From: Paracoccus sp. MA
GTDB taxonomy: Bacteria > Pseudomonadota > Alphaproteobacteria > Rhodobacterales > Rhodobacteraceae
Assembly: GCF_020990385.1 (NCBI RefSeq)
Contig: NZ_CP087599.1
Coordinates: 434,001-498,000, forward strand
Direction: 5' to 3'
DNA length: 64,000 bases
This document shows, piece after piece, positions 1-64,000 of the stretch. The notes beneath the pieces were generated by a model that saw only the letters and a program-made list of their open reading frames with translations, had not been told where the DNA came from and made no database searches. The position numbers were made by a program, and so were the translations under genes. Within the stretch, counting starts at the first letter, position 1; each line of letters opens with the position of its first letter.

Positions 1-661
1 CCGCCTGATGGTCGGGACCGGCACGCCGTCGATTGACGAAACCATCGGCCTGACCCGCCATGCCGATGACCTGGGCTATCCCGTGGCCCTGGTTCTGCCG
101 CCCTATTACTATACGCCCCCGTCCGAAGCCGGGCTGATCGCCTGGTACCTGGCGCTTCACGCGGCGCTGGGCGACCGGCCGATCCGGGTCTGGTTCTACA
201 ATTTTCCGCAGATGACCGGCTTCGTGATACCCGAGACGGTGATCGCGCATCTGCACGCCGTGGCGCCGCAGCGGTTCGATGGCATCAAGGACAGTTCCGG
301 CGACCTTTCCTATTGCCGCGGCCTGGTCTCCCGGCTCCCCGGCCTGCAGGTCTTTCCCAGTTCGGAAACCACGCTGGCCGAGGGACGAAGGGACGGCTTC
401 GCAGGCTGCATCTCGGCCACGGCGAACCACACAGCCCCGATCTGCGCGCGCCTCTGGCGGGGAGAGACGGGGCTGGTGCCCCGCTTGGCCGAGTTGCGGG
501 CCGCCATATCGGCATGCCCTCTGATCCCCGCGGTCAAGTATCTGGTGGCCCGCCGCGCCGCCAACCCCGAATGGCAGAACGTGCTGCCGCCCTTCACGGC
601 CCTTGGCGCGTCCGCCATCGCATCGCTGGATCGGCTGGCGTCCGAGCGCGTCGCAGCCTGA
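1..661 (+). CDS. DHDPS-family aldolase/dehydratase, 3' part
   Basis: This is the C-terminal part of a dihydrodipicolinate-synthase-family (class I aldolase, TIM barrel) protein; the frame is open to the window edge, so the N terminus lies outside. The family tyrosine motif YNFPQMTG is at fragment residues 64-71 (counted from the ATG at 8), and the Schiff-base lysine sits in GIKDSSGD (Lys94). It is followed 18 bp later by an alpha-ketoglutarate-semialdehyde-type dehydrogenase. In many proteobacteria that pair forms the end of the oxidative L-arabinose, glucarate or hydroxyproline routes, with a DHDPS-like enzyme making 2-oxoglutarate semialdehyde. That role is inferred from the neighbour; the family alone would also fit an N-acetylneuraminate-lyase-like or 5-dehydro-4-deoxyglucarate dehydratase enzyme. 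Confidence 0.88.
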   Translation, partial: RLMVGTGTPSIDETIGLTRHADDLGYPVALVLPPYYYTPPSEAGLIAWYLALHAALGDRPIRVWFYNFPQMTGFVIPETVIAHLHAVAPQRFDGIKDSSGDLSYCRGLVSRLPGLQVFPSSETTLAEGRRDGFAGCISATANHTAPICARLWRGETGLVPRLAELRAAISACPLIPAVKYLVARRAANPEWQNVLPPFTALGASAIASLDRLASERVAA

Positions 662-679
662 ACCCAGCAGGAGAAGACC

Positions 680-2125
680 ATGAAAGACAGGAACGAAATC
701 CAGGGCAACCTGATCGGCGGCGAATGGCTGTCGGACGGCGACTGCCGCCCCGATGTGAACCCTTCCGATACCCGCGACATCATCGGGTTCTTTGCCTCTG
801 CGGACCGCGCCGCGGTCGATCAGGCCGTCCACGCTGCCCGGTCGGCCTTTCCGGCTTGGGCCTCCGCCGGTCCGCAGGTCCGGCACGACCTGCTTGATGC
901 CGTCGGCACCGAATTGCTGGCGCGCAAGGAAGAGATCGGGCGCCTCCTTGCACGGGAAGAAGGCAAGACCCTGCCCGAGGCGATGGGCGAGACCGTCCGC
1001 GCGGGCCAGGTCTTCAAGTTCTTTGCCGGAGAGGCGCTGCGCGTCGCCGGCGATGCCCAGCAGTCGGTCCGCCCCGGCATCGACGTCGCCGTCACCAGAG
1101 AGCCTTTGGGCGTCATCGCCCTGATCACGCCCTGGAACTTTCCGATCGCCATCCCGGCCTGGAAGATCGCGCCCGCGCTTGCCTATGGCAATTGCGTGGT
1201 GCTGAAGCCCGCCGAACTGACGCCGGGCTGCGCCCATGTGATCGCGCAGCTTCTGCACAAGCATGGCTGCCCGGCCGGCGTCTTCAACCTGGTGATGGGG
1301 CAGGGTTCGGTCTTGGGCGATGCCCTGGTGTCGCATCCGGGAATCGATGCGGTGTCCTTCACGGGTTCGGTGGCGACCGGCTCGCGCATCGCCGCGACAT
1401 GCGGCACCCTGCGCCGGAAGGTCCAGCTTGAGATGGGCGGCAAGAATCCGATGGTGGTGATGGACGACGCCGATCTGCAGACCGCGGTTCAGGCCTGCCT
1501 GAATGGCGCCTTCTTCTCGACCGGGCAGCGTTGCACGGCGTCTTCGCGGCTGATCGTGCAGAAAGGCATCCACGATGCCTTTGTCGAGAGGCTTGGCCGC
1601 GAAATGCGGGCCCTGCGCGTCGGGGATGCCTTGCAGCCGGATACCCAGATCGGGCCGGTGGTCGATCAGCGCCAGCTTGATTCCAACCTTGCCTATGTGG
1701 ACCTGGCCCGAAGCGAAGCCGCCGAGGTGCTTGGCGGCGAGCGGCTGGAGCTGGACAAGCCCGGTTTCTACCAGGCGCCGGCCCTGTTCCTGAACACGAC
1801 GAACGGCGCCCGCATCAACCGCGAGGAAATCTTCGGCCCCTGCGCTTCCGTCATCCAGGTCGAGGATTTCGACGAGGCCCTGGCCACTGCCAACGACACG
1901 GAATTTGGCCTTTCGGCCGGCATCTGCACGGGCAGCCTGAAACACGCCTCGGAATTCCGCCGTAGGGTCGAGGCGGGAATGGTCATGGTGAATCTTCCGA
2001 CCGCAGGCGTCGATTATCATGTGCCGTTCGGAGGGCGTAAGGGCTCGTCCTTCGGCCCGCGGGAACAGGGCCGCTATGCTGCCGAGTTCTACACGGTGGT
2101 GAAGACAGCTTATCAGCTGGCCTAG
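680..2125 (+). CDS. NAD(P)-dependent semialdehyde dehydrogenase
   Basis: A full-length aldehyde dehydrogenase of 481 aa. The NAD-binding lysine is in VLKPAE (Lys176), the general-base glutamate in LEMGGKNP (Glu251) and the catalytic cysteine in TGQRCTASSR (Cys285). Close relatives are annotated as 2,5-dioxovalerate (2-oxoglutarate semialdehyde) or succinate-semialdehyde dehydrogenases. It starts 18 bp after the DHDPS-like gene with an AGGAG ribosome site, so the two are probably co-transcribed. The likely joint role is turning a deoxy-keto sugar acid into 2-oxoglutarate for the TCA cycle. The exact substrate cannot be read from sequence. Confidence 0.9.
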   Translation: MKDRNEIQGNLIGGEWLSDGDCRPDVNPSDTRDIIGFFASADRAAVDQAVHAARSAFPAWASAGPQVRHDLLDAVGTELLARKEEIGRLLAREEGKTLPEAMGETVRAGQVFKFFAGEALRVAGDAQQSVRPGIDVAVTREPLGVIALITPWNFPIAIPAWKIAPALAYGNCVVLKPAELTPGCAHVIAQLLHKHGCPAGVFNLVMGQGSVLGDALVSHPGIDAVSFTGSVATGSRIAATCGTLRRKVQLEMGGKNPMVVMDDADLQTAVQACLNGAFFSTGQRCTASSRLIVQKGIHDAFVERLGREMRALRVGDALQPDTQIGPVVDQRQLDSNLAYVDLARSEAAEVLGGERLELDKPGFYQAPALFLNTTNGARINREEIFGPCASVIQVEDFDEALATANDTEFGLSAGICTGSLKHASEFRRRVEAGMVMVNLPTAGVDYHVPFGGRKGSSFGPREQGRYAAEFYTVVKTAYQLA

Positions 2126-2727
2126 CAATCGTGCCGTCCGCATATCTACCGCTATCCCGGCGGCACGGCACCGGCGGTTGTCGAGCCCGCGGCGCGTGGC
2201 GGTGTGGTCGACCACCGCAACCACGCGCTGCCCAGACCCGAGACGGGCGAGCATTGGGAGCTGCAACCGGCGCCTTGTCAGCTTGCGCGCCTCGGCACCC
2301 TTCAGTGCGGGCCGCCGTCACGACATTGCCGACCTTGGGGCCTTCGCGGGTCTGTTCACTGCTGTCGGGGACGGCGGGCTGCCCCACCGCCTCGGTCTTG
2401 ACCACACAGCGCCGGTCGGCCTGCCCGCAGCGCCCGGCGGCTCCCGTCATGGCGGGGGTCGCGGCCAGGTTCAGCTGCGTCAGGACCATCAGAGGGCGGC
2501 TTGGCCCGTCGCGCCGGGCATTTGTGGTCGTTCCGCCGGCATTCCGCCGGCGGGCCGTGGCCATCTGGCTGCTGTCCAGGGCCGTCACCGAACAGACTCC
2601 GGGCCCCAGGCGGCGGATTCAGCAGACCTGCGCCGTGCATCCCATCAGGCCATTTGCGCAGCGCAGTCCGGAAGACTCGCAAAGCGATCGCATCACGCGC
2701 AGATCAACTCACCATGCGGCGCCGGCG
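2126..2727. other. Gap with no convincing gene
   Basis: About 600 bp between the dehydrogenase and the convergent efflux operon. Both strands carry long open frames, but their composition (Arg, Pro, Ala and Cys rich, no recognisable domain) is what high-GC non-coding DNA gives. One short plus-strand stretch near 2140-2270 reads like a weak fragment of a basic exported protein, but it has no start or continuation. I see no clear IS termini, tRNA or CRISPR. It may be a decayed gene or mobile-element scar. Confidence 0.4.
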
Positions 2728-4104
2728 CTAGCGTCTGACCAGCACCACCTCGCCGGCACCGGCGCCCGTGGCGATCTGCAGCGCCGCCCATTCCTTGGCG
2801 GCCTGGTTGCGGGCCGAGGCGGCCGAGAGCCGGGCGCTGGCCGTCGAGCGGTCGGAATCGAGCAGGTCCAGAAGCGCCAGCCCGCCCTCGGCAAAGCTGG
2901 TCCGGGCCAGCCGATAGGCCCGGTCATAGGCCGCTGCCGCGCCTTCCAGCGCCGCGGCCTGCTGGCGATAGCGGCGCAGGTTCGATTGCGCGACCTGCAC
3001 GTCCTCGACCGCCTGCGACACGCTGGCCCGCCAGGCGATCTCGGCCTCGCGCCCCTCGGCGATGCGCCGCGCGCGGGTGGCCTGCAGCGCGCCCTGGTTC
3101 AGCACCGGAAACGAGATCGCCGGGCCGAAGCCCCAGGTCTTCGCCCCGCCGCTTTCGCTGACCGAACCCGTTAGCGTCAGCGAGGGCAGCAGGTCGGCCG
3201 TCGCCACCCCCACCGCCGCCAGCGCCGCGGCCAGGTCGTATTCGGCCGAGCGCACATCGGGCCGGTTGCGCAAGAGGTCTGCCGGCACGCCGGCGCGGGC
3301 GCTGCCGGGAATGCGGGGCTGGCCCGAGCCGCGCCGCATCTGCGCCTGAACCGAGCTGGCCGGTTCGTTGAGCAGCGTCGCGATGCTGAAAACCTGCGCG
3401 TCGAACTGTGCCTGATAGCCCGGGATCTCGGCCCGCGCGGCAGCCAGCAGCGCCTCGGCCTGGGCCATGTCGAACTCGCTGACCACGCCGAACTCGCGCT
3501 GCTCGCGGGTGATGCGGACGGTTTCCTCGCGGCTCGAAACCGTCTGCCGCGTCAGCGCCAGGGCCTGCTGGTAATAGCGCGCGTCGCTATAGGCGTCGAT
3601 CAGCTCGGCGATCCAAGCCAGCCGCGCCGTGCCCAGATCCGCCTTGGCGGCCTCGAGGCTGGCCGCCGCGCCCTGCCTTTGGCGCCGGGCGCCGCCGAAC
3701 AGGTCGAAGACGAAATTCGCGCCAAGGCTGGAGGTGGTAACGTTCTGCACCGCCGCGCCCGCCGTGGAGCCGCGTTCGCGCGACGCATCGGCCGAGCCGG
3801 ATGTCTGCGCCGCCAGCACCCCGGTGCCGCGCAGGTCGGCGGCGGCGGCGCGGATGCGCTCGCGCGCGGCCGCCTCGTCCAGGTTCTGCTTCAGGCCGCG
3901 CGCGATCAGCTCGTTCAGCACCGGGTCGCGATATTCGGCCCAGAAGGCGCGGGTGGCGACCTTGCCGGCGGATGCGGTCTCGCCTTCGGCGAAGGTCGCG
4001 GGCACGGGGATTGCGGGTCGGTCGTCGGGATCGGGTCCGACGGCCGTGCAGCCCGCCGCCAGAAGCAGCAGCGCCGGGCCGAGGAATCGGGAAGGGGAAA
4101 TCAC
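2728..4104 (-). CDS. RND efflux outer-membrane lipoprotein (OprM/NodT family)
   Basis: The outer-membrane channel of a tripartite efflux pump, 458 aa. I start it at the GTG at 4104 because this gives a normal lipoprotein signal (hydrophobic LLLLA run, lipobox LAAGC near residue 18) and a 4-bp GTGA overlap with the stop of the inner-membrane pump. The rest has the two repeated TolC-type coiled-coil halves, with the family motif RNRPDVRSAEYDLAAA in the second half. It is the last gene of the minus-strand efflux operon and should couple to the periplasmic adaptor encoded by the first. Confidence 0.92.
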   Translation of the reverse strand: MISPSRFLGPALLLLAAGCTAVGPDPDDRPAIPVPATFAEGETASAGKVATRAFWAEYRDPVLNELIARGLKQNLDEAAARERIRAAAADLRGTGVLAAQTSGSADASRERGSTAGAAVQNVTTSSLGANFVFDLFGGARRQRQGAAASLEAAKADLGTARLAWIAELIDAYSDARYYQQALALTRQTVSSREETVRITREQREFGVVSEFDMAQAEALLAAARAEIPGYQAQFDAQVFSIATLLNEPASSVQAQMRRGSGQPRIPGSARAGVPADLLRNRPDVRSAEYDLAAALAAVGVATADLLPSLTLTGSVSESGGAKTWGFGPAISFPVLNQGALQATRARRIAEGREAEIAWRASVSQAVEDVQVAQSNLRRYRQQAAALEGAAAAYDRAYRLARTSFAEGGLALLDLLDSDRSTASARLSAASARNQAAKEWAALQIATGAGAGEVVLVRR

Positions 4105-7100
4105 GTCTTGGCTCTCTTGCTGGTGAAATGCTGCACGGTCCTGAGGACCGCGACGTAGAAGACGGCGACGAGGAAGATGCCGATCACCGCCGAGGCCGCG
4201 ATGCCGCCCAGCACGCCGATGCCGATGGAGTGCTGCGCCGCCGCGCCCGCGCCGCTGGCCAGCGCCAGGGGCAGGACGCCCAGCATGAAGGCCAGGGTGG
4301 TCATCAGGATCGGACGCAGCCGCATGCGCGATGCCTCGACCGCGGCCTCCAGCAGCGGCTTGCCCTGCCGGTGCAGCATCTCGGCGAATTCCACGATCAG
4401 GATGGCGTTGCGCGCCGCAAGCCCGATGGTGGTCAGCAGGCCGACCTTGAAATAGACGTCGTTCGACTGGCCGAAGGCCAGCGCCGCCGCCATGGCGCCG
4501 ACGATGCCGATGGGCACGGTCATCATCACCGAAAGCGGCACCGACCAGCTTTCGTAAAGCGCCGCCAGCGCCAGGAACACCACCAGGGCGGACAGCGCGA
4601 ACAGCATGGGCGCCTGGTTGCCCGACAGCCGCTCCTGATAGGACAGCCCGGTCCAGGCGGTGCCGTAGCCGCCATCCATGCCGGCGACCAGTTCCTCCAT
4701 CACCTCCATCGCGGTGCCCGAGGAGACGCCCTGCGCCGCGGCGCCGGAAATCTCCATCGAGCGGGTGCCGCCATAGCGGGCCAGGCTCTGCGCCTGCTGG
4801 TCCCATTCCTGCGCGGTGAAGGCGGCGAAGGACACCATGTCGCCGTCGCTGTTCCTGACATACCATTTCTCGATGTCGTCGGACTGCATCCGCGCGCCCG
4901 CCGCGCCCTGGACGATCACCGGGCGCAGCTCGGCCCCCAGCGCGAAATCGTTGACGTTCGCACTGGCGAAGATCACCGACAGCGTGGTGTTCAGGTCCGA
5001 GATCGACAGGCCATAGGCCGCGGCCTTCTGCTGGTCGATGTCGATGCGGCGCGAGGTCTCGAAGGGCGCGTCATTGCCCTGCAGGCTGGTGACGCGGCCG
5101 TCCTGCGTCGCCTTCCGGACCAGTTCGTCGGCGGCCGCGGCCAGCGCCTCCTGCCCGTTGCCCGCCTGGTCGATCAGCTGCATGGTGAAGCCGGCGGTAT
5201 TGCCCATGCCCTGGATGGCCGGCGGCTGCATGAAGAACACCTGTCCGTTCTTGTTCGACATGAACCTCATGTTGCCCCGCGTCGCCATCGAGGCGGCGTC
5301 GAAACCCTCGCGCTGGTCGAAATCCCTGAGCTTGATGAAGATCATCGCATTGCGCGCGCCCGAGCCGCCGAAGCCGAAGCCGAGCGCCGCGAAGACGCTT
5401 TCGGCGGTGTCGCTTTCCTCGCCCAGCACGTATTGCTCGACCTCCTCGACCAGCGCCCTGGTGCGCTCGGCGGTCGAGCCCTCGGGGGTCTCGACCATGA
5501 CCATCAGCACGCCCTGGTCCTCGGACGGCAGGAACGAGCCGGGCAGCTTCTGATAGAGCATGTATGCCCCGGCGCCGAAGGCCAGCAGCACGACCAGGAA
5601 GCGGAAGGGCCGGCGCACGAAGGCGCCCACCACCCCGGCATAGCCGTTCGTGGCGCGGTCCAGGCTGCGGTTGAACCAGCGCGCGGGCGCGATGCCGCCG
5701 CCATGGCCGCGCGGCTTCAGCAGCGTGGCGCACATGGCCGGGGTCAGGATCAGCGCGACGCCCAGCGACAGCACCATGGCCGAGATGATGGTGACCGAGA
5801 ACTGCCGATAGATCACCCCGGTCGAGCCGGACATGAAGGCCATCGGCAGGAACACCGCCGACAGCACCAGCACGATGCCGATCAGCGCCGAGGAAATCTC
5901 GTCCATGCTCTTCTCGGTCGCCTCGACCGGGCCGATGCCTTCCTTCTCCATCACCCGCTCGACATTCTCGACCACGACGATGGCGTCGTCGACCAGAAGG
6001 CCGATGGCCAGCACCATGGCGAACATGGTCAGGGTGTTGATCGACATGCCGAAGAAGGACAGCACCCCGAAGGTGCCCAGCAGCACCACCGGGATCGCCA
6101 GCGTCGGGATCAGCGTCGCCCGCCAGCTTTGCAGGAAGACCAGGATGACCAGGAAGACCAGCACCACCGCCTCGATCAGCGTGTGATAGACTTGGTTGAT
6201 GGATTCCTCGACGAAGGGCGAGGTGTCGTAGGGGTAGACGATCTGCACCCCGGCCGGCAGCGAGGCTTGCAGCCCGTCCAGCACGTTGCGCACGGCGGCG
6301 GCCGTATCGACGGCATTGGCTCCGGTCGCGAGGTTCACGCCGAAGCCCGCCGCCGGCATGCCGTTGTAGCGCGAGGACGAGCCGTAATCCTCTTGCCCGA
6401 TCTCGATATCGGCCACGTCGCCCAGGAAGACCGTGGCGCCGTCGCTGTCGGTGCGCAGCAGGATGCGCTCGAACTCGCGCACCGAGGTCAGCTGCGACTG
6501 CGCCGAAAGCGGCACGTTCAGCTGCTGGCCCTTGATCGTCGGCTGGCTGCCGAGGCTGCCCACGGTGACGTTGGTGTTCTGTTCGCTGACCGCCGAGACC
6601 ACGTCCGAGGGCGTGACCTGGTATTGCAGCATCCGGTCGGGATCGAGCCAGATCCGCATCGCATAGCCCGAGCCGAAGCTGTTGATCGAGCCGACGCCGG
6701 CGGTGCGCTTGACCGGGTCCTCGATGACCTGCGCGACCAGATCGCCCAGTTCCAGCGAGGTCATGCTGCCGTCGGTCGAGGTCAGCGCCCCCACCAGCAG
6801 GATCGACGAGGTCGAGCGCGTGACCGAGACCCCCCGGCTCTGCACGGCGTCGGGCAGTTGCGAGGTCACCAGTTGCAGCTTGTTCTGCACCTGCACCTGG
6901 GCGATGTCCGGATCCACGCTGTCGTCAAAGGTCAGCTGGATCGAGCTCGACCCCTGCGACGAGGTCGAGGTCATGTAGGTCAAGCCGTCAAGCCCGGTCA
7001 TGCCGTCCTCGATGATCGAGGTCACCGAGTTCTCGACGATGTCGGGCGAGGCGCCGGTATAGGTGGCGCTGATGCGCACGGTGGTCGGCGCGATGTCGGG

Positions 7101-7205
7101 ATATTGCGCGATGGGCAGGCTGGACAGGCCATAGACCCCGGCCAGCATGGTGATGATGGCCAGAACCCAGGCAAAGACCGGCCGGTGGATGAAGAAACGG
7201 GCCAT
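4101..7205 (-). CDS. RND multidrug efflux inner-membrane transporter (AcrB/MexB type)
   Basis: A 1034-aa HAE1-family proton-driven efflux pump. The N terminus MARFFIHRPVFAWVLAII is the typical first membrane helix. The proton-relay aspartates lie in LLVDDAIVVVENV around residue 405, and the second membrane half has the GLAARNAILIVEFAE block. Length and order match AcrB/MexB: six membrane helices, a porter loop, then a second repeat. It lies between its adaptor gene (4-bp gap) and its outer-membrane gene (4-bp overlap), so the pump is complete. Drugs, bile-like compounds, solvents or aromatics are possible substrates; none is shown by sequence. Confidence 0.96.
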   Translation of the reverse strand: MARFFIHRPVFAWVLAIITMLAGVYGLSSLPIAQYPDIAPTTVRISATYTGASPDIVENSVTSIIEDGMTGLDGLTYMTSTSSQGSSSIQLTFDDSVDPDIAQVQVQNKLQLVTSQLPDAVQSRGVSVTRSTSSILLVGALTSTDGSMTSLELGDLVAQVIEDPVKRTAGVGSINSFGSGYAMRIWLDPDRMLQYQVTPSDVVSAVSEQNTNVTVGSLGSQPTIKGQQLNVPLSAQSQLTSVREFERILLRTDSDGATVFLGDVADIEIGQEDYGSSSRYNGMPAAGFGVNLATGANAVDTAAAVRNVLDGLQASLPAGVQIVYPYDTSPFVEESINQVYHTLIEAVVLVFLVILVFLQSWRATLIPTLAIPVVLLGTFGVLSFFGMSINTLTMFAMVLAIGLLVDDAIVVVENVERVMEKEGIGPVEATEKSMDEISSALIGIVLVLSAVFLPMAFMSGSTGVIYRQFSVTIISAMVLSLGVALILTPAMCATLLKPRGHGGGIAPARWFNRSLDRATNGYAGVVGAFVRRPFRFLVVLLAFGAGAYMLYQKLPGSFLPSEDQGVLMVMVETPEGSTAERTRALVEEVEQYVLGEESDTAESVFAALGFGFGGSGARNAMIFIKLRDFDQREGFDAASMATRGNMRFMSNKNGQVFFMQPPAIQGMGNTAGFTMQLIDQAGNGQEALAAAADELVRKATQDGRVTSLQGNDAPFETSRRIDIDQQKAAAYGLSISDLNTTLSVIFASANVNDFALGAELRPVIVQGAAGARMQSDDIEKWYVRNSDGDMVSFAAFTAQEWDQQAQSLARYGGTRSMEISGAAAQGVSSGTAMEVMEELVAGMDGGYGTAWTGLSYQERLSGNQAPMLFALSALVVFLALAALYESWSVPLSVMMTVPIGIVGAMAAALAFGQSNDVYFKVGLLTTIGLAARNAILIVEFAEMLHRQGKPLLEAAVEASRMRLRPILMTTLAFMLGVLPLALASGAGAAAQHSIGIGVLGGIAASAVIGIFLVAVFYVAVLRTVQHFTSKRAKT

Positions 7206-7209
7206 CGGA

Positions 7210-8367
7210 TCACTCCGCCTGCGTCGCCGGCAGGTCGCGGACCACGCCGTTCTCGTCGATCTCGACGGGGGTGGCGGCGATCTCGGCGCCCTCGGCCAGG
7301 CCGGTGATGCCGTTCACGATCAGCGCATCGCCTGCTTGCAGCCCGGCGCTGACGATCCAGCTGTTCTGATGCACGCCCTCCTCGGTCAGCACGCGCTTCG
7401 CGGCCTTGCCATCCTCGGCCACCCAGGCCGAAAGCGTGCCGTCGCGGCTGCGCGTCGCGGCCATCTGCGGCACCAGGATCGCCTGGATCCGGCCGATCTC
7501 GATGCGACCGCGCACGAACATGCCGGGCAGGATGCGGCGCTCGGGATTGTCGAAGCGGAAGCGGAAATCGATGGCCCCGGTCGAGGTCGAGACGGTATAG
7601 CCCGGCGCCACCATCTCGCCGGTGGCGGCATAGGTCGCGCCGTTCTCCAGCGTCAGCTGCGCCTTCAGCGTCTGGCTCATCTCGATCTGGCCCGACTCGA
7701 TGCGGTCGCGGATGCGCTGCAGCCGGGCCGAGGGTTCGTACATGTCCACGTCGATCGGGTCGAGCTGCGTCACCGTCGCCAGCGCGTCGCTTTGCCCCGA
7801 GGTCACAAGGTCGCCCGGCGAGACCGCGGCGACCGAGGGCAGCCCGTCCAGCGGGTTGGCGATCGTGGTCCAGGACAGCTGCGTTTCGGCCAGCTTCAGC
7901 GCCGCCTCGGCCGCAGTGGCGGCGGCCTGCGCCTGCTCCATCGTGGCCTGGGCCTGTTCCAGCGCCGCCTGGGTCGAGCCCGAGCCCTGCAGCCTGCGCG
8001 CCCGTTCATAGGCGGCCTCGGCCTGCGGCACGGCCGCCCTGGCGGAAGCGAGATTGGCCCGCGCCTCCTCGACCGCGGCCTCGTAGGTGGTCGGGTCGAT
8101 CCGGAACATCGGATCGCCCGCCTTGATCGGCTGGCCGGGATTGTAAAGCACCTCGGTCACGAAACCGTCCACCCGCGGGCGGATATCCACCGCGTCGCGC
8201 GCCACGGCCCGGCCGGGCAGGGTGCTGACCAGCGGCACGGATTCGGCCTTGACCGCGACGACGCCGACTTCCTTCGGGCCGGATGCCGGCTGCTGCTGGG
8301 CTTCGGCCTGCCCCGCAACGGAAAGGGCGGCCAGGACGAGGCCCAGAAGAAACGAGCGAAAGTTCAT
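7210..8367 (-). CDS. RND efflux periplasmic adaptor (membrane fusion protein)
   Basis: An AcrA/MexA-type membrane fusion protein of 385 aa. It begins with a Sec signal (hydrophobic FLLGLVLAALSVAGQAEA). It then has a first beta-barrel/lipoyl half (PRVDGFVTEVLYNPGQPIKAG), an Ala/Gln-rich coiled-coil hairpin around residues 95-170, and the second lipoyl and barrel parts. It joins the AcrB-type pump to the outer-membrane channel. The signal lacks a clear lipobox cysteine, so it is probably a soluble periplasmic adaptor. First structural gene of the pump operon, 77 bp after the small membrane-protein gene. Confidence 0.95.
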   Translation of the reverse strand: MNFRSFLLGLVLAALSVAGQAEAQQQPASGPKEVGVVAVKAESVPLVSTLPGRAVARDAVDIRPRVDGFVTEVLYNPGQPIKAGDPMFRIDPTTYEAAVEEARANLASARAAVPQAEAAYERARRLQGSGSTQAALEQAQATMEQAQAAATAAEAALKLAETQLSWTTIANPLDGLPSVAAVSPGDLVTSGQSDALATVTQLDPIDVDMYEPSARLQRIRDRIESGQIEMSQTLKAQLTLENGATYAATGEMVAPGYTVSTSTGAIDFRFRFDNPERRILPGMFVRGRIEIGRIQAILVPQMAATRSRDGTLSAWVAEDGKAAKRVLTEEGVHQNSWIVSAGLQAGDALIVNGITGLAEGAEIAATPVEIDENGVVRDLPATQAE

Positions 8368-8444
8368 GCGGATAATCCCTGGTCGAAAACGGATTGGTTC
8401 GGTTCAGCCTGCCACAGGTTGCGCCGGGGCGGGAGGGGGCGGTT

Positions 8445-8651
8445 TCATCGCCGGTTCTCCGCGCTGTCCCAGAGCACCCAGAGCCAGAACAGCCCGTTCA
8501 GCAGCCCGCCGATGGCGGCGCCGCGCCCGGCATGGCCGAAGGCCCAGCCGATCAGCGCACAGACCTCGACGCTGAGCGCCAGCGTCATGGCGAACCAGAT
8601 GAGCGCGCCGAACAGCCTTGTCGGCCAGTCGTGGTCGTGGCCCAGCGTCAT
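8445..8651 (-). CDS. Small two-helix membrane protein
   Basis: A 68-aa protein with two clear membrane segments: GALIWFAMTLALSVEVCALI near residues 13-33 and AAIGGLLNGLFWLWVLW near 44-61. The N terminus has a His-Asp cluster, TLGHDHDW. The ATG overlaps the stop of the upstream gene in an ATGA junction, which supports translation. No family is recognised. Its position just ahead of the adaptor gene suggests it belongs to the efflux transcript, but nothing shows that it takes part in pumping. Confidence 0.62.
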   Translation of the reverse strand: MTLGHDHDWPTRLFGALIWFAMTLALSVEVCALIGWAFGHAGRGAAIGGLLNGLFWLWVLWDSAENRR

Positions 8652-8902
8652 CCGACCCGCCCTTCCCGAGACGCGCCGGCCAGTGGGAGGCCGTCGCAAA
8701 GGGCGTCGGCGACGGCCGCATTCGGCACCAGGTCCAGCAGGCCGCCGCGAACATGGCCCGGCCGAAAGACCAGGCTTTCGCCGCCGAACCCGATCAGGCT
8801 GGACGACACCATCCGCGCCGCGCCGGCATCGGCCTGCGCATCCCCGCGCGTCGCGCAAGGCGTCATGCGCCGCCGGGCTTCGGCTAGGGTCTTGCTGGCC
8901 AT
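8648..8902 (-). CDS. Small hypothetical protein coupled to the membrane protein
   Basis: An 84-aa frame ending in an ATGA overlap with the two-helix membrane protein. The N-terminal third is basic and polar (MASKTLAEARRR), followed by a more ordered part (SSLIGFGGESLVFRPGHVRG) and a leucine-rich tail. I recognise no domain. Evidence for a real gene is the start/stop coupling and its place at the head of a tight minus-strand run; composition alone is not decisive in this GC-rich DNA. Confidence 0.45.
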   Translation of the reverse strand: MASKTLAEARRRMTPCATRGDAQADAGAARMVSSSLIGFGGESLVFRPGHVRGGLLDLVPNAAVADALCDGLPLAGASREGRVG

Positions 8903-9444
8903 CTTCGCGTCCTGTCACCTGTCTTCGGGCGGCGTCTTGCCGCCACCCGAAACCATGATGCCCATCAATCGTCCGGACGCACGCAGAGTTTTGTAAGGAA
9001 TTGTTTCTGAAAGGCGACGAGAAATGCTTCGTTACAAATTCGGTTTTTCGGGAAACACACGGATACAGCGAGGACGAACGGCGGAAACAGCCCGCGGCTA
9101 TATGGAAACCGGGCCTCCGCCGCCGCGCGGAGCCGGATGATTCGCGCCAGAGTCGGGCGGGGGATGTCCGATCCGCAGGACCATACCAGTCGCGCTGATC
9201 CTCGGCGCCCTGCTGGTCGCCGGTGCGCCGGCGCAGAACGAGGCCGGAAGGTTCGCCAAAATCACCGGACCCCGCCCTAGGGCGGCGACGGGCCCAGCGA
9301 CCCGAATGTTTGAGGAGGAATAAGCAAGCATATATACAGCTGCTTCGGTGAACAGATGTTCCGAATATCGGAATACTGATAGTCTATTGGCTGAGCCTGG
9401 GGGGAGGTCTCGCGTTCGTCCTTTGTGGGCGGATCGAGGTGAAG
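8903..9444. other. Control and decay region between efflux and rhamnose operons
   Basis: Upstream sequence of the efflux run and downstream sequence of rhaI. It has the lowest GC of this end of the window around 8980-9060 and 9320-9400. A spaced inverted repeat (TTTGTAA at 8990-8996, TTACAAA at 9032-9038) may be part of the efflux promoter or operator. A tighter inverted repeat, TTCCGA-N3-TCGGAA, is at 9359-9373. A broken small exported-protein frame lies at 9171-9323 and has its own entry. No terminator with a T-run is clear after rhaI. Confidence 0.4.
9171..9323 (+). pseudogene. Remnant of a small exported protein gene
   Basis: A 50-codon frame reading like a signal peptide (RRTIPVALILGALLVAGAPA, Ala-x-Ala type end) followed by a short charged tail ending TRMFEEE. 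It has no start codon: the frame is closed by a stop 33 bp upstream, and the plausible first codon is ATC at 9171, where an ATG would be expected. I read it as a small periplasmic-protein gene that lost its start, or one using a rare start. No homologue is recognised. Confidence 0.3.
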
Positions 9445-10719
9445 TCAGACGATGCCTCCGCCCCCGGACATTGCCTTGGGTCTCTGGGCGGCAACGCGGG
9501 CGCGATAGCGCGAGGCGCGGAAGGTCGCGACCGGATCGATGGCCGCGCCGGCGCGCAGCCGTGCCATTTGCAGGATCGGCTCGACATCGGTGCGGAAGGC
9601 CGCGCGCAGCGTCGCCGCCGCCATCAGCGCATCGTTTTCCGCCCGGAAGCCCTCCAGCGCCGCGCGGTCGACCAGCGAAGCCTGCACGAAGGCGCGCTGG
9701 ATCTCGCCGGCCGAGACGATCAGGCTTTCGATCGGATCGGTGACATTGTGGCTCTGGTCGATCATATGGGCCAGGTCGAGGCCGGGCGTGTCCTCCAGCT
9801 CGACCAGTTCGTTGAAGATCAGGAACAGGCGGAAGGGCTCGATGGTGCCGCTGTCCAGGTCGTCGTCGCCATATTTGCTGTCGTTGAAATGGAAGCCGCC
9901 CAGCTTTCCGGCCCGCACCAGCCGCGCCACGATCATCTCGATATTGACGTTCGGGGCGTGATGGCCCAGGTCCACCAGGCATTGCGCCTGCGGGCCCAGC
10001 TCCTGCGCGGTCATCAGGCTGGTGCCCCAGTCCTGCACGACGGTCGAATAGAAGGCCGGCTCATAGATCTTGTGCTCGGAAAAGATCCGCCAGTCCTCGG
10101 GCAGCCCGGCATAGATCGCCTTCATCGAGTCGAGATAGCGGTCGAACTGCCGCGACAGCGAGGTCTGGCCGGGAAAGTTCGAGCCGTCGCCGATCCAGAC
10201 GGTCAGCGCCCTGGATCCGATGGCCCGGCCGATCTCGATGCATTCCAGGTTGTGCTCGACCGCCTGCCGGCGCGTCTCCGGGTCGGTATGCGAGAGCGAG
10301 CCGAACTTGTAGCTGCGCGCCTGCCCGGGCTGGTCCTGGAAGGTGTTCGAGTTCATGGCGTCGAAGCCCAGCCCGACCTCCTCGGCCTTTTCGCGCAGCA
10401 GCGACGGGTCTTCCCTGTCCCAAGGGATATGCAGGCTGACCCGCGGCGTCGCGGCGGTGAGCTGGTGGATGGCGCCGCAATCGTCCAGCTTGTCCATGAT
10501 GCCGCGCGGCTCGCCCTCGCCGGGAAACCGGGCGAAGCGGGTGCCGCCGGTGCCGGTCCCCCAGCTGGGGATGGCGACGCCGAAGGACATGGCGCGGGCG
10601 GTCAACGCCTCGATATCGACGCCCCGGCGCGCAAGACGAGCGCCAAGGGCCTGGTAATCGGCCTGCAGATCGGCCTCGCGGGCGGCGTTTTCCGCCTCGA
10701 TCACGGTTTTCTCGATCAT
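9445..10719 (-). CDS. rhaI: L-rhamnose isomerase (rhizobial/Pseudomonas RhaI type)
   Basis: A 424-aa TIM-barrel isomerase that converts L-rhamnose to L-rhamnulose. It belongs to the Pseudomonas stutzeri/Rhizobium type, not the E. coli RhaA type. Metal and substrate residues are visible in EHKIYEPAF, DLGHHAPNVNIE and HFNDSKYGDDDLD, where the paired aspartates and histidines match the xylose-isomerase-like metal site. The ATG at 10719 lies 5 bp after the rhaD stop. It is the second gene of the leftward rhaDI operon. Confidence 0.95.
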   Translation of the reverse strand: MIEKTVIEAENAAREADLQADYQALGARLARRGVDIEALTARAMSFGVAIPSWGTGTGGTRFARFPGEGEPRGIMDKLDDCGAIHQLTAATPRVSLHIPWDREDPSLLREKAEEVGLGFDAMNSNTFQDQPGQARSYKFGSLSHTDPETRRQAVEHNLECIEIGRAIGSRALTVWIGDGSNFPGQTSLSRQFDRYLDSMKAIYAGLPEDWRIFSEHKIYEPAFYSTVVQDWGTSLMTAQELGPQAQCLVDLGHHAPNVNIEMIVARLVRAGKLGGFHFNDSKYGDDDLDSGTIEPFRLFLIFNELVELEDTPGLDLAHMIDQSHNVTDPIESLIVSAGEIQRAFVQASLVDRAALEGFRAENDALMAAATLRAAFRTDVEPILQMARLRAGAAIDPVATFRASRYRARVAAQRPKAMSGGGGIV

Positions 10720-10724
10720 GGTCG

Positions 10725-12827
10725 TCACCGGGTGAAAGCCTGGACGTTGCCGGCGTCCACGTTCAGGATATTGCCGGTCGATTTCGCGGAAAGGTCGCTG
10801 GCAAGGAAATAGGCGGCCTCGGCAATGTCCTCGGGCAGGACCGAGCGTTTCAGCATCGACCGCTGGCGATACATCTCCTCCAGCCCCTCCTTGTCGGTGC
10901 CATAGGTCGAGGCGCGCTGGTCCAGCCACTCGCCCTCCCAGATGCGCGAGCCGCGCAGCACGGCGTCGGGGTTCACCACGTTGACGCGGATCCCCGCCTC
11001 GGCCCCCTCCAGGGCCAGGCAGCGGGCCAGATGGATCTCGGCCGCCTTGGCGGTGCAATAGGCGCTGGCATTGGGGCTGGCCGCCAGACCGTTCTTGGAG
11101 GCGACGAAGATCACCGAGCCGCCGATCTTCTGGATGCGGAACAGGCGGAACGCCTCGCGTGAAACCAGGAAATACCCGGTGGAGAGGATGTCCATGTTCT
11201 TGTTCCACAACGCCAGCGAGGTTTCCTCGACCGGGGCCGAAGAGGCGATCCCGGCATTCGAGACCAGGATGTCGATGCCGCCGAACTCGACCGCCGTTTC
11301 GGCATAGGCGCTTGCGACCTGGTTCTCGTCGGTGACGTTCACCGAAACCGAGCGGATCGCGTCGGGGCCGAAGCTGCCGGCCAGCCCGTCATGCGCGCGC
11401 CTGAGGGCATCGGCATCGATATCGGCCAGCATCACGCAGGCGCCTTCGCGCAGGAAACGCTCGGCCGTGGCCGCGCCGATGCCGCCCGCGCCGCCGGTGA
11501 CCAGCGCCACCCGGCCGGCCAGCGATTTCGGCTTTGGCAGCCGCTGCAGCTTCGCCTCCTCCAGCAGCCAGTATTCGATGTCGAAGGCTTCCTGCTCGGG
11601 CAGGCCCTGATAGGTGGACACCGCGCTGGCCCCGCGCATCACGTTGATGGCGTTGACGTAGAACTCGGCCGAGATGCGCGCCGTGGCCTTGTCCAGCGCA
11701 AAGGTGATCATGCCGACGCCCGGCACCAGGTAGACCACGGCATTGGGGTCGCGCAGCGCGGGGCTGTCGGGGTGCTTGCAGCGGTCGTAATAGGCGGTGT
11801 AATCGGCGCGGTAATCGGCGACGGCCTTTTCAAGGCCGGCGATGGTCGCGTCCAGATCCGGCTTGGCGGGGTCGAAATCGACGACCAGCGGCCGGATCTT
11901 GGTGCGCAGGAAATGGTCCGGGCAGGAGGTGCCCAGGGGCGCCAGCCCCTCCAGCATGGTCGAGCCGACAAACTCCAGCACCGCGGGCTGATCGTCGAAA
12001 TGGCCGACCTTGTGGCGGTCCCGGGAAATCAGGCCCCGGATCGCCGGCATCAGCCGGGCGGCGATCTCGCGTCGCTGCGCCGCGGGCAGGGTGGGGCGGC
12101 AGGCGCCGCCAAAGGCGGGCTTGCCTGCCGATTTCCGCTCCAGCCATTCGGCCGCGCGGTTGATCACCGACAGGGTGGTCACATAGCATTCCCTGGCATC
12201 GTCGGCCCAGGTGAACAGGCCATGGCTTTCCAGCACGCAGCCCTTGGCCTGCGGGTTCTCGGCGGCAAATCGCTCCAGCCACAGGCCCAGCTCGTAGCCC
12301 GGCTTCTTCCAGGGCAGCCAGCCGATCTCGTCGCCGAAGATCTCGGCCGTCAGCGCCCTGGAATCGACCGAGCCCGCGATGGCGATGATCGCGTCGGAAT
12401 GCACGTGATCGACATGGCGACGGGGCACATAGGCATGCAGCGGCGTGTCGATCGAGGCGGCGCGCGGGTTCAGCCCGAAGGTGCAGTGGGGCAGGTAGCC
12501 GACCATCTCGTCCTCATGCGCGGGGCCGCGATACTTGCCCTTCAGCGCCTGCAGCCGGTCCATGTAGAGCGTGGCGAAACCATCCATCTTCATCGAGCCG
12601 ATATCGCCGCCCGAGCCCTTGACCCAAAGCACCTCGACGGGTTCGCCGGTCAGCGGATCGGTCTCGATCACCTTGGCCGAGGTGTTGCCGCCCCCGTAAT
12701 TGGTGACGCGCTTGTCCGAGCCGAGCAGGTTCGAGCGATAAAGCAGTTTTTCCGATTCGCTCATGGATGCCGCCCTGGCGTCATCCCACAGGTTTTCCAA
12801 GCGGTTGGCGGTCATTGTCGTGGTCAT
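10725..12827 (-). CDS. rhaD: Bifunctional rhamnulose-phosphate aldolase / short-chain dehydrogenase
   Basis: A 700-aa fusion. Residues about 1-420 are a class II aldolase/adducin domain (NYGGGNTSAK phosphate loop, HVDHVHSDAIIAIAGS metal histidines). Residues about 435-700 are an SDR with VALVTGGAGGIGAATA and the YCTAKAAE active-site motif. The first part cleaves rhamnulose-1-phosphate to DHAP and lactaldehyde; the second is thought to oxidise lactaldehyde. The ATG at 12827 follows a GGGGAGG ribosome site. This fused enzyme is characteristic of the rhizobial rhamnose pathway. Confidence 0.94.
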   Translation of the reverse strand: MTTTMTANRLENLWDDARAASMSESEKLLYRSNLLGSDKRVTNYGGGNTSAKVIETDPLTGEPVEVLWVKGSGGDIGSMKMDGFATLYMDRLQALKGKYRGPAHEDEMVGYLPHCTFGLNPRAASIDTPLHAYVPRRHVDHVHSDAIIAIAGSVDSRALTAEIFGDEIGWLPWKKPGYELGLWLERFAAENPQAKGCVLESHGLFTWADDARECYVTTLSVINRAAEWLERKSAGKPAFGGACRPTLPAAQRREIAARLMPAIRGLISRDRHKVGHFDDQPAVLEFVGSTMLEGLAPLGTSCPDHFLRTKIRPLVVDFDPAKPDLDATIAGLEKAVADYRADYTAYYDRCKHPDSPALRDPNAVVYLVPGVGMITFALDKATARISAEFYVNAINVMRGASAVSTYQGLPEQEAFDIEYWLLEEAKLQRLPKPKSLAGRVALVTGGAGGIGAATAERFLREGACVMLADIDADALRRAHDGLAGSFGPDAIRSVSVNVTDENQVASAYAETAVEFGGIDILVSNAGIASSAPVEETSLALWNKNMDILSTGYFLVSREAFRLFRIQKIGGSVIFVASKNGLAASPNASAYCTAKAAEIHLARCLALEGAEAGIRVNVVNPDAVLRGSRIWEGEWLDQRASTYGTDKEGLEEMYRQRSMLKRSVLPEDIAEAAYFLASDLSAKSTGNILNVDAGNVQAFTR

Positions 12828-12898
12828 GCGATCCTCCCCCTGCGGGCGGCGGCTTGCCGCGCGGTCAGGATGCACATAACCCTGCGGCGGCCTTGCCG

Positions 12899-12928
12899 TC
12901 AATCATTTTCAATCATATTCGATCATAA
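12899..12928. promoter_or_regulatory. Three tandem 10-bp repeats, probable RhaR operator
   Basis: TCAATCATTT, TCAATCATAT and TCGATCATAA follow one another without a gap at 12899-12908, 12909-12918 and 12919-12928. The exact 10-bp period places each copy on the same helix face. Related inverted half-sites follow at 12961-12969 (TTGATTGAC) and 12979-12985 (AAATGAT). They lie midway between rhaD and rhaR, where a DeoR-type repressor would control both directions. Confidence 0.6.
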
Positions 12929-12964
12929 TCCCGCATCAATACCAGAGAATGCGATCAAAATTGA

Positions 12965-12993
12965 TTGACAATGCGCGTAAATGATGGAAACTG
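12965..12993 (+). promoter_or_regulatory. Possible rhaR promoter
   Basis: A perfect TTGACA -35 hexamer is at 12965-12970. The matching -10 at 17-bp spacing (AAACTG, 12988-12993) is weak. The -35 is embedded in a TTGATTGACA half-site related to the tandem repeats, so RhaR could regulate its own gene. Confidence 0.4.
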
Positions 12994-13013
12994 AGTCGCC
13001 AATGGAGTGAGAC

Positions 13014-13820
13014 ATGCTGGAATCCGAGCGCCACCGCATCATTCTGTCCGCCGTGCAGGAACGGCCGGTCGTGACCGTCGCCGATCTCTGTGCGCTGACC
13101 GGCGCTTCCGAGGCGACGGTGCGGCGCGACATTGCCCAGCTGCATGTCGGCAAGAAGCTGCGGCGGGTGCGCGGCGGGGCCGAGGCCATTGCGCCGCCGC
13201 AATTCGCCGGGATCAATGCGCGGCCCTTCGCGGTCGATCAGACGATCAATATCGCTCAGAAACGCGCAATCGCCCAGGCGGCGGTCGAGCTGTGCCAGGA
13301 TGGCGATGCCATCATCATCAACGGCGGCACCACCACCTTCCAGATGGTGCATCCGCTGTCCACCCGGCGGCTGCAGGTCTTTACCAACAGCTTTCCCATC
13401 GCCGAGCACCTGCTCAAGCATTCCAAGAACACCGTGCTGGTTCCGGCGGGCGCCATCTATCGCGAACAGAACATCATCCTGTCGCCCTTCGACGAGGACG
13501 GCAGCAACCATTTCTATGCCCGGCTGATGTTCATGGGTTGCCGCGGCCTGGGGCCGCTGGGGCTGATGGAGGGCGATCCGCTGCTGGTCCAGGCCGAGCA
13601 GAAGCTGATCGACCAGGCCGACGAGCTGGTGGTGCTGGCCGACAGCTCGAAGTTCCGCCAGCGTTCCAGCCTGCTGCTCTGCCCGCTGACGCGCATCCAC
13701 ACCGTCATCACCGATGACGGGATCGAGGACCGCGCCGCCAAGATGCTGGAGGCGGCCGAGATCCGCCTGATCGTGGTCGAGCCGGCGGCGTCGAACCGGA
13801 AGAAACGCGCCGAGGAGTAA
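13014..13820 (+). CDS. rhaR: DeoR-family rhamnose repressor
   Basis: A 268-aa DeoR/GlpR-type regulator. The N-terminal winged helix-turn-helix spans residues 5-58 with TGASEATVRRDIAQL as recognition segment. The C-terminal sugar-phosphate sensor domain has the NGGTTTFQM phosphate-binding stretch. It is divergent from rhaDI and first in the rhaRSTPQUK direction, the arrangement known from Rhizobium leguminosarum, where RhaR represses rhamnose genes until a pathway intermediate accumulates. Regulation here is inferred from that arrangement and the adjacent repeats. Confidence 0.9.
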   Translation: MLESERHRIILSAVQERPVVTVADLCALTGASEATVRRDIAQLHVGKKLRRVRGGAEAIAPPQFAGINARPFAVDQTINIAQKRAIAQAAVELCQDGDAIIINGGTTTFQMVHPLSTRRLQVFTNSFPIAEHLLKHSKNTVLVPAGAIYREQNIILSPFDEDGSNHFYARLMFMGCRGLGPLGLMEGDPLLVQAEQKLIDQADELVVLADSSKFRQRSSLLLCPLTRIHTVITDDGIEDRAAKMLEAAEIRLIVVEPAASNRKKRAEE

Positions 13821-13850
13821 GGCGCGACACCGCTCATAGGGGAGGAAGAC

Positions 13851-14846
13851 ATGAGCATTATGAGCAAGATCCTGACCACAGCCGCCATCGCCGGCGCGCT
13901 GATGACCGGCACCGCCCAAGCCGAGAACCTGCGCATCGCGCTGGTGGCCAAGGCGCTTGGCATCGGCTTTTTCGAGGCGGCCAACAAGGGTGCCCAGGAA
14001 GCCGCGACCGAGCTCGGCGATGTCGAGATCATCTATACCGGCCCGACCGACACCACGGCCGAGGGCCAGATCGAGGTCATCAACAGCCTGATCGCGCAAA
14101 GGGTCGACGCCATCGCCATCAGCGCCAATGACACCGATGCGCTGGTGCCCACCCTGAAAAAGGCCATGCAGCGCGGCATCACCGTCATCAGCTGGGATTC
14201 CGGCGTCGCGCCGGCGGGGCGCCAGATGCAGCTGAACCCGTCCTCCGCGCCGCTGATCGGCAACACGATCATCAAGCTGGCCGCCGATCACCTGCCGCCC
14301 GAGGGCGGCGAGGTCGCGGTGCTTTCGGCCACTACCACCTCGACCAACCAGAACACTTGGATCGCCGAGATGAACAAGGTCGCGGGCGACTACCCGAACG
14401 TCAAGGTGGTGGGGACGGTCTATGGCGACGACCTGGCCGACAAGTCCTATCGCGAGGCGCAGGGCCTGATGCAGACCTATCCGAACCTCAGGGCGATCAT
14501 CGCCCCGACCTCGGTGGGCATCGTCGCCGCGGCGCAGGCCGTCACCGATGCAGGCAAGATCGGCGAGGTGAACGTCACCGGCCTGGGCCTGCCGTCGGAA
14601 ATGGCGGGGCATGTCAAATCGGGAGCATCGAAGAGCTTCGCGATCTGGAACCCGATCGACCTGGGCTATTCGGCGACCATGGCCGCCTATCACCTGGCCA
14701 AGGGCGACGCCAAGGCCGAGCCGGGCGCCACCATCCCGATCGGCCGCATGGGCGAGATCACGCTGGACGAGAACACCGAGGCCGCCATGGCCGACCCCTT
14801 CGTCTACGATGCCGGCAACATCGACCAGTTCAGCTCGATCTTCTGA
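13851..14846 (+). CDS. rhaS: Rhamnose ABC transporter substrate-binding protein
   Basis: A periplasmic sugar-binding protein of 331 aa (RbsB/peripla_BP_4 family). It has a Sec signal (KILTTAAIAGALMTGTAQA) and the two-lobed fold with ALVAKALGIGFFEAANKG at the first strand-turn. Directly followed by its ATPase and two permease genes and preceded by rhaR, it is the rhamnose-capturing part of the RhaSTPQ importer. Specificity for rhamnose rests on the surrounding pathway genes. Confidence 0.93.
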   Translation: MSIMSKILTTAAIAGALMTGTAQAENLRIALVAKALGIGFFEAANKGAQEAATELGDVEIIYTGPTDTTAEGQIEVINSLIAQRVDAIAISANDTDALVPTLKKAMQRGITVISWDSGVAPAGRQMQLNPSSAPLIGNTIIKLAADHLPPEGGEVAVLSATTTSTNQNTWIAEMNKVAGDYPNVKVVGTVYGDDLADKSYREAQGLMQTYPNLRAIIAPTSVGIVAAAQAVTDAGKIGEVNVTGLGLPSEMAGHVKSGASKSFAIWNPIDLGYSATMAAYHLAKGDAKAEPGATIPIGRMGEITLDENTEAAMADPFVYDAGNIDQFSSIF

Positions 14847-14906
14847 CCGCCGAAACGCCCCGGTGCGCAGGGCGTGCCGGGGAACCACGCCTTAAAGGAT
14901 GTGATC

Positions 14907-16460
14907 ATGCAGGCTGATTATCGGCCGCAGGACGGCGCGGCCCCGGTGCTGTCGCTGCGCGGCATCGTCAAGACATTTCCCGGCGTGCGCGCGCTTGGCG
15001 GCGTGCGGCTCGATCTCTACCCCGGCCAGGTGACGGCGCTGATCGGCGAGAACGGCGCGGGCAAGTCCACCATCGTCAAGATCCTGACCGGCATCTACCA
15101 GCCCGACGAGGGCGAGATCCTGGTGGATGGCCAGCCCGTCGCCTTTCCCACCGCCCAGGCGGCGGGCGCGGCGGGGGTGACGGCGATCCATCAGGAAACC
15201 GTGCTGTTCGACGAGCTGACGGTGGCCGAGAACATCTTCATCGGCCATGCGCCCCGCAACCGCTGGGGCCTGATCGACCGGCGCGCCATGCGCGCCCGCG
15301 CCCGCGCCATCCTGGCCGGCATCGGCGCCGATTTGAACCCGGCGGCGCGGCTGCGCGACCTGGGCATCGCCAGCAAGCACCTGGTCGCCATCGCCCGCGC
15401 GCTCTCCATCGACGCCCGCGTCGTCATCATGGACGAGCCGACCGCCGCGCTGTCGCACAAGGAGATCGCCGAGCTTTACGAGCTGGTGGACAAGCTCAGG
15501 GCGCAGGGCAAGGCGATCCTGTTCATCAGCCACAAGTTCGACGAGATCTTCCGCATCGCTGACCGCTGGACCGTGTTCCGCGACGGCCAGTTCGTCGACC
15601 AGGGGCAGATGGAGGATGTGACCGAGGCCGATCTGGTGCGGATGATGGTCGGCCGCCCGGTCGATCAGATCTATCCCAAACGCCCGGCCCGGATCGGCGA
15701 GCCGGTGCTGACCGTGGCAGGCTACAGCCACCCGACCGAGTTCGCGGACATCACCTTCACCCTGCGCCGCGGCGAGATCCTGGGCTTCTACGGGCTGGTC
15801 GGCGCCGGACGTTCCGAGGTGATGCAGGCGCTGTTCGGCATCACCCGGCCCTCGAAAGGCGCCTGCCGGATCGAGGGCAGGGTGCGGGTCATCCGCTCGA
15901 CCGCGCAGGCCGTCGAGGCCGGCATCGTCTATGTGCCCGAAGATCGCGGCCGGCAAGGCGCCGTGAAGGGCCTGCCGATCTTTCAGAACGTCACCCTGCC
16001 GTCGCTGGCGCGCACCAGCCGGGCGGGCTTCCTGCGGCTGGCCGAGGAATTCGCGCTGGCCCGCGAATACACCCAACGGCTGGACCTGCGGGCGGCGAGC
16101 CTCGATCAGGACGTGGCGCTGCTGTCGGGCGGCAACCAGCAGAAAGTCGTCATCGCCAAATGGCTGGCCACGCGGCCGCGCGTCATCATCCTGGACGAGC
16201 CGACCAAGGGCATCGACATCGGCTCCAAGGCCGCCGTGCATGACTTCATGTCCGAACTGGCGGCGCAGGGCCTGTCAGTGATCATGGTCAGCAGCGAGAT
16301 CCCCGAGGTGCTGGGCATGTCCGACCGCGTCATCGTCATGCGCGAGGGCCGCATCGCCGGCGAGTTCGCGGGCGAGCGCATGACGCCGGAAAACCTGGTG
16401 CGCGCCGCGGTCGGCCTGGACCGCGATGCCCCGCGCCCCGGCGAAGGAGAAGCCGCATGA
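14907..16460 (+). CDS. rhaT: Rhamnose ABC transporter ATPase, double domain
   Basis: A 517-aa sugar-import ATPase with two nucleotide-binding domains, as in RbsA/XylG. The first Walker A is GENGAGKST (residues 47-55), with the signature and Walker B in the VIMDEPTAALS region. The second half has LSGGNQQKVVIAKWL and VIILDEPTKGIDIG. I choose the ATG at 14907 because AAAGGA lies 7 bp upstream; an earlier in-frame start at 14874 lacks a site. It energises import through the RhaP/RhaQ channel. The stop overlaps rhaP by 4 bp. Confidence 0.94.
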   Translation: MQADYRPQDGAAPVLSLRGIVKTFPGVRALGGVRLDLYPGQVTALIGENGAGKSTIVKILTGIYQPDEGEILVDGQPVAFPTAQAAGAAGVTAIHQETVLFDELTVAENIFIGHAPRNRWGLIDRRAMRARARAILAGIGADLNPAARLRDLGIASKHLVAIARALSIDARVVIMDEPTAALSHKEIAELYELVDKLRAQGKAILFISHKFDEIFRIADRWTVFRDGQFVDQGQMEDVTEADLVRMMVGRPVDQIYPKRPARIGEPVLTVAGYSHPTEFADITFTLRRGEILGFYGLVGAGRSEVMQALFGITRPSKGACRIEGRVRVIRSTAQAVEAGIVYVPEDRGRQGAVKGLPIFQNVTLPSLARTSRAGFLRLAEEFALAREYTQRLDLRAASLDQDVALLSGGNQQKVVIAKWLATRPRVIILDEPTKGIDIGSKAAVHDFMSELAAQGLSVIMVSSEIPEVLGMSDRVIVMREGRIAGEFAGERMTPENLVRAAVGLDRDAPRPGEGEAA

Positions 16461-17428
16461 GCATGCTGAAATCGCGCGAGACCATCCTGGCCCTGGCCAT
16501 CCTGGCGCTGCTGGCCGCCATCGCCAGCCGCTTTCCCGGCTTCGTCGCGCCGCGCAACCTGGCGCGGGTGCTGACCGATACCTCGCCGCTGATCCTGCTG
16601 GCGCTGGGTCAGATGGCGGTGATCCTGACGAAATGCATCGACCTGTCGGTCGCGGCCAACCTGGCGCTGTGCGGCATGGTCGCGGCGCTGATGAACGGGG
16701 CCGGGGTGCCCTTGCCGGTGATCCTGCTGGCGGTGGTCCTGCTGGGCGGGGTGCTGGGGGCGGTGAACGGGCTGCTGGTCTGGCGGCTGGGCATTCCGTC
16801 CATCGTCGTCACGCTGGGCACGATGACGATCTATCGCGGCTCGATCTTCCTGATGACCGGCGGCGCCTGGATCAACGCCCATCAGATGAGCGATGCGTTC
16901 AAGGCATTTCCCCGCACCGTCGTCCTGGGCTTGCCGGTCATGGCCTGGATCGGCCTTGCCGGCATCGCGGCCATGGCGCTGCTGTTGACGCGGACGCCGC
17001 TGGGCCGAGCCTTTTACGCGGTCGGCGGCAATCCCCATGCCGCGGTCTATACCGGCATCTCGGTCGGGCGCACGCAATGCGCGGCCTTCGTGCTTTCCGG
17101 CGCGCTGGCCGGGCTGACCGGCTATCTCTGGGTCGCGCGCTATGCCGTGGCCTATGTCGACATCGCCGCGGGGTTCGAGCTTGACGTGGTCGCGGCCTGC
17201 GTGATCGGGGGCATCGCCATCGCGGGCGGCGCGGGCTCGGTCGCCGGGGCGGTCATGGGCGCGCTGTTCCTGGGCATCATCAAGAACGCGCTGCCGGTCG
17301 TCGGCATCTCGCCCTTCTGGCAGATGGCGATCTCGGGAAGCGCGATCCTTCTGGCCATCGCCTTCAACGCGGCCAGCCGTCGCGATCCCGGCCGCATCAT
17401 CCTGAAACAGGCGGAGCATCGGACATGA
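16457..17428 (+). CDS. rhaP: Rhamnose ABC transporter permease
   Basis: A 323-aa BPD_transp_2 permease with 8-10 hydrophobic helices. Family motifs include [16 protein letters not shown] and the cytoplasmic coupling segment near [14 protein letters not shown]. It starts in an ATGA overlap with rhaT and overlaps rhaQ by 4 bp, so the two permeases are translated together and probably form a heterodimer. Confidence 0.93.
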
Positions 17429-18417
17429 CCACCGCGATCAACGGACGCCACATTCCCGACCGCCTGACCAGCCCCGCCGCGCGCGCGCTGAAAAGCTGGG
17501 AGGCGCTGCTGCTGGTCGTCGCCATTGCCATCTTCATCCTGAACACGCTGGCCTCGCCCTATTTCCTCGATCCGTGGAACCTGTCGGACGCCAGCTTCAA
17601 CTTCACCGAAAAGGCGATGATCGCCTTCGCCATGGCCATGCTGATCGTCGCCGGCGAGATCGACCTTTCCGTGGGTGCGATCATCGCGCTGGCCTCGACG
17701 GTGATGGGCCTGGCGATGACGGCAGGCGCCTCGACCCCGGTGCTGGTCCTGCTTGGGCTGGGGACGGGTCTGCTTTGCGGGGCGTTCAACGGGCTTCTGG
17801 TCGCGGGCTTCGGCCTGCCCTCCATCGTCGTGACCATCGGCACGATGAGCCTGTTTCGCGGCGTCAGTTATATCGTGCTGGGCGACGGCGCCTTCACCGG
17901 CTACCCCGAGAGCTTCGCCTGGTTCGGGCAGGGCTATGTCTTCTGGGTCATTACGGTCGAGCTGGTGATCTTCGCCCTGGCCGCGCTGGTCTTCGGCATC
18001 CTGCTGCACCGCACCAGCTTCGGCCGCATGGTCTATGCCATCGGCAACAACGCCACCGCCGCGCGCTTCTCGGGCATCCGGGTCGAGCGCGTCCGCTTCG
18101 TCCTGTTCCTGCTCACCGGGCTGATGAGCGGCATCGCCGCGATCTGCCTGACCTCGCGGCTGGGCTCGACCCGGCCCTCGATCGCCGCCGGCTTCGAGCT
18201 CGAAGTGGTGACCATCGTCGTGCTGGGCGGGGTCAGCATCCTGGGCGGTTCGGGCAGCGTCCTGGGCGTGGTGCTGGCGGCGCTGGTGATGGGGCTGGTG
18301 ACCTTCGGCCTTGGCCTGCTGAACGTTCCCGGCATCGTCATGTCCATCGTCACCGGCGCGCTGCTGATCTCGGTCATCGCCCTCCCGCGGCTCTGGGCCA
18401 TGGCGCGGAGGCGGTGA
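17425..18417 (+). CDS. rhaQ: Rhamnose ABC transporter permease, second subunit
   Basis: A 330-aa BPD_transp_2 permease, paralogous to RhaP. It has a cytoplasmic N terminus, the [15 protein letters not shown] membrane segment, the coupling region [14 protein letters not shown] and a Gly-rich C-terminal helix pair ([14 protein letters not shown]). It overlaps rhaP by 4 bp and shares one base (TGATG) with the mutarotase gene, so the transporter and the first cytoplasmic enzyme are coupled. Confidence 0.93.
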
Positions 18418-18731
18418 TGCAGAAACATGCTTTCCGGATGATGCTGAAGCCCGGCATGGCCGAGGAGTACCGCCGCCGCCATGACGCGATCTGGCCCGAA
18501 CTCGTCGTCTTGCTGAAGCAGGCGGGGGTGCAAGACTATTCGATCCATCTCGACCCCGAAACCGATGCGCTGTTCGCGGTGCTCTGGCGCCCGGACGATC
18601 ACGGTATGGACGATCTGCCGGCGCATCCGGTGATGCGGCGCTGGTGGGCGCATATGGCCGACATCATGGAAACCCGTCCCGACGACGAGCCGGTGGCGGT
18701 GCCCCTGATCCCGATGTTCCACCTGCCATGA
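18417..18731 (+). CDS. rhaU: L-rhamnose mutarotase
   Basis: A 104-aa RhaM/RhaU-family protein that interconverts alpha and beta rhamnose to speed uptake and isomerisation. Family residues visible are [19 protein letters not shown] and [15 protein letters not shown]. Normal length. The ATG at 18417 shares a base with the rhaQ stop, and its own stop overlaps rhaK in an ATGA junction. Confidence 0.93.
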
Positions 18732-20083
18732 CCCATATCGCCGTCATCGACATCGGCAAGACCAATGCCAAGCTGGCGCTGGTCGATGGCGGGACGCTGG
18801 CCGAGATCGCCGTCGTCACCCGCCCGAACCGTTCCTTGCCCGGCCCGCCCTGGCCTCATGTCGATCTGGATGGGCATTGGCGGTTCTTCCTGACGCATCT
18901 GGCGGCCTTCCAGGCCGAGCATGGCGTGGATGCGATCTCGATCACCACGCATGGCGCTGCGGCCGTGCTGCTGGACCGGCAGGGCCGGGTGGCGGCGCGG
19001 ATGCTGGATTACGAGCATTCCGGGCCGGATGCGCTGGCGGCGCGCTATGACGCGATCCGGCCGGATTTCGCGCTGACCGGTTCGCCCCGGCTACCGCTGG
19101 GGCTGAACCTCGGCGCGCAGCTTCACTGGCTGCTGGCCGCCCATCCCGATCTTGCCGGGCGCGTCGCGCATGTCGTGACCTATCCGCAATATTGGGGCTT
19201 GCGGCTGACCGGCGAACTGGCCTCGGACATGACCTCGCTCGGTTGCCACACCGATCTCTGGGATCCGTGGCAGGGCCGTTTCTCGCCGCTGGTCGAGCGG
19301 CTGGGGCTGGCCGGCCGCTTCGCGCCGGCGCGCCGCTCGAACGAGGTGCTGGGCGGGCTGTCGCCCGAGGTCGCGGGCTGGACCGGCATTCCCGCCGGCA
19401 CCCCGGTCGCGGTCGGCATCCATGACAGCAACGCCTCGCTTTTCCCGCATGTGCTGGCGCGGCAGGCGCCCTTCGCGGTGGTCTCGACCGGCACCTGGGT
19501 GGTGGCCATGGCGGTGGGCGGCGCGGGTGAACGGCTGGACCCTGCGCGCGACGTCCTGGTCAATGTCAGCGCGCTTGGCGAACCCGTGCCCTCGGCCCGG
19601 TTCATGGGCGGGCGCGAATTCGAAATCATCCGCGCCGGCAGCGCGGCCAAGCCCTCCGACGCGGATCGCGCCGCCGTGCTGGATGCCGGCCTGATGATCC
19701 TGCCGGCGGTCGAGCCGGGCTCGGGCCCGTTCCGGGGCCGCAAGATGGGGTGGACCCGCCGGCCGGCGACCGAGGGGCAGCGCATGGTCGCCCTGTCCTG
19801 GTATCTGGCGCTGATGACGGCGACCTGCCTCGATCTGGTCGGGGCGCAGGGGCCCACGATCGTCGAGGGGCCCTTCGCGCGAAACGGCGACTTTCTCGAC
19901 ATGCTGTCGGCCTTGCGCGGCAAGGGCGTCGAAACCGCGGCCTCGGCCACCGGCACCTCGGTCGGCGCGGCGCTTCTGTGCCTGCCCGACGCGGCGGCCG
20001 CATGCAGCACGCCCCGGCCCCCACCCGCCAGCGCCGAGTCGCTGCGCGCCTATGCGCATCAATGGCGCGCAGCGGTGGGGTGA
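18728..20083 (+). CDS. rhaK: Rhamnulokinase (rhizobial RhaK type)
   Basis: A 451-aa FGGY-family sugar kinase that phosphorylates rhamnulose to rhamnulose-1-phosphate. The ATP-phosphate loop [14 protein letters not shown] is at residues 7-20, the substrate-binding GIHDSNASL segment is near the middle, and the second phosphate region is STGTWVV. It closes the rha operon; in R. leguminosarum RhaK is also needed for the RhaSTPQ importer to work. Length is typical. Confidence 0.93.
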
Positions 20084-20089
20084 GGGATG

Positions 20090-20476
20090 TCAGCCATATC
20101 CAAGGGCCGTCGAAGCGGCGCGTCCCGCGGCGGTCAGCAGCCGGACATATTCCGGCTTGCGCGTTTCGTCGAAGCGGATCAGCGGGAAGGCGATGCTGAT
20201 TGCCGCGACCGACTTGCCGGCATGGTCCAGGACGGGCACCGCCATGCAACGTACGCCGGCCTCGCTTTCCTCGATTTCTTCGGCATAGCCCTGCGCGCGG
20301 GCCTGCATCAGTTGCGCAAACAGCTCGTCCGGGTCGGTGATGGTGCGAGGCGCGAGCTTCTTCATCTCCATCTTCGACAGCCTTTCGCGGATCTCGTCAT
20401 CGTCGCGAAAGGCCAGCAGCGCCTTTCCCAGCGAGGTCGAATGCAGCGGGTTGCGCTTGCCCAGGGTGGATTGCAT
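20090..20476 (-). pseudogene. IclR-family regulator, C-terminal domain only
   Basis: 128 codons match only the IclR effector-binding domain: the segment NPLHSTSLGKALLAF opens it and AVPVLDHAGKSVAAISIAF lies in its core. The whole winged helix-turn-helix is missing. The IclR reading begins abruptly at 20476, where the minus-strand sequence switches to an IS66-transposase-like frame, so the 5' half was removed by a mobile element. It cannot bind DNA as it stands. It probably once regulated the divergent importer operon at 20936. Confidence 0.85.
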
Positions 20477-20808
20477 CGACAGGTATCCGGCTCGATCATC
20501 CGCTCGATCCGGGGCAGACCCGCCGGAAGATGCCCGCGGTTGCGGCGTGCGGTTCGACGCGGAGGCGTGCCGGGCGCCGCCGCGGCGTCCTGCCGCGCCT
20601 CGACCTCGGCCACCGCTGACCGAGATAAAGCGCGTGAATGGTTCGTGGCAGCTGGTCTATTGCTGGACCCATGTCCGGCGTGAACCCCGTCGACTATCTC
20701 GCCGAAGCCGTCCGCGCCATCCTTGACGGGAACCCCAGATCCCACATCGAAGACCTCATGTCCTGGCGGCACCCACAGCGGCCAAGCCTGCTTCCACAGC
20801 CTCCATGA
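20477..20808. mobile_element. Rearranged IS66-family transposase fragments
   Basis: On the minus strand (about 20630 to 20478) a frame encodes ARRNRGHLPAGLPRIERMIE, the segment before the zinc finger in IS66 TnpC. On the plus strand, 20625-20684 encodes SWQLVYCWTHVRRE, from the central TnpC domain. From 20671 another plus frame encodes GVNPVDYLAEAVRAIL with a stop at 20806-20808, the TnpC C terminus. The central and terminal parts are fused at a shared TGTCCGGCG, so most of the gene between them is deleted, and the N-terminal part is inverted. No terminal repeats are visible. Confidence 0.75.
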
Positions 20809-20851
20809 TCATGTCATTGCAGGGGAGTGGTCCAAAGCCCTACCGCTTCGA

Positions 20852-20892
20852 GCGTTTTGCTGGTGAAACACGCGCTTTGCCCGTGGCATACT
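20852..20892 (+). promoter_or_regulatory. Operator and promoter of the first catabolic importer
   Basis: GCGTTTTGCTGG (20852-20863) is followed by GTGAAACACGC, forming an imperfect inverted repeat. CATACT at 20887-20892 is a fair -10 hexamer, putting the operator over the -35 zone. The same 12-mer, reversed and with one change, occurs twice before the bicupin gene at 38365-38395, so one regulator probably controls both. Confidence 0.5.
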
Positions 20893-20935
20893 GTCGCACA
20901 GGCTCGGTTGCGCAGAACAGGTAGGACGCACGAAC

Positions 20936-21949
20936 ATGAACCCACTGACGATTGGCCGCCGCGATTTCCTTCGCGGTGCTGCCGCATCCGCCGCGACACT
21001 GGCGCTTGCCAGTCCGGCTGCGGCGGCTGGAACGGCATTCCGTTTTATCACTCCATTCTCATTCTCCCTGGCTTTCGCCCCCGTGCTCTATGCCGAAGCT
21101 GCGGGCTACTATGCGGAAAATGGTCTGGATGTGGCGATAGAAGCGGCGCAAGGGGCGGCGATGGCGGCGCAGATGGTCATCGCGGGACAGATGGATGCAG
21201 GCCGAACCGGGGGCACGAACTATCTCGTCTCGCGCGTCAACAACGATGCGCCGCTGATCTCGATTGCGACCATCGCCCAGATATCGCCGTTTTTCCTGAT
21301 TTCCTCGACGCAAGAGCCGGTGCAGGCCGTGGCCGATCTGAAGGGACGGACGGTTGGCCTTGCCAGCCTTGGCGGCTCGATGGAGGGCACGCTGGATCTT
21401 TTGCTGATCGACAACGGCATCGATCCGAAGGAGGTTCGCAAGGTCAAGGTGGCGGACAACGCGGCCTCATTCGCGCTGATCGAGGCCGGGCGGGCCGGGG
21501 CCTTTGTCGGCAACACCTCGTCGATGATCCTGGCCAGTGCCGCGCGCAGCGATGTGCATGCCATTCCCATGGATGACGGCATGCCCGGACAGGTCTATGT
21601 CGCAAGTCCCGCCGAGATCGAAGCGGCCCCCGAAAAATTCATCGCTTTCCTGAAGGCCACCCATCGATCGGCCCGCGAGATAGCTGCCGCCGAGGATCTG
21701 GGGCCGGTCCTTGAGAAGCTTGTCGGAAAATTCACCATTTCCGGGGCCAGTGATGCGGAACTGGCCAAGCGCGACCTGGAAACCAATGCCCGGAACTGGA
21801 TGGCCAGGGGCCCGGAGAACCTGCTTCGCAACGTGCCCGAGATCTGGGCCCATGCGGTCGAGACCCTGCACCGCGCCGACATGCTGGACGCGGCACCGGA
21901 TCCGACGACGCTTTACACCAATGCTCTGCTGGAAAGGGCGGTGGCGTGA
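20936..21949 (+). CDS. ABC transporter substrate-binding protein, NMT1/TauA-like
   Basis: A 337-aa periplasmic binding protein of the NMT1/THI5/SsuA group. The N terminus has a twin-arginine motif GRRDFLRG (residues 7-14) followed by a hydrophobic stretch ending ASPAAAA, so it is probably exported folded by Tat. Later comes the domain-typical ADLKGRTVGLASLGG. It forms a complete importer with the next two genes. Members of this group bind aromatic acids, sulfonates, pyrimidine precursors or phthalate-like compounds. The neighbouring Rieske and VOC genes suggest an aromatic ligand; this is inference. Confidence 0.88.
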   Translation: MNPLTIGRRDFLRGAAASAATLALASPAAAAGTAFRFITPFSFSLAFAPVLYAEAAGYYAENGLDVAIEAAQGAAMAAQMVIAGQMDAGRTGGTNYLVSRVNNDAPLISIATIAQISPFFLISSTQEPVQAVADLKGRTVGLASLGGSMEGTLDLLLIDNGIDPKEVRKVKVADNAASFALIEAGRAGAFVGNTSSMILASAARSDVHAIPMDDGMPGQVYVASPAEIEAAPEKFIAFLKATHRSAREIAAAEDLGPVLEKLVGKFTISGASDAELAKRDLETNARNWMARGPENLLRNVPEIWAHAVETLHRADMLDAAPDPTTLYTNALLERAVA

Positions 21950-22755
21950 TGGCTTTCGACCAGTCGCCGCAAGGCCCCGACATCGTTGTTTCCGGACTGG
22001 ACAAGGTATTTGGCCATGGGGAAACCGCGGTCCATGCCATCACCAACGCCAATCTCAGCCTCGAAAGGGGCGAGTTCCTGTCGCTTCTGGGCCCTTCGGG
22101 CTGCGGCAAAACCACGCTTCTGCGTATCATCGCGGGGCTTGAGGCACCGACCTCGGGCAATGTGCAGATCCGCGATCGGCAGGTCTGGGCGTCCGGCCGG
22201 CGTTCGAACGGAGCGACACGACCGGTTTCGATGATGTTCCAGGAGGCGCGGCTGTTTCCCTGGTATACCGTCGCCGAGAATGTTGCCCTGCCGCTGCGCA
22301 TCGCGGGCATCGGCCGGGCCGAGCGCATGGCGCGGGCGCGGCGGATCTGCGAGACCGTCGGCCTTGGCGCCTTCGTCGATCATCGGCCGGGCCAGCTGTC
22401 CGGCGGCATGCGGCAGCGCGCCTCGCTGGCCAGGGCGCTGGTGACCGAGCCGCAGGTGCTGCTGCTGGACGAGCCCTTCGGGGCGCTGGACGCGATGACC
22501 CGCGATACGCTGAACCTGGAACTGATGGAGGTTTGCGCCCGGGCCAAGGTGACGACGATTCTTGTCACCCATTCCATCACCGAGGCGGCTTTCCTGTCCG
22601 ACCGGGTGGCGGTGCTGGCGCCCCGGCCGGCAAGGATCGTGGAAACCATCGAGATGCCGTTTCCCCGGCCCCGGGATCTGGACCTGCAGCGCACGTCCGG
22701 CTTCCAGAACATGGTGGGACGACTGAGGAAGGTGCTGACGGAGGGCGCGGCATGA
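21949..22755 (+). CDS. ABC transporter ATPase (NitT/TauT/SsuB family)
   Basis: A 268-aa single-domain ATPase. Walker A is GPSGCGKT (residues 48-55), the signature LSGGMRQRASLARAL, and Walker B VLLLDEPFGALD with a following THSITEAAFLSD switch. I use the ATG at 21949, which shares one base with the upstream stop; a GTG one codon earlier is also possible. It powers the importer formed with the genes on either side. Confidence 0.93.
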   Translation: MAFDQSPQGPDIVVSGLDKVFGHGETAVHAITNANLSLERGEFLSLLGPSGCGKTTLLRIIAGLEAPTSGNVQIRDRQVWASGRRSNGATRPVSMMFQEARLFPWYTVAENVALPLRIAGIGRAERMARARRICETVGLGAFVDHRPGQLSGGMRQRASLARALVTEPQVLLLDEPFGALDAMTRDTLNLELMEVCARAKVTTILVTHSITEAAFLSDRVAVLAPRPARIVETIEMPFPRPRDLDLQRTSGFQNMVGRLRKVLTEGAA

Positions 22756-23519
22756 AAGAGAAAACCCTGCGTATCGTGCTGCCCGTGATCGCGGTGCTGC
22801 TGTTTCTGATCGGCTGGTCGGCCTATGTCAGGACATCGGAGGTTTCGGCTTTCGTCCTGCCCGCGCCCGAGCAGATCCTGCTGGCCTTGTCCGACATGAT
22901 CGCCGACCCGGATTTGTGGTATCACACCCGCGTCACGATGACCGAGGCGGTGGCCGGGTTCGGCATTGCTGTGGGGCTTGGCATCACGCTGGGCTTCGTG
23001 ATGGCCCGGGTGCCGCCTGTGGAATGGGCGGCCAAGCCCTTCATCGTGCTGATGCAGCTGATCCCGAAAATTGCGCTGGCTCCGCTGTTCGTGCTGTGGT
23101 TCGGGTTCGGACTGGAATCCAAGATCGTGATTGCGGCCGCACTCGCCTTTTTCCCGGTGTTCTCGAACGCGCTGCAGGCGTTCAAGTCGGTCGATCCAGA
23201 AGACCGGGACGTGATGACCATGTTGCAGGCCAATCCCTGGCAACGCTTCGTCATGCTCGACCTGCCCACGGCCTTGCCCGTGGTCCTGACCGGTACCGAG
23301 GTTGCCGTGGTGATGGCGATGATCGGTGCCATCGTGGGCGAGTTCATCGGCGGCAGCGAAGGGCTGGGCTATCTGGCAGTCATGCATTTGCAGAATCTTG
23401 CTGTCCCACAGCTCTTTGCCGTCATCGTGGTGTTGACGCTTGTGGGATTGGCGCTTTACGCGGTGATCTCGCAGTTGCGGCGCTGGCTGACTCCCTGGCA
23501 CGTCTCGGTGATCGGCTGA
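22752..23519 (+). CDS. ABC transporter permease (SsuC/TauC family)
   Basis: A 255-aa BPD_transp_1 permease with about six helices. The EAA coupling loop is near DVMTMLQANPWQRFVMLDLP, and the GEFIGGSEGLGYL segment is typical of nitrate/taurine/sulfonate permeases. The ATG overlaps the ATPase stop (ATGA). Last gene of the first importer operon, ending at a bidirectional hairpin. Confidence 0.93.
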   Translation: MKEKTLRIVLPVIAVLLFLIGWSAYVRTSEVSAFVLPAPEQILLALSDMIADPDLWYHTRVTMTEAVAGFGIAVGLGITLGFVMARVPPVEWAAKPFIVLMQLIPKIALAPLFVLWFGFGLESKIVIAAALAFFPVFSNALQAFKSVDPEDRDVMTMLQANPWQRFVMLDLPTALPVVLTGTEVAVVMAMIGAIVGEFIGGSEGLGYLAVMHLQNLAVPQLFAVIVVLTLVGLALYAVISQLRRWLTPWHVSVIG

Positions 23520-23531
23520 GAAGGAGCTGCC

Positions 23532-23554
23532 CGGCGCGCTATACCTGCGCGCCG
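23532..23554. terminator. Bidirectional hairpin between convergent genes
   Basis: Perfect 8-bp arms CGGCGCGC (23532-23539) and GCGCGCCG (23547-23554) with a 7-base loop sit exactly where the importer operon and the IclR gene converge, covering the IclR stop codon. No long T-run on either side, so termination strength is uncertain. Confidence 0.6.
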
Positions 23555-24357
23555 AGCAGCGAAGACAGGCGTTGTGCAGTGCTGTGCACGCCGTCTGCAA
23601 TTGCCTGGCGGCGGTCGCTGTTCGGCTCGAAGGCGCTTTGCCGGCCGGAGAGGCTGATCGCCGCGACGGGCCGGTTGGAATGGTCCAGGATCACTGCCGC
23701 GCAGGAGCCGATACCTTCCTCATAATTGGCGACCGACCAGGCCAGCCCCTCGGCCCTGTCGGCATCGAGCTGCCTTTCCAGTTGCTCAAAGGTCACCGCC
23801 GTCCGCGAGGTGATCGCCGCCAGCTTCCCGTCTGCCAGGAGATCGCGGACCTCGGCGCGCGGCATATGGGCAAGGATGATCCGGCCCATGACGGTGGCAT
23901 GGGCGGGCAGGCGGCTGCCTTCGCGGATATTGCTGACCAGTTGCACTTCGGGCGTCTCGCGCACCAGAACGATGACATCGGTTCGCGACAGCACGCCCAG
24001 ATGCGCCGAAAGCCCGGTCTCGGCCGCCAGCCGCGCCAGAAGCGGTCGGGCCAGACGCACCACATCGCGCGAGGACAGCATGCTTGCCGTCAGTTCCAGC
24101 AGCCCATAGGACAGGATGTAGCCGCCGCCGTCCTCGTCGCGCTCGATCATGCCTTCGCGTTCCAGCGTATGCAGCAGACGCAGGAGCGTGGTGCGGTTCA
24201 TCTCCAGAGCTGCCGCGGCCTTGGACATGTTCCGGCAGCGATTGCCGGCACTGATATGGCGCAGCAGGCTGAAGGCGCGGCTGACGGGTGGAACCTCATA
24301 GCTGGGATTCGGATCGATGACCGATTCGGTCGCCGGTTTGGCGGTCGAGCGTGGAAT
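23539..24357 (-). CDS. IclR-family transcriptional regulator
   Basis: The frame carries a full IclR protein: a helix-turn-helix with MSKAAAALEMNRTTLLRLLH and a ligand domain with HLGVLSRTDVIVLVRE and HATVMGRIILAH. No ATG, GTG or TTG lies just before the DNA-binding domain. The best placed start is ATT at 24357, five bases after a strong GGGAGG, giving 272 aa. The frame stays open to 24702, but that extension crosses the promoter region and looks non-coding. It is divergent from the importer/Rieske operon and has matching repeats on both sides, so it is the likely regulator of that operon and of itself. Confidence 0.82.
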   Translation of the reverse strand: MPRSTAKPATESVIDPNPSYEVPPVSRAFSLLRHISAGNRCRNMSKAAAALEMNRTTLLRLLHTLEREGMIERDEDGGGYILSYGLLELTASMLSSRDVVRLARPLLARLAAETGLSAHLGVLSRTDVIVLVRETPEVQLVSNIREGSRLPAHATVMGRIILAHMPRAEVRDLLADGKLAAITSRTAVTFEQLERQLDADRAEGLAWSVANYEEGIGSCAAVILDHSNRPVAAISLSGRQSAFEPNSDRRQAIADGVHSTAQRLSSLLGAQV

Positions 24358-24376
24358 GGGAGCCTCCCGGAAAATC

Positions 24377-24403
24377 CATGAACGATATTTTCTATAATGA
24401 ACA
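24377..24403. promoter_or_regulatory. IclR operator half-sites, regulator side
   Basis: ATGAACG at 24378-24384 and ATAATGAACA at 24394-24403 are two direct half-sites about 17 bp apart just upstream of the IclR start region. The same half-site recurs at 24604-24632 on the other side of the divergent region, suggesting autoregulation plus control of the catabolic operon. Confidence 0.5.
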
Positions 24404-24578
24404 ATTCCTGTCTTGCCGCCAAGCCATGTTCTGCCGGTCGGCGGCCTGGATCGCCGCTGATGCGGCAAATCCTTTGTAATCAATCCGATATCGTCAAGCA
24501 CGCCGGCGTCGCCGCATCCCGCCCTCCTGGATCGGATGCCATGAGCGCAAGATGAACGCCGTCCAATGACGAGTTTTG

Positions 24579-24632
24579 TTGACAGCCATGTCGCGGCGTT
24601 ACTATTATGAACATAACGTTCAATAATGAACG
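24579..24632 (+). promoter_or_regulatory. Promoter and operator of the Rieske catabolic operon
   Basis: TTGACA at 24579-24584 and TATTAT at 24603-24608 with an 18-bp spacer make a good sigma-70 promoter. Overlapping and after the -10 are ATTATGAACA (24604-24613), the inverted GTTCAATAAT (24618-24627) and AATAATGAACG (24622-24632). Binding here would block transcription. The ribosome site GGAGG precedes the ATG at 24689. Confidence 0.6.
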
Positions 24633-24688
24633 AAAACACCGGACTTGCCGCCAGGCGACTTGGGCCGGTGGAAAACAGGAGGTTAGAA

Positions 24689-24991
24689 ATGGACGTCTTC
24701 AAGGATCGCCTCTCTCAGCGTGCGCTGGATACCAGCCGCCCCGCGCTTGCCCATCAATGTCAGGGCAGGCCGTTGAGCGACGCCGAGATCGCGCTGAAAG
24801 ACGCGCTGATGGAAGTGTTCGCCGCCGGGACGCATGATTTTACCCGGGTTGCCGCCGAATTGGCCTCGCGCGGGGTTGCGGCTCCGGTCTCGGGCCGCAC
24901 GGACTGGACCGAGGCGCTGCTGCTGCAAGAACTGTCCGCGATCAATGCCGATCTCGACGCTGCCTATCGGGATCACGGCTATGGCGCTTGA
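24689..24991 (+). CDS. Small recombinase-like helix-turn-helix protein
   Basis: A 100-aa protein after a good GGAGG site. The middle, LSDAEIALKDALMEVFAAGTHDFTRVAAELASRGV, reads as a helix-turn-helix with the spacing of resolvase C-terminal domains, followed by TDWTEALLLQELSAINADLD. Similar short proteins are found beside aromatic Rieske and ABC gene sets and named recombinase-like HTH proteins. It has no catalytic recombinase domain. It overlaps the ATPase gene by 11 bp, so it belongs to the operon; function unknown, perhaps regulatory. Confidence 0.7.
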   Translation: MDVFKDRLSQRALDTSRPALAHQCQGRPLSDAEIALKDALMEVFAAGTHDFTRVAAELASRGVAAPVSGRTDWTEALLLQELSAINADLDAAYRDHGYGA

Positions 24992-25754
24992 GTTCCGCCA
25001 TGTGACCAAGCGTTTCCCGACCAAGACGGGCAAGGAAGTCACCGCAGTCCAGGACGTGACCTTTACCGTCAACCAGGGGGAGTTCGTTTCGGTGGTCGGG
25101 CCCTCGGGCTGCGGCAAATCGACCATCCTCAGCATGACCGCCGGCCTTTATGGCCCGACCGAGGGCGAGGTTCTGGTTTCGGGCGAGCGGGTGAACGGGC
25201 CCAACCCCCATGTCGGCTTCATGCTGCAAAAGGACTTGCTTTTGCCTTGGCGAGACATTGTCTCGAACGTCGAATTCGGTCTGGAATCGCGCGGCGTCGA
25301 CAAGCATGCCCGCCGCACGCGCGCCATGCAGGAACTGGTGCATTGCCATCTGGAGGGCTTCGAGCACCATTACCCCTATCAGCTGTCGGGCGGCATGCGG
25401 CAGCGCGCGGCACTGGCGCGCACGCTGGCCATCGACCCCGAGATCATTCTTCTGGACGAGCCGTTCTCGGCCCTGGACGCTCAGACCAAGCTGCTGATCC
25501 AGAACAGCTTCGCCAAGGTCATCGCCGAGCAGCGCAAGACCACGCTGCTGATCACCCATGACCTGGCCGAGGCGGTGCTGATGTCGGATCGCATCCTGGT
25601 CCTGTCCGAGCGCCCCGGCAGCGTCCTCGCGGAAATCCCGGTCGACCTGCCGCATCGCGACGAGCCGCTGAAGCGCAGCACGCTGAAAGAGGTCGGCGAC
25701 TATGCCGCGCAGATCTTCACGCTGCTGAAACTGGAAGAGAAAGCCGTCGCCTGA
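24981..25754 (+). CDS. ABC transporter ATPase (NitT/TauT family), second importer
   Basis: A 257-aa ATPase. Walker A is GPSGCGKST (residues 40-48), the signature LSGGMRQRAALARTL, Walker B IILLDEPFSALD, and the switch LLITHDLAEAV. It starts inside the end of the small HTH gene. It drives the second importer of the island with the next two genes. Confidence 0.93.
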   Translation: MALEFRHVTKRFPTKTGKEVTAVQDVTFTVNQGEFVSVVGPSGCGKSTILSMTAGLYGPTEGEVLVSGERVNGPNPHVGFMLQKDLLLPWRDIVSNVEFGLESRGVDKHARRTRAMQELVHCHLEGFEHHYPYQLSGGMRQRAALARTLAIDPEIILLDEPFSALDAQTKLLIQNSFAKVIAEQRKTTLLITHDLAEAVLMSDRILVLSERPGSVLAEIPVDLPHRDEPLKRSTLKEVGDYAAQIFTLLKLEEKAVA

Positions 25755-25768
25755 TGAGGGGGAATGCC

Positions 25769-26743
25769 ATGAAATCAGTCTTTTTCTCGGCAGCCTTTGC
25801 TGTCTCGACCCTGGTTTCCGCCGCTGCGCTTCAGGCGCAGCAGGCCGTGACCTATCTTTTTCCCGGCCCCGATTTTCTGCCGGCCTTCGCGCCCTTCCAG
25901 CTTGCCAAGGGCAAGGGCTATTTCGAGGAGGCCGGGCTGGACGTGACCTTCCGCGTCGGCAAGGGCGGCGCGGATGTGGCCACGCAGGTCGCCGTCGGCA
26001 ATGCCGATCTGGGCGGCGGCATCGGCGACACGCCGATCGTGGTGCGTCCCAACGGGCTGGACGTAAAGGGGGTGGCGCTGCTGGGCGGGCATGGCCTGAC
26101 GCAGCTCGCCTGGCGCAAGGACAGCGGCATCGGCGGGCCCGAGGCGTTCAAGGGCAAGCGCATCGGGGTGCTGTCCTATCAGGACACCACCTATTATAAC
26201 CTGCTGGGCGCGCTGGCTTCGGTCGGACTGACCAAGGACGACGTGCAGATCCAGTCGGTGGGGCCGGGCGGGGTGATCCAGCTGACCATCGCCGGCGAGC
26301 TGGACGGCATGTCCGGCGTTCCGGAATGGATCGCTGCCGTCGAGGCTGCCGGCGTCGAGATGGAGCAGGTTCCCGTCGAGACGATCTTCCCCGCCATGGC
26401 GCAGGCCATCATCGCCTCGGATCGCACCATTGCCGAAAAGCCCGAGATGGTCGGCAGTTTCGTCAACGCCGTCCTGCGCGCGATCCGTGACATCGAGGCC
26501 GATCCCGCCAAGGCGGCCGCAGACTATGTCGGTTTCGTGCCGCAGCACGCCGGCAAGGAGGCGGAAGTCGAGGCGATCCTGCGCGAATACGCGACCAAGG
26601 TCTATCCGGCGCAGGAAGGCCTGCCGCTGGGCGGCTTCGACCCCGAACGCCTGACCGCCGTGCAGACGTTCTATGTCGATCACGGCATCGTCCAGACCGC
26701 CGTGCCTGTCGAGGATCTTTATACCAACGAGTTCGTCAGATGA
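25769..26743 (+). CDS. ABC transporter substrate-binding protein, second importer
   Basis: A 324-aa NMT1/TauA-like binding protein with a Sec signal (FFSAAFAVSTLVSAAALQAQ). The FEEAGLDVTFRVGKGGADVA and AFKGKRIGVLSYQDTTYYN segments are typical of the group. The ATG at 25769 is preferred over 25754 because AGGGGG lies six bases upstream. Unlike the 20936 paralogue it uses Sec, not Tat. Probably binds the catabolic substrate or a related compound. Confidence 0.9.
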   Translation: MKSVFFSAAFAVSTLVSAAALQAQQAVTYLFPGPDFLPAFAPFQLAKGKGYFEEAGLDVTFRVGKGGADVATQVAVGNADLGGGIGDTPIVVRPNGLDVKGVALLGGHGLTQLAWRKDSGIGGPEAFKGKRIGVLSYQDTTYYNLLGALASVGLTKDDVQIQSVGPGGVIQLTIAGELDGMSGVPEWIAAVEAAGVEMEQVPVETIFPAMAQAIIASDRTIAEKPEMVGSFVNAVLRAIRDIEADPAKAAADYVGFVPQHAGKEAEVEAILREYATKVYPAQEGLPLGGFDPERLTAVQTFYVDHGIVQTAVPVEDLYTNEFVR

Positions 26744-27579
26744 CCGATGCGACACATGACACCCGCCCTGCGGCGCGACTGGCCGGCCGCATCTCCCAGG
26801 CGACCTATGCCGTGATCGAAAAGCGGGTCCAGACCGCGGTGTCGCTGGCCATATTGGGGCTGGTTCTGCTGGCCTGGCAGTTCCTGCCTCCGGCGCTCGA
26901 CATGCCGCGCTATATCATCCCCACCTTCTCGCAATGCCTGTCCGAACTGCTAAGGATGTACCAGTCCGAGGGGCTTGCAGGGCATACGATCTCTACCGCG
27001 ATCTATACGGTGCTCGGTTTTGCCATCGGCTCGGCGCTCGGAGCGGCGATGGGCTATCTGCTGGGCATGTCGCGCTTTTGGGAAAAGGTGCTCTCGCCTT
27101 ATATCCTGGCGCTGCAGATCGCGCCCAAGGTCGCCTTCGCGCCGCTCTTCATCATGTGGTTCGGCTACAATGCCATGCCCAAGCTGCTGGTGGCGGTGTT
27201 GATCGTGTTCTTCCCGGTGCTGGTCAACGTGCTGCAGGCGATGCGCACCGTGGACCGCGATCTTGTCAACCTGGCCCGCGCCTATTCGCTGAACCGCTGG
27301 CAGATCTTCCGCAAGATCGAGATGCCGTCGACCCTGCCGAACCTGATGGCGGGACTGCGCATCGCCTCGACCCTGGCCGTGATCGGCATCACCGTAGGCG
27401 AGCTGGTCGGCGGCAACAGCGGGCTTGGCTACCTGATCGCCTATGGTGGCGGACAGGCCAATGCGGCGATGGTCTTCAATGCGATCATCCTGCTGACCGT
27501 GATCGGTTTCGCGCTCTACCTGGTCCTGGAACGGATCGAGGCGCGGGTATTGCACTACATCCCCAGGGCTCAGGGCTGA
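26740..27579 (+). CDS. ABC transporter permease, second importer
   Basis: A 279-aa BPD_transp_1 permease with about six helices. The coupling loop is in DLVNLARAYSLNRWQIFRKI, and the GELVGGNSGLGYLIAYGGGQ segment is family-typical. ATGA overlap with the binding-protein gene. 46 bp precede the Rieske gene, so uptake and first oxidation are probably on one transcript. Confidence 0.93.
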   Translation: MTDATHDTRPAARLAGRISQATYAVIEKRVQTAVSLAILGLVLLAWQFLPPALDMPRYIIPTFSQCLSELLRMYQSEGLAGHTISTAIYTVLGFAIGSALGAAMGYLLGMSRFWEKVLSPYILALQIAPKVAFAPLFIMWFGYNAMPKLLVAVLIVFFPVLVNVLQAMRTVDRDLVNLARAYSLNRWQIFRKIEMPSTLPNLMAGLRIASTLAVIGITVGELVGGNSGLGYLIAYGGGQANAAMVFNAIILLTVIGFALYLVLERIEARVLHYIPRAQG

Positions 27580-27625
27580 GGCGGTCGCCGCCTCCCTCCA
27601 TCTCACCTCCGAAGGATATTCAGCC

Positions 27626-28657
27626 ATGATCGACAAGAAGACACTGATCGAGGAACGGGTGAACTCCGGCCTTTTGGGCCAGTGGTATCCGGTCGCCAAA
27701 TCCGTCGAGATCAAGAACACCGTGCCCTATGGCGCGATCGTGCTGGGCCGCAAGCTGGTGCTCTGGCGCGACGGCGCCGGACAGATCAAATGCATCGAGG
27801 ACTTCTGCCCCCATCGCGGCGCGCCCCTGTCCTATGGCGAGATCCACGAGGGCAATATCGGCTGCCGCTATCATGGCGTGATCGTGGACGGCGAGGGCGT
27901 GGTGCAACGCGTGCCCGCCATGCCGGAATGCGCATTGGAGGGGCGCAAGGCGCTGGAAAGCTTCCACGCCACCGAGCACAGCGACTGTGTCTTCGTTTAC
28001 ATGCCCTCGGCCGAGCAGCCCGAACCGCCCGAGCTGGTCATGCCGAAGGAGCTGGAATCCGACGAATGGACCGGCTTCCTGTGCACCTCGGTCTGGGATT
28101 GCAACTATCGCTATGCGCTCGACAATCTGGCAGACCCGATGCATGGCTGCTACCTGCACTCGGAAAGCTTCACCCTCGCCTTCGGTTCCAAGCAGGATCT
28201 GATGGAGTTGAACAAGACCGAGGAGGGTTTCCGCATCTCTCGCGTCGGGCAGGTCGGCGCGAACTTCGACTGGACCGAATTCGAGGTCCATCCCGGCAAC
28301 ATGTTCTGCTATCTCGACATTCCCTATCCGCCGGCGGCGGGGCCGGGCGGCAACATGCGCATCGTCGGCTTCGTGCTGCCGGTCGCCGAGCGTCGGTGCA
28401 AGGTGTTCTTCTGGCGGCTGCGCCAGGTTTCGGGGATCGAACGGGAAAGCTGGCGTTTCCTTTACCGGGCGCAGCTGGAACAGAACCACTGGCATGTGCT
28501 GGAACAGGATCGGGTGATGCTGGAGGGCATGCCCGACGATGCCCGCAAGCGCGAGATGCTCTATCAGCACGACCTGGGCGTCAGCCGGATCCGCCAGATC
28601 CTGACACGGGCGGCGAAAAGCCAGATCGAGGCCGAAACCAGGGTCGCGGCGGAATGA
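27626..28657 (+). CDS. Rieske non-heme iron oxygenase, oxygenase component
   Basis: A 343-aa ring-hydroxylating or O-demethylating oxygenase of the vanillate/phthalate/TsaM type (single-subunit, group I-like). The Rieske cluster ligands are Cys61-x-His63 and Cys80-x2-His83. The catalytic iron motif is DNLADPMHGCYLH, with His173 and His178 as ligands and Asp170 as the electron bridge. No reductase domain is fused and no FMN/2Fe-2S reductase is nearby; the only electron-transfer genes in the island are an FprA-like reductase and a flavodoxin. It should open the pathway, inserting oxygen or removing a methyl group from the imported aromatic compound. Confidence 0.92.
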   Translation: MIDKKTLIEERVNSGLLGQWYPVAKSVEIKNTVPYGAIVLGRKLVLWRDGAGQIKCIEDFCPHRGAPLSYGEIHEGNIGCRYHGVIVDGEGVVQRVPAMPECALEGRKALESFHATEHSDCVFVYMPSAEQPEPPELVMPKELESDEWTGFLCTSVWDCNYRYALDNLADPMHGCYLHSESFTLAFGSKQDLMELNKTEEGFRISRVGQVGANFDWTEFEVHPGNMFCYLDIPYPPAAGPGGNMRIVGFVLPVAERRCKVFFWRLRQVSGIERESWRFLYRAQLEQNHWHVLEQDRVMLEGMPDDARKREMLYQHDLGVSRIRQILTRAAKSQIEAETRVAAE

Positions 28658-29394
28658 TGCTGCGGGGGCGCCATATCCTGGTCACCGGCGCGGCGCGGGG
28701 CCTGGGCGAGAAGATCGCCGAGCGCCTTGCCGCCGAGGGCGCGCGGCTGATCCTGGCAGACCTGCTGGCCGAGGAGGGCCGGGCGGTTGCCGACCGGCTG
28801 GGGGCGGCGTTCGTGCCGGTCGATCTGGCCGACCCGGCCGCCATCGCGGCCATGGCCGAGGCCGCGGCGGCGCAGGCGGGCGGGTTGCTGCACGGGCTGG
28901 TCAATAACGGGGCCATCGCCACGGGTATCGGCGGCATCACCCATGACGAGATCGACATCGAGACCTGGGACAGGGTGATGGCGGTCAACATCCGCGGCAC
29001 CTGGCTGGTCACCCGGGCGCTTGCCCCGCTGCTGAAGGCATCGGGTTCGGGCCGCGTGGTCAACGTGGCCTCGGATACCGCGCTGTGGGGCGCGCCGCGG
29101 CTGATGGCCTATACTGCCTCGAAGGGCGCAGTGATGGCGATGACCCGCTCCTACGCCCGCGAACTCGGCCCCGACCGGATCGGCGTCACCGCCGTTGCGC
29201 CGGGCATCCTGACCACCGAAAGCACCGATTACGTCCCCGAGGCGCGGCATCGCCTTTATGCCGAAGGCCGCGCCGTGCCCGGTCCGCAGACCCCCGAGGA
29301 GATCACCGGCACCATCGCCTTCCTGCTGGGCGAGGACGCGCTGACCCTGACCGGGCAGACCCTGCCGGTCAATAACGGCTTCTGGTTCAACTGA
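28654..29394 (+). CDS. Short-chain dehydrogenase/reductase
   Basis: A 246-aa classical SDR. Cofactor motif TGAARGLGEK at residues 11-20, the NNGA segment at 84-87, and the catalytic set Ser140, Tyr153 and Lys157 (YTASK). Overlaps the Rieske gene by 4 bp, so it may dehydrogenate the cis-dihydrodiol or an alcohol formed by the oxygenase. The C terminus ending GFWFN is unusual for the family. Substrate unknown. Confidence 0.9.
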   Translation: MMLRGRHILVTGAARGLGEKIAERLAAEGARLILADLLAEEGRAVADRLGAAFVPVDLADPAAIAAMAEAAAAQAGGLLHGLVNNGAIATGIGGITHDEIDIETWDRVMAVNIRGTWLVTRALAPLLKASGSGRVVNVASDTALWGAPRLMAYTASKGAVMAMTRSYARELGPDRIGVTAVAPGILTTESTDYVPEARHRLYAEGRAVPGPQTPEEITGTIAFLLGEDALTLTGQTLPVNNGFWFN

Positions 29395-30248
29395 TGGGGT
29401 TTGCGGTGAAGATATCCGGCCCCGTCGCCTATCGCGAGCGCCCCGGTCGGGGGATGCCGCTGGTGGCGCTGCACGGCATCGGCTCGAACAGCGCGGGTTT
29501 TGCCGAACTGTTGCCGCATCTGCCCCAGTCGTGTCGCGTGATCGCCTGGGACGCGCCCGGCTATGGCGCATCGCAACCGTTGGCCGCCGACTGGCCCGTC
29601 GCGGCGAACTACGCCGAGGCGCTGGCCGGTCTGCTGGACCGGATGGGCATCGACCGGGCAATCCTGCTGGGCCATTCGCTGGGCACATTGATGGCCGCCG
29701 CTTTCGCCCGGCGCTGGCCGGACCGGGTGGAGGCGCTGGTGCTGGCCTCTTGCGCGCTTGGCCATGGCGTCAGCCCCGGCGCGGCGCTGTCCGAGGGCGC
29801 CAAGGCCCGCATCGACGAATTGCAGGCCCTTGGTCCCGAAGCCTTCGCGGCGAAGCGCGCGCCGCGCCTGGTTCGCGATCCCGATGGCCATCCCGAAGTG
29901 GTGGCACTGGTCGCCAGCAACATGGCGCAGGTGCGGATGCCCGGCTATGGGCAGGCGGCCCGGATGCTGGCCTCGGGCCGGCTGCTCGACGATCTGGCGG
30001 CGCTGGCCGTGCCGGCCTCGGTCATCGTGGGCACCGGCGACATGATGACGCCGCCGCAGGCGAACCGCCGTGCCCATAAGGCGATCCCCGGCCGCATCCG
30101 GGGCCCGCTGATCGAGCTGCCGGGAGCGGGCCATGCCATCTATCAGCAGGAACCGGCCGCCTTTGCGCGCGCCCTGGCGGCGTGTCTCGACCAAACCCTG
30201 CCTGTCGCCAACTCGGTGCAGGCCGCAAGCCAAGGAATGACAGGATGA
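29394..30248 (+). CDS. Alpha/beta-fold hydrolase
   Basis: A 284-aa alpha/beta hydrolase. The nucleophile elbow is GHSLG (Ser95), the acid Asp217 in GTGDMMTP and the base His248 in GAGHAIYQ; the oxyanion region is LHGIGSNSAGF. This fits C-C bond hydrolases that act on meta-cleavage products, or esterases. The position directly before the VOC ring-cleavage gene supports the C-C hydrolase reading. One-base TGATG overlap with the SDR. Confidence 0.88.
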   Translation: MGFAVKISGPVAYRERPGRGMPLVALHGIGSNSAGFAELLPHLPQSCRVIAWDAPGYGASQPLAADWPVAANYAEALAGLLDRMGIDRAILLGHSLGTLMAAAFARRWPDRVEALVLASCALGHGVSPGAALSEGAKARIDELQALGPEAFAAKRAPRLVRDPDGHPEVVALVASNMAQVRMPGYGQAARMLASGRLLDDLAALAVPASVIVGTGDMMTPPQANRRAHKAIPGRIRGPLIELPGAGHAIYQQEPAAFARALAACLDQTLPVANSVQAASQGMTG

Positions 30249-31189
30249 GCGAGCGTATTCGCGTCGAAAGCCTGCGCGGCATCATGATGCGCGGTCCCGG
30301 CCTGCCGGCGACATTGCCCTTCTATCAGGACATGTGGGGCCTGACCCTGGCCCGGCAGGAGGACGGGGCCGCCTGGCTGAAGGGCACCGGACCCGAAGCC
30401 TATCTCTACGGGCTGAAGGACGGCCCGGTCTTCGGCATCGACCACATCCATTTCAATATGCCCGATGCGGCCGCCATCGACGCGCTGCACGCCCAGGTCA
30501 CGGCCGAAGGCGCCGTGGTTCTGGGCGATCCGACGGCCTTCGACGACTGGATCGGCGGTTACGGGTTCGAGATCCTGGATCCCGACCTGCGGCGGCTGCG
30601 CTTCCGCGCCGGCGGCCTGCGCCATGACGAGGAGCCGCAATGGGCCATGCCCCGCAAGGTCTCGCATGTGGTTCTGAACACGCCCGACATGGAGGGCGTG
30701 CAGGAATGGTATGAACGGGTTCTGGGCTTCCGTGTCTCGGATTACTCGGCCGACCAGATGGTGTTCCTGCGCTGTTCGTCCGACCATCACTCGATCGCGC
30801 TGGTCCGGGGGCATTACGCTTCGGTGAACCATGTCGCCTTCGAGGTGCCGACACTGAACGAGTTCATGCGCGCCATCGGCCGGATGAAGCAGAAGGGCCA
30901 TGTGCCGACCTGGGGGCCGGGCCGCCACGGGCCGGGCAACAACCCCTTTGCCTATTTCGTCTCGCCCTCGGGCTTCGTGATCGAGTTCACCTCGGAATTG
31001 CAGCAGATCGACGAGGCCACGCATGAGGCGCAGGTCTGGCCCCGCGACGACCCCGAGAAGATGGACCAGTGGATGACCGCGGGCCCGCCCACGCCGGCGC
31101 AACGCGCCGTGATGCAGGGCCGCCCCGATCCAGGCTTTCCCGAATTGGTGCCGGGCCGCAACAGCAGGGACAAGGAGGCCACCGCATGA
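30245..31189 (+). CDS. VOC-family extradiol-type ring-cleavage dioxygenase
   Basis: A 314-aa protein with two VOC modules (about residues 8-120 and 135-255). The putative Fe(II) triad His141, His196 and Glu247 is in the C-terminal module, in VSHVVLNT, VNHVAFEV and GFVIEFTSE, as in 2,3-dihydroxybiphenyl-type dioxygenases. Expected role is opening a catechol-like ring. The ATG at 30245 overlaps the hydrolase stop. A C-terminal extension of about 60 residues is rich in Pro and charged residues. Confidence 0.88.
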   Translation: MSERIRVESLRGIMMRGPGLPATLPFYQDMWGLTLARQEDGAAWLKGTGPEAYLYGLKDGPVFGIDHIHFNMPDAAAIDALHAQVTAEGAVVLGDPTAFDDWIGGYGFEILDPDLRRLRFRAGGLRHDEEPQWAMPRKVSHVVLNTPDMEGVQEWYERVLGFRVSDYSADQMVFLRCSSDHHSIALVRGHYASVNHVAFEVPTLNEFMRAIGRMKQKGHVPTWGPGRHGPGNNPFAYFVSPSGFVIEFTSELQQIDEATHEAQVWPRDDPEKMDQWMTAGPPTPAQRAVMQGRPDPGFPELVPGRNSRDKEATA

Positions 31190-31977
31190 ACCGTTACGAT
31201 TACGAGGGACAGGTCGCCGTCGTGACCGGCGGCTCTTCGGGAATCGGGTTGGCCACGGTGCGGCTGCTGCTGGATTGCGGCGCGCGCGTGGCGCTTTGCG
31301 CCCGCAACGAGGGGCGGCTGGAGGATGTCGCCGCGGTTCTGCGCCGCGATCATGGCGAGGACCGGGTGCTGGCCAGCGCCCTGTCGGTGCTTGAAGCGGA
31401 CGCCGTGACCGGCTTTGCGGCCGAGGTGCAGGACCGTTTCGGCCGTTGCGACCTGCTGGTCAACAATGCCGGGCAGGGCCGGCAATCGACCTTTGCCGAT
31501 ACCTCGGACGAGGAGTGGCGCGCCGAATACGAGCTGAAGATCTTCAGCCAGATCCTGCCGACGCGGGCTTTCCTGCCGATGCTGCGCGAGGCGCGGGGTG
31601 CCATCGTTGCGGTCAATTCGCTGCTGGCCTATCAGCCCGAGCCGCATATGGTCTGCACTTCTTCGGCGCGGGCCGGTGTGCAGAATCTGCTGAAAAGCCT
31701 GTCGGTCGAACTGGCCCCCGAGATACGTGTGAACTCTGTGCTGATGGGGCTGATCAGCTCGGGCCAGTGGACGCGCCGCTTTGCCGAGCGAGCGGACAAA
31801 TCGGTCAGCCGCGAAGAATGGTATGGCTCGCTGGCCGAACGCAAGGGCATCCCCCTCGGCCGGTTGGGCGATCCCGAAGAGGCGGCCCATGCCATCGCCT
31901 TCCTCGGCTCGCGGGGCGCCAGCTACATCACCGGTGCCCAGATCGATGTTTCGGGCGGCCTGTCCCGTTCTATCTGA
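31186..31977 (+). CDS. SDR-fold protein with altered active site
   Basis: A 263-aa protein with an intact nucleotide-binding TGGSSGIGLA (residues 14-23), NNAG at 93-96 and the catalytic-type Ser145. The usual Tyr-x3-Lys is replaced by Thr158-x3-Arg162 (TSSAR). This Tyr/Lys loss marks a distinct SDR subfamily that may work differently, for example as a lyase-like, isomerase-like or binding protein. 4-bp overlap with the VOC gene. Confidence 0.85.
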   Translation: MNRYDYEGQVAVVTGGSSGIGLATVRLLLDCGARVALCARNEGRLEDVAAVLRRDHGEDRVLASALSVLEADAVTGFAAEVQDRFGRCDLLVNNAGQGRQSTFADTSDEEWRAEYELKIFSQILPTRAFLPMLREARGAIVAVNSLLAYQPEPHMVCTSSARAGVQNLLKSLSVELAPEIRVNSVLMGLISSGQWTRRFAERADKSVSREEWYGSLAERKGIPLGRLGDPEEAAHAIAFLGSRGASYITGAQIDVSGGLSRSI

Positions 31978-31990
31978 AGGAACAATCACG

Positions 31991-33664
31991 ATGAAAATGG
32001 ACATCCGCCTTGAGGTGGAAACCGTCGGCGACCTGATCGCCCGCTATCTGGCCGATATCGGCGTCACCACGATCTTCGGGGTCATCTCGATCCATAACAT
32101 GCCGATCCTCGATGCCGTGGCGCGTCAGGACCGCATCCGTTTCGTTCCCGCCCGGGGCGAGGCCGGAGCGATGAACATGGCCGATGCCTATGCCCGGGTC
32201 TCGGGCAGGCTGGGGGTCTGCCTGACCTCGACCGGCACGGCGGCCGGCAATGCTGCCGGTGCACAGGCCGAGGCGCTGACCGCAGGGACGCAACTGCTGC
32301 ATATCACGACGCAGGTAGACCGCGAATTCGCCGACCGCGACCGCGCCGCGATCCATGACGTGCCGCGCCAGCCCAAGATGCTGGAGGGGGTGTCGAAATC
32401 GGTGTTTCGCATGTGGGATGCGCAGGGCGCTGTGGGCACGCTGACCGCGGCCTGCTCGGCGGCTCTGTCGGCGCCCTCGGGTCCGGTCAGCCTGGAGATC
32501 CCGGTCGATGTGCAGCGCAGCCCGGTCGAAGGGTCCGCGCGCGCCTATGCCCCGCTGGTGCAACTGCCCCGCGCCTGCGACGACGCCATTGCCGAGCTTG
32601 CCGAGCGCGTGCGCGCCGCCCGCCGGCCGATGCTGTGGCTGGGCGGCGGCGCGCGCGGCGCCGGCGCGGCCGCGACCGAGCTGGTGCGCCGCGGCTTCGG
32701 CGTCGTCACCTCGACCAATGGCCGCGCGGTGGTGGCCGAGGACGAGCCGGCCTCGCTGGGCGCCTTCAACATGACTCCCGAGGCGGTCGAGCTTTACCGC
32801 AGCTGCGACCTGATGATCGTGGTCGGCTCGCGCCTGCGCGGCAACGAGACGCAGAACAACCGCATGCCGCTGCCCCGGCCGCTGGTGCAAATCGATGCCG
32901 ATGCCGCACAGGGCGGGCGCAACTATCCCGTCGACCAGTTCATCCACGGCGATGCCGCCGACGTGTTGGCCCGGCTGGTGGCGGCGCTTCCCGAAAGGCT
33001 GGATACCGACGAGGGCCTGAAATTCGACATCGCCCGTGTCCGGGCGCAGGCCGAGGGCAGGATGCGCGATGTGCTGGGCCCCTATCGCGTGGTTGCGGAC
33101 GTGCTGAACGAACGGATCGCCGCCGGTCGCCACCCTTGGGTGCGGGACGTGACCATCTCCAACTCGACCTTCGGCAACCGTTATGTCCGTATCGCCGAGC
33201 CGCGCCTGGGCGTGCATGCGCTTGGCGGCGGCATCGGCCAGGGCGTGGCCATGGGCATCGGCGCGGCGCTGGCCTCGGACGGTCCCAAGGCGGTAACGCT
33301 GCTGGGCGACGGCGGCACCATGCTGGGCATCGCCGAGATGATCACCGCGGTCGAGGAGCGCGCGCCGCTGGTCTATGTGCTGATGAACGACCGCGCCTAT
33401 GGCGTGATCCGCAACATCCAGGATGCGCAATACGGCTCGCGCCATCACTACAGCGCGCTGGCGACGCCGGATTTCCGCAGCTTCTGTGCCTCGATCGGCA
33501 TGCCGCATCGCCGGGTGGACGATCTGGCGCAGTTCGAGGCCGCCTTCGACGCCGCGATCGCCGCCGACGGGCCGCAGGTGATCGAGATCGACATGTGTGC
33601 CATCGGCCCCTTCGCCGAGACCTTCGCCGGGCCGCCGGCGGGCGCGGCCGGCAAGACGGAGTAG
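31991..33664 (+). CDS. ThDP-dependent enzyme, acetolactate-synthase-like
   Basis: A 557-aa enzyme with the three-domain ThDP order. Glu57 in ARGEAGAMNMAD is the cofactor-activating glutamate; the middle domain spans about 195-335; the Mg/ThDP motif begins GDGGTM (439-444) and ends at Asn466. Relatives include acetolactate synthase, benzoylformate decarboxylase, oxalyl-CoA decarboxylase and sulfoacetaldehyde acetyltransferase. In this operon it could decarboxylate a 2-oxo acid left after ring cleavage, giving the aldehyde used by the dehydrogenase at 34480. The reaction cannot be assigned from sequence. Confidence 0.9.
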   Translation: MKMDIRLEVETVGDLIARYLADIGVTTIFGVISIHNMPILDAVARQDRIRFVPARGEAGAMNMADAYARVSGRLGVCLTSTGTAAGNAAGAQAEALTAGTQLLHITTQVDREFADRDRAAIHDVPRQPKMLEGVSKSVFRMWDAQGAVGTLTAACSAALSAPSGPVSLEIPVDVQRSPVEGSARAYAPLVQLPRACDDAIAELAERVRAARRPMLWLGGGARGAGAAATELVRRGFGVVTSTNGRAVVAEDEPASLGAFNMTPEAVELYRSCDLMIVVGSRLRGNETQNNRMPLPRPLVQIDADAAQGGRNYPVDQFIHGDAADVLARLVAALPERLDTDEGLKFDIARVRAQAEGRMRDVLGPYRVVADVLNERIAAGRHPWVRDVTISNSTFGNRYVRIAEPRLGVHALGGGIGQGVAMGIGAALASDGPKAVTLLGDGGTMLGIAEMITAVEERAPLVYVLMNDRAYGVIRNIQDAQYGSRHHYSALATPDFRSFCASIGMPHRRVDDLAQFEAAFDAAIAADGPQVIEIDMCAIGPFAETFAGPPAGAAGKTE

Positions 33665-33667
33665 CCC

Positions 33668-34483
33668 ATGCATCTGGGATTGATCGGTTACGGCAGCATC
33701 GGCAACGAACTTCTTGGCCTGATCGAGGGCTTGCCGGTCGAACGCATCACCATCCTGGTGCGCGAGGGGCGCGAGAATGTCGCCCGGGACCGGCTGCTCT
33801 CGGCCCATCCGGGGCTAGAGGGCCGGGCGGCGATCCTCAGCGATGGCGACGCCTTTCTGGTCGCACGGCCCGATTTCGTGATCGAGGCGGCGGGACACGA
33901 AGCAGTCTGCGCAAATGCGGAAAAGGTGCTGGCGGCGGGGATCGATCTGGTCCTGGTCTCGGTGGGTGCGCTGGCGGACGAGGCGCTGCACCGGCGGCTG
34001 CGGGATACGGCGGCACGCAGCGGCGCGCGGCTGATCCTGCCCTCGGGGGCCATCGGCGGCATCGACCTTCTCGCCGCGCTGGCGCCGGCGGGCGATCTGA
34101 AGGTGCGCTATTTCGGCGCCAAGCCGCCGCAGGCCTGGGCCGGCACACCCGCGGCCCAGGCGACCGATCTGGAGGCGCTGGCCCATGCCGAGCAGATCTT
34201 TCACGGCACGGCCCGCGAAGCCGCGACCGCCTATCCCCGCAATGCCAATGTGGCGGCCACGCTGGCGCTGGCGGGCGCCGGCTTCGACGCGACAGAGGTC
34301 ACGCTGACCGCCGACCCTGCCGCGCAGGGCAATTCGCATCGCTACGAGATCGTCTCGCCGCTGGCGACGGTCTCGGTCGAAATCTCGAACCGCGCCACGG
34401 GCAGCAATGCCAGAACCTCGCTTGCGACGGTCTATTCCGTGCTGCGCGAACTGAAAAACCATCTGGGGCCCGTTTCGATATGA
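33668..34483 (+). CDS. Aspartate-dehydrogenase-like oxidoreductase (NadX family)
   Basis: A 271-aa protein with a Rossmann start LGLIGYGSIGNEL, the IEAAGHEAV segment with a conserved His, a PSGAIGGIDLL substrate region and GNSHRYEI, matching the NadX/DUF108 aspartate dehydrogenase fold. True NadX makes iminoaspartate for NAD synthesis, but nadA and nadC are absent here. Within a catabolic operon it may instead act on an amino or imino intermediate, hinting at a nitrogen-containing substrate. That is inference. Confidence 0.85.
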   Translation: MHLGLIGYGSIGNELLGLIEGLPVERITILVREGRENVARDRLLSAHPGLEGRAAILSDGDAFLVARPDFVIEAAGHEAVCANAEKVLAAGIDLVLVSVGALADEALHRRLRDTAARSGARLILPSGAIGGIDLLAALAPAGDLKVRYFGAKPPQAWAGTPAAQATDLEALAHAEQIFHGTAREAATAYPRNANVAATLALAGAGFDATEVTLTADPAAQGNSHRYEIVSPLATVSVEISNRATGSNARTSLATVYSVLRELKNHLGPVSI

Positions 34484-35985
34484 AGGACATGGCGATTGAT
34501 ATGCCCGATGGCCGACTGTTCGTCGGTGGTGAATGGGAAGCCGGCACGGGGCCCGAGATCACTTCGGTTTTTCCTGCCGACGGTTCTGTGAACCGGGTGT
34601 TGCGCGGGGCCTCGCGCCAGGATGGGTTGCGTGCCATTGCCCGCGCCAAGGCTGCCCAGGCCGATCCGGCCTGGCGAGGACTGAAGCCGCATGAACGCGC
34701 GCGATACCTTTACCGGATAGCTGACGGGATCGAAGCCAATGCCGAGCGCATCGCCCGCATCCAGACCCGCGACACCGGCAAGACGCTGCGCGAGACCCGC
34801 ATGCTGGCCGCCTCGGCCGCCGGGACGTTCCGCTATTTCGGCGCGGTGCTGGAAAGCATGGATGATGCGCTGACCGCGCAGCGCGGCGATGCGCTGACCA
34901 TGTCGGTCTGGGAGCCTCTGGGCTTGGTCGCGGCGATCACGCCGTGGAACTCGCCCATCGCCTCGGATGCGCAGAAAGTGGCGCCGGCCTTGGCTGCGGG
35001 CAATGCGGTGTTGCTGAAGCCCGCAAGCTGGTCGCCGCTGGTCGCGCTGGAACTGGCGCGGATCGTCGAGGCGGCCGGGCTGCCGAAGGGATTGTTCTCG
35101 GTCCTGCCCGGCTCGGGGCGCGAGATCGGCACCCTGCTGGTCGAGCATCCCGACATCGCCCGCGTCTCCTTCACCGGCGGCACCGGGACCGGCCGGCAGA
35201 TCGCGCGGCAGGCCGCCGAGAAGCTGATGCCGGTTTCGCTGGAACTGGGCGGCAAGTCGCCGACCATTGTCTTCGCGGATGCCGACCCCGACCTGGCCAT
35301 CGCGGGGATCCTGTTCGGCATCTTTTCCTCGACCGGGCAAAGCTGCATCGCCGGGGCGCGGCTTTTCGTGCAGCGCGCGATCCATGACGCATTCGTCGCC
35401 CGGCTGGTGCGCGCCACCGAAAGGCTGCGCGTCGGCCATCCGCACGACCCGGCGACGCAGGTCTCGTGCCTTGTCCATCCCGATCACCGTGACGCGGTCG
35501 AGGCACATGTGGCCGCCGCGCTGGCCGAGGGGGCCACGCTGCTGACCGGCGGGCGACGGCCGGAAGACCCGGCGCTGGCGGGCGGCGCCTATTACCTGCC
35601 CACGGTCCTGGCGGGAGTGCCCAACAGCGCCCGCATCTGCCGCGAGGAGATCTTCGGCCCGGTGCTGGTGGTGCTGCCCTTCGAGGACGAGTCCGAGGTG
35701 ATCGCCCAGGCCAATGACAGCGATTACGGCCTTGCCTGCGGGATCTGGACCCGCGATTTCCCGAAAGCCTGGCGGGTCGGGCGTGCCATCACCACCGGCA
35801 CGGTCTGGATCAATACCTACAAGCAATTCTCGATCTCGACCCCCTTCGGCGGCGAGAAGGACAGCGGCATGGCCCGCGAGAAGGGCCGCGAGGGCCTGCG
35901 CGCCTATCAGGCGCAGAAATCCGTCTATACCGATCTGACCGGCCGGCCCCATCCCTGGGCGGCGGATGTTCTGGAGGGGCTGTGA
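34480..35985 (+). CDS. Aldehyde dehydrogenase
   Basis: A 501-aa NAD(P)-dependent aldehyde dehydrogenase. Lys180 in VLLKPASW, Glu255 in LELGGKSP and Cys289 in TGQSCIAG are the catalytic residues. It overlaps the NadX-like gene by 4 bp. Likely oxidises the aldehyde from the hydrolase or ThDP step. It is only distantly similar to the dehydrogenase at 680, so it is not a recent duplicate. Confidence 0.92.
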   Translation: MKDMAIDMPDGRLFVGGEWEAGTGPEITSVFPADGSVNRVLRGASRQDGLRAIARAKAAQADPAWRGLKPHERARYLYRIADGIEANAERIARIQTRDTGKTLRETRMLAASAAGTFRYFGAVLESMDDALTAQRGDALTMSVWEPLGLVAAITPWNSPIASDAQKVAPALAAGNAVLLKPASWSPLVALELARIVEAAGLPKGLFSVLPGSGREIGTLLVEHPDIARVSFTGGTGTGRQIARQAAEKLMPVSLELGGKSPTIVFADADPDLAIAGILFGIFSSTGQSCIAGARLFVQRAIHDAFVARLVRATERLRVGHPHDPATQVSCLVHPDHRDAVEAHVAAALAEGATLLTGGRRPEDPALAGGAYYLPTVLAGVPNSARICREEIFGPVLVVLPFEDESEVIAQANDSDYGLACGIWTRDFPKAWRVGRAITTGTVWINTYKQFSISTPFGGEKDSGMAREKGREGLRAYQAQKSVYTDLTGRPHPWAADVLEGL

Positions 35986-35986
35986 C

Positions 35987-37213
35987 ATGCGCAAGGTTGC
36001 CATCATCGGATCGGGGCCCTCGGGCTGCTTCACGGCACAGGGCATCCTGAAGGCCCGGCCCGACTGGACGGTCGATGTCTATGACACGCTGCCCGTGCCC
36101 TATGGGCTGGTGCGCTATGGCGTGGCTGCCGATCACCAGGGCACCAAAGCCATCACCCGCCAGTTCGAGCGCGTCTTTGAACGCCAGGGCGCTCGGTTCT
36201 TCGGCAACGTCACCCTGGGCCGCGACGTCACGCTGGAGGCGCTGCGCGCCGCCTATGATGCCGTTGTCCTGGCCACCGGCCTGTCGGGCGACCGCGACCA
36301 CGGCTTGGGGCGAGCCGAGGGGGTGATCGGCGCCGGAGAACTGACGCGCGCTCTCTACGATCACCCCGATTCCGGCCGGCTGCCGGACGTGAGGGGCGAC
36401 GTGATCGTGCTGGGGAATGGCAACGTTGCCGTCGATGTCCTGCGCCTGCTGGCCAAGACCGAGGCGGAACTGCAGGACAGCGACCTTGGCGCCGAGGCCA
36501 GCGCCTGGCTGGCCGCACAACCCATCGACAGCCTGACCATCCTCGGCCGCTCGCCCGCGACGGCGGCGCGCTTCGATCCGGTGATGATCCGCGAGCTGGG
36601 CAAGTTGCGGGGCGTCAGGATCCGGGTGGCCGACCTGCCTGAGGCCGATGGCGACAGGCTGATCGAGGCGCTGGCCGGGCTGGACGGGCTGGCCACGGGT
36701 TCGCGCCCGGTCACCTTTCGCTTCGGTTGCCGGCCGGCGGAGATCGAAACCGATGCGGCGGGCCGTATCCGGGCGCTGCGGGTCGAAGGACCGCAGGGAT
36801 CCGAGGTTCTGGCCTGCGACACGCTGATCACCGCCATCGGTTTCTGCTGCGACGGCAGTCTCGGCCGCGACCATCTCATGGCCACGGCCGAGGATCCCGA
36901 GTCGGGCCGGATCGCGGCCGGGCTTTATGCCGTGGGCTGGTTCCGCCGCGGCCCGCGCGGCACCATCCCCGAGAACCGCGCCGAGAGCCTGGCCATCGCG
37001 CAACGCATCGTCGAGGACGTCGAGGCCGCCGCGCCCCGCGCAAGGGCCGGCGCGGGGATCCTGCCGGCGGGCCACCAGATCGTGGACTGGACCGGCTGGA
37101 AGCGGCTCGATGCACATGAGCTTGCCGCGGCGATCGCCGGACGTTGTCGCACCAAGATCACCACCCGGGCAGAAATGCTGACGCTCTGCCGCGAAAAAGA
37201 GGACGCACGCTGA
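35987..37213 (+). CDS. FprA/adrenodoxin-reductase-type NADPH reductase
   Basis: A 408-aa FAD protein. The FAD loop is IIGSGPSGCF (residues 5-14) and the NADP loop VLGNGNVAVDVLRLL. It also has TAIGFCCD and the late AVGWFRRGPRGTIPENRAES block, the order of mycobacterial FprA and mitochondrial adrenodoxin reductase. These enzymes pass NADPH electrons to ferredoxins. The next gene encodes a flavodoxin, overlapping by one base, so the pair probably supplies the Rieske oxygenase. Confidence 0.9.
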   Translation: MRKVAIIGSGPSGCFTAQGILKARPDWTVDVYDTLPVPYGLVRYGVAADHQGTKAITRQFERVFERQGARFFGNVTLGRDVTLEALRAAYDAVVLATGLSGDRDHGLGRAEGVIGAGELTRALYDHPDSGRLPDVRGDVIVLGNGNVAVDVLRLLAKTEAELQDSDLGAEASAWLAAQPIDSLTILGRSPATAARFDPVMIRELGKLRGVRIRVADLPEADGDRLIEALAGLDGLATGSRPVTFRFGCRPAEIETDAAGRIRALRVEGPQGSEVLACDTLITAIGFCCDGSLGRDHLMATAEDPESGRIAAGLYAVGWFRRGPRGTIPENRAESLAIAQRIVEDVEAAAPRARAGAGILPAGHQIVDWTGWKRLDAHELAAAIAGRCRTKITTRAEMLTLCREKEDAR

Positions 37214-37677
37214 TGAATATCGTCATTCTCTACGGAACCGAAACCGGCAATGCCGAGATGCTGGCCGAGGATATCCAGGCCGATCTGCAGGCCGATCATG
37301 CGGTCGAGGTCGCCAACCTGTCCGATTTCGATCCTGGCGATTTCGATCCCGCGCGGCTGTATCTCATCGTCTCCTCGACCTATGGCGACGGCGAATTGCC
37401 GGCTTCGGCACAACCTTTCGGGGCGGCGATGCGGGCGCAGGCGCCCGACCTGTCCGGGGTCTCCTTTGGCCTGTTCGGCCTGGGCGATTCCGAATACGAG
37501 ACCTTCAACCAGGGCTCGCGGCACCTGCAGGAACTGATGGAGGGAGCAGGCGCCACGCTTCTGGGCGAAAGGGTGGTTCACGACGCATCCGGCAGCGATC
37601 TTGCCGAGGATCTGGCCTTGCCTTGGGCACGCGAGATCGTGGCGCTGGCCGGGACCCGCCTGGGGGCGGCGGCCTGA
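37213..37677 (+). CDS. Flavodoxin
   Basis: A 154-aa FMN electron carrier. The phosphate loop is YGTETGNAEM (residues 7-16), the first flavin loop SSTYGDGELP and the second GLGDSEYETF. It resembles short-chain flavodoxins and the MioC/sulfite-reductase flavodoxin domain. It starts on the last base of the reductase gene, so the two are made together. The probable role is shuttling electrons from the FprA-like reductase to the oxygenase. Confidence 0.92.
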   Translation: MNIVILYGTETGNAEMLAEDIQADLQADHAVEVANLSDFDPGDFDPARLYLIVSSTYGDGELPASAQPFGAAMRAQAPDLSGVSFGLFGLGDSEYETFNQGSRHLQELMEGAGATLLGERVVHDASGSDLAEDLALPWAREIVALAGTRLGAAA

Positions 37678-38270
37678 TGCGCGCCGCCGAGATCCGCGCC
37701 CGGCTGGAACAGCCCTATGCCTTCGGCGATTGCGTCGATCTGCGCGGCATCATCTGCGAGGACAGGCTGGTTCTGGACGGCTCCGTGCTGACCGGGCTGG
37801 ACTTCACCGGCGCCCGCTTTCCGCTGGGCATCTCGGCGCGAGGCGCGCAGTTCCGCGGCCTGAGCTGGTTTCGGAACATCGAGGCGGACAATGCGGATTT
37901 CACCGGTGCGGTGTTTCACGCCGATGCCCGCTTCGATGCCGCGCGCTTCCGGCGACGGCTGGCGATGCCAGGCGCAGAGCTTCGCGGCGTGCTGCAGTTC
38001 GACAGCGCCGAGTTGTCTGGCGGGGTCGATCTGGCCGGAGCCGTGGGCTATGGCAATTGCTCTTTCGAGCGTGCCAGGCTGGGCGGGATTTCGGATCTGC
38101 ATGGCTCGGAATGGCTGGGCGGGCTCTGGTTGGAAAGCGCGCGCTTCGAGCAGATTCGCAGCGGCGAGATGCTGGTCCATGGTCGGCTGTGGACGCGACG
38201 GGCGCGGCTGGCCGATGGCGCGTTGCCGCCCGAGCACTTCGATATCAGCTTCGGCTATACCTACGCCTGA
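37677..38270 (+). CDS. Pentapeptide-repeat-like protein
   Basis: A 197-aa protein built of imperfect five-residue turns such as LDFTG, ADFTG, ARFDA, AELRG and ARFEQ, which would fold as a right-handed beta helix. It contains an Ala/Leu/Phe ladder but no enzyme motif. The ATG shares a base with the flavodoxin stop, so it is the last gene of the transcript. Function unknown; a scaffold or protein-binding role is possible. Confidence 0.72.
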   Translation: MRAAEIRARLEQPYAFGDCVDLRGIICEDRLVLDGSVLTGLDFTGARFPLGISARGAQFRGLSWFRNIEADNADFTGAVFHADARFDAARFRRRLAMPGAELRGVLQFDSAELSGGVDLAGAVGYGNCSFERARLGGISDLHGSEWLGGLWLESARFEQIRSGEMLVHGRLWTRRARLADGALPPEHFDISFGYTYA

Positions 38271-38364
38271 ACCTGCCCGGGGCGGTTCCCGTGGCGGTCT
38301 GACGGCCTTCGGGTGTCATCGGCCAAGTGGCTGGAACGGTGCGATAATCCTCCCGTCTTATTTG

Positions 38365-38405
38365 CCAGTAAAACGCACGGTATCCAATAAAACGCCCTGC
38401 ACTAT
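38365..38405 (+). promoter_or_regulatory. Direct-repeat operator and promoter of the bicupin gene
   Basis: CCAGTAAAACGC (38365-38376) and CCAATAAAACGC (38384-38395) are 12-bp direct repeats with a 19-bp period, about two helical turns. CACTAT (38400-38405) is a plausible -10 hexamer, so the repeats overlie the -35 and spacer. The reversed motif appears before the 20936 importer. An IclR dimer of dimers would suit such sites. Confidence 0.55.
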
Positions 38406-38459
38406 CCTTCCCTCCATTCGATACCGCGAACCCTTCCAATTTTTCGCAGAGGTAAGACC

Positions 38460-39407
38460 ATGACCCTACAGGATACGAAGTTTCAGACGCTTGCCGACGA
38501 GCTTCGGGCCCATACCGGGCGTTTCACCGACAAGCAGTTCGACTGGAACGCTTTCCCTTCGAATGCCGGCTTCGATGAACTGGCGCGGGCGCAGATGCGC
38601 TATATCGGCGCCGGCGGCTCGCCCAAGGTCGGCGATGCCAGCACGCTCAAGCCAGACAATTTCACTCTCTCGCTGATCTACAAGGAACCCGGTCGCTATG
38701 CCGCCTGCCACAGCCACGAGATCGAGGAGAGCTTCCTGATCATCGACGGGGCGCTGGTCGTCGGCTGGGAAAAGGACGGCGAGGTGGTCGAGGTCAACCT
38801 GGGACCCAAGGACATGATCCTGAACGCCCGCGAGATCGGCCACGGCTTCCGGGTGGACGGCGTCGAGCCGGTGCTGATGTCGATCTCGGTCGATGTCGGC
38901 AAGCCCTTGCCGCCGGTTTATCACTATCACCCCAAGGAGCACGCCCCGGAGCTGGCCCGTGCCTTCGGGGCCGCGCCCGGCAAGACGATGAAGTTCGATC
39001 CCAAGGGCGCGCATCCGCTGCAGCAATTGATGGCGAAATATGTCGTGCGCCATGCCGAGCTGAGGACGCATTGGGAAGAAGCCGGATTCACCCGCAAGAT
39101 CTATTGCGGACCGGGCGGCGTGGAAACCGACACCTGCCGCAAGGAAATGCTCGGAATCCCCTCGCGTGTCGGGATCAAGCCCTTTGTCCGCGATGTCGAG
39201 GACGCCTTCCTGGTACTGGAAGGTACGCTGACCGTGGGCTGGGAAGAGAACGGAGAACAGGTCGAGGTCGAGCTCGGGCCGCGCGATCTGGTCAAGACCC
39301 CCGCCGGCCGTCGGCACTGGTTCCGCAACAACGGCGCGGGTCACGCGACGGTCTGGTATATCGTCGGTTCAGCCTCGCCCGAGACGATCACCTTCCAGGC
39401 GGCCTGA
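38460..39407 (+). CDS. Bicupin protein
   Basis: A 315-aa protein with two cupin barrels. The first has metal ligands His84, His86, Glu90 and His128 (CHSHEIEE and EIGHGF). The second barrel keeps only His286 and has Phe, Arg and Asp where the HxH-E ligands would be, so it probably binds no metal. This one-active-barrel layout is seen in gentisate-dioxygenase-like enzymes and in sugar or keto-acid isomerases. It has its own promoter and shares operators with the first importer, so it likely acts in the same pathway. Confidence 0.85.
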   Translation: MTLQDTKFQTLADELRAHTGRFTDKQFDWNAFPSNAGFDELARAQMRYIGAGGSPKVGDASTLKPDNFTLSLIYKEPGRYAACHSHEIEESFLIIDGALVVGWEKDGEVVEVNLGPKDMILNAREIGHGFRVDGVEPVLMSISVDVGKPLPPVYHYHPKEHAPELARAFGAAPGKTMKFDPKGAHPLQQLMAKYVVRHAELRTHWEEAGFTRKIYCGPGGVETDTCRKEMLGIPSRVGIKPFVRDVEDAFLVLEGTLTVGWEENGEQVEVELGPRDLVKTPAGRRHWFRNNGAGHATVWYIVGSASPETITFQAA

Positions 39408-39422
39408 TCCGCTTGCACAGCA

Positions 39423-39452
39423 GGGGCGGGACGATCCCGCCCCTTCTTATTT
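39423..39452. terminator. Bidirectional rho-independent terminator
   Basis: Arms GGGGCGGGA (39423-39431) and TCCCGCCCC (39435-39443) with a CGA loop are followed by TTCTTATTT on the plus strand. It ends the bicupin transcript and overlaps the stop codon of the convergent IclR gene. Confidence 0.85.
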
Positions 39453-40274
39453 CCCTGCGTCGGCGCCGCATGATGAAGCCGGGTCCGGCGGATCCCATCC
39501 CAGCAGGCGCGATACCCGGCTGGCGGTTGCGACCAGCGCAGTCCGGACCTCCTCTATCTGCCGTTCCATGCCTTCCTCTCTCGGAGCGGTCACGTTTATG
39601 GCCGCAACCACCTGGCCGGACATGGTTCTGACCGGGGCGGCCACGGAAATGATTCCGGCCTCGAAATCCCCGATATGGGATACGACCTCTGCCGCGGCAT
39701 CCGCCTTGGCCTGGCGCAGGATCTCGGTGACTTTCTGCACGCCGAGCCCGGTGGCCTGCGGCGCCGCCGTCGCGGCGGCCGGACGATAGCGATTCAGGAT
39801 CTCCTGGGGATCAAGCCCGGCCAGCAGCACCCGGCCAAGCGTCGTTGCCCGCGCCGGCAACCGGCTTCCGACATGAATGATCGAGGATTCATGCCTGGGG
39901 CCGGGAATGCGGATCAGATACATGACCGATGTTCCGTCAAGCACCCCCAAATGCACGGACCAACCCGTCCTCTCGCGCAGACGGGCAAGTTCCGGTTGGG
40001 CGATCTCGACGACCTCGCGCGTGGCGAAATAGCCGTAGGTCAGCCGCATGACCCCCGGGCCCAGGGCATAGGACTGGCTGCGCTCGTCATAGAGCAGGCA
40101 GCCCTCATGCGTCAGCGTATAGACCGTGCGGAAGGCCGCCGAGCGGGTGATGCCAAGCGCCCTGGCGATCTGGCTCAGCGACAGCGATTGCGAGGCGGGG
40201 GTGAACAGTTTCAGCGTCGCGAGCCCGCGCAAGAGGCCGGGGACAAGATAGCGGTCGCGATCGTCTTCCATCAT
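39447..40274 (-). CDS. IclR-family transcriptional regulator
   Basis: A 275-aa IclR protein. The helix-turn-helix covers about residues 15-75 (LSLSQIARALGITRSAAFRT) and the ligand domain about 90-265 (HLGVLDGTSVMYLIRI, ATTLGRVLLAG). The ATG at 40274 follows an AGGAG site; a second ATG is in the next codon. It is convergent with the bicupin. It is the best intact candidate for binding the repeats at 38365-38395 and 20852-20863, since the IclR gene beside the latter is broken. Confidence 0.92.
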   Translation of the reverse strand: MMEDDRDRYLVPGLLRGLATLKLFTPASQSLSLSQIARALGITRSAAFRTVYTLTHEGCLLYDERSQSYALGPGVMRLTYGYFATREVVEIAQPELARLRERTGWSVHLGVLDGTSVMYLIRIPGPRHESSIIHVGSRLPARATTLGRVLLAGLDPQEILNRYRPAAATAAPQATGLGVQKVTEILRQAKADAAAEVVSHIGDFEAGIISVAAPVRTMSGQVVAAINVTAPREEGMERQIEEVRTALVATASRVSRLLGWDPPDPASSCGADAGK

Positions 40275-40721
40275 GCTGAATAAGGCTCCTGTCGAGATGG
40301 CTTCACGACAATGTAGCCATGGCGAGATGAGGTCCACAGGCTTCCTGGACTGAAAGGGCCATCCATCGGTCCGGTCAACTATTACCAGCCAGCAATGGAG
40401 GACGACATCGATTGTCGGGAAATCGTGAGACGCCGACCATTCATCAGAGCGAGCCCGATCATGTCGGCGGAAGGGGGCGCCACGGGGATATCCGGCTGCG
40501 CCGGCGCCAGCGCGATCATTACCGACGCGAACCGGGTCGAGGCGCCGCAATCAGGCAGCCCGGCCCGACATTCCTTCCGTCACCGCGTCAGCGGTGTGCG
40601 CGATATATCGTAACGCCGGGCCGTCGAGGCCGCCATCCGCGGAAATCCTGTCGCGGGCCCGGCCCGCAGCGCCCGCAGCCGTGCAGACTTTCTACCAGAT
40701 TTTAATTCAGCATATAGATTT
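40275..40721. other. Upstream region between IclR and permease
   Basis: No convincing gene: the plus-strand frames are short and Arg/Pro rich. The region should hold the leftward IclR promoter, and its right end becomes AT-rich around 40690-40730, where the permease promoter is expected. I see no copy of the GCGTTTTRYTGG motif here, so there is no sequence sign that this IclR regulates itself through that site. Confidence 0.4.
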
Positions 40722-40772
40722 CTGTAAAAGTTACCCCCGGCTTATCCCGATAAGTTCCGCCAATCTTTACAG
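40722..40772 (+). ncRNA. Candidate xanthine (NMT1-motif) riboswitch
   Basis: A compact 51-nt structure. The outer stem is CTGTAAAAG (40722-40730) with CTTTACAG (40765-40772), one A bulged. The inner hairpin is CTTAT (40741-40745), loop CCCG, ATAAG (40750-40754). Between them are internal-loop strands TTACCCCCGG and TTCCGCCAAT. This layout and loop sequence resemble the NMT1-motif RNA, a xanthine/uric-acid sensor known upstream of purine permeases in proteobacteria. It lies 34 nt before an NCS2 permease; the outer stem abuts AGGGAGAG. I compared with the family from memory, not by search. Confidence 0.6.
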
Positions 40773-40805
40773 GGAGAGTGTCTGCTTGCGGAGAAAGAGG
40801 GGGAG

Positions 40806-42284
40806 ATGACTGTGCAAACGGCAAAGAATGCGGAAGCGGGGCCGATCCGGCCCGAGGATGAACGGCTGGGCCTTGCCGCCAACCTGGTCTATGGCATGCA
40901 GCACATCCTGACCATGTATGGCGGCATTGTGGCGGTGCCGCTGATCGTCGGCCAGGCCGCCGGCCTGTCGCCTGCTGACATCGGGTTGCTGATTACGGCA
41001 TCCCTGTTCGCCGGCGGGGTCGCGACCATCCTGCAAACCCTCGGCCTGCCCTTCTTTGGCTGCCAGCTGCCGCTGGTGCAGGGCGTTTCCTTCGCCGGGG
41101 TCGCCACCATGATCGCCATCTCGGGCAACGGCGGCATACAGGCGATCTTCGGCGCGGTCATCGCCTCGTCGCTGCTGGGCCTTCTGATCACGCCGGTGTT
41201 TTCCCGCATAACCCGCTTCTTTCCGCCGCTGGTGGCGGGGATCGTGATCACCACCATCGGCCTGACGCTGATGCCGGTCGCCGGCACCTGGGCGATGGGC
41301 GGCGACCGCAACGCGGCCGATTTCGGCAGCCCGGCCAATATCCTGCTGGCAGGCGTCACGCTGGCCATCGTGCTGCTGCTCAGCAAAGTCGGCAATGCCG
41401 CGATCTCCCGGCTGTCGATTCTGCTGGCGCTGGTGATCGGCACGGCCATCGCCTATGCGACCGGCATGACCGATTTTTCCCAGGTCGGGCAGGGGCCGGT
41501 TTTCGCGCTGCCGCAGATCTTTCACTTCGGCTATCCGACCTTTGGGGTCGCGGCCACCATCTCGATGTTCATCGTCATCCTGGTGACACTGGTCGAGACC
41601 TCGGCGGATATCTTCGCTGTGGGCGAGATCGTCGAGACCAAGGTGGACGGGCGGCGGCTGGGCGACGGGCTGCGCGCGGACATGCTGTCGAGCATGCTGG
41701 CGCCGGTCGTCGGCTCGTTCACGCAGAGCGCCTTTGCCCAGAATGTCGGTCTGGTGGCCGTGACCGGCGTCAAGAGCCGCTATGTCGTGGCGACGGGCGG
41801 GCTGATCCTGGTGGCGCTGGGGCTGTTTCCGGTGATGGGCCGGATCGTCGCGGCCATTCCCAGCCCGGTGCTGGGCGGGGCCGGCATCGTCCTGTTCGGG
41901 ACCGTCGCGGCCAGTGGCATCCGCACCCTGTCCAAGGTCGATTACGCCAACAACATGAACCTGATCATCGTCGCGACCTCGATCGGCTTCGGCACCATCC
42001 CGATCGTGCTGCCGGCCTTTTACCACCAGTTCCCGGCCTGGGTCGAGACGATCTTCCATTCGGGCATCAGCTCCTCGGCGCTGATGGCGATCACGCTCAA
42101 CCTTCTGTTCAACCATTTCACGGCCGGCAATTCCGACCAGCCTTCGGTCTTCGGTGCTGCGGCGGAGCGAACCATCCGCTATACCGACATCGCCCAGCTC
42201 GAGGACGGGGATTATTTCATGGACGGCCGGCTTTACGACGCGAACGGCAATGAGGTGCCGCTGATCCGGCCGGCCAGTCATTGA
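40806..42284 (+). CDS. Uracil/xanthine permease, NCS2 family
   Basis: A 492-aa nucleobase:cation symporter-2 protein with about 14 membrane segments. It has the QHILTMYGGIVAVPL opening, LPFFGCQLPLVQGVSFAGV, the substrate-region ETSADIFAVGEI and GSFTQSAFAQNVGLVAVTGV. The family takes up xanthine, uric acid or uracil. The ATG at 40806 follows a purine-rich AGGGGGAG. The riboswitch-like RNA upstream favours xanthine or urate over uracil. Confidence 0.93.
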   Translation: MTVQTAKNAEAGPIRPEDERLGLAANLVYGMQHILTMYGGIVAVPLIVGQAAGLSPADIGLLITASLFAGGVATILQTLGLPFFGCQLPLVQGVSFAGVATMIAISGNGGIQAIFGAVIASSLLGLLITPVFSRITRFFPPLVAGIVITTIGLTLMPVAGTWAMGGDRNAADFGSPANILLAGVTLAIVLLLSKVGNAAISRLSILLALVIGTAIAYATGMTDFSQVGQGPVFALPQIFHFGYPTFGVAATISMFIVILVTLVETSADIFAVGEIVETKVDGRRLGDGLRADMLSSMLAPVVGSFTQSAFAQNVGLVAVTGVKSRYVVATGGLILVALGLFPVMGRIVAAIPSPVLGGAGIVLFGTVAASGIRTLSKVDYANNMNLIIVATSIGFGTIPIVLPAFYHQFPAWVETIFHSGISSSALMAITLNLLFNHFTAGNSDQPSVFGAAAERTIRYTDIAQLEDGDYFMDGRLYDANGNEVPLIRPASH

Positions 42285-42914
42285 TCACGGAGCGAGCCGC
42301 CTTCCCGGCGGCCTGCACCGTGCCGGGATATTTCAGGCTGCCCCTGGGTCCGTGCCACAACGCCATCGGCAGGTCGGCCAATCCACGCACCCGCGCAACA
42401 CGGGCCGCTACCCAAAGCGCGATGGCCCGCTCAGTCACGCTTCGTGCCTGCGCGCCTTGCCGTCTGGCCAGAGCGGATTGTTCAAGGCGGGATTGGATAG
42501 GGGCAAGGGGGGAAATGGCAGCTCGTAGGGGGCCATTCTTCTTCTGTAAATTCAATGCCGTTGGCCTGTCCAACCCGCTCGGAAGGGGGCATTGAGATCA
42601 TTCAAGATATTTCCGCGTTGTCCAACCTTGAGGATGCGCCGGAAACAGAAACCCCCGGTGCGCTGGCAGGCGCAACCGCGGGCAATGAGAAAGCGGCTAA
42701 GCTTCGCGGGAAAGATCATCCGGCCCGCCTGCGCGCCGCAAGCCCCGTGCCGCTGCCGGGCGCGTGGACCCGCGCCCGGTTCGGCCGGCTGCGAGCCATC
42801 CGCAAGAGCGGCCTTCCCCCCAATGCCAAGGTGCTGGCCTGCTGCCTTGTCCGTGGCGCCGCGGACCAGGCTCCGCAAGGAGACTGACCGATGCACAACT
42901 TGCCGGGGCCGAGC
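42285..42914. other. Non-coding or decayed stretch
   Basis: About 630 bp with overlapping frames on both strands, none with a domain I recognise. The plus frame 42555-42887 is acidic at its start and basic later; the minus frame 42217-42573 is also possible. With an IS481 fragment directly after, this is most likely insertion-scar DNA. Confidence 0.4.
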
Positions 42915-43136
42915 CGGCAGCAGCGTATGGCGCCGGAAAGCGACCACCGCCGCCTCCTCGGCCTCGGTCAGCACAGTCGAGCGCGGCTCTTTCAGGCCAG
43001 TCTTCAGATCCTCGACCGTCGCCCGCTTCCGCCACGTCGGCACCGTCTTGGGGTTGATGCCGAGTTCCCGGCTCAACGCCGCGAGCGCAGCTCCTGATCG
43101 ATGTATTGCTGCTCGGACGGCGTGCGTTGTTGCGCC
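42915..43136 (-). mobile_element. IS481-family transposase fragment, N-terminal part
   Basis: The minus strand encodes THAVRAAIHRSGAALAALSR, then LGINPKTVPTWRKRATVEDL, PRSTVLTEAEEAAVVAFRR and HTLLP. This is the N-terminal helix-turn-helix and linker of IS481-type transposases. The frame turns unrelated right after HTLLP at 42915, so the DDE catalytic domain is missing and the element is dead. The upstream boundary meets the broken FAD-protein gene around 43125-43140. Confidence 0.8.
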
Positions 43137-43742
43137 GGATCCGGCAGGCGCTGCGCCGCGAGGCCCGGGCCGGGCTGCTCTGGCGGGCGGCGATGACAAT
43201 GTGCGCCGCGACGGCCCGGCGCGCTGGGCGGCCTTGCCGCCGGCAGAGCGTGCCCGCCTGTTGCGCTGGCCGCGGGTATGGTGGGACGTGCACCGCTTTC
43301 GCATCGCAGCGCAGGTCGAGCCGGTGCTGGACCGGCGCATCGCCGAGGGCAGGCTGGCGATGCTGGCCGGGCGGTTGCTCTCGACGCGGCAGGTCGATGG
43401 CGCGGTCGGACGATCCGCCGCGAGGTGTTCGAAGCGGTGATCCTGACCACCGGCCCCGCGCATGGCGGCATCGTCGCGGGATCGCCGCCGCTGGGCTCGC
43501 TGGCCGAGGCCGGACTGATCCGCCCCGATCCGCTGCATCTGGGTCTGGATGTGACGGCGGGATGTCATGCGGCGGACAAGGACGGGCTGGCCCAGCCGGA
43601 TCTGCTGGTTACCGGCCCGCTGACCCGCGGCCATGTCGGCGAGCTGACGGGTATCCCCGACTTGACGGCCGATGCCCGGCTGGTCGCCGAGCGGCTGGCG
43701 CAAATGCTTGCTGCGCAGGGGCCCGCCTCAGAGACCGCGTGA
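43125..43742 (+). pseudogene. Broken FAD/NAD(P)-binding protein (YdhS-like), C-terminal part
   Basis: Three successive plus frames together give the C-terminal half of an NAD_binding_9-type protein: LLRRIRQALRREARAG (from 43125), then RDGPARWAALPPAERARLLR and WDVHRFRIAAQVEPVLDRRI (about 43205-43405), then REVFEAVILTTGPAHGGIVA through LLVTGPLTRGHVGELTGIPD to the stop at 43742. At least two frameshifts separate them. The N-terminal FAD domain is absent, with IS481 sequence at the break. Non-functional. Confidence 0.75.
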
Positions 43743-44096
43743 CAGGCCGCGGCGCAACCTGCGCGGGGTTTCGTGCAGAGGCAGCGCGGCGGCGGCGGGG
43801 AAAAGCCGCTCTCCCTCGGGCTTGGCTGCGATCCCGTCGCTGCATCGGACCGGACGGCCTGCAATCCGAAAGAACCCGTCCGGCATGTTGAAAATGTCTC
43901 GCGGCCGGCATCCGTTCTGTCGGCATGACATCCTTCGTATCGCCTTGCGCTGGCGCCGGCATCGCGCCATCGCCACGGCCAGGAGTACCGGACTGATTGT
44001 CCGGAATGGACCGACAGGCTGTCCGTTGCAATCGCGGCGCCGGCCTGTTGCCATCGGGGGGCAGGGCCTGCCCGGCCCGACAGGAGAACCGCGCCG
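43743..44096. other. Upstream region of the FdhF-like gene
   Basis: About 350 bp. The first 200 bp shows no domain-bearing frame. Near the 3' end is a palindromic site (44011-44025, own entry) with an additional TTGTCC...GGACC half-site pair at 43998-44012. I find no TGGCAC-N5-TTGC sigma-54 promoter. A GGAG-type ribosome site (ACAGGAGAA) precedes the ATG at 44097. Confidence 0.45.
44011..44025. promoter_or_regulatory. GGACAG-N-CTGTCC palindrome before the FdhF-like gene
   Basis: CCGACAGGCTGTCCG, one mismatch from the perfect palindrome CGGACAG-N-CTGTCCG, centred about 80 bp before the FdhF-like start. Three related sites occur in the antiporter/two-component divergent region at 52525-52599. 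Likely target of the NtrC-type regulator encoded there. Confidence 0.55.
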
Positions 44097-46361
44097 ATGC
44101 CCGACCGCAAGCCCGTCTACAAGGCCTATCATCACCCCGCCGGAGGCTGGGGCGCGGCGGCGGCGACGGCCAAGGTGCTGATGGAGCAGAGCGTGCTGAC
44201 CAAGGGGTCACGGGCGCTGCTGGCGATGAACCAGCCTGGCGGGTTCAAGTGCCCGAGCTGCGCCTTTCCCGATGCCGATTGCCGCAAGAAACTGGAATTC
44301 TGCGAGAACGGCGCCAAGGCGCTGGCGCATGAGGCGACGAAATCCCGCGTCACCCGCGACTTCTTCGCCCGCCACAGCGTCACCGAACTGATGAAGCAGT
44401 CGGACTATTGGCTGGAGATGCAGGGCCGGCTGACCGAGCCGATGCGCTACGATCCCGCGACCGACCACTACGTCCCGGTCGGTTGGGACGATGCCTTCGC
44501 GCTGATCGGGCGGCACCTGCGCGGCCTCGACAGCCCGCACCAGGCCGAATTCTATACCTCGGGCCGGACGCCGAACGAGGCGGCTTTCCTTTACGCAGTC
44601 TTCGTGCGCGAGTTCGGCACCAACAATTTCCCCGACTGTTCGAACATGTGCCACGAGCCGACCAGCCGCGGCCTGCCGCCCGCCATCGGCGTCGGCAAGG
44701 GCACCGTGGTCATGGCCGATTTCGAACATGCCGAGGCGATCTTCATCATCGGCCAGAACACCGGCACCAACAGCCCGCGCATGATGACGAACCTGGTCGA
44801 GGCGCGTAAACGCGGCGTGCCCATCGTCACCATCAACCCGATGCCCGAACGCGCCCTGATCCAGTTCACCGAGCCGCAGGACATGATCCAGATGGCGACC
44901 TTCGGCTCGACCAGGATCTCCAGCGAATTCGTGCAGGTGAGGATCGGCGGCGACCTGGCGATCCTGAAGGGCATGATGAAGGTGATCTTCGAGCGCGACG
45001 CCGCGGGCGAGGACGTCATCGACTGGCCCTTCGTCAACGCCCACACCGCCGGCCTGGACGGGGTCCGGGCCGAGGTCGAGGCGCTGGACTGGGCGGAACT
45101 GGAGCGGCATTCGGGCATCGACCAGGCGCAGATCCGGCGGCTGGCCGAGATCTATATCCGCTCGAACGCGACGATGATCTGCTACGGCATGGGGGTGACG
45201 CAGCACCAGCAGGGCTCGCGGCTGGTGCAGCAGGTGGTGAATCTGCTGCTCTTGCGCGGCAATTTCGGCAAGCCGGGCGCGGGGATCTCGCCGATCCGGG
45301 GGCATTCCAACGTGCAGGGCGACCGCACCGTCGGCATCGACGAAAAGCCGTCGCAGGACTATCTGGACCGGCTGGCCGCTGTCTTCGGCTTCGAGCCACC
45401 GCGCGAACACGGTCATCACGCCGTCGAGTCAGTCGAGGCCATGCTGCGTGGCGAGTCCAGGGTCTTCATCGGTCTCGGCGGCAATTTCGCCCGCGCCATG
45501 TCGGACACCGAGCGGACCTATGCAGCGATGCGCAAGCTCGACCTGACCGTCGGCATCGCGACCAAGCTGAACCGCGGCCATCTGGTCCATGGCCGGGACG
45601 CGCTGATCCTGCCCGTGGTGGCGCGTTCCGAGATCGTCCGCACCGCCCGGGGCGAGCAGTTCGTCACCATCGAGGACAGCATGTCCAACGTCACCGCCTC
45701 GCGCGGGGTGCTGACGCCGGCCAGCCCCGACTGCCTGCCCGAGGTCGAGATCGTCTGCCGCATGGCCCTGGCGACGCTGCCGGACAGCCGCACGCCCTGG
45801 CAGGAATACATCGACGATTACGGCGCGATCCGCGACCGGATCGCCGATGTCTATCCGGCGATCTATGCGGATTTCAACAGTCGCATCAAGGCGCCGCACG
45901 GCTTTCATCTCGAGGTGCCGCCGCGCCGGCGCATCTGGGCGACGCCGAACGGCAAGGCGAATTTCCTGCTGCTGCCGGGGCTGGAGGTCAACGACCCCGT
46001 GGATGATCCGCAGATGCTGCGGCTGTCGACGATCCGGTCCCACGACCAGTTCAACACCACGATCTACAGCCACAACGACCGCTATCGCGGCATCTACAAC
46101 GACCGCATGGTGCTGTTCATGAACGGGGGCGACATCGCCGCGCGCGGGTTGCGCGACGGCCAGACGGTGGCGCTGGACACGATCAGCCGCGACGGGCGGC
46201 CGCGCCGAGTCGAGGGGCTGACGGTAGTGGAATACCCGATGCCGCGCGGGTCTGTCGCCGGATATTACCCCGAGCTGAATCCGCTTCTGCCGCTTGATTA
46301 CATTGACCGGATCAGCGGCACGCCCGCCGCGAAATCCATTCCCGTTCGCATCGCCACCTGA
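44097..46361 (+). CDS. FdhF/YdeP-family molybdopterin oxidoreductase
   Basis: A 754-aa Mo-bisMGD enzyme related to formate dehydrogenase H and YdeP. Cys52, Cys55, Cys62 and Cys69 could hold an iron-sulfur cluster. The segment CSNMCHEPTS (181-190) aligns Cys185 with the metal-ligand Sec/Cys of FdhF. It also has GQNTGTNSPRMM, SPIRGHSNVQGD and the C-terminal MoCo domain (GDIAARGLRDGQTVAL). No beta or gamma subunit is adjacent, so it may be soluble. Formate oxidation is a reasonable guess, supported by sharing an operator with an oxalate/formate-type antiporter. Some YdeP members act in acid resistance, so the substrate is open. Confidence 0.88.
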   Translation: MPDRKPVYKAYHHPAGGWGAAAATAKVLMEQSVLTKGSRALLAMNQPGGFKCPSCAFPDADCRKKLEFCENGAKALAHEATKSRVTRDFFARHSVTELMKQSDYWLEMQGRLTEPMRYDPATDHYVPVGWDDAFALIGRHLRGLDSPHQAEFYTSGRTPNEAAFLYAVFVREFGTNNFPDCSNMCHEPTSRGLPPAIGVGKGTVVMADFEHAEAIFIIGQNTGTNSPRMMTNLVEARKRGVPIVTINPMPERALIQFTEPQDMIQMATFGSTRISSEFVQVRIGGDLAILKGMMKVIFERDAAGEDVIDWPFVNAHTAGLDGVRAEVEALDWAELERHSGIDQAQIRRLAEIYIRSNATMICYGMGVTQHQQGSRLVQQVVNLLLLRGNFGKPGAGISPIRGHSNVQGDRTVGIDEKPSQDYLDRLAAVFGFEPPREHGHHAVESVEAMLRGESRVFIGLGGNFARAMSDTERTYAAMRKLDLTVGIATKLNRGHLVHGRDALILPVVARSEIVRTARGEQFVTIEDSMSNVTASRGVLTPASPDCLPEVEIVCRMALATLPDSRTPWQEYIDDYGAIRDRIADVYPAIYADFNSRIKAPHGFHLEVPPRRRIWATPNGKANFLLLPGLEVNDPVDDPQMLRLSTIRSHDQFNTTIYSHNDRYRGIYNDRMVLFMNGGDIAARGLRDGQTVALDTISRDGRPRRVEGLTVVEYPMPRGSVAGYYPELNPLLPLDYIDRISGTPAAKSIPVRIAT

Positions 46362-46379
46362 TCCCCCGGAGGGGCAGCC

Positions 46380-47216
46380 ATGCTTGAACATCGGGACGCC
46401 GTGCTCCTGGCCCGCGTGCAATTCGCCTTCACGGTCTTGTTCCACTTCGTGTTTCCGGCCTTCTCGATCGGGCTGGCGAGCTATCTCATGGTGCTCGAGG
46501 CGCTTTGGCTGCGCACGGGCAGGGGCGTCTATGCCAACCTGTTCCGCTATTGGCTGAAGGTCTTTTCGGTGGTCTTCGGCATGGGCGTCTTGTCGGGCGT
46601 GGTGATGTCCTATCAGTTCGGCACCAACTGGTCGGTCTTTTCGGAAAAGGCCGGGCCGGTGATCGGCCCGCTGATGGCCTATGAGGTGATGACCGCGTTC
46701 TTCCTCGAGGCGGGGTTCCTGGGCGTGATGCTGTTCGGGATGAACAAGGTCGGCAAGGGGCTGCATTTCCTGGCCACCTGCATGGTCGTGCTGGGCACGC
46801 TGATCTCGGCCACCTGGATCCTGGCGGCGAACAGCTGGATGCAGACCCCGGCGGGCCATCTGCTCACCGAACAGGGGCAGTTCGTGCCGGGGCCGTCCTG
46901 GTGGGCCATCATCTTCACCGCAAGCTTCCCGTACCGGCTGGTGCATACGGTCATCGCCGCCTATCTGACCACGGCGCTGGCGGTGGGTGCGGTCGGGGCC
47001 TGGCACCTGCTGCGCGGCCGCGCCAATCCCGGCGCGCGCAAGATGTTCTCGATGGCGATGTGGATGGCGGCCATCGTCGCGCCGATCCAGGTCCTGGTCG
47101 GCGACGCGCATGGGTTGAACACGCTGGAGCACCAGCCCGCCAAGGTCCTGGCCATGGAGGGCCATTACGAGCCCAGTCCCGAGGGCGCCCCGCTGATCCT
47201 GTTCGGCCTGCCCGAT
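46380..47216 (+). pseudogene. cydA: cydA, truncated cytochrome bd oxidase subunit I
   Basis: The first 279 residues of a CydA/CioA protein: LFHFVFPAFSIGLASYLMVL with the heme-ligand His22, GTNWSVFSEKAGPVIGPLMA, then GDAHGLNTLEHQPAKVLAME, ending near LILFGLPD. After 47216 the sequence becomes part of a Clp ATPase, so the second half with the Met heme ligand and quinol loop end is lost, and no cydB follows. A good GGAGG site and ATG remain, 18 bp after the FdhF-like gene. Probably dead. Confidence 0.85.
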
Positions 47217-47220
47217 CGCC

Positions 47221-47635
47221 GGCCTGAAGCGCGAGCAGGCCTATGCCGCCTCGCAAGAATTTCGACAAGGCCAAGGAATTCGAGGCCCGGATCGCCGAGC
47301 GCGAAAAGGATCTCGAGGAAAAGACCGATGCCTGGCAGGCCCGGGTCGGCTCTTGCAGCGCCGAGGTCCAGGTCGGCGACATCGCCGATATCGTCTCGAA
47401 GCTGACCGGGATCCCGGTGAACGAGTTGACGCAGGAGGAAAAGGAAAAGTTGCTGCAGATGGAAAGCCGCCTGCACCAGCACGTCATCGGCCAGGACCGC
47501 GCCATCGAGGCGGTCTCGGACGCGGCGCGGCTGGCGCGGGCCGGATTGCGGCAAGGCAGCCGGCCCATCGCCACCTTCCTGTTCCTGGGCCCGACTGGCG
47601 TCGGCAAGGCCGAGTTCGCCAAAGCCTTGGCCGGG
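47221..47635 (+). pseudogene. Internal fragment of a Clp-type AAA+ ATPase
   Basis: The frame from 47243 reads [40 protein letters not shown] and [20 protein letters not shown], and has the second-domain Walker [16 protein letters not shown], as in ClpC/ClpB. Bases 47221-47250 give LKREQAYAA in another frame, so there is a frameshift. Both the N-terminal ATPase domain and everything after the second Walker A are missing. It is a slice carried in by rearrangement. Confidence 0.8.
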
Positions 47636-47720
47636 GTCACGTGCCTATCCGGACGATCTCGGTGCTTTCGCAAGCCGGCCGAATAAGCTTTTCTGATCCC
47701 ATGCCAGCGAAGGAGAGCCA

Positions 47721-48752
47721 ATGACAACGATTGCCAGCCAGCCCGTCGACGGATCCTTGACCGCCAACGCCGTCTTCCTGACGCTGTCGCTGGACGAGGG
47801 CGATGCGGCGGTGCAGACCTTCCGCGACCTTGCGGCCGATCTGCCCGGCCTGATCCGCGCGGTGGGCTTTCGCAACGCCGAGGCGGCGCTGTCCTGCATC
47901 ATCGGCATCGGTGCCGGGCTTTGGGACCGGCTCGGCATGGGCGCGACGCCGGCCGGCCTGCACCCGTTCCGCGCCATCTCGGGCGTGCATCACGCGCCGG
48001 CGACGCCCGGCGACATCCTGCTGCATATCCGCGCCGCGAGGCCGGATTTCTGCTTCGAGCTCGCGCGCCAGATCATGCTGCGCCTCGGCCCGGCCACCAC
48101 GCTCGAGGACGAGACCCAGGGCTTCAAGTTCTTCGACAACCGCGACCTGCTGGGCTTCGTCGACGGCACCGAGAACCCCGAAGGCGCGGCACGGTCCGAG
48201 GCCGTGCTGGTCGGCGACGAAGACCCCGCCTTCGCCGGTTCGAGCTATGTCATCGTGCAGAAATACCTGCACGACCTTGCGAAATGGGAGGCGATGGGCG
48301 TGGCCGCGCAGGAACGCGTCATCGGCCGGCACAAGCTTTCGGACATCGAATTCCCCGATGCCGAAAAGGCCAGCTCGGCCCATAACGTGCTGACCAACAT
48401 CAACGACGCGCAGGGCAACCAGCTGCAGATCCTGCGCGACAACATGCCCTTCGGCAGCCCCGGCCGGGCCGAGGCCGGCACCTATTTCATCGGCTACGCC
48501 CGCGAGCCGGGCCGCATCGAGACCATGCTGGAAAACATGTTCATCGGCCTGCCGCCGGGGAATTACGACCGCATCCTCGATGTCTCGACGGCGGTGACGG
48601 GCGGGCTGTTCTTCGTGCCGACCGTCGATGTGCTGGAGCGCATCGGTGCCGGCCAGCCCATGGCGCCGGCCGCCGCGCCGGCCGCCGCGGCGGCGCCCGA
48701 CGGCTCGCTGGGCCTCGGATCCTTGAAACGCCAGACTGGACAGGGGAACTGA
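47721..48752 (+). CDS. DyP-type peroxidase, encapsulin cargo
   Basis: A 343-aa dye-decolourising peroxidase (type B-like). It has the GFVDGTENP motif (145-153, Asp148 as distal acid), Arg239 in ILRDNMPFG and probable proximal heme ligand His221 in SSAHNVLTN. After an Ala/Pro linker (312-326), the C-terminal DGSLGLGSLKR (327-337) matches the known targeting peptide that docks cargo inside encapsulin shells. The shell gene starts 1 bp after its stop. Expected role: peroxide-dependent oxidation inside a protein nanocompartment. Confidence 0.95.
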   Translation: MTTIASQPVDGSLTANAVFLTLSLDEGDAAVQTFRDLAADLPGLIRAVGFRNAEAALSCIIGIGAGLWDRLGMGATPAGLHPFRAISGVHHAPATPGDILLHIRAARPDFCFELARQIMLRLGPATTLEDETQGFKFFDNRDLLGFVDGTENPEGAARSEAVLVGDEDPAFAGSSYVIVQKYLHDLAKWEAMGVAAQERVIGRHKLSDIEFPDAEKASSAHNVLTNINDAQGNQLQILRDNMPFGSPGRAEAGTYFIGYAREPGRIETMLENMFIGLPPGNYDRILDVSTAVTGGLFFVPTVDVLERIGAGQPMAPAAAPAAAAAPDGSLGLGSLKRQTGQGN

Positions 48753-48753
48753 C

Positions 48754-49551
48754 ATGGACAATCTCTACCGCGAACTGGCCCCGATCAGCAGCGCCGCCTG
48801 GGCGCAGATCGAGGAAGAGGCCGCGCGCACGCTGAAACGCTACCTCGGTGCGCGGCGGGTCGTCGACCTGCACGGGCCCGAGGGCTTCGCGCTGTCCGCC
48901 GTCGGCACCGGCCATCTGAAGCCCGCGCCGGCGCTGGCCGAGGGCGTCGCCTGCCAGCAGCGCGAGGTGAACCCGCTGGTCGAGCTGCGCGTGCCCTTCA
49001 CCCTGACCCGCGCCGCCGTGGACGACGTGGCGCGCGGCGCCAACGACAGCGACTGGCAGCCGCTGAAGGACGCCGCGCGCCAGCTTGCCCTGGCCGAGGA
49101 CCGGCTGGTGTTCCATGGCTATCCCGAGGCCGGCATCAAGGGCATCCTGCCCGAAACCAGCAACCCCGCCGTGCCCCTGCCCGAGGATGTCGCGGACTAC
49201 CCCGAGGCGGTGGCGCGCGCGGTCAGCGCCCTGCGGCTGGCCGGGGTGAACGGGCCCTATGCGCTGGTCCTGGGAACCGCCGGCTTCACAGCGGCGAGCG
49301 GCGGGGCCGAGGACGGCTATCCGGTGCTCAAGCACCTGGAAAAGCTGGTAGATGCGCCGGTGACCTGGAGCCAGGCGCTGCAGGGCGGCGCGGTGGTGAC
49401 GACGCGCGGCGGCGATTTCGATCTGTGGCTGGGCCAGGACATCGCCATCGGTTACCTGTCGCATGACGCGCAGACGGTGACGCTGTATCTGCAGGAAAGC
49501 CTGACCTTCCAGATGCAGACCGCCGAGGCGGTCGTGGTGCTGGAGGCCTGA
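48754..49551 (+). CDS. Encapsulin shell protein, family 1
   Basis: A 265-aa HK97-fold capsid-like protein (linocin M18/encapsulin). The opening MDNLYRELAPISSAAWAQIE, the N-arm segment ARRVVDLHGPEGFALSAVGT and the C-terminal region DIAIGYLSHDAQTVTLYLQE are family hallmarks. The length fits 60-subunit T=1 shells of about 24 nm. The cargo peptide on the adjacent DyP peroxidase supports a working pair. Confidence 0.96.
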   Translation: MDNLYRELAPISSAAWAQIEEEAARTLKRYLGARRVVDLHGPEGFALSAVGTGHLKPAPALAEGVACQQREVNPLVELRVPFTLTRAAVDDVARGANDSDWQPLKDAARQLALAEDRLVFHGYPEAGIKGILPETSNPAVPLPEDVADYPEAVARAVSALRLAGVNGPYALVLGTAGFTAASGGAEDGYPVLKHLEKLVDAPVTWSQALQGGAVVTTRGGDFDLWLGQDIAIGYLSHDAQTVTLYLQESLTFQMQTAEAVVVLEA

Positions 49552-49558
49552 GACGGCG

Positions 49559-50464
49559 ATGATCCGGCGCTCGCAGCCCAGCCTGCGCGACATCCTGTTC
49601 ACGGTCCATGGCTCGATCATTCCCTCGATCCTGGGCCGGCTGGCGGCGATCGGGGCGGTGTCGCTGGTGGCGGTGCTGGCAGCCGGGCTGCACCCGGGCA
49701 TCTTCGCCACGATCAGCGCCTTTCCCTTTACCCTGATCGGCATCGCGCTGTCGGTGTTCATGAGCTTTCGCAACGGCACCTGCTACGCCCGCTGGTGGGA
49801 GGGGCGGCAGCTCTGGGGCCAGGTGCTGACCGGCTGCCGCGGCCTGGCGCGGGCCAGCGCCGGCCTGCCGCCCGACTTGCGCGGGCCGCTCTTGCACGCG
49901 CTTTGCGGCTTTGCCGCCGGGCTGGCGGCGCGGCTGCGCGGCCGGGACGAGCGCGCCGCCATCGCCCGCTGGCAGCCTGACCTGCCGCTGGCCGGCCGGG
50001 TCAACCCGACCGACGCGGTGCTGCGCGAGGCCGGGGCGCGGCTGGCGGCGGCGCTGGGACCGGGCGGGCTGGACCCGATCCGCTGGTCGGTGCTCGAGGG
50101 CCATCTGCAGGCGCTTTCGGCGGCCCAGGCCGGCTGCGAGCGCATCGCCACGACGCCGGTGCCCTTCGCCTATTCGCTGTTGCTGCATCGCACGGCGCTG
50201 GTGTTCTGCCTGCTCCTGCCCTTCGCGCTGGCGGGGTCTCTGGGCATCTGGACGCTGCTGCCGGTGCTGCTGGTGGCCTATACCTTCTTCGGCCTCGACG
50301 CGCTTGGCCACCAGCTCGAGGACCCGTTCGGCCAGACCCCCTATGCCCTGCCCCTCGACGCGCTCGCCCAAACCATCGAAAGGGAGATGATCGAGGCCGC
50401 ATCAGAACCAGGCGGACCGTATCGTGACGGCGGTGCGGGCGCCGCTTGCCGATCTGCTGGCTGA
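49559..50464 (+). CDS. Bestrophin-like channel protein (YneE family)
   Basis: A 301-aa membrane protein of the bacterial bestrophin/UPF0187 family. The N-terminal helices carry SLVAVLAAGLH and FPFTLIGIALSVFMSFRNGT, then CYARWWEGRQLWGQ, with later helices LLHRTALVFCLLLPFALAGS and LLPVLLVAYTFFGLDALGHQ, then the EDPFGQTPYALPLDALAQTI block. Bacterial homologues conduct ions as pentamers. Seven bases after the encapsulin stop, so probably same transcript. The last 20 residues (GPYRDGGAGAACRSAG) look unlike the family and may reflect a late frameshift or replaced tail. Confidence 0.85.
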   Translation: MIRRSQPSLRDILFTVHGSIIPSILGRLAAIGAVSLVAVLAAGLHPGIFATISAFPFTLIGIALSVFMSFRNGTCYARWWEGRQLWGQVLTGCRGLARASAGLPPDLRGPLLHALCGFAAGLAARLRGRDERAAIARWQPDLPLAGRVNPTDAVLREAGARLAAALGPGGLDPIRWSVLEGHLQALSAAQAGCERIATTPVPFAYSLLLHRTALVFCLLLPFALAGSLGIWTLLPVLLVAYTFFGLDALGHQLEDPFGQTPYALPLDALAQTIEREMIEAASEPGGPYRDGGAGAACRSAG

Positions 50465-50717
50465 AATGCGGCGCGGCGGCGGGTCCATCGGCATCACACC
50501 GCCGCGATCCCGAGGGCACGAGACATGCACCAGGAGGATCGCGGTGGCATTTCGGGTCATCAACCGCTGTGAATCCTGCCGGCATGGCCCTTGGGCATCG
50601 GCATGAAAACCGAGGTTGATCCGGGATGCTTGGCCGTTCGCTTGCGACCTCTCGGCAAGACCGAGCGACGATCGGAAAGCCCTCCCCCGTTGCTGCGCCG
50701 GGGGAGGGCCCGCCTTG
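50465..50717. other. Convergent intergenic region
   Basis: Holds the ends of the bestrophin and antiporter transcripts and a strong hairpin (own entry). A plus frame around 50390-50520 reads AVRAPLADLLAEMRRGGGSI, which looks protein-like but begins after a stop within the bestrophin tail and has no start; it may be a displaced gene end. Confidence 0.35.
50679..50709 (-). terminator. Rho-independent terminator of the antiporter gene
   Basis: Eleven-bp perfect arms GCCCTCCCCCG (50679-50689) and CGGGGGAGGGC (50699-50709) around a 9-base loop, 8 bp after the antiporter stop. In the minus direction the hairpin is followed by TTTCC. It could also stop read-through from the bestrophin side. Confidence 0.8.
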
Positions 50718-52379
50718 TCAGTGAAACAGCGCCGCGGTCTTCTGCGCCGTCATCCACACGCCCCAGGCCAGGGGGATGCCAACCGCCGCCCAGGCCAGCA
50801 GCGCCGGCAGGTCGAAGCGGCCGCGGTCGATGCCGAAGGTACCGCTTCTGACCTCGGCCGTCTTGTGCTCGCGCGCCTGCAGGGCTGCCAGCTCCTCGGG
50901 CTTCATGAACCATTTCTCGTCCAGGGGTCGGACCAGCAGGTTGCAGACCAGCCCCAGCGCCAGGAAACCGGCAAGGATGTACATCGTGTAGTCATAGGCC
51001 TGCGCCCGCGGCACGCCGGCGGCGATCTGCGCCTCGCGCAGGTAGTTCACCACCACCGGCCCGACGATGCCCGCCGTGGCCCAGGCGGTCAGCAGCCGGC
51101 CGTGGATGGCGCCGACGAACTGCGTGCCGAACACATCCGCCAGATAGGCCGGCACCGTCGAAAACCCGCCGCCATACATCGAGATGATGATGCAGATCAT
51201 CGCCACGAACAGCACCTGGTTGCCGGAATGCGCCACGCTGGGCGCCAGGGTGTAAAGCGCGATGCCCAGGATGAAGAAGATGCAATAGGTGTTCTTGCGC
51301 CCGAACCTGTCCGAGGCCGAGGCCCAGCCCACCCGTCCGCCGATGTTGAACAGCGACAAGAGCCCCGCGAAGCCGGCGGCGATGGCGGCGATGGCGGCCT
51401 TCTGCCCGGTGTCGAGCTGGGTGAAGTCCAGGTCCGGCCGTCCGATCAGATGGCCGGCGAAGATCTCCTGCAGCATGGGCGAGGCCATGCCGATGACCCC
51501 GATCCCGGCCGAGACGTTCAGGCACAGCACCAGCCAGATCAGCCAGAACTGGCGGGTCTTGTGGGCGTCGCGCAGGTGGACGTGGTGCGGGGTGATCATC
51601 GCGGCCTTCCTAGCCGAGACCTTGGGTTGCCAGCCCTCGGGCTTCCAGCCGGCCGGCGGCACGCGATAGGCGAAGGCCCCGGCCAGCATGAAGACCAGAT
51701 AGATCGCCGCCATGGCGAAGAAGGTCTGCCAGACGCCGACGCCTTGCGCCGACTGGAAATAGTTCATCAGCCGGTCGGCCAGGGGCGCCCCGATCATCGC
51801 GCCGCCGCCGAAGCCCATGATCGCCATGCCGGTCGCCAGCCCGCGCCGGTCGGGGAACCACTTGATCAGCGTCGAGACCGGCGAGATATAGCCCAGGCCC
51901 AGCCCGATGCCGCCAATGAAGCCCGAGCCGAGCCACATCAGCCAAAGCTGGTGCGTCATCACCCCGATGCCCGAGACGACCATGCCGCCGCACCAGCAGC
52001 AGGCCGCGACCACGCCGGCCTTGCGCGGCCCCGCGGTTTCCAGCCAGCCGCCCCAGATCGCGGCCGAGGACCCCAGCAGCACGAAGAACAGCGTATAGAT
52101 CCAGCCCAGATCGGCGATGCGCCAGTCGCAGCTGGTGGTGAACAGCGCCGAGACCAGGCTCATGCCCTCGCAGGTCACCGGGTCGCTGACGCCGATGGCG
52201 CGCGACAGCGGCAGCCAGAACACCGAGAAGCCATAGGCCATGCCGATGCACAGGTGAATCGCCAGCGCGGCGGGCGGCACCAGCCAGCGGTTGAAGCCGG
52301 GCTTCGCGATCGTGCGGTCTCGGGACAGCAGGCCGGCGGGAGCGCCGATCTCTGTCCAGCTTTCCTGAAGATCCGTCAT
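50718..52379 (-). CDS. Oxalate/formate-type MFS antiporter
   Basis: A 553-aa, 12-helix major facilitator protein of the oxalate:formate antiporter (OFA) family. It has LAIHLCIGMAYGFSVFWLPL, GLGYISPVSTLIKWFPDRRG with the family's RRGLATG loop, NIGGRVGWASASDRFGRKNT and YLADVFGTQFVGAIHGRLLT. The loop between helices 2 and 3 is longer than usual. The ATG at 52379 follows GGGAGGAA. Divergent from the NtrC-type regulator and kinase with palindromes between them, so it is likely their target. Oxalate, formate or a related monocarboxylate is the expected solute. Confidence 0.88.
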   Translation of the reverse strand: MTDLQESWTEIGAPAGLLSRDRTIAKPGFNRWLVPPAALAIHLCIGMAYGFSVFWLPLSRAIGVSDPVTCEGMSLVSALFTTSCDWRIADLGWIYTLFFVLLGSSAAIWGGWLETAGPRKAGVVAACCWCGGMVVSGIGVMTHQLWLMWLGSGFIGGIGLGLGYISPVSTLIKWFPDRRGLATGMAIMGFGGGAMIGAPLADRLMNYFQSAQGVGVWQTFFAMAAIYLVFMLAGAFAYRVPPAGWKPEGWQPKVSARKAAMITPHHVHLRDAHKTRQFWLIWLVLCLNVSAGIGVIGMASPMLQEIFAGHLIGRPDLDFTQLDTGQKAAIAAIAAGFAGLLSLFNIGGRVGWASASDRFGRKNTYCIFFILGIALYTLAPSVAHSGNQVLFVAMICIIISMYGGGFSTVPAYLADVFGTQFVGAIHGRLLTAWATAGIVGPVVVNYLREAQIAAGVPRAQAYDYTMYILAGFLALGLVCNLLVRPLDEKWFMKPEELAALQAREHKTAEVRSGTFGIDRGRFDLPALLAWAAVGIPLAWGVWMTAQKTAALFH

Positions 52380-52524
52380 GTGTTGTTCCTCCCTGGGCAT
52401 GCGACCTGGGGCGCGATGCCGCCGGCTCCTCTTCCGGCGTGCGGTCGCAGTCGCGGATGCGCGTGGAAAGGGATGAGGCCAGATCATGGTATTGATATCA
52501 ATTGACAATATGTCTGCCATGCCT

Positions 52525-52599
52525 GGACAACCTGTCCCGTGTGTGGCGCCGGGACGCATCGACGGACAGCCTGTCCGCCGCGCCCGGACGCTCTGTCCG
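52525..52599. promoter_or_regulatory. Three palindromic GGACAG-type regulator sites
   Basis: GGACAACCTGTCC (52525-52537), CGGACAGCCTGTCCG (52563-52577, perfect apart from the central base) and CGGACGCTCTGTCCG (52585-52599). They lie between the divergent antiporter and regulator genes. A fourth copy precedes the FdhF-like gene at 44011-44025. Consensus CGGACAG-N-CTGTCCG fits a dimeric Fis-type DNA-binding domain as at the C terminus of the adjacent regulator. Confidence 0.7.
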
Positions 52600-52698
52600 T
52601 TGACCTGCGCCCCGCCCGGGTCCATCCGGCAAGAGCCGGACGCTTGCCAAGCCGAGCGGGGGAGTGCGACTGTGTTTCTCGGGAGGAAGGGGGGTGTG

Positions 52699-54069
52699 AT
52701 GCAGGCGGAAACCGACCCAAGGCCCGGACCGCAAGGCGGGTTCGGCGAGGCGATTGCCCAGGCCACGATTCTGGTCGTCGAGGACGAGCCGGGCATGCGG
52801 AATTTCATCGAGCGCATCCTGGCTCCGAAATGCCGGGCCGTGCATCTGGCCGCCAATGCCGCCGAGGCCAGCGCCCTGATCGGCCGGACCGATTTCGACC
52901 TGGTCATCCTGGACAACCTGATGGAGGGCCAGCGCGGCGTCGACTGGCTTTCCGAGCAGCGGCGGCTGGGCTTCTTTCCGCCCGCGATCCTGATGACCGC
53001 CTATGCCGACATGGAAACCGCCATCCAGGCGCTGCAGGCCGGTGCCTCGGATTTCCTGCTGAAACCCTTTCGCACGAACCAGCTGCTGAACGGCATCACC
53101 CGCTGTCTTGAGGGCGAGAGGCTGCGCCGGGAAAACCTGGTGCTGCGCCAGGAATTGCGCAACAGCGTCGACCAGGACCGGCTGCGCAGCGAGCTGGTCG
53201 GCGGTTCCCCGGCCATCGAGGCGGTGCGGCAGGTGATCGCCCGGGTCGCCGCCACACCTTCCTCGGTGCTGATCACCGGCGCCTCGGGCACCGGCAAGGA
53301 GGTGGCGGCGCGGATGATCCATGCGCTGTCGGACCGCGCCGGCCGCGCCTTCGTACCGGTCAATTGCGCCGCCATCCCCCAGGATATGCTGGAAACCGAA
53401 CTCTTCGGCCATGTCCGCGGCGCCTTTCCCGGCGCCGAGCAGAACCGCGAGGGCCTGTTCATGTCGGCGCGCGGCGGCACGCTGTTCCTGGACGAGATCG
53501 CCGAGCTTTCCGTCGGGCTCCAGGCCAAGCTTTTGCGCGCTATCGAGGATCGTCGCGTCCGGCCGCTGGGGTCCGAGCGCGAGACCCCGGTGGATGTGCG
53601 GCTGATCTTTGCCGCCAATACCGATCTCGACAAGGCGGTGGCCGAGGGGCGGCTGCGGGCCGATCTGCTTTATCGCATCAACGTGCTGCATATCGCCATG
53701 CCGACGCTGGTCGAACGCGGGCCGGACCTGTTCGACCTGGTGCATCTGTTCATGGCCATCCTGTCGCGGCAGCTTGGCATGCGGCCCGTGCCGATCACCG
53801 CCGAGGTGCGGGCGAACCTCGCCACCTATGATTGGCCCGGCAATGTGCGCGAGCTGCGCAATGCCGTCGAGCGCGCGCTGATCCTGGGCCGCTTCCCGCC
53901 GCTGGCCGCCCCGTTGGGCCGCCGCGACAGCCAGACCCTGGCCGAGATCGAGCGGCGGGCGATCATGGGCACGCTGGCGGCGCTGGACGGCGACCGCGAG
54001 GCGGCGGCGGCGCGGCTGGGCATCTCGCGCAAGACCATCGACCGGCGCCTGGCGGACTGGAATGGCTGA
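52699..54069 (+). CDS. NtrC-family response regulator
   Basis: A 456-aa protein: receiver (about 22-140, phospho-acceptor Asp72, Lys122), AAA+ domain (about 165-395, Walker A GASGTGK 194-200) and Fis-type helix-turn-helix near the end (REAAAARLGISRKTIDRRL). The sigma-54 contact loop is GAFPGA (241-246), with Pro in place of the usual Thr of GAFTGA. I start at the ATG at 52699 after GGGAGGAAGGGGG; an upstream open stretch contains the operators. It overlaps the kinase gene by 8 bp and presumably controls the antiporter and FdhF-like genes. Confidence 0.9.
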   Translation: MQAETDPRPGPQGGFGEAIAQATILVVEDEPGMRNFIERILAPKCRAVHLAANAAEASALIGRTDFDLVILDNLMEGQRGVDWLSEQRRLGFFPPAILMTAYADMETAIQALQAGASDFLLKPFRTNQLLNGITRCLEGERLRRENLVLRQELRNSVDQDRLRSELVGGSPAIEAVRQVIARVAATPSSVLITGASGTGKEVAARMIHALSDRAGRAFVPVNCAAIPQDMLETELFGHVRGAFPGAEQNREGLFMSARGGTLFLDEIAELSVGLQAKLLRAIEDRRVRPLGSERETPVDVRLIFAANTDLDKAVAEGRLRADLLYRINVLHIAMPTLVERGPDLFDLVHLFMAILSRQLGMRPVPITAEVRANLATYDWPGNVRELRNAVERALILGRFPPLAAPLGRRDSQTLAEIERRAIMGTLAALDGDREAAAARLGISRKTIDRRLADWNG

Positions 54070-56032
54070 GGCGACCCGCCGCTGGCGTCATTCGGTGCGC
54101 TACCGCCTGCTCGCCATCGCGCTTTTGCCGGTGCTGGTGATCCTGCCGGTGTTTTTGGGCATCACCATGCATCAATGGTCGCTCAAGTTCGACCGGCTGT
54201 TGACCGCCAAGGTCAACAGCGACCTGACCATCGCCCAGCAATATCTGCAGAGCATCCTGGAAAACGCCGGCGAGCGGATCGAGATGCTGGCGCGCTCCGA
54301 GGAATTCGCCCATAGCGCGGACCGGCCGGGCCTGCTGGACCTTTACCGGGTGCGGCTGGGGCTGGATTATCTCTACCTCGCCACGCCGGCGGGCGGGCTG
54401 GTCGCCGCCAGCCCGCAGGGCGCGCGTCCGATGAACGTGCCGGGTTCGGGCCCGGTGCGGGGCGCGCGCAACACCCTCGAGGTCTTCGACCAGGCCGCGC
54501 TTCGCGCCATCTCGCCCGGCCTTGCCGCCCGGGCCGAGATCGCCCTGGTCTCGGCCGCCCCCCAGCCGTCGCGGCAAAGGGAAACCCGCGGCATGGTGGC
54601 GCAATCGGTCGTCGCGGCCAGCGATCCCGAGACCGGCGCGCCGGCAGTCCTGGTGGGCGGCATCCTGCTGAACCGCAACCTGTCCATCATCGACCGCATC
54701 AACGAGCTGATCTATCACCCCGACACCCTGCCGCCGGGCGCCCATGCCACGGTCTCGCTGTTTCTGGGCGACATGCGCATCTCGACCAATGTGACGGTGG
54801 CGGGCGGGGCGCGGGCGCTGGGGACCCGGGCCTCGGCCATCGTGCGCGACCGGGTGCTTGGCCGGGGCCAGGTCTGGCTGGCCCGGGCGCAGGTGCTGCA
54901 GGACCGCTATATCTCGGCCTATGCGCCGATTGAGGACAGCGCGCGCCAGCGCATCGGCATGATCTATGTCGGCATCCTCGACCGCCCCTTCGCCGAGGCC
55001 AAGCGCCGCGCGGTGCTGCTGGTCCTGGCCGCCTTCCTGCTGGTGGCGCTGGTCACGGTGCCGGTGTTCCTGCGATGGGCAGGCAGCATCTTCCGCCCGC
55101 TCGAGAAGATCGCCGAGACCTTTGCCCGGCTGCGCGGCGGCGACCTTTCCGCCCGCACCGGCGTCACCCGCGGCGCGGACGAGATCGCCGGCCTTGCCAT
55201 GCTGCTGGACAGGCTGCTGGCGCAGCTGCAGGATCGCGACCGGCAGCTTTGTGCCTGGAACGACGCGCTGAACCAGCGGGTCGAGGAACGCACCGCCGCC
55301 CTGCGCCAGGCGGTGCGCGAACTCGAGGCCGCCACGCATCAGCTGGTGCAATCGGAAAAGCTGGCTGCCCTGGGCGAGATCTCGGCCGGCATCGCGCATG
55401 AGATCAACAACCCGCTGGCGGTGATCCAGGGCAATCTGGACGTGCTGCGCGAGATCCTGGGCCCGGCCGCCCAACCGGCTGAAACCGAGCTGCGGCTGAT
55501 CGACGAACAGATCCACCGCATCTCGCAGATCGTGACGCGGCTTCTGGATTTCGCCCGCATGGACGAGCCGGGCGAGGGCGAGCCCGCAACCGATCCGGTG
55601 CAGGCGGTCGCGGAATGCGAGCCGCTGGTCCGGCACATGCTGACGCGCGGTGCCGTCACCATGCGCCACGACCTGCGCTCGACGCGGATGGTGCGGATCG
55701 GCCGGGTCGCGTTGCAGCAGGTGCTGGTGAACCTGATCGCCAACGCCATCCGCGCCATGCCCGAGGGCGGCGAGATCCGCGTTGCCAGCCGCGACGCGGC
55801 TTTCGACGGCGCGCAGGGCGTGTCGCTGGAGCTTTCCGACACCGGCACCGGCATCCCGCCCGAGATACTGGGGCAGATCTTCGAGCCCTTCGTCACCAGC
55901 CGCGGCCGCAAGGGCGGCACCGGGCTGGGCCTGTCGATCTGCCGGCGGCTGGTCGAGCGCCAGGGCGGCAGCATCACGGTCGAGAGCGACGCAACCGGCA
56001 GCCGCTTCCGCATCTGGCTGCCTGCGGCGTGA
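54062..56032 (+). CDS. Membrane sensor histidine kinase
   Basis: A 656-aa kinase. Membrane helix 1 is about residues 16-35 and helix 2 about 316-337. The 280-residue periplasmic part between them looks like a Cache-type sensor. It continues with HAMP (340-393), a coiled coil with RVEERTAALRQAV, then HisKA with phospho-His446 in GIAHEINNPLAV, and HATPase with DTGTGIPPE and GGTGLGLSICR. The class matches DctB/NtrB-like kinases for small carboxylates. It overlaps its regulator gene, and the ligand is probably formate, oxalate or a similar acid. Confidence 0.93.
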   Translation: MAEATRRWRHSVRYRLLAIALLPVLVILPVFLGITMHQWSLKFDRLLTAKVNSDLTIAQQYLQSILENAGERIEMLARSEEFAHSADRPGLLDLYRVRLGLDYLYLATPAGGLVAASPQGARPMNVPGSGPVRGARNTLEVFDQAALRAISPGLAARAEIALVSAAPQPSRQRETRGMVAQSVVAASDPETGAPAVLVGGILLNRNLSIIDRINELIYHPDTLPPGAHATVSLFLGDMRISTNVTVAGGARALGTRASAIVRDRVLGRGQVWLARAQVLQDRYISAYAPIEDSARQRIGMIYVGILDRPFAEAKRRAVLLVLAAFLLVALVTVPVFLRWAGSIFRPLEKIAETFARLRGGDLSARTGVTRGADEIAGLAMLLDRLLAQLQDRDRQLCAWNDALNQRVEERTAALRQAVRELEAATHQLVQSEKLAALGEISAGIAHEINNPLAVIQGNLDVLREILGPAAQPAETELRLIDEQIHRISQIVTRLLDFARMDEPGEGEPATDPVQAVAECEPLVRHMLTRGAVTMRHDLRSTRMVRIGRVALQQVLVNLIANAIRAMPEGGEIRVASRDAAFDGAQGVSLELSDTGTGIPPEILGQIFEPFVTSRGRKGGTGLGLSICRRLVERQGGSITVESDATGSRFRIWLPAA

Positions 56033-56050
56033 TCGCGCCGCGCGCGCCGC

Positions 56051-57403
56051 TTACAGCCCCCAGCGCGCGCATTTCCGCTCGATGGTCTTGCGGGACACGC
56101 CAAGCCAATCCGCGGCGCGCGAGCGGTTGCCGCCGGCCAGTTCCAGCGCCTGCAGGATATACCGGCGCTGCACCGCATCCAGCGGCTCGACGTCCTGGGG
56201 CGTGGCCGGCCCCAGCGTCTCCAGCGGAAAGCGGCCGAAGATCAGCGACCGTTCGATGAAGTTGCGAAGCTCGCGGATATTGCCGGGCCAGGGGTGGCGC
56301 AACAGCGCCGCGCGCACCTGGGTATCGATCGGCAAGGGCTCCAGCCCCAGTTCCGCGGCCAGCCCGGCCATGAAGAAGGCGGCCAGGTCGATGGTATCCG
56401 TGCCGCGCAGCCTCAACGGCGGCATCTCGATCTGCAGGACGTTCACCCGGAAGAACAGGTCCTCGCGGAACCGGCCGGCCTCGACCTCGGCCGCGAGCGT
56501 CTTTCCGGTGGCAAAGACGAAGCGCAGGTCCAGCGCGATCTCGCGCTCCGCGCCGACCGGGCGGATGGTCTGCTTGTCGAGCACCCGCAGCAGCGCCGCC
56601 TGCGCCGGCCTGGGCAGTTCGGCGATCTCGTCGAAGAAGACGGTGCCGCCCTCGGCTGACACGAACAGGCCCGTCCGTCCCTGGTCCGCGCCACGGGGAG
56701 CATGGCCGAACAGTTCCGTTTCCAGCATATCGGCGGGGATGGTCGCGCAATTGATCGCGACGAAGGGCCGGTCGGCGCGGCCCGAGAGCGCGTGCAGGAA
56801 GCGCGCCGCCTCTTCCTTGCCGGTGCCCGAGCCGCCCGAGATCAGCACCGGCGTCGGCAGCCCGGCCACGCGGCGCAGCCTTTCGCGCACCTCCTCGATG
56901 GCGGGCGAACTGCCCAGAAGCTGGCTGCGCTGGCTCAGCCGCGTCCGGTCGAGCTCATGGCGCAGCAGCAGGTTCTCGCGCCGCAGCGAGGCCAGTTCCA
57001 TGCTGCGCCGCACCGCGTTCAGCACCTGGTTGGCGCGGCAGGGCTTGAGCAGGAAATCCGCCGCACCCGCCCGCATCGCCTCGATGGCGGTATCCAGGTC
57101 GGGAAAGGCGGTGATCATGATGGCCTCGAACCGCCAGCCCTGCTTGCGCTGCTGCACCAGCCAGTCGATGCCGCGCGGGCCGGGCATGCGGTTGTCCAGC
57201 AGCACGATGTCGAAGCGTTGCTGTTCCAGCATGGCGCCGGCGGTCTCGACATCCGCCGCCTCCAGCACCGCGCGGCAATGGGGCTGCAGCGTCTTGACCA
57301 GGAAATTGCGTATTCCCGGCTCATCATCGACCACCAGCACGCTTGCCTGGCGCATCAGCGGGTCGGCTCTGTCGGCGGCGGGCGCCGTCGCCTGGGCTTC
57401 CAA
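56051..57403 (-). CDS. NtrC-like response regulator lacking GAFTGA
   Basis: A 450-aa paralogue of the 52699 regulator: receiver with Asp70 (LLDNRMPGP), AAA+ with GGSGTGKEEAARFLHALSG, and Fis-type helix-turn-helix ending KTIERKCARWGL. The stretch that should carry GAFTGA reads FGHAPRGADQGRTGLF, so the sigma-54 loop is lost. In Rhodobacter, NtrC and HupR similarly lack it and work with sigma-70. I prefer the TTG at 57403, five bases after GGGAGG; ATG options are 57355 or 57496. It converges on the sensor kinase, which may phosphorylate both regulators. Confidence 0.88.
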   Translation of the reverse strand: MEAQATAPAADRADPLMRQASVLVVDDEPGIRNFLVKTLQPHCRAVLEAADVETAGAMLEQQRFDIVLLDNRMPGPRGIDWLVQQRKQGWRFEAIMITAFPDLDTAIEAMRAGAADFLLKPCRANQVLNAVRRSMELASLRRENLLLRHELDRTRLSQRSQLLGSSPAIEEVRERLRRVAGLPTPVLISGGSGTGKEEAARFLHALSGRADRPFVAINCATIPADMLETELFGHAPRGADQGRTGLFVSAEGGTVFFDEIAELPRPAQAALLRVLDKQTIRPVGAEREIALDLRFVFATGKTLAAEVEAGRFREDLFFRVNVLQIEMPPLRLRGTDTIDLAAFFMAGLAAELGLEPLPIDTQVRAALLRHPWPGNIRELRNFIERSLIFGRFPLETLGPATPQDVEPLDAVQRRYILQALELAGGNRSRAADWLGVSRKTIERKCARWGL

Positions 57404-57545
57404 TGCAACCTCCCGTTCCGTCCGTTCCCTGCGGACGCCTGCCTTTCGTGATACAGCAAGATGTCCCCCGAAACGAGCAAGACTCGCGATGCGCAACCGG
57501 ACCGGTCTTTTCGGCCCGCCGCTGTTTTCCGCGCGGTTTCCCCCC

Positions 57546-58988
57546 TCACTCGATCATGGGCAGGAGCTGGTCGATGGATTTCTTTGCGTCGCCGTAGAAC
57601 ATGCGGGTGTTTTCCTTGTAGAAGAGCGGGTTCTCGATGCCGGAATAGCCGGTGCCCTGGCCGCGCTTGCTGACGAAGACCTGCTTGGCCTTCCACACCT
57701 CCAGCACCGGCATGCCGGCGATGGGGCTGTTGGGGTCCTCCTGCGCCGCCGGGTTCACGATGTCGTTCGAGCCGATCACGATCGCCACGTCGGTCGAGGG
57801 GAAATCCTCGTTGATCTCGTCCATCTCCAGCACGATGTCATAGGGCACCTTGGCCTCGGCCAGGAGCACGTTCATGTGCCCCGGCAGGCGGCCCGCCACC
57901 GGATGGATGGCGAAGCGCACGGTCTTGCCCTTGGCGCGCAGCTTGCGGGTCAGCTCCGACACCGATTGCTGCGCCTGCGCCACCGCCATGCCATAGCCCG
58001 GCACGATGATGATCTCGTCGGCATCGTTCAAGGCCGCCGCCACGCTGTCGGCGTCGATGGCCACCTGCTCGCCCTCGATCTCCATCGCCGGGCCCGCCTC
58101 GCCGCCGAAGCCGCCCAGGATCACGCTGACGAAATTGCGGTTCATCGCCTTGCACATGATGTAGCTCAGGATCGCACCCGAGGAGCCGACCAGCGCGCCC
58201 ACCACGATCAACAGGTCGTTGCCCAGCGTGAAGCCGATCGCCGCCGCCGCCCAGCCGGAATAGCTGTTCAGCATCGACACCACCACCGGCATGTCGGCGC
58301 CGCCGATGCCCATGATCAGGTGATAGCCGATGAAGAAGGCCAGCAGCGTGATCAGCAGCAGCCACGGCACCGCCGGCCCGATCCCGGCGCAATAGAGGAT
58401 GCCCAGCAGCACCGACAGCGCCGCCGCGCCGGCGTTCAGCATATGCCCGCCCGGCAGCTTGCGGGGCTTGCCGTCGATCTTGCCCGCCAGCTTGCCGAAG
58501 GCCACCACCGAGCCGGTGAAGGTCACCGCGCCGATGAAGATGCCCAGGAAGACCTCGACCTTCAGCATGGCGATCTCGGCCGGGGTCTTGTGCGCCAGCA
58601 CCGCGGCGAAGCCCTCGAAATGCGCGGCGGCATCCGTGGCGCGGGCGCGGATCACCCGCGCCAGCTCGAACTGGGCGTTGAAGCCGATCAGCACCGCGGC
58701 CAGGCCGACCAGGCTGTGCATGGCCGCGACCAGCTGCGGCATCTCGGTCATCTGCACCCGCTTGGCCACGACCCAGCCCACGGCGCCGCCGATGGCCAGC
58801 ATGACCAGCGTCAGCCCCCAATTGCCATAGCCCGGCCCGATCAGCGTCGCGACCACCGCCAGCGCCATGGCCGCGATGCCGTACCAGACCGCGCGCTTGG
58901 CGCTTTCCTGGCCCGAGAGCCCGCCCAGGGACAGGATGAACAGCACGGCCGCGACCACATAGGCGGCGGTGGTGAATCCGTATTCCAT
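57546..58988 (-). CDS. pntB: NAD(P) transhydrogenase subunit beta
   Basis: A 480-aa subunit. Nine or so N-terminal helices form the proton channel, and a C-terminal NADP-binding domain III has [32 protein letters not shown] and [15 protein letters not shown]. With PntA it uses the proton gradient to reduce NADP+ with NADH. 13 bp after pntA. Length matches E. coli PntB. Confidence 0.96.
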
Positions 58989-59001
58989 GCGCCCTCTCCC
59001 C

Positions 59002-60576
<1,575 letters not shown>

Positions 60577-60610
60577 CAGGCGATCCTTTCCGTAGTCTTC
60601 ACGCGTCAGA

Positions 60611-60641
60611 ATCCGCCGGCCCCCGGGAGGGCCGGGCGGAT
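60611..60641 (-). terminator. Hairpin between glyA and pntA
   Basis: Arms ATCCGCCGGCCC (60611-60622) and GGGCCGGGCGGAT (60629-60641) pair with one bulge around a short loop, just after the glyA stop. No T-run follows, so it may attenuate rather than end transcription into pntA. Confidence 0.5.
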
Positions 60642-60646
60642 GCCAT

Positions 60647-61942
60647 TCAGAGTTCGGGATAAAGCGGGAAACGCGCGCAAAGCGCCTGGACCTCGGCCTT
60701 GACCCGCGTTTCGACCGCCGCATTGCCGTCCGGACCGTTCGCGGCCAGCCCGTCCACCACCTCGATGATCCAGCGGGCGATCTGGCGGAATTCCGGCTCT
60801 CCGAAGCCGCGGGTGGTGGCGGCCGGGCTGCCCAGGCGGATGCCCGAGGTCACGGTGGGCTTTTCCGGGTCGAAGGGGATGCCGTTCTTGTTGCAGGTGA
60901 TGTTGGCCCGGCCAAGCGCCTTTTCGGTCTCGTTGCCGGTCACCTTCTTCGGCCGCAGGTCGACCAGCATCACATGGGTGTCGGTGCCGCCGGTGACGAT
61001 GTCCAGCCCGCCCTCGATCAGGCCCGCCGCCAGGGCTTGCGCGTTCTTCACCACCGCCGCGGCATAGGACTTGAACTCGGGCTCCAGCGCCTCGCCGAAG
61101 ACCACGGCCTTGGCGGCGATCACATGCATCAGCGGCCCGCCCTGGATGCCCGGGAAGATCGCCGAATTGACCTTCTTGGCGATCTCCTCGGAATTGGTCA
61201 GGATCATGCCGCCGCGCGGGCCGCGCAGGGTCTTGTGCGTTGTGGTGGTCACCACATCGGCATGGGGGAAGGGCGAGGGATGCGCGCCGCCGGCGATCAG
61301 CCCGGCGATATGGGCCATGTCGACCATCAGATAGGCCCCGACGCTCTCGGCGATCTCGCGGAACCTGCGGAAGTCGATGACCCGCGGAATGGCCGAGCCG
61401 CCGGCGACGATCAGTTTCGGCCGATGCTGCCGGGCCAGGTCCGCCACCTGGTCGAAGTCGATCAGGCAATCCTGCCTGCGCACGCCGTATTGCACCGCGT
61501 TGAACCATTTGCCGGACTGGTTGGGCGCCGCGCCATGGGTCAGGTGGCCGCCCGAGGCCAGGTTCATGCCCAGGAAGGTGTCGCCGGGCTTCATCAGCGC
61601 GGTGAACACGCCCTGATTGGCCTGGCTGCCGGAATTCGGCTGCACATTGGCATATTCGCAGCCGAACAGCCATTTCGCCCGCTGGATCGCCAGATCCTCG
61701 ACGATATCGACATATTCGCAGCCGCCGTAATAGCGCCGCCCCGGATAGCCCTCGGCATATTTGTTGGTCAGGACCGAGCCCTGCGCCTCGAGCACGGCGG
61801 GCGAGACGATGTTTTCCGAGGCGATCAGCTCGATCTCGTCGCGCTGGCGGCCCAGCTCCATGCGGATGGCGCGAAAGATATAGGGATCGCTGTCGGCCAG
61901 CGGCCTGGCGGCCATGGTGGTGTTGATCGGTTGGTGGTTCAT
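60647..61942 (-). CDS. glyA: Serine hydroxymethyltransferase
   Basis: A 431-aa PLP enzyme that interconverts serine and glycine with tetrahydrofolate. It has [18 protein letters not shown] (62-79), SGSQANQ (104-110) and the PLP lysine Lys237 in [26 protein letters not shown] site precedes the ATG at 61942. It lies 22 bp after ppc, an arrangement suggestive of the serine cycle for C1 assimilation, though glyA is also a housekeeping gene. Confidence 0.96.
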
Positions 61943-61964
61943 CTTCCTCTCCCTGTTCTGTGGT

Positions 61965-64000
61965 TCAGCCGGTCCAGCCCAGGCCGGCGGCTATGCAGTT
62001 CATCGTCTGAAGCAGCGGCACCGACAGCTTGCCTGTGGTGCGGCCGCGCAAGTCGCGCAGCAGGTCGACCTGCAGCGCATGGATGTCGTTCATCGGGGCG
62101 CGGACCCGCTCGAACCGGTCGCGCATCATGGGGAACCGCTCGGCCAGCAGCGCCTCGCCGGTCAGCCAGAGCAGCGCCCGTTCGCTGCGGCGGTATTCGG
62201 CCTGCACCGCGCCCAGGATCGCGTCGCGCAGCCCGGCATCCTCGACCAGCGAGGCATAGCGGGCGGCGATCCGCATATCCGCCTGGAACAGCGATTTCTC
62301 GACCTCGTCCACGATCAGCTGGAACAGCGCCGAGCCGCGCAGCATGCGCCGCAGCAGGGCCTCGCCCTCGGCCCCGCGCACCTTGCGGAAGCTGTCGATG
62401 GCGGTGCCGAAGCCGTACCAGCCGGTGATCAGGTGGCGGTTCTGCGACCAGGCGAAGACCCAGGGGATCGCCCGCAGGTCGTCAAGCGACTTGGCCCCGA
62501 AGCGGCGGGCCGGGCGCGAGCCGATCTTCAGCATCGCCAGCTCCTCGACCGGGCTGGCCTGCTGGAAATAGCTTACGAAGCCGGGCTGGCCCAGCAGGGT
62601 AGCATAGGCGGTCTGCGACATGCCCGCCAGGCCTTCCAGCGCATCGTCGAATTCCGGCGTCGCCGCGGTCCGCGCCGGCGCCGGCGCCGCGCTGTGCAGC
62701 AGCACCGCCGAGGTCAGCACCTCGAGCGTGTTCAGCGCCGTGCCGCGGTTCGCGTATTTCGACGACACCACCTCGCCCTGTTCGGTGATCCGCATCCGGC
62801 CCGAGACCGTGCCGGGCGGCTGCGCCGCGATGGCGCGCTCGGTCGGGGCGCCGCCGCGGCTGACCGAGCCGCCGCGGCCGTGGAAGAAGGCCGGGCGCAT
62901 CCCGTGGCCGGCCAGGGCGCGGGATATGCTGCGCTGCGCCCGCTCCAGTTCCCAGGTCGAGCTGACGAAGCCGCCGTCCTTGTTGCTGTCGGAATAGCCC
63001 AGCATCACCTCGAACCGGTTGCCGCCGCGCGCCTTCAGGCTGCGGCGCGCCAGCGGCACCTGCAGCAGCTCGGACAGGATCGCGGGCGCGGCGCGCAAAT
63101 CGGCGATGGTCTCGAACAGCGGCACCACGCGCAGGTCCAGGGTCTCGGCGCCGAAACCGGCATGGCGGGCCAGCAGATAGACACCGAGCAGATCGTCGGT
63201 CGAGCGCGTCATGGACAGGATGAACGGGCCGAGCGCATCGCGGTCCACGCCCTCGCCCATGTCGTGCATCAAGCGCAGCAGCGCCAGCAGTTCCTGACCG
63301 GCCTCGCTCAGTCGGGCGGGATCGACCTCTGGCAGCGCCGGGCTGGACAGGTCGGCGCGCAGCCGCTCCGACCAGGCGCATGAGCCGTATTGCGGCGCGG
63401 GGCCGCCGTCGCCGGCCCAGATCTCGGCCAGCACTGCGGTCGTCACCGTCGAGTTCTGGCGGATGTCCAGCGTCGCGGTGCGAAAGCCGAAGGTCTGCGC
63501 CTGCCAGCGGATCGGGCGGACATGGCGATGCGCCAGATGCGCGGCGCCGATGGCGTGCAACCCGTCCTCGACCACCTTCAGGTCGGCGATGAAGTCGCTC
63601 AGGAAGCGATAGCCGCCAGTCTGGTCGCGCAGCGCCCGGATCTGGTTGCCGATGACCGTCAGCGCCTGGCGGAAGACCTCGCCCGGGTTGCGGCTGCGGC
63701 ATTCGGGGCGCTCGGCGATCAGGGCGTCCAGCGCGATGCCCTCGGCCCCCGGAACGGCGACGATGGAGGAACTGATGCTGATGCGGGCCCCGGCCTCGCG
63801 CAGCCCGTCCAGATAGCGGTCGAGGATCGCCTGCCGGTTGCGGGCCAGCGCGTCGCTGGTCGCTTTGGTCGTCGCGTTGGGATTGCCGTCCCGGTCGCCG
63901 CCGATCCAGCTGTGAAAGCGGATCTCGGGCAGGGTGCCGGGGTCGAAGCCGGCGGCCAGATAGCGGTCATAGAGCAGCGGCACCGCGTCATAGATGCTGT
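61965..64000 (-). CDS. ppc: Phosphoenolpyruvate carboxylase, C-terminal part
   Basis: About 678 C-terminal residues of PEP carboxylase, which forms oxaloacetate from PEP and bicarbonate. The frame remains open to the window edge (reading [14 protein letters not shown] there), so the N terminus is outside. Visible catalytic blocks are [46 protein letters not shown] and [19 protein letters not shown], and it ends [13 protein letters not shown]. The unusual C terminus and the glyA neighbour recall the serine-cycle type of enzyme. Confidence 0.95.

Follow-up and report, generated by a model that had tools for sequence, protein, structure and literature searches.

Between positions 20936 and 39407 of the window, a 64,000-nucleotide stretch of the Paracoccus sp. 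MA genome, lies an island made up of importer genes, an IclR gene on the opposite strand, 15 closely spaced genes in one run and a bicupin gene. These features, and one regulator gene beyond the bicupin, are listed below.

20936–21949, plus strand: SBP1, NMT1/THI5-type substrate-binding protein of importer 1 (PF09084, 112.2 bits)
21949–22755, plus strand: ATP1, ABC ATPase of importer 1 (PF00005; alternative start 21946)
22752–23519, plus strand: PER1, permease of importer 1 (PF00528)
23539–24378, minus strand: IclR1, IclR-family regulator (PF01614, PF09339; best NCBIfam match PcaR/PcaU/PobR, TIGR02431, below cut-off at 150.7 of 284.75 bits)
24689–24991, plus strand: HTH62, small "recombinase-like helix-turn-helix" protein (PF20552, 42.8 bits)
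24981–25754, plus strand: ATP2, ABC ATPase of importer 2 (PF00005)
25769–26743, plus strand: SBP2, NMT1/THI5-like substrate-binding protein of importer 2 (PF09084, 111.7 bits; alternative start 25754)
26740–27579, plus strand: PER2, permease of importer 2 (PF00528)
27626–28657, plus strand: RIE, Rieske oxygenase alpha subunit with no beta-subunit gene, proposed kynurenate 7,8-dioxygenase (PF00355 and VanA_C)
28657–29394, plus strand: SDR1, canonical SDR, proposed dihydrodiol dehydrogenase (PF13561; S139, Y152 and K156 invariant)
29394–30248, plus strand: ABH, alpha/beta hydrolase, proposed to open the second ring (PF00561; S95 and H247 invariant)
30245–31189, plus strand: VOC, type I extradiol dioxygenase, proposed 7,8-dihydroxykynurenate 8,8a-dioxygenase (TIGR03211, 80.9 bits, and TIGR02295, 80.0 bits, both below cut-offs)
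31186–31977, plus strand: SDR2, SDR, proposed side-chain enone reductase (NF005468, 388.1 bits over a cut-off of 266)
31991–33664, plus strand: TPP, ThDP enzyme, proposed 2-oxo acid decarboxylase (NF005470, 781.4 bits over 495; E57 invariant)
33668–34483, plus strand: NADX, L-aspartate dehydrogenase type (subfamily model NF009828, 223.4 bits over 177)
34489–35985, plus strand: ALDH, HpaE/BADH-like aldehyde dehydrogenase (PF00171, 532.1 bits; C286 and E252 invariant; alternative start 34480)
35987–37213, plus strand: FNR, FAD-dependent reductase, proposed flavodoxin reductase (PF07992, 36.7 bits; GltD-type matches below cut-off)
37213–37677, plus strand: FLD, flavodoxin, proposed electron carrier to the Rieske oxygenase (PF00258, 104 bits)
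37677–38270, plus strand: PENT, pentapeptide-repeat protein (PF13576, 59.8 bits)
38460–39407, plus strand: CUP, bicupin, candidate second ring-opening enzyme (PF07883, 48.7 bits; HxHxxEE site)
39447–40337, minus strand: IclR2, IclR-type regulator adjoining CUP in many alphaproteobacterial relatives (open reading frame 39447–40550; synteny)

The three genes of importer 1 precede IclR1, which is followed by the 15-gene run (24689–38270) in the order HTH62-ATP2-SBP2-PER2-RIE-SDR1-ABH-VOC-SDR2-TPP-NADX-ALDH-FNR-FLD-PENT, with CUP 189 bases beyond it. IclR2 is 33% identical to the IclR1 copy of a related locus (L103). With the starts chosen here, neighbors overlap by one base at RIE/SDR1, SDR1/ABH, FNR/FLD and FLD/PENT, by four at ATP1/PER1, SBP2/PER2, ABH/VOC and VOC/SDR2, and by 11 at HTH62/ATP2, while gaps of 46, 13, 3 and 1 bases separate PER2-RIE, SDR2-TPP, TPP-NADX and ALDH-FNR; NADX and ALDH are 5 bases apart, or overlap by four with the alternative ALDH start at 34480. 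All 20 proteins have a best Pfam match above the respective cut-off, which bears out the families named in the initial annotation and their positions. That annotation described twenty genes, most of them coupled by overlaps of 1–4 bases, but IclR1 lies on the opposite strand; its gene list also omitted the regulator, the pentapeptide-repeat protein and the 100-residue PF20552 protein.

The catalytic residues of the module enzymes are invariant across aligned relatives. These include C61, H63, C80, H83, D170, H173 and H178 of RIE, and, in 23 sequences, the 2-His-1-Glu metal site of VOC (H141, H196, E247) along with H228 and Y237, so that its extradiol site is complete. The island co-encodes a Rieske oxygenase, a dihydrodiol-type dehydrogenase and an extradiol dioxygenase with intact active sites, and SDR2, TPP and ALDH provide a candidate set for side-chain reduction, decarboxylation and aldehyde oxidation, with SDR2 being atypical in having Thr158 and Arg162 where Tyr and Lys are expected. 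Families for import, oxygenation, extradiol opening, hydrolysis and aldehyde oxidation are all represented, in support of the aromatic catabolic island first proposed. A search of solved structures returned no close relative among named enzymes for the Rieske, ThDP or extradiol proteins (best scores 71.6, 158.7 and 185.9 bits, the VOC match being named only by superfamily), and the claim that these three have no close characterized relative holds for solved structures and curated families alike.

Of 80 distinct loci in two phyla that carry RIE, 54 hold all eight core enzymes together; because the same eight recur in this way, their grouping is not a matter of chance, and the core forms a module complete in itself. 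It ranges over Rhodobacteraceae, Nitratireductor, Thioglobus, Klebsiella, Acinetobacter, Cupriavidus and Streptomyces, with a patchy distribution (17/292 genomes of the order), and distances of the core enzymes are correlated (Spearman 0.74–0.95, calculated without an unlinked-gene control). Among the 54 distinct full loci, HTH62 is present in 52 and PENT in 37. Thirty carry the bicupin and 20 a homologous single cupin that replaces it in other clades; none has both and four have neither. A cupin search returned generic bicupins only, with five models spanning pLDDT 85.6 to 48.4. Both importers that the annotation had described are found in the island, but importer 1 lies near only 8 of the 54 full relatives and is best viewed as accessory.

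Electron supply to RIE appears to vary within the module. The island has neither a VanB-type reductase combining FAD/FMN with a 2Fe-2S center, as in a two-component system, nor a Rieske-type ferredoxin, as in a three-component one; it has FNR and flavodoxin instead, a pair present in 37/54 full loci, whereas a VanB-type gene occurs in four and a ferredoxin plus HcaD-like reductase in six. In the alpha group, flavodoxin seems to take the place of ferredoxin as donor. Foldseek matches of RIE include the GxtA/SxtT, phthalate, isophthalate, dicamba and carbazole oxygenases at about 20% identity. The beta-less phthalate/isophthalate, dicamba and carbazole enzymes share its fold and its Rieske and VanA_C domains, but use electron partners different from those of the island. 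Since GxtA and SxtT are saxitoxin-tailoring enzymes and SDR2 is atypical, one could imagine a non-aromatic or biosynthetic substrate, as in secondary-metabolite tailoring, with the Rieske and VOC proteins in unusual roles. We regard this as highly improbable, given the complete extradiol site of VOC and the IclR regulators and varied uptake genes that accompany the module in many loci.

Apart from NF009828, the other seven NadX models match NADX below their cut-offs (for example NF009827, 208.8 of 226 bits), and H224 is invariant in 24 sequences, with up to three gaps allowed. The protein is 38% identical to that of the Klebsiella cluster, and the K. pneumoniae cluster NadX (254 residues, MKKVMLIGY...CRELA) equals KpnAspDH in length and primer-encoded ends. 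Purified KpnAspDH, studied with DelAspDH for aspartate production, is specific for oxaloacetate/L-aspartate, with relative activities of 3.9% for pyruvate, 3.5% for 2-ketoglutarate, 5.5% for L-glutamate and <1% for L-alanine (PMC5554190). By analogy with this orthologue, the window's NADX is predicted to have the same specificity. Among solved structures and curated families, close identity to characterized enzymes is absent for the Rieske, VOC and ThDP proteins, but the Klebsiella NadX is a characterized L-aspartate dehydrogenase.

With an aspartate dehydrogenase in the core, the substrate should be one that yields N-C(COOH)-C-C(=O), as the pyridine half of kynurenate does. A rival reading, in line with the initial annotation, has the island carry out ordinary meta-cleavage of a monocyclic or polycyclic aromatic; NadX would then serve nitrogen balance only, and the Rieske, SDR, extradiol, hydrolase and HpaE-like ALDH families are indeed the usual ones. 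We consider this rather unlikely. The island has no hydratase/aldolase set (a DHDPS-like gene does occur in one relative, L139) and, unlike the usual monocyclic meta-cleavage systems, has an aspartate dehydrogenase and a 2-oxo-acid-type ThDP enzyme at its core; both are retained even in a Streptomyces locus (L070), and NicC-like and RidA genes lie near some copies.

We infer the substrate, the order of steps and the enzyme roles from these data, and place at roughly 55% the probability that kynurenate, or a close 4-hydroxyquinoline-2-carboxylate such as xanthurenate, is what the island imports and breaks down. The classical kynurenate route proceeds by 7,8-dioxygenation, dehydrogenation, extradiol cleavage, reduction, decarboxylation and oxidation, and this reading is favored because each step has one enzyme of the right chemistry in the module, the predicted types matching the pseudomonad pathway one by one. 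That pathway was reportedly described by the Hayaishi group in 1961–63 (EC 1.14.99.2, 1.3.1.18 and 1.13.11.10); no gene assignment for it turned up in the papers searched. The NMT1-type importers would bring kynurenate in, and electrons would pass from NAD(P)H through FNR and flavodoxin to RIE for 7,8-dioxygenation. SDR1 would then yield 7,8-dihydroxykynurenate, and VOC would cleave the 8-8a bond to give 5-(3-carboxy-3-oxopropenyl)-4,6-dihydroxypicolinate. Side-chain reduction by SDR2, decarboxylation by TPP and oxidation by ALDH would lead to 5-(2-carboxyethyl)-4,6-dihydroxypicolinate (C9H9NO6), whose remaining pyridone ring CUP and/or ABH may split. Two options balance, one with O2 and H2O to 2-oxoglutarate and iminoaspartate, the other with two H2O to glutarate and iminoaspartate; NADX would reduce the iminoaspartate to L-aspartate. 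Pseudomonads convert kynurenate to glutamate, alanine and organic acids, according to a review, and glutamate and alanine fit the proposed 2-oxoglutarate and aspartate. The substrate is probably long-known kynurenate and not, as the initial annotation suggested it might be, a new compound.

The strongest support for the kynurenate reading is biochemical, namely the KpnAspDH match and the specificity of that enzyme; NicC-like hydroxylases, RidA neighbors and adjacency to tryptophan dioxygenase (TDO) support it more weakly. An accessory FMO1-like flavoprotein is found in 28/54 full loci, and one of them (L077) has NicC, 6-hydroxynicotinate 3-monooxygenase, as its closest solved relative (E 6.2e-85). 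This likeness belongs to the accessory protein and to no gene of the window's island, which lacks FMO1; the best match in its own genome, at 39%, is on another contig. RidA genes adjoin RIE in four of 19 loci (L125, L126, L127, L136) and lie near it in L085 and L086, and in P. aeruginosa one Rieske protein (P0228) terminates in a PF01042 stretch, but RidA occurs in only 2/54 full loci, at 32% identity and not adjoining RIE. In one of 50 cluster genomes (G818), the only TDO gene is 2 bp from the cluster, which could be chance; in one more (G009) TDO is about 10 kb away. TDO is present in 40/50 cluster genomes versus 128/397 of the phylum, kinship being ignored, and is absent from the window's own genome.

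The FMO1-like genes also speak for a rival reading, in which the module acts on some other N-heteroaromatic carboxylate (xanthurenate, a further hydroxyquinoline carboxylate, quinaldate or a conjugate) and kynurenate is at most a side substrate. Sulfatase and GH3 genes accompany some clusters: sulfatase and TRAP genes lie close by in marine gamma loci (L055–L059) and a Roseobacter subtype, and in Novosphingobium a GH3 gene lies 4 bases upstream of TPP. Such genes would suit xanthurenate 8-sulfate and 8-glucoside and count for the kynurenate/xanthurenate reading as well. Clades thus seem to feed in conjugated or differently hydroxylated substrates, which suggests that the natural substrate may differ between them. 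As an account of the module, the rival reading is possible but on the whole unlikely, as RIE and SDR1 lie beside the front-end genes too (L055, L088), with no obvious need for them if C8 is pre-hydroxylated, and quinaldate is without the 4-oxygen required on chemical grounds for iminoaspartate release.

SDR2 also matches Q9HYA2 (3lf1/3lf2; E 2.7e-83), presumably a P. aeruginosa SDR, and we take operons PA3498–PA3503 and PA3504–PA3514 to be the PAO1 copy of the module. A 2025 paper describes these operons as uncharacterized, and as missing from other isolates or very rare among them. A. baumannii A1S_0956–0958, which we take as the cluster copy of that species by annotation and gene order, reportedly rise 2.2- to 2.4-fold on mucin, a response that says nothing of kynurenate.

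Kynurenate has signaling roles. According to a review, it is a tryptophan product in human urine that bacteria can make or degrade. We tentatively propose, at somewhat less than even odds, that this module supplies the genes so far missing for kynurenate/xanthurenate catabolism in bacteria. It would then have moved horizontally among bacteria as different as marine Thioglobus, Roseobacters, Klebsiella, Acinetobacter and Streptomyces, would end in L-aspartate via a dedicated aspartate dehydrogenase, and would combine interchangeable redox partners, including a flavodoxin that serves a Rieske oxygenase, with front ends that differ by clade and handle sulfated or glycosylated conjugates. If so, three enzymes known since the early 1960s would acquire genes and purified mesophilic aspartate dehydrogenases a physiological role; the electron-transfer options known for Rieske oxygenases would be broadened by one that draws on flavodoxin, and kynurenate removal could be read from the genomes of bacteria that live in soil, in the sea or with hosts.

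The host genome of Paracoccus sp. MA spans 4.47 Mb in three contigs. Within the window, the island at 20936–39407 was laid out by picking gene starts from a listing of ribosome sites and assigning families with NCBIfam and Pfam:

Importer 1 (SBP1, ATP1 and PER1): the first genes of the island.
IclR1: a regulator on the opposed strand, between importer 1 and the 15-gene run.
Packed run of 15 genes: the PF20552 protein HTH62, importer 2, the Rieske oxygenase RIE, the dehydrogenase-family protein SDR1, the hydrolase ABH, the extradiol dioxygenase VOC, SDR2, the ThDP enzyme TPP, the aspartate dehydrogenase NADX (NadX), the aldehyde dehydrogenase ALDH, the FAD reductase FNR, the flavodoxin FLD and the pentapeptide-repeat protein PENT.
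Bicupin gene, then IclR2 on the opposed strand: after PENT.

The initial annotation, which described an aromatic catabolic island with two importers and a full oxygenase set, holds except for the strand of IclR1 and three genes that it omitted. An Rfam scan of the window returned no families above gathering score. The stretch 16457–20476 holds genes that by eye resemble a set for taking up and degrading L-rhamnose (two permeases of ABC type, a RhaM-like gene and a rhamnulokinase-like gene) and, after them, a truncated IclR-type frame of 128 aa at 20090–20476 on the minus strand. Just past IclR2 is what looks by eye like an NCS2-type uracil/xanthine permease (40806–42284), and a homologue with 38% identity lies past the tryptophan 2,3-dioxygenase (TDO) gene in the region from genome G818 (L139 15714–17207).

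Residue conservation was read from 18–24 sequences per protein, hand-picked from alpha, beta and gamma lineages and Streptomyces, allowing at most three gaps per column. Invariant residues include C61, H63, C80 and H83 together with D170, H173 and H178 in RIE; H141, H196 and E247, plus H228 and Y237, in VOC; S139, Y152 and K156 in SDR1; E57 and G439-D440-G441 in TPP; S95 and H247 in ABH; C286 and E252 in ALDH; and H224 in NadX. SDR2 has invariant T158 and R162 at the corresponding positions, by our own reading of the motif register. What these motifs presumably mean in the core proteins is taken from knowledge of their families.

Relatives were collected by a genome scan, which gave 54 loci, and then from further genomes and annotated plasmid records (Pseudosulfitobacter, Nitratireductor, Acinetobacter baumannii, Klebsiella pneumoniae, Caballeronia, Novosphingobium, Cupriavidus and Streptomyces). 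We mapped 88 of 97 stretches, dropping L001–L008 (Rieske matches from the window's own genome) and L062 (distant, 26%); seven of the 88 (L091–L097) are flank extensions, and L048 and L087 are one locus, counted once. All eight core enzymes (RIE through ALDH) occur in 54 of the 80 distinct RIE-bearing loci, a number that does not count independent events because flanks are cut and several loci come from one genus. HTH62 is present in 52 of these 54 full loci. The module is compact and patchily distributed: RIE was found in 17 of 292 genomes of the order, the other 16 carriers belonging to other genera of the family; in 17 of 397 genomes of the phylum with a Klebsiella-type query; and in 25 of 220 genomes of the family of G593, a genome with a Rieske protein that shares 97% identity with one labelled Variov(orax). 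The named Paracoccus loci with RIE are L009, L023 and L044, the last from Paracoccus binzhouensis with a Rieske protein 97% identical to that of the window. Carriers of the island also include Paracoccus luteus and Celeribacter halophilus. Pairwise distances of the eight core proteins correlate (Spearman 0.74–0.95, Pearson 0.68–0.95), a comparison made without an unlinked-gene control, so that shared ancestry accounts for part of the correlation. In a survey of neighbours, no additional ORF family exceeded 5 of the 88 stretches. A SIR2-family gene lies on the opposite strand inside the Novosphingobium resinovorum cluster region (L068 11378–12217).

Eight of the 54 full loci have importer 1 close to the module. 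This importer also occurs with IclR1 on plasmid pPAN3 of Paracoccus pantotrophus (L103 19890–23519), at 98.0% identity over window 20825–24454, with SBP1 split over two frames and, by eye, an IS3-like fragment on one side and MFS and PcaD-like genes on the other. A search of the 43.5 kb pPAN3 stretch for RIE, TPP and the other core enzymes gave no matches, and the segment may be a remnant or partial copy.

The electron partners of RIE vary among the full loci: FNR with flavodoxin in 37 of 54, a Rieske-type ferredoxin with an HcaD-like reductase in six, an FAD/2Fe-2S reductase that we term VanB-type in four, and an HcaD-like reductase alone in one. The pair is out of view in the remaining six, namely four marine gamma loci (L055, L056, L058 and L059, two of them named Thioglobus) and L022 and L052, which stop at contig ends. 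Judged by gene content, three different electron chains thus accompany one oxygenase type, and the simplest inference would be that flavodoxin substitutes for ferredoxin in the alpha group. The cupin is probably also part of the pathway; 30 full loci carry a bicupin (about 315 aa), 20 a single cupin (about 180 aa), four neither and none both, and the two forms are homologous and share an HxHxxEE site. A fold search returned generic bicupins (such as oxalate decarboxylase, quercetin 2,4-dioxygenase and salicylate 1,2-dioxygenase) and pointed to no particular function, and the five cupin models differ widely in confidence.

Degradation of kynurenate proceeds by dioxygenation, dehydrogenation and extradiol cleavage, followed by side-chain reduction, 2-oxo acid decarboxylation and aldehyde oxidation, a route reportedly due to Taniuchi and Hayaishi (1963) and Horibata (1961). 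The core enzymes would carry out these steps, from oxygenation through oxidation of the side-chain aldehyde. The initial annotation was right to be cautious over the substrate, and its suggestion that this may be new gives way to another: as far as the predicted proteins tell, the island is likely a known pathway without known genes. Our literature search, which scarcely covered subscription journals and is hence weak evidence of novelty, found no gene assignment for kynurenate degradation, and no papers on the cluster's family names or the PF20552 name. A review of kynurenate, checked by keyword, likewise yielded no such assignment.

NadX, being one of the core enzymes, bears on the end product, since a catabolic module that owns an aspartate dehydrogenase would be expected to produce an imine or amino acid of four carbons. 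The Klebsiella cluster NadX (L066:20168–20932; 254 aa, starting MKKVMLIGY and ending CRELA) agrees in length and primer-encoded ends with the purified Klebsiella enzyme KpnAspDH of PMC5554190, where this enzyme is given as specific for oxaloacetate/L-aspartate with a k_cat of 69–78 per second. Cleavage of 5-(2-carboxyethyl)-4,6-dihydroxypicolinate would yield N1-C2(COOH)-C3-C4 as iminoaspartate, the NadX substrate; the other product would be 2-oxoglutarate in an O2-dependent cleavage or glutarate in a hydrolytic one, and both equations balance by our arithmetic. A 2024 review names glutamate, alanine and organic acids as the products that certain pseudomonads form from kynurenate, which fits 2-oxoglutarate plus aspartate.

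That the route starts from an N-heteroaromatic carboxylate and finishes at aspartate is on firmer ground than the identification of kynurenate itself. Given the unusual site of SDR2, the unassigned HTH62 and PENT, and the subtypes with genes related to conjugates, the substrate may be another quinoline carboxylate. In the marine gamma loci and one Roseobacter subtype the module is accompanied by a close sulfatase gene and by TRAP genes; among full loci a close sulfatase occurs only in L055, L056, L058 and L059, the matches in L039, L048/L087 and L061 being generic (27–34%). A Novosphingobium cluster carries GH3 and TonB genes. Xanthurenate 8-sulfate and 8-glucoside are natural compounds, which these two gene sets would suit. 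The module with TRAP genes and sulfatase was unexpected in Candidatus Thioglobus and related marine gamma proteobacteria (L055 4446–8912, L056–L059). Two candidate substrates were rejected by argument: monocyclic catechol precursors (NadX is left unexplained) and quinaldate (no 4-oxygen). An aldolase branch like that for naphthalene was dropped, as it was suggested by one locus only, in which a gene of the DHDPS/aldolase family by eye (L139 8162–9052, G593 family) sits between FMO1 and RIE and may encode a hydratase-aldolase that takes the extradiol product as its substrate.

FMO1, an accessory flavoprotein hydroxylase absent from the window island, has relatives in 28 of the 54 full loci (27 at 56% identity or more, and L042 at a weak 42%). 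The protein from L077 is nearest to 6-hydroxynicotinate 3-monooxygenase and other decarboxylating hydroxylases, and the best NCBIfam match, 3-hydroxybenzoate 6-monooxygenase, is below cut-off. RidA genes adjoin RIE in 4 of the 19 loci of one set (L125, L126, L127 and L136) and lie near it in L085 and L086; across the 54 full loci they are rare and the matches weak. Proteins of a 107–110 aa family are encoded together with RidA close to the Rieske gene (L085 11121–11453, L126 10841–11164, L127 8602–8928 and L136 10828–11160), and the one member scanned has no NCBIfam matches. P0228, a P. aeruginosa Rieske protein of 432 aa, ends in a RidA-type PF01042 stretch, either a true fusion or a fused frame.

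We put the reading that the island degrades kynurenate or a close 4-hydroxyquinoline-2-carboxylate at roughly 0.55. In G818 the only TDO gene is on the strand opposite to the last gene of the cluster, and its end is 2 bp away from that gene; in genome G009, TDO and what looks by eye like a kynureninase gene are some 9–10 kb from ABH. TDO is present in 40 of 50 cluster genomes versus 128 of 397 genomes sampled from the phylum, a weak indication since kinship is ignored in this comparison, and with 40 of 50 carrying it the single adjacency could be luck. TDO was not found in the window's own genome, so the substrate would come from outside, and the two importers likewise suggest a substrate of external origin.
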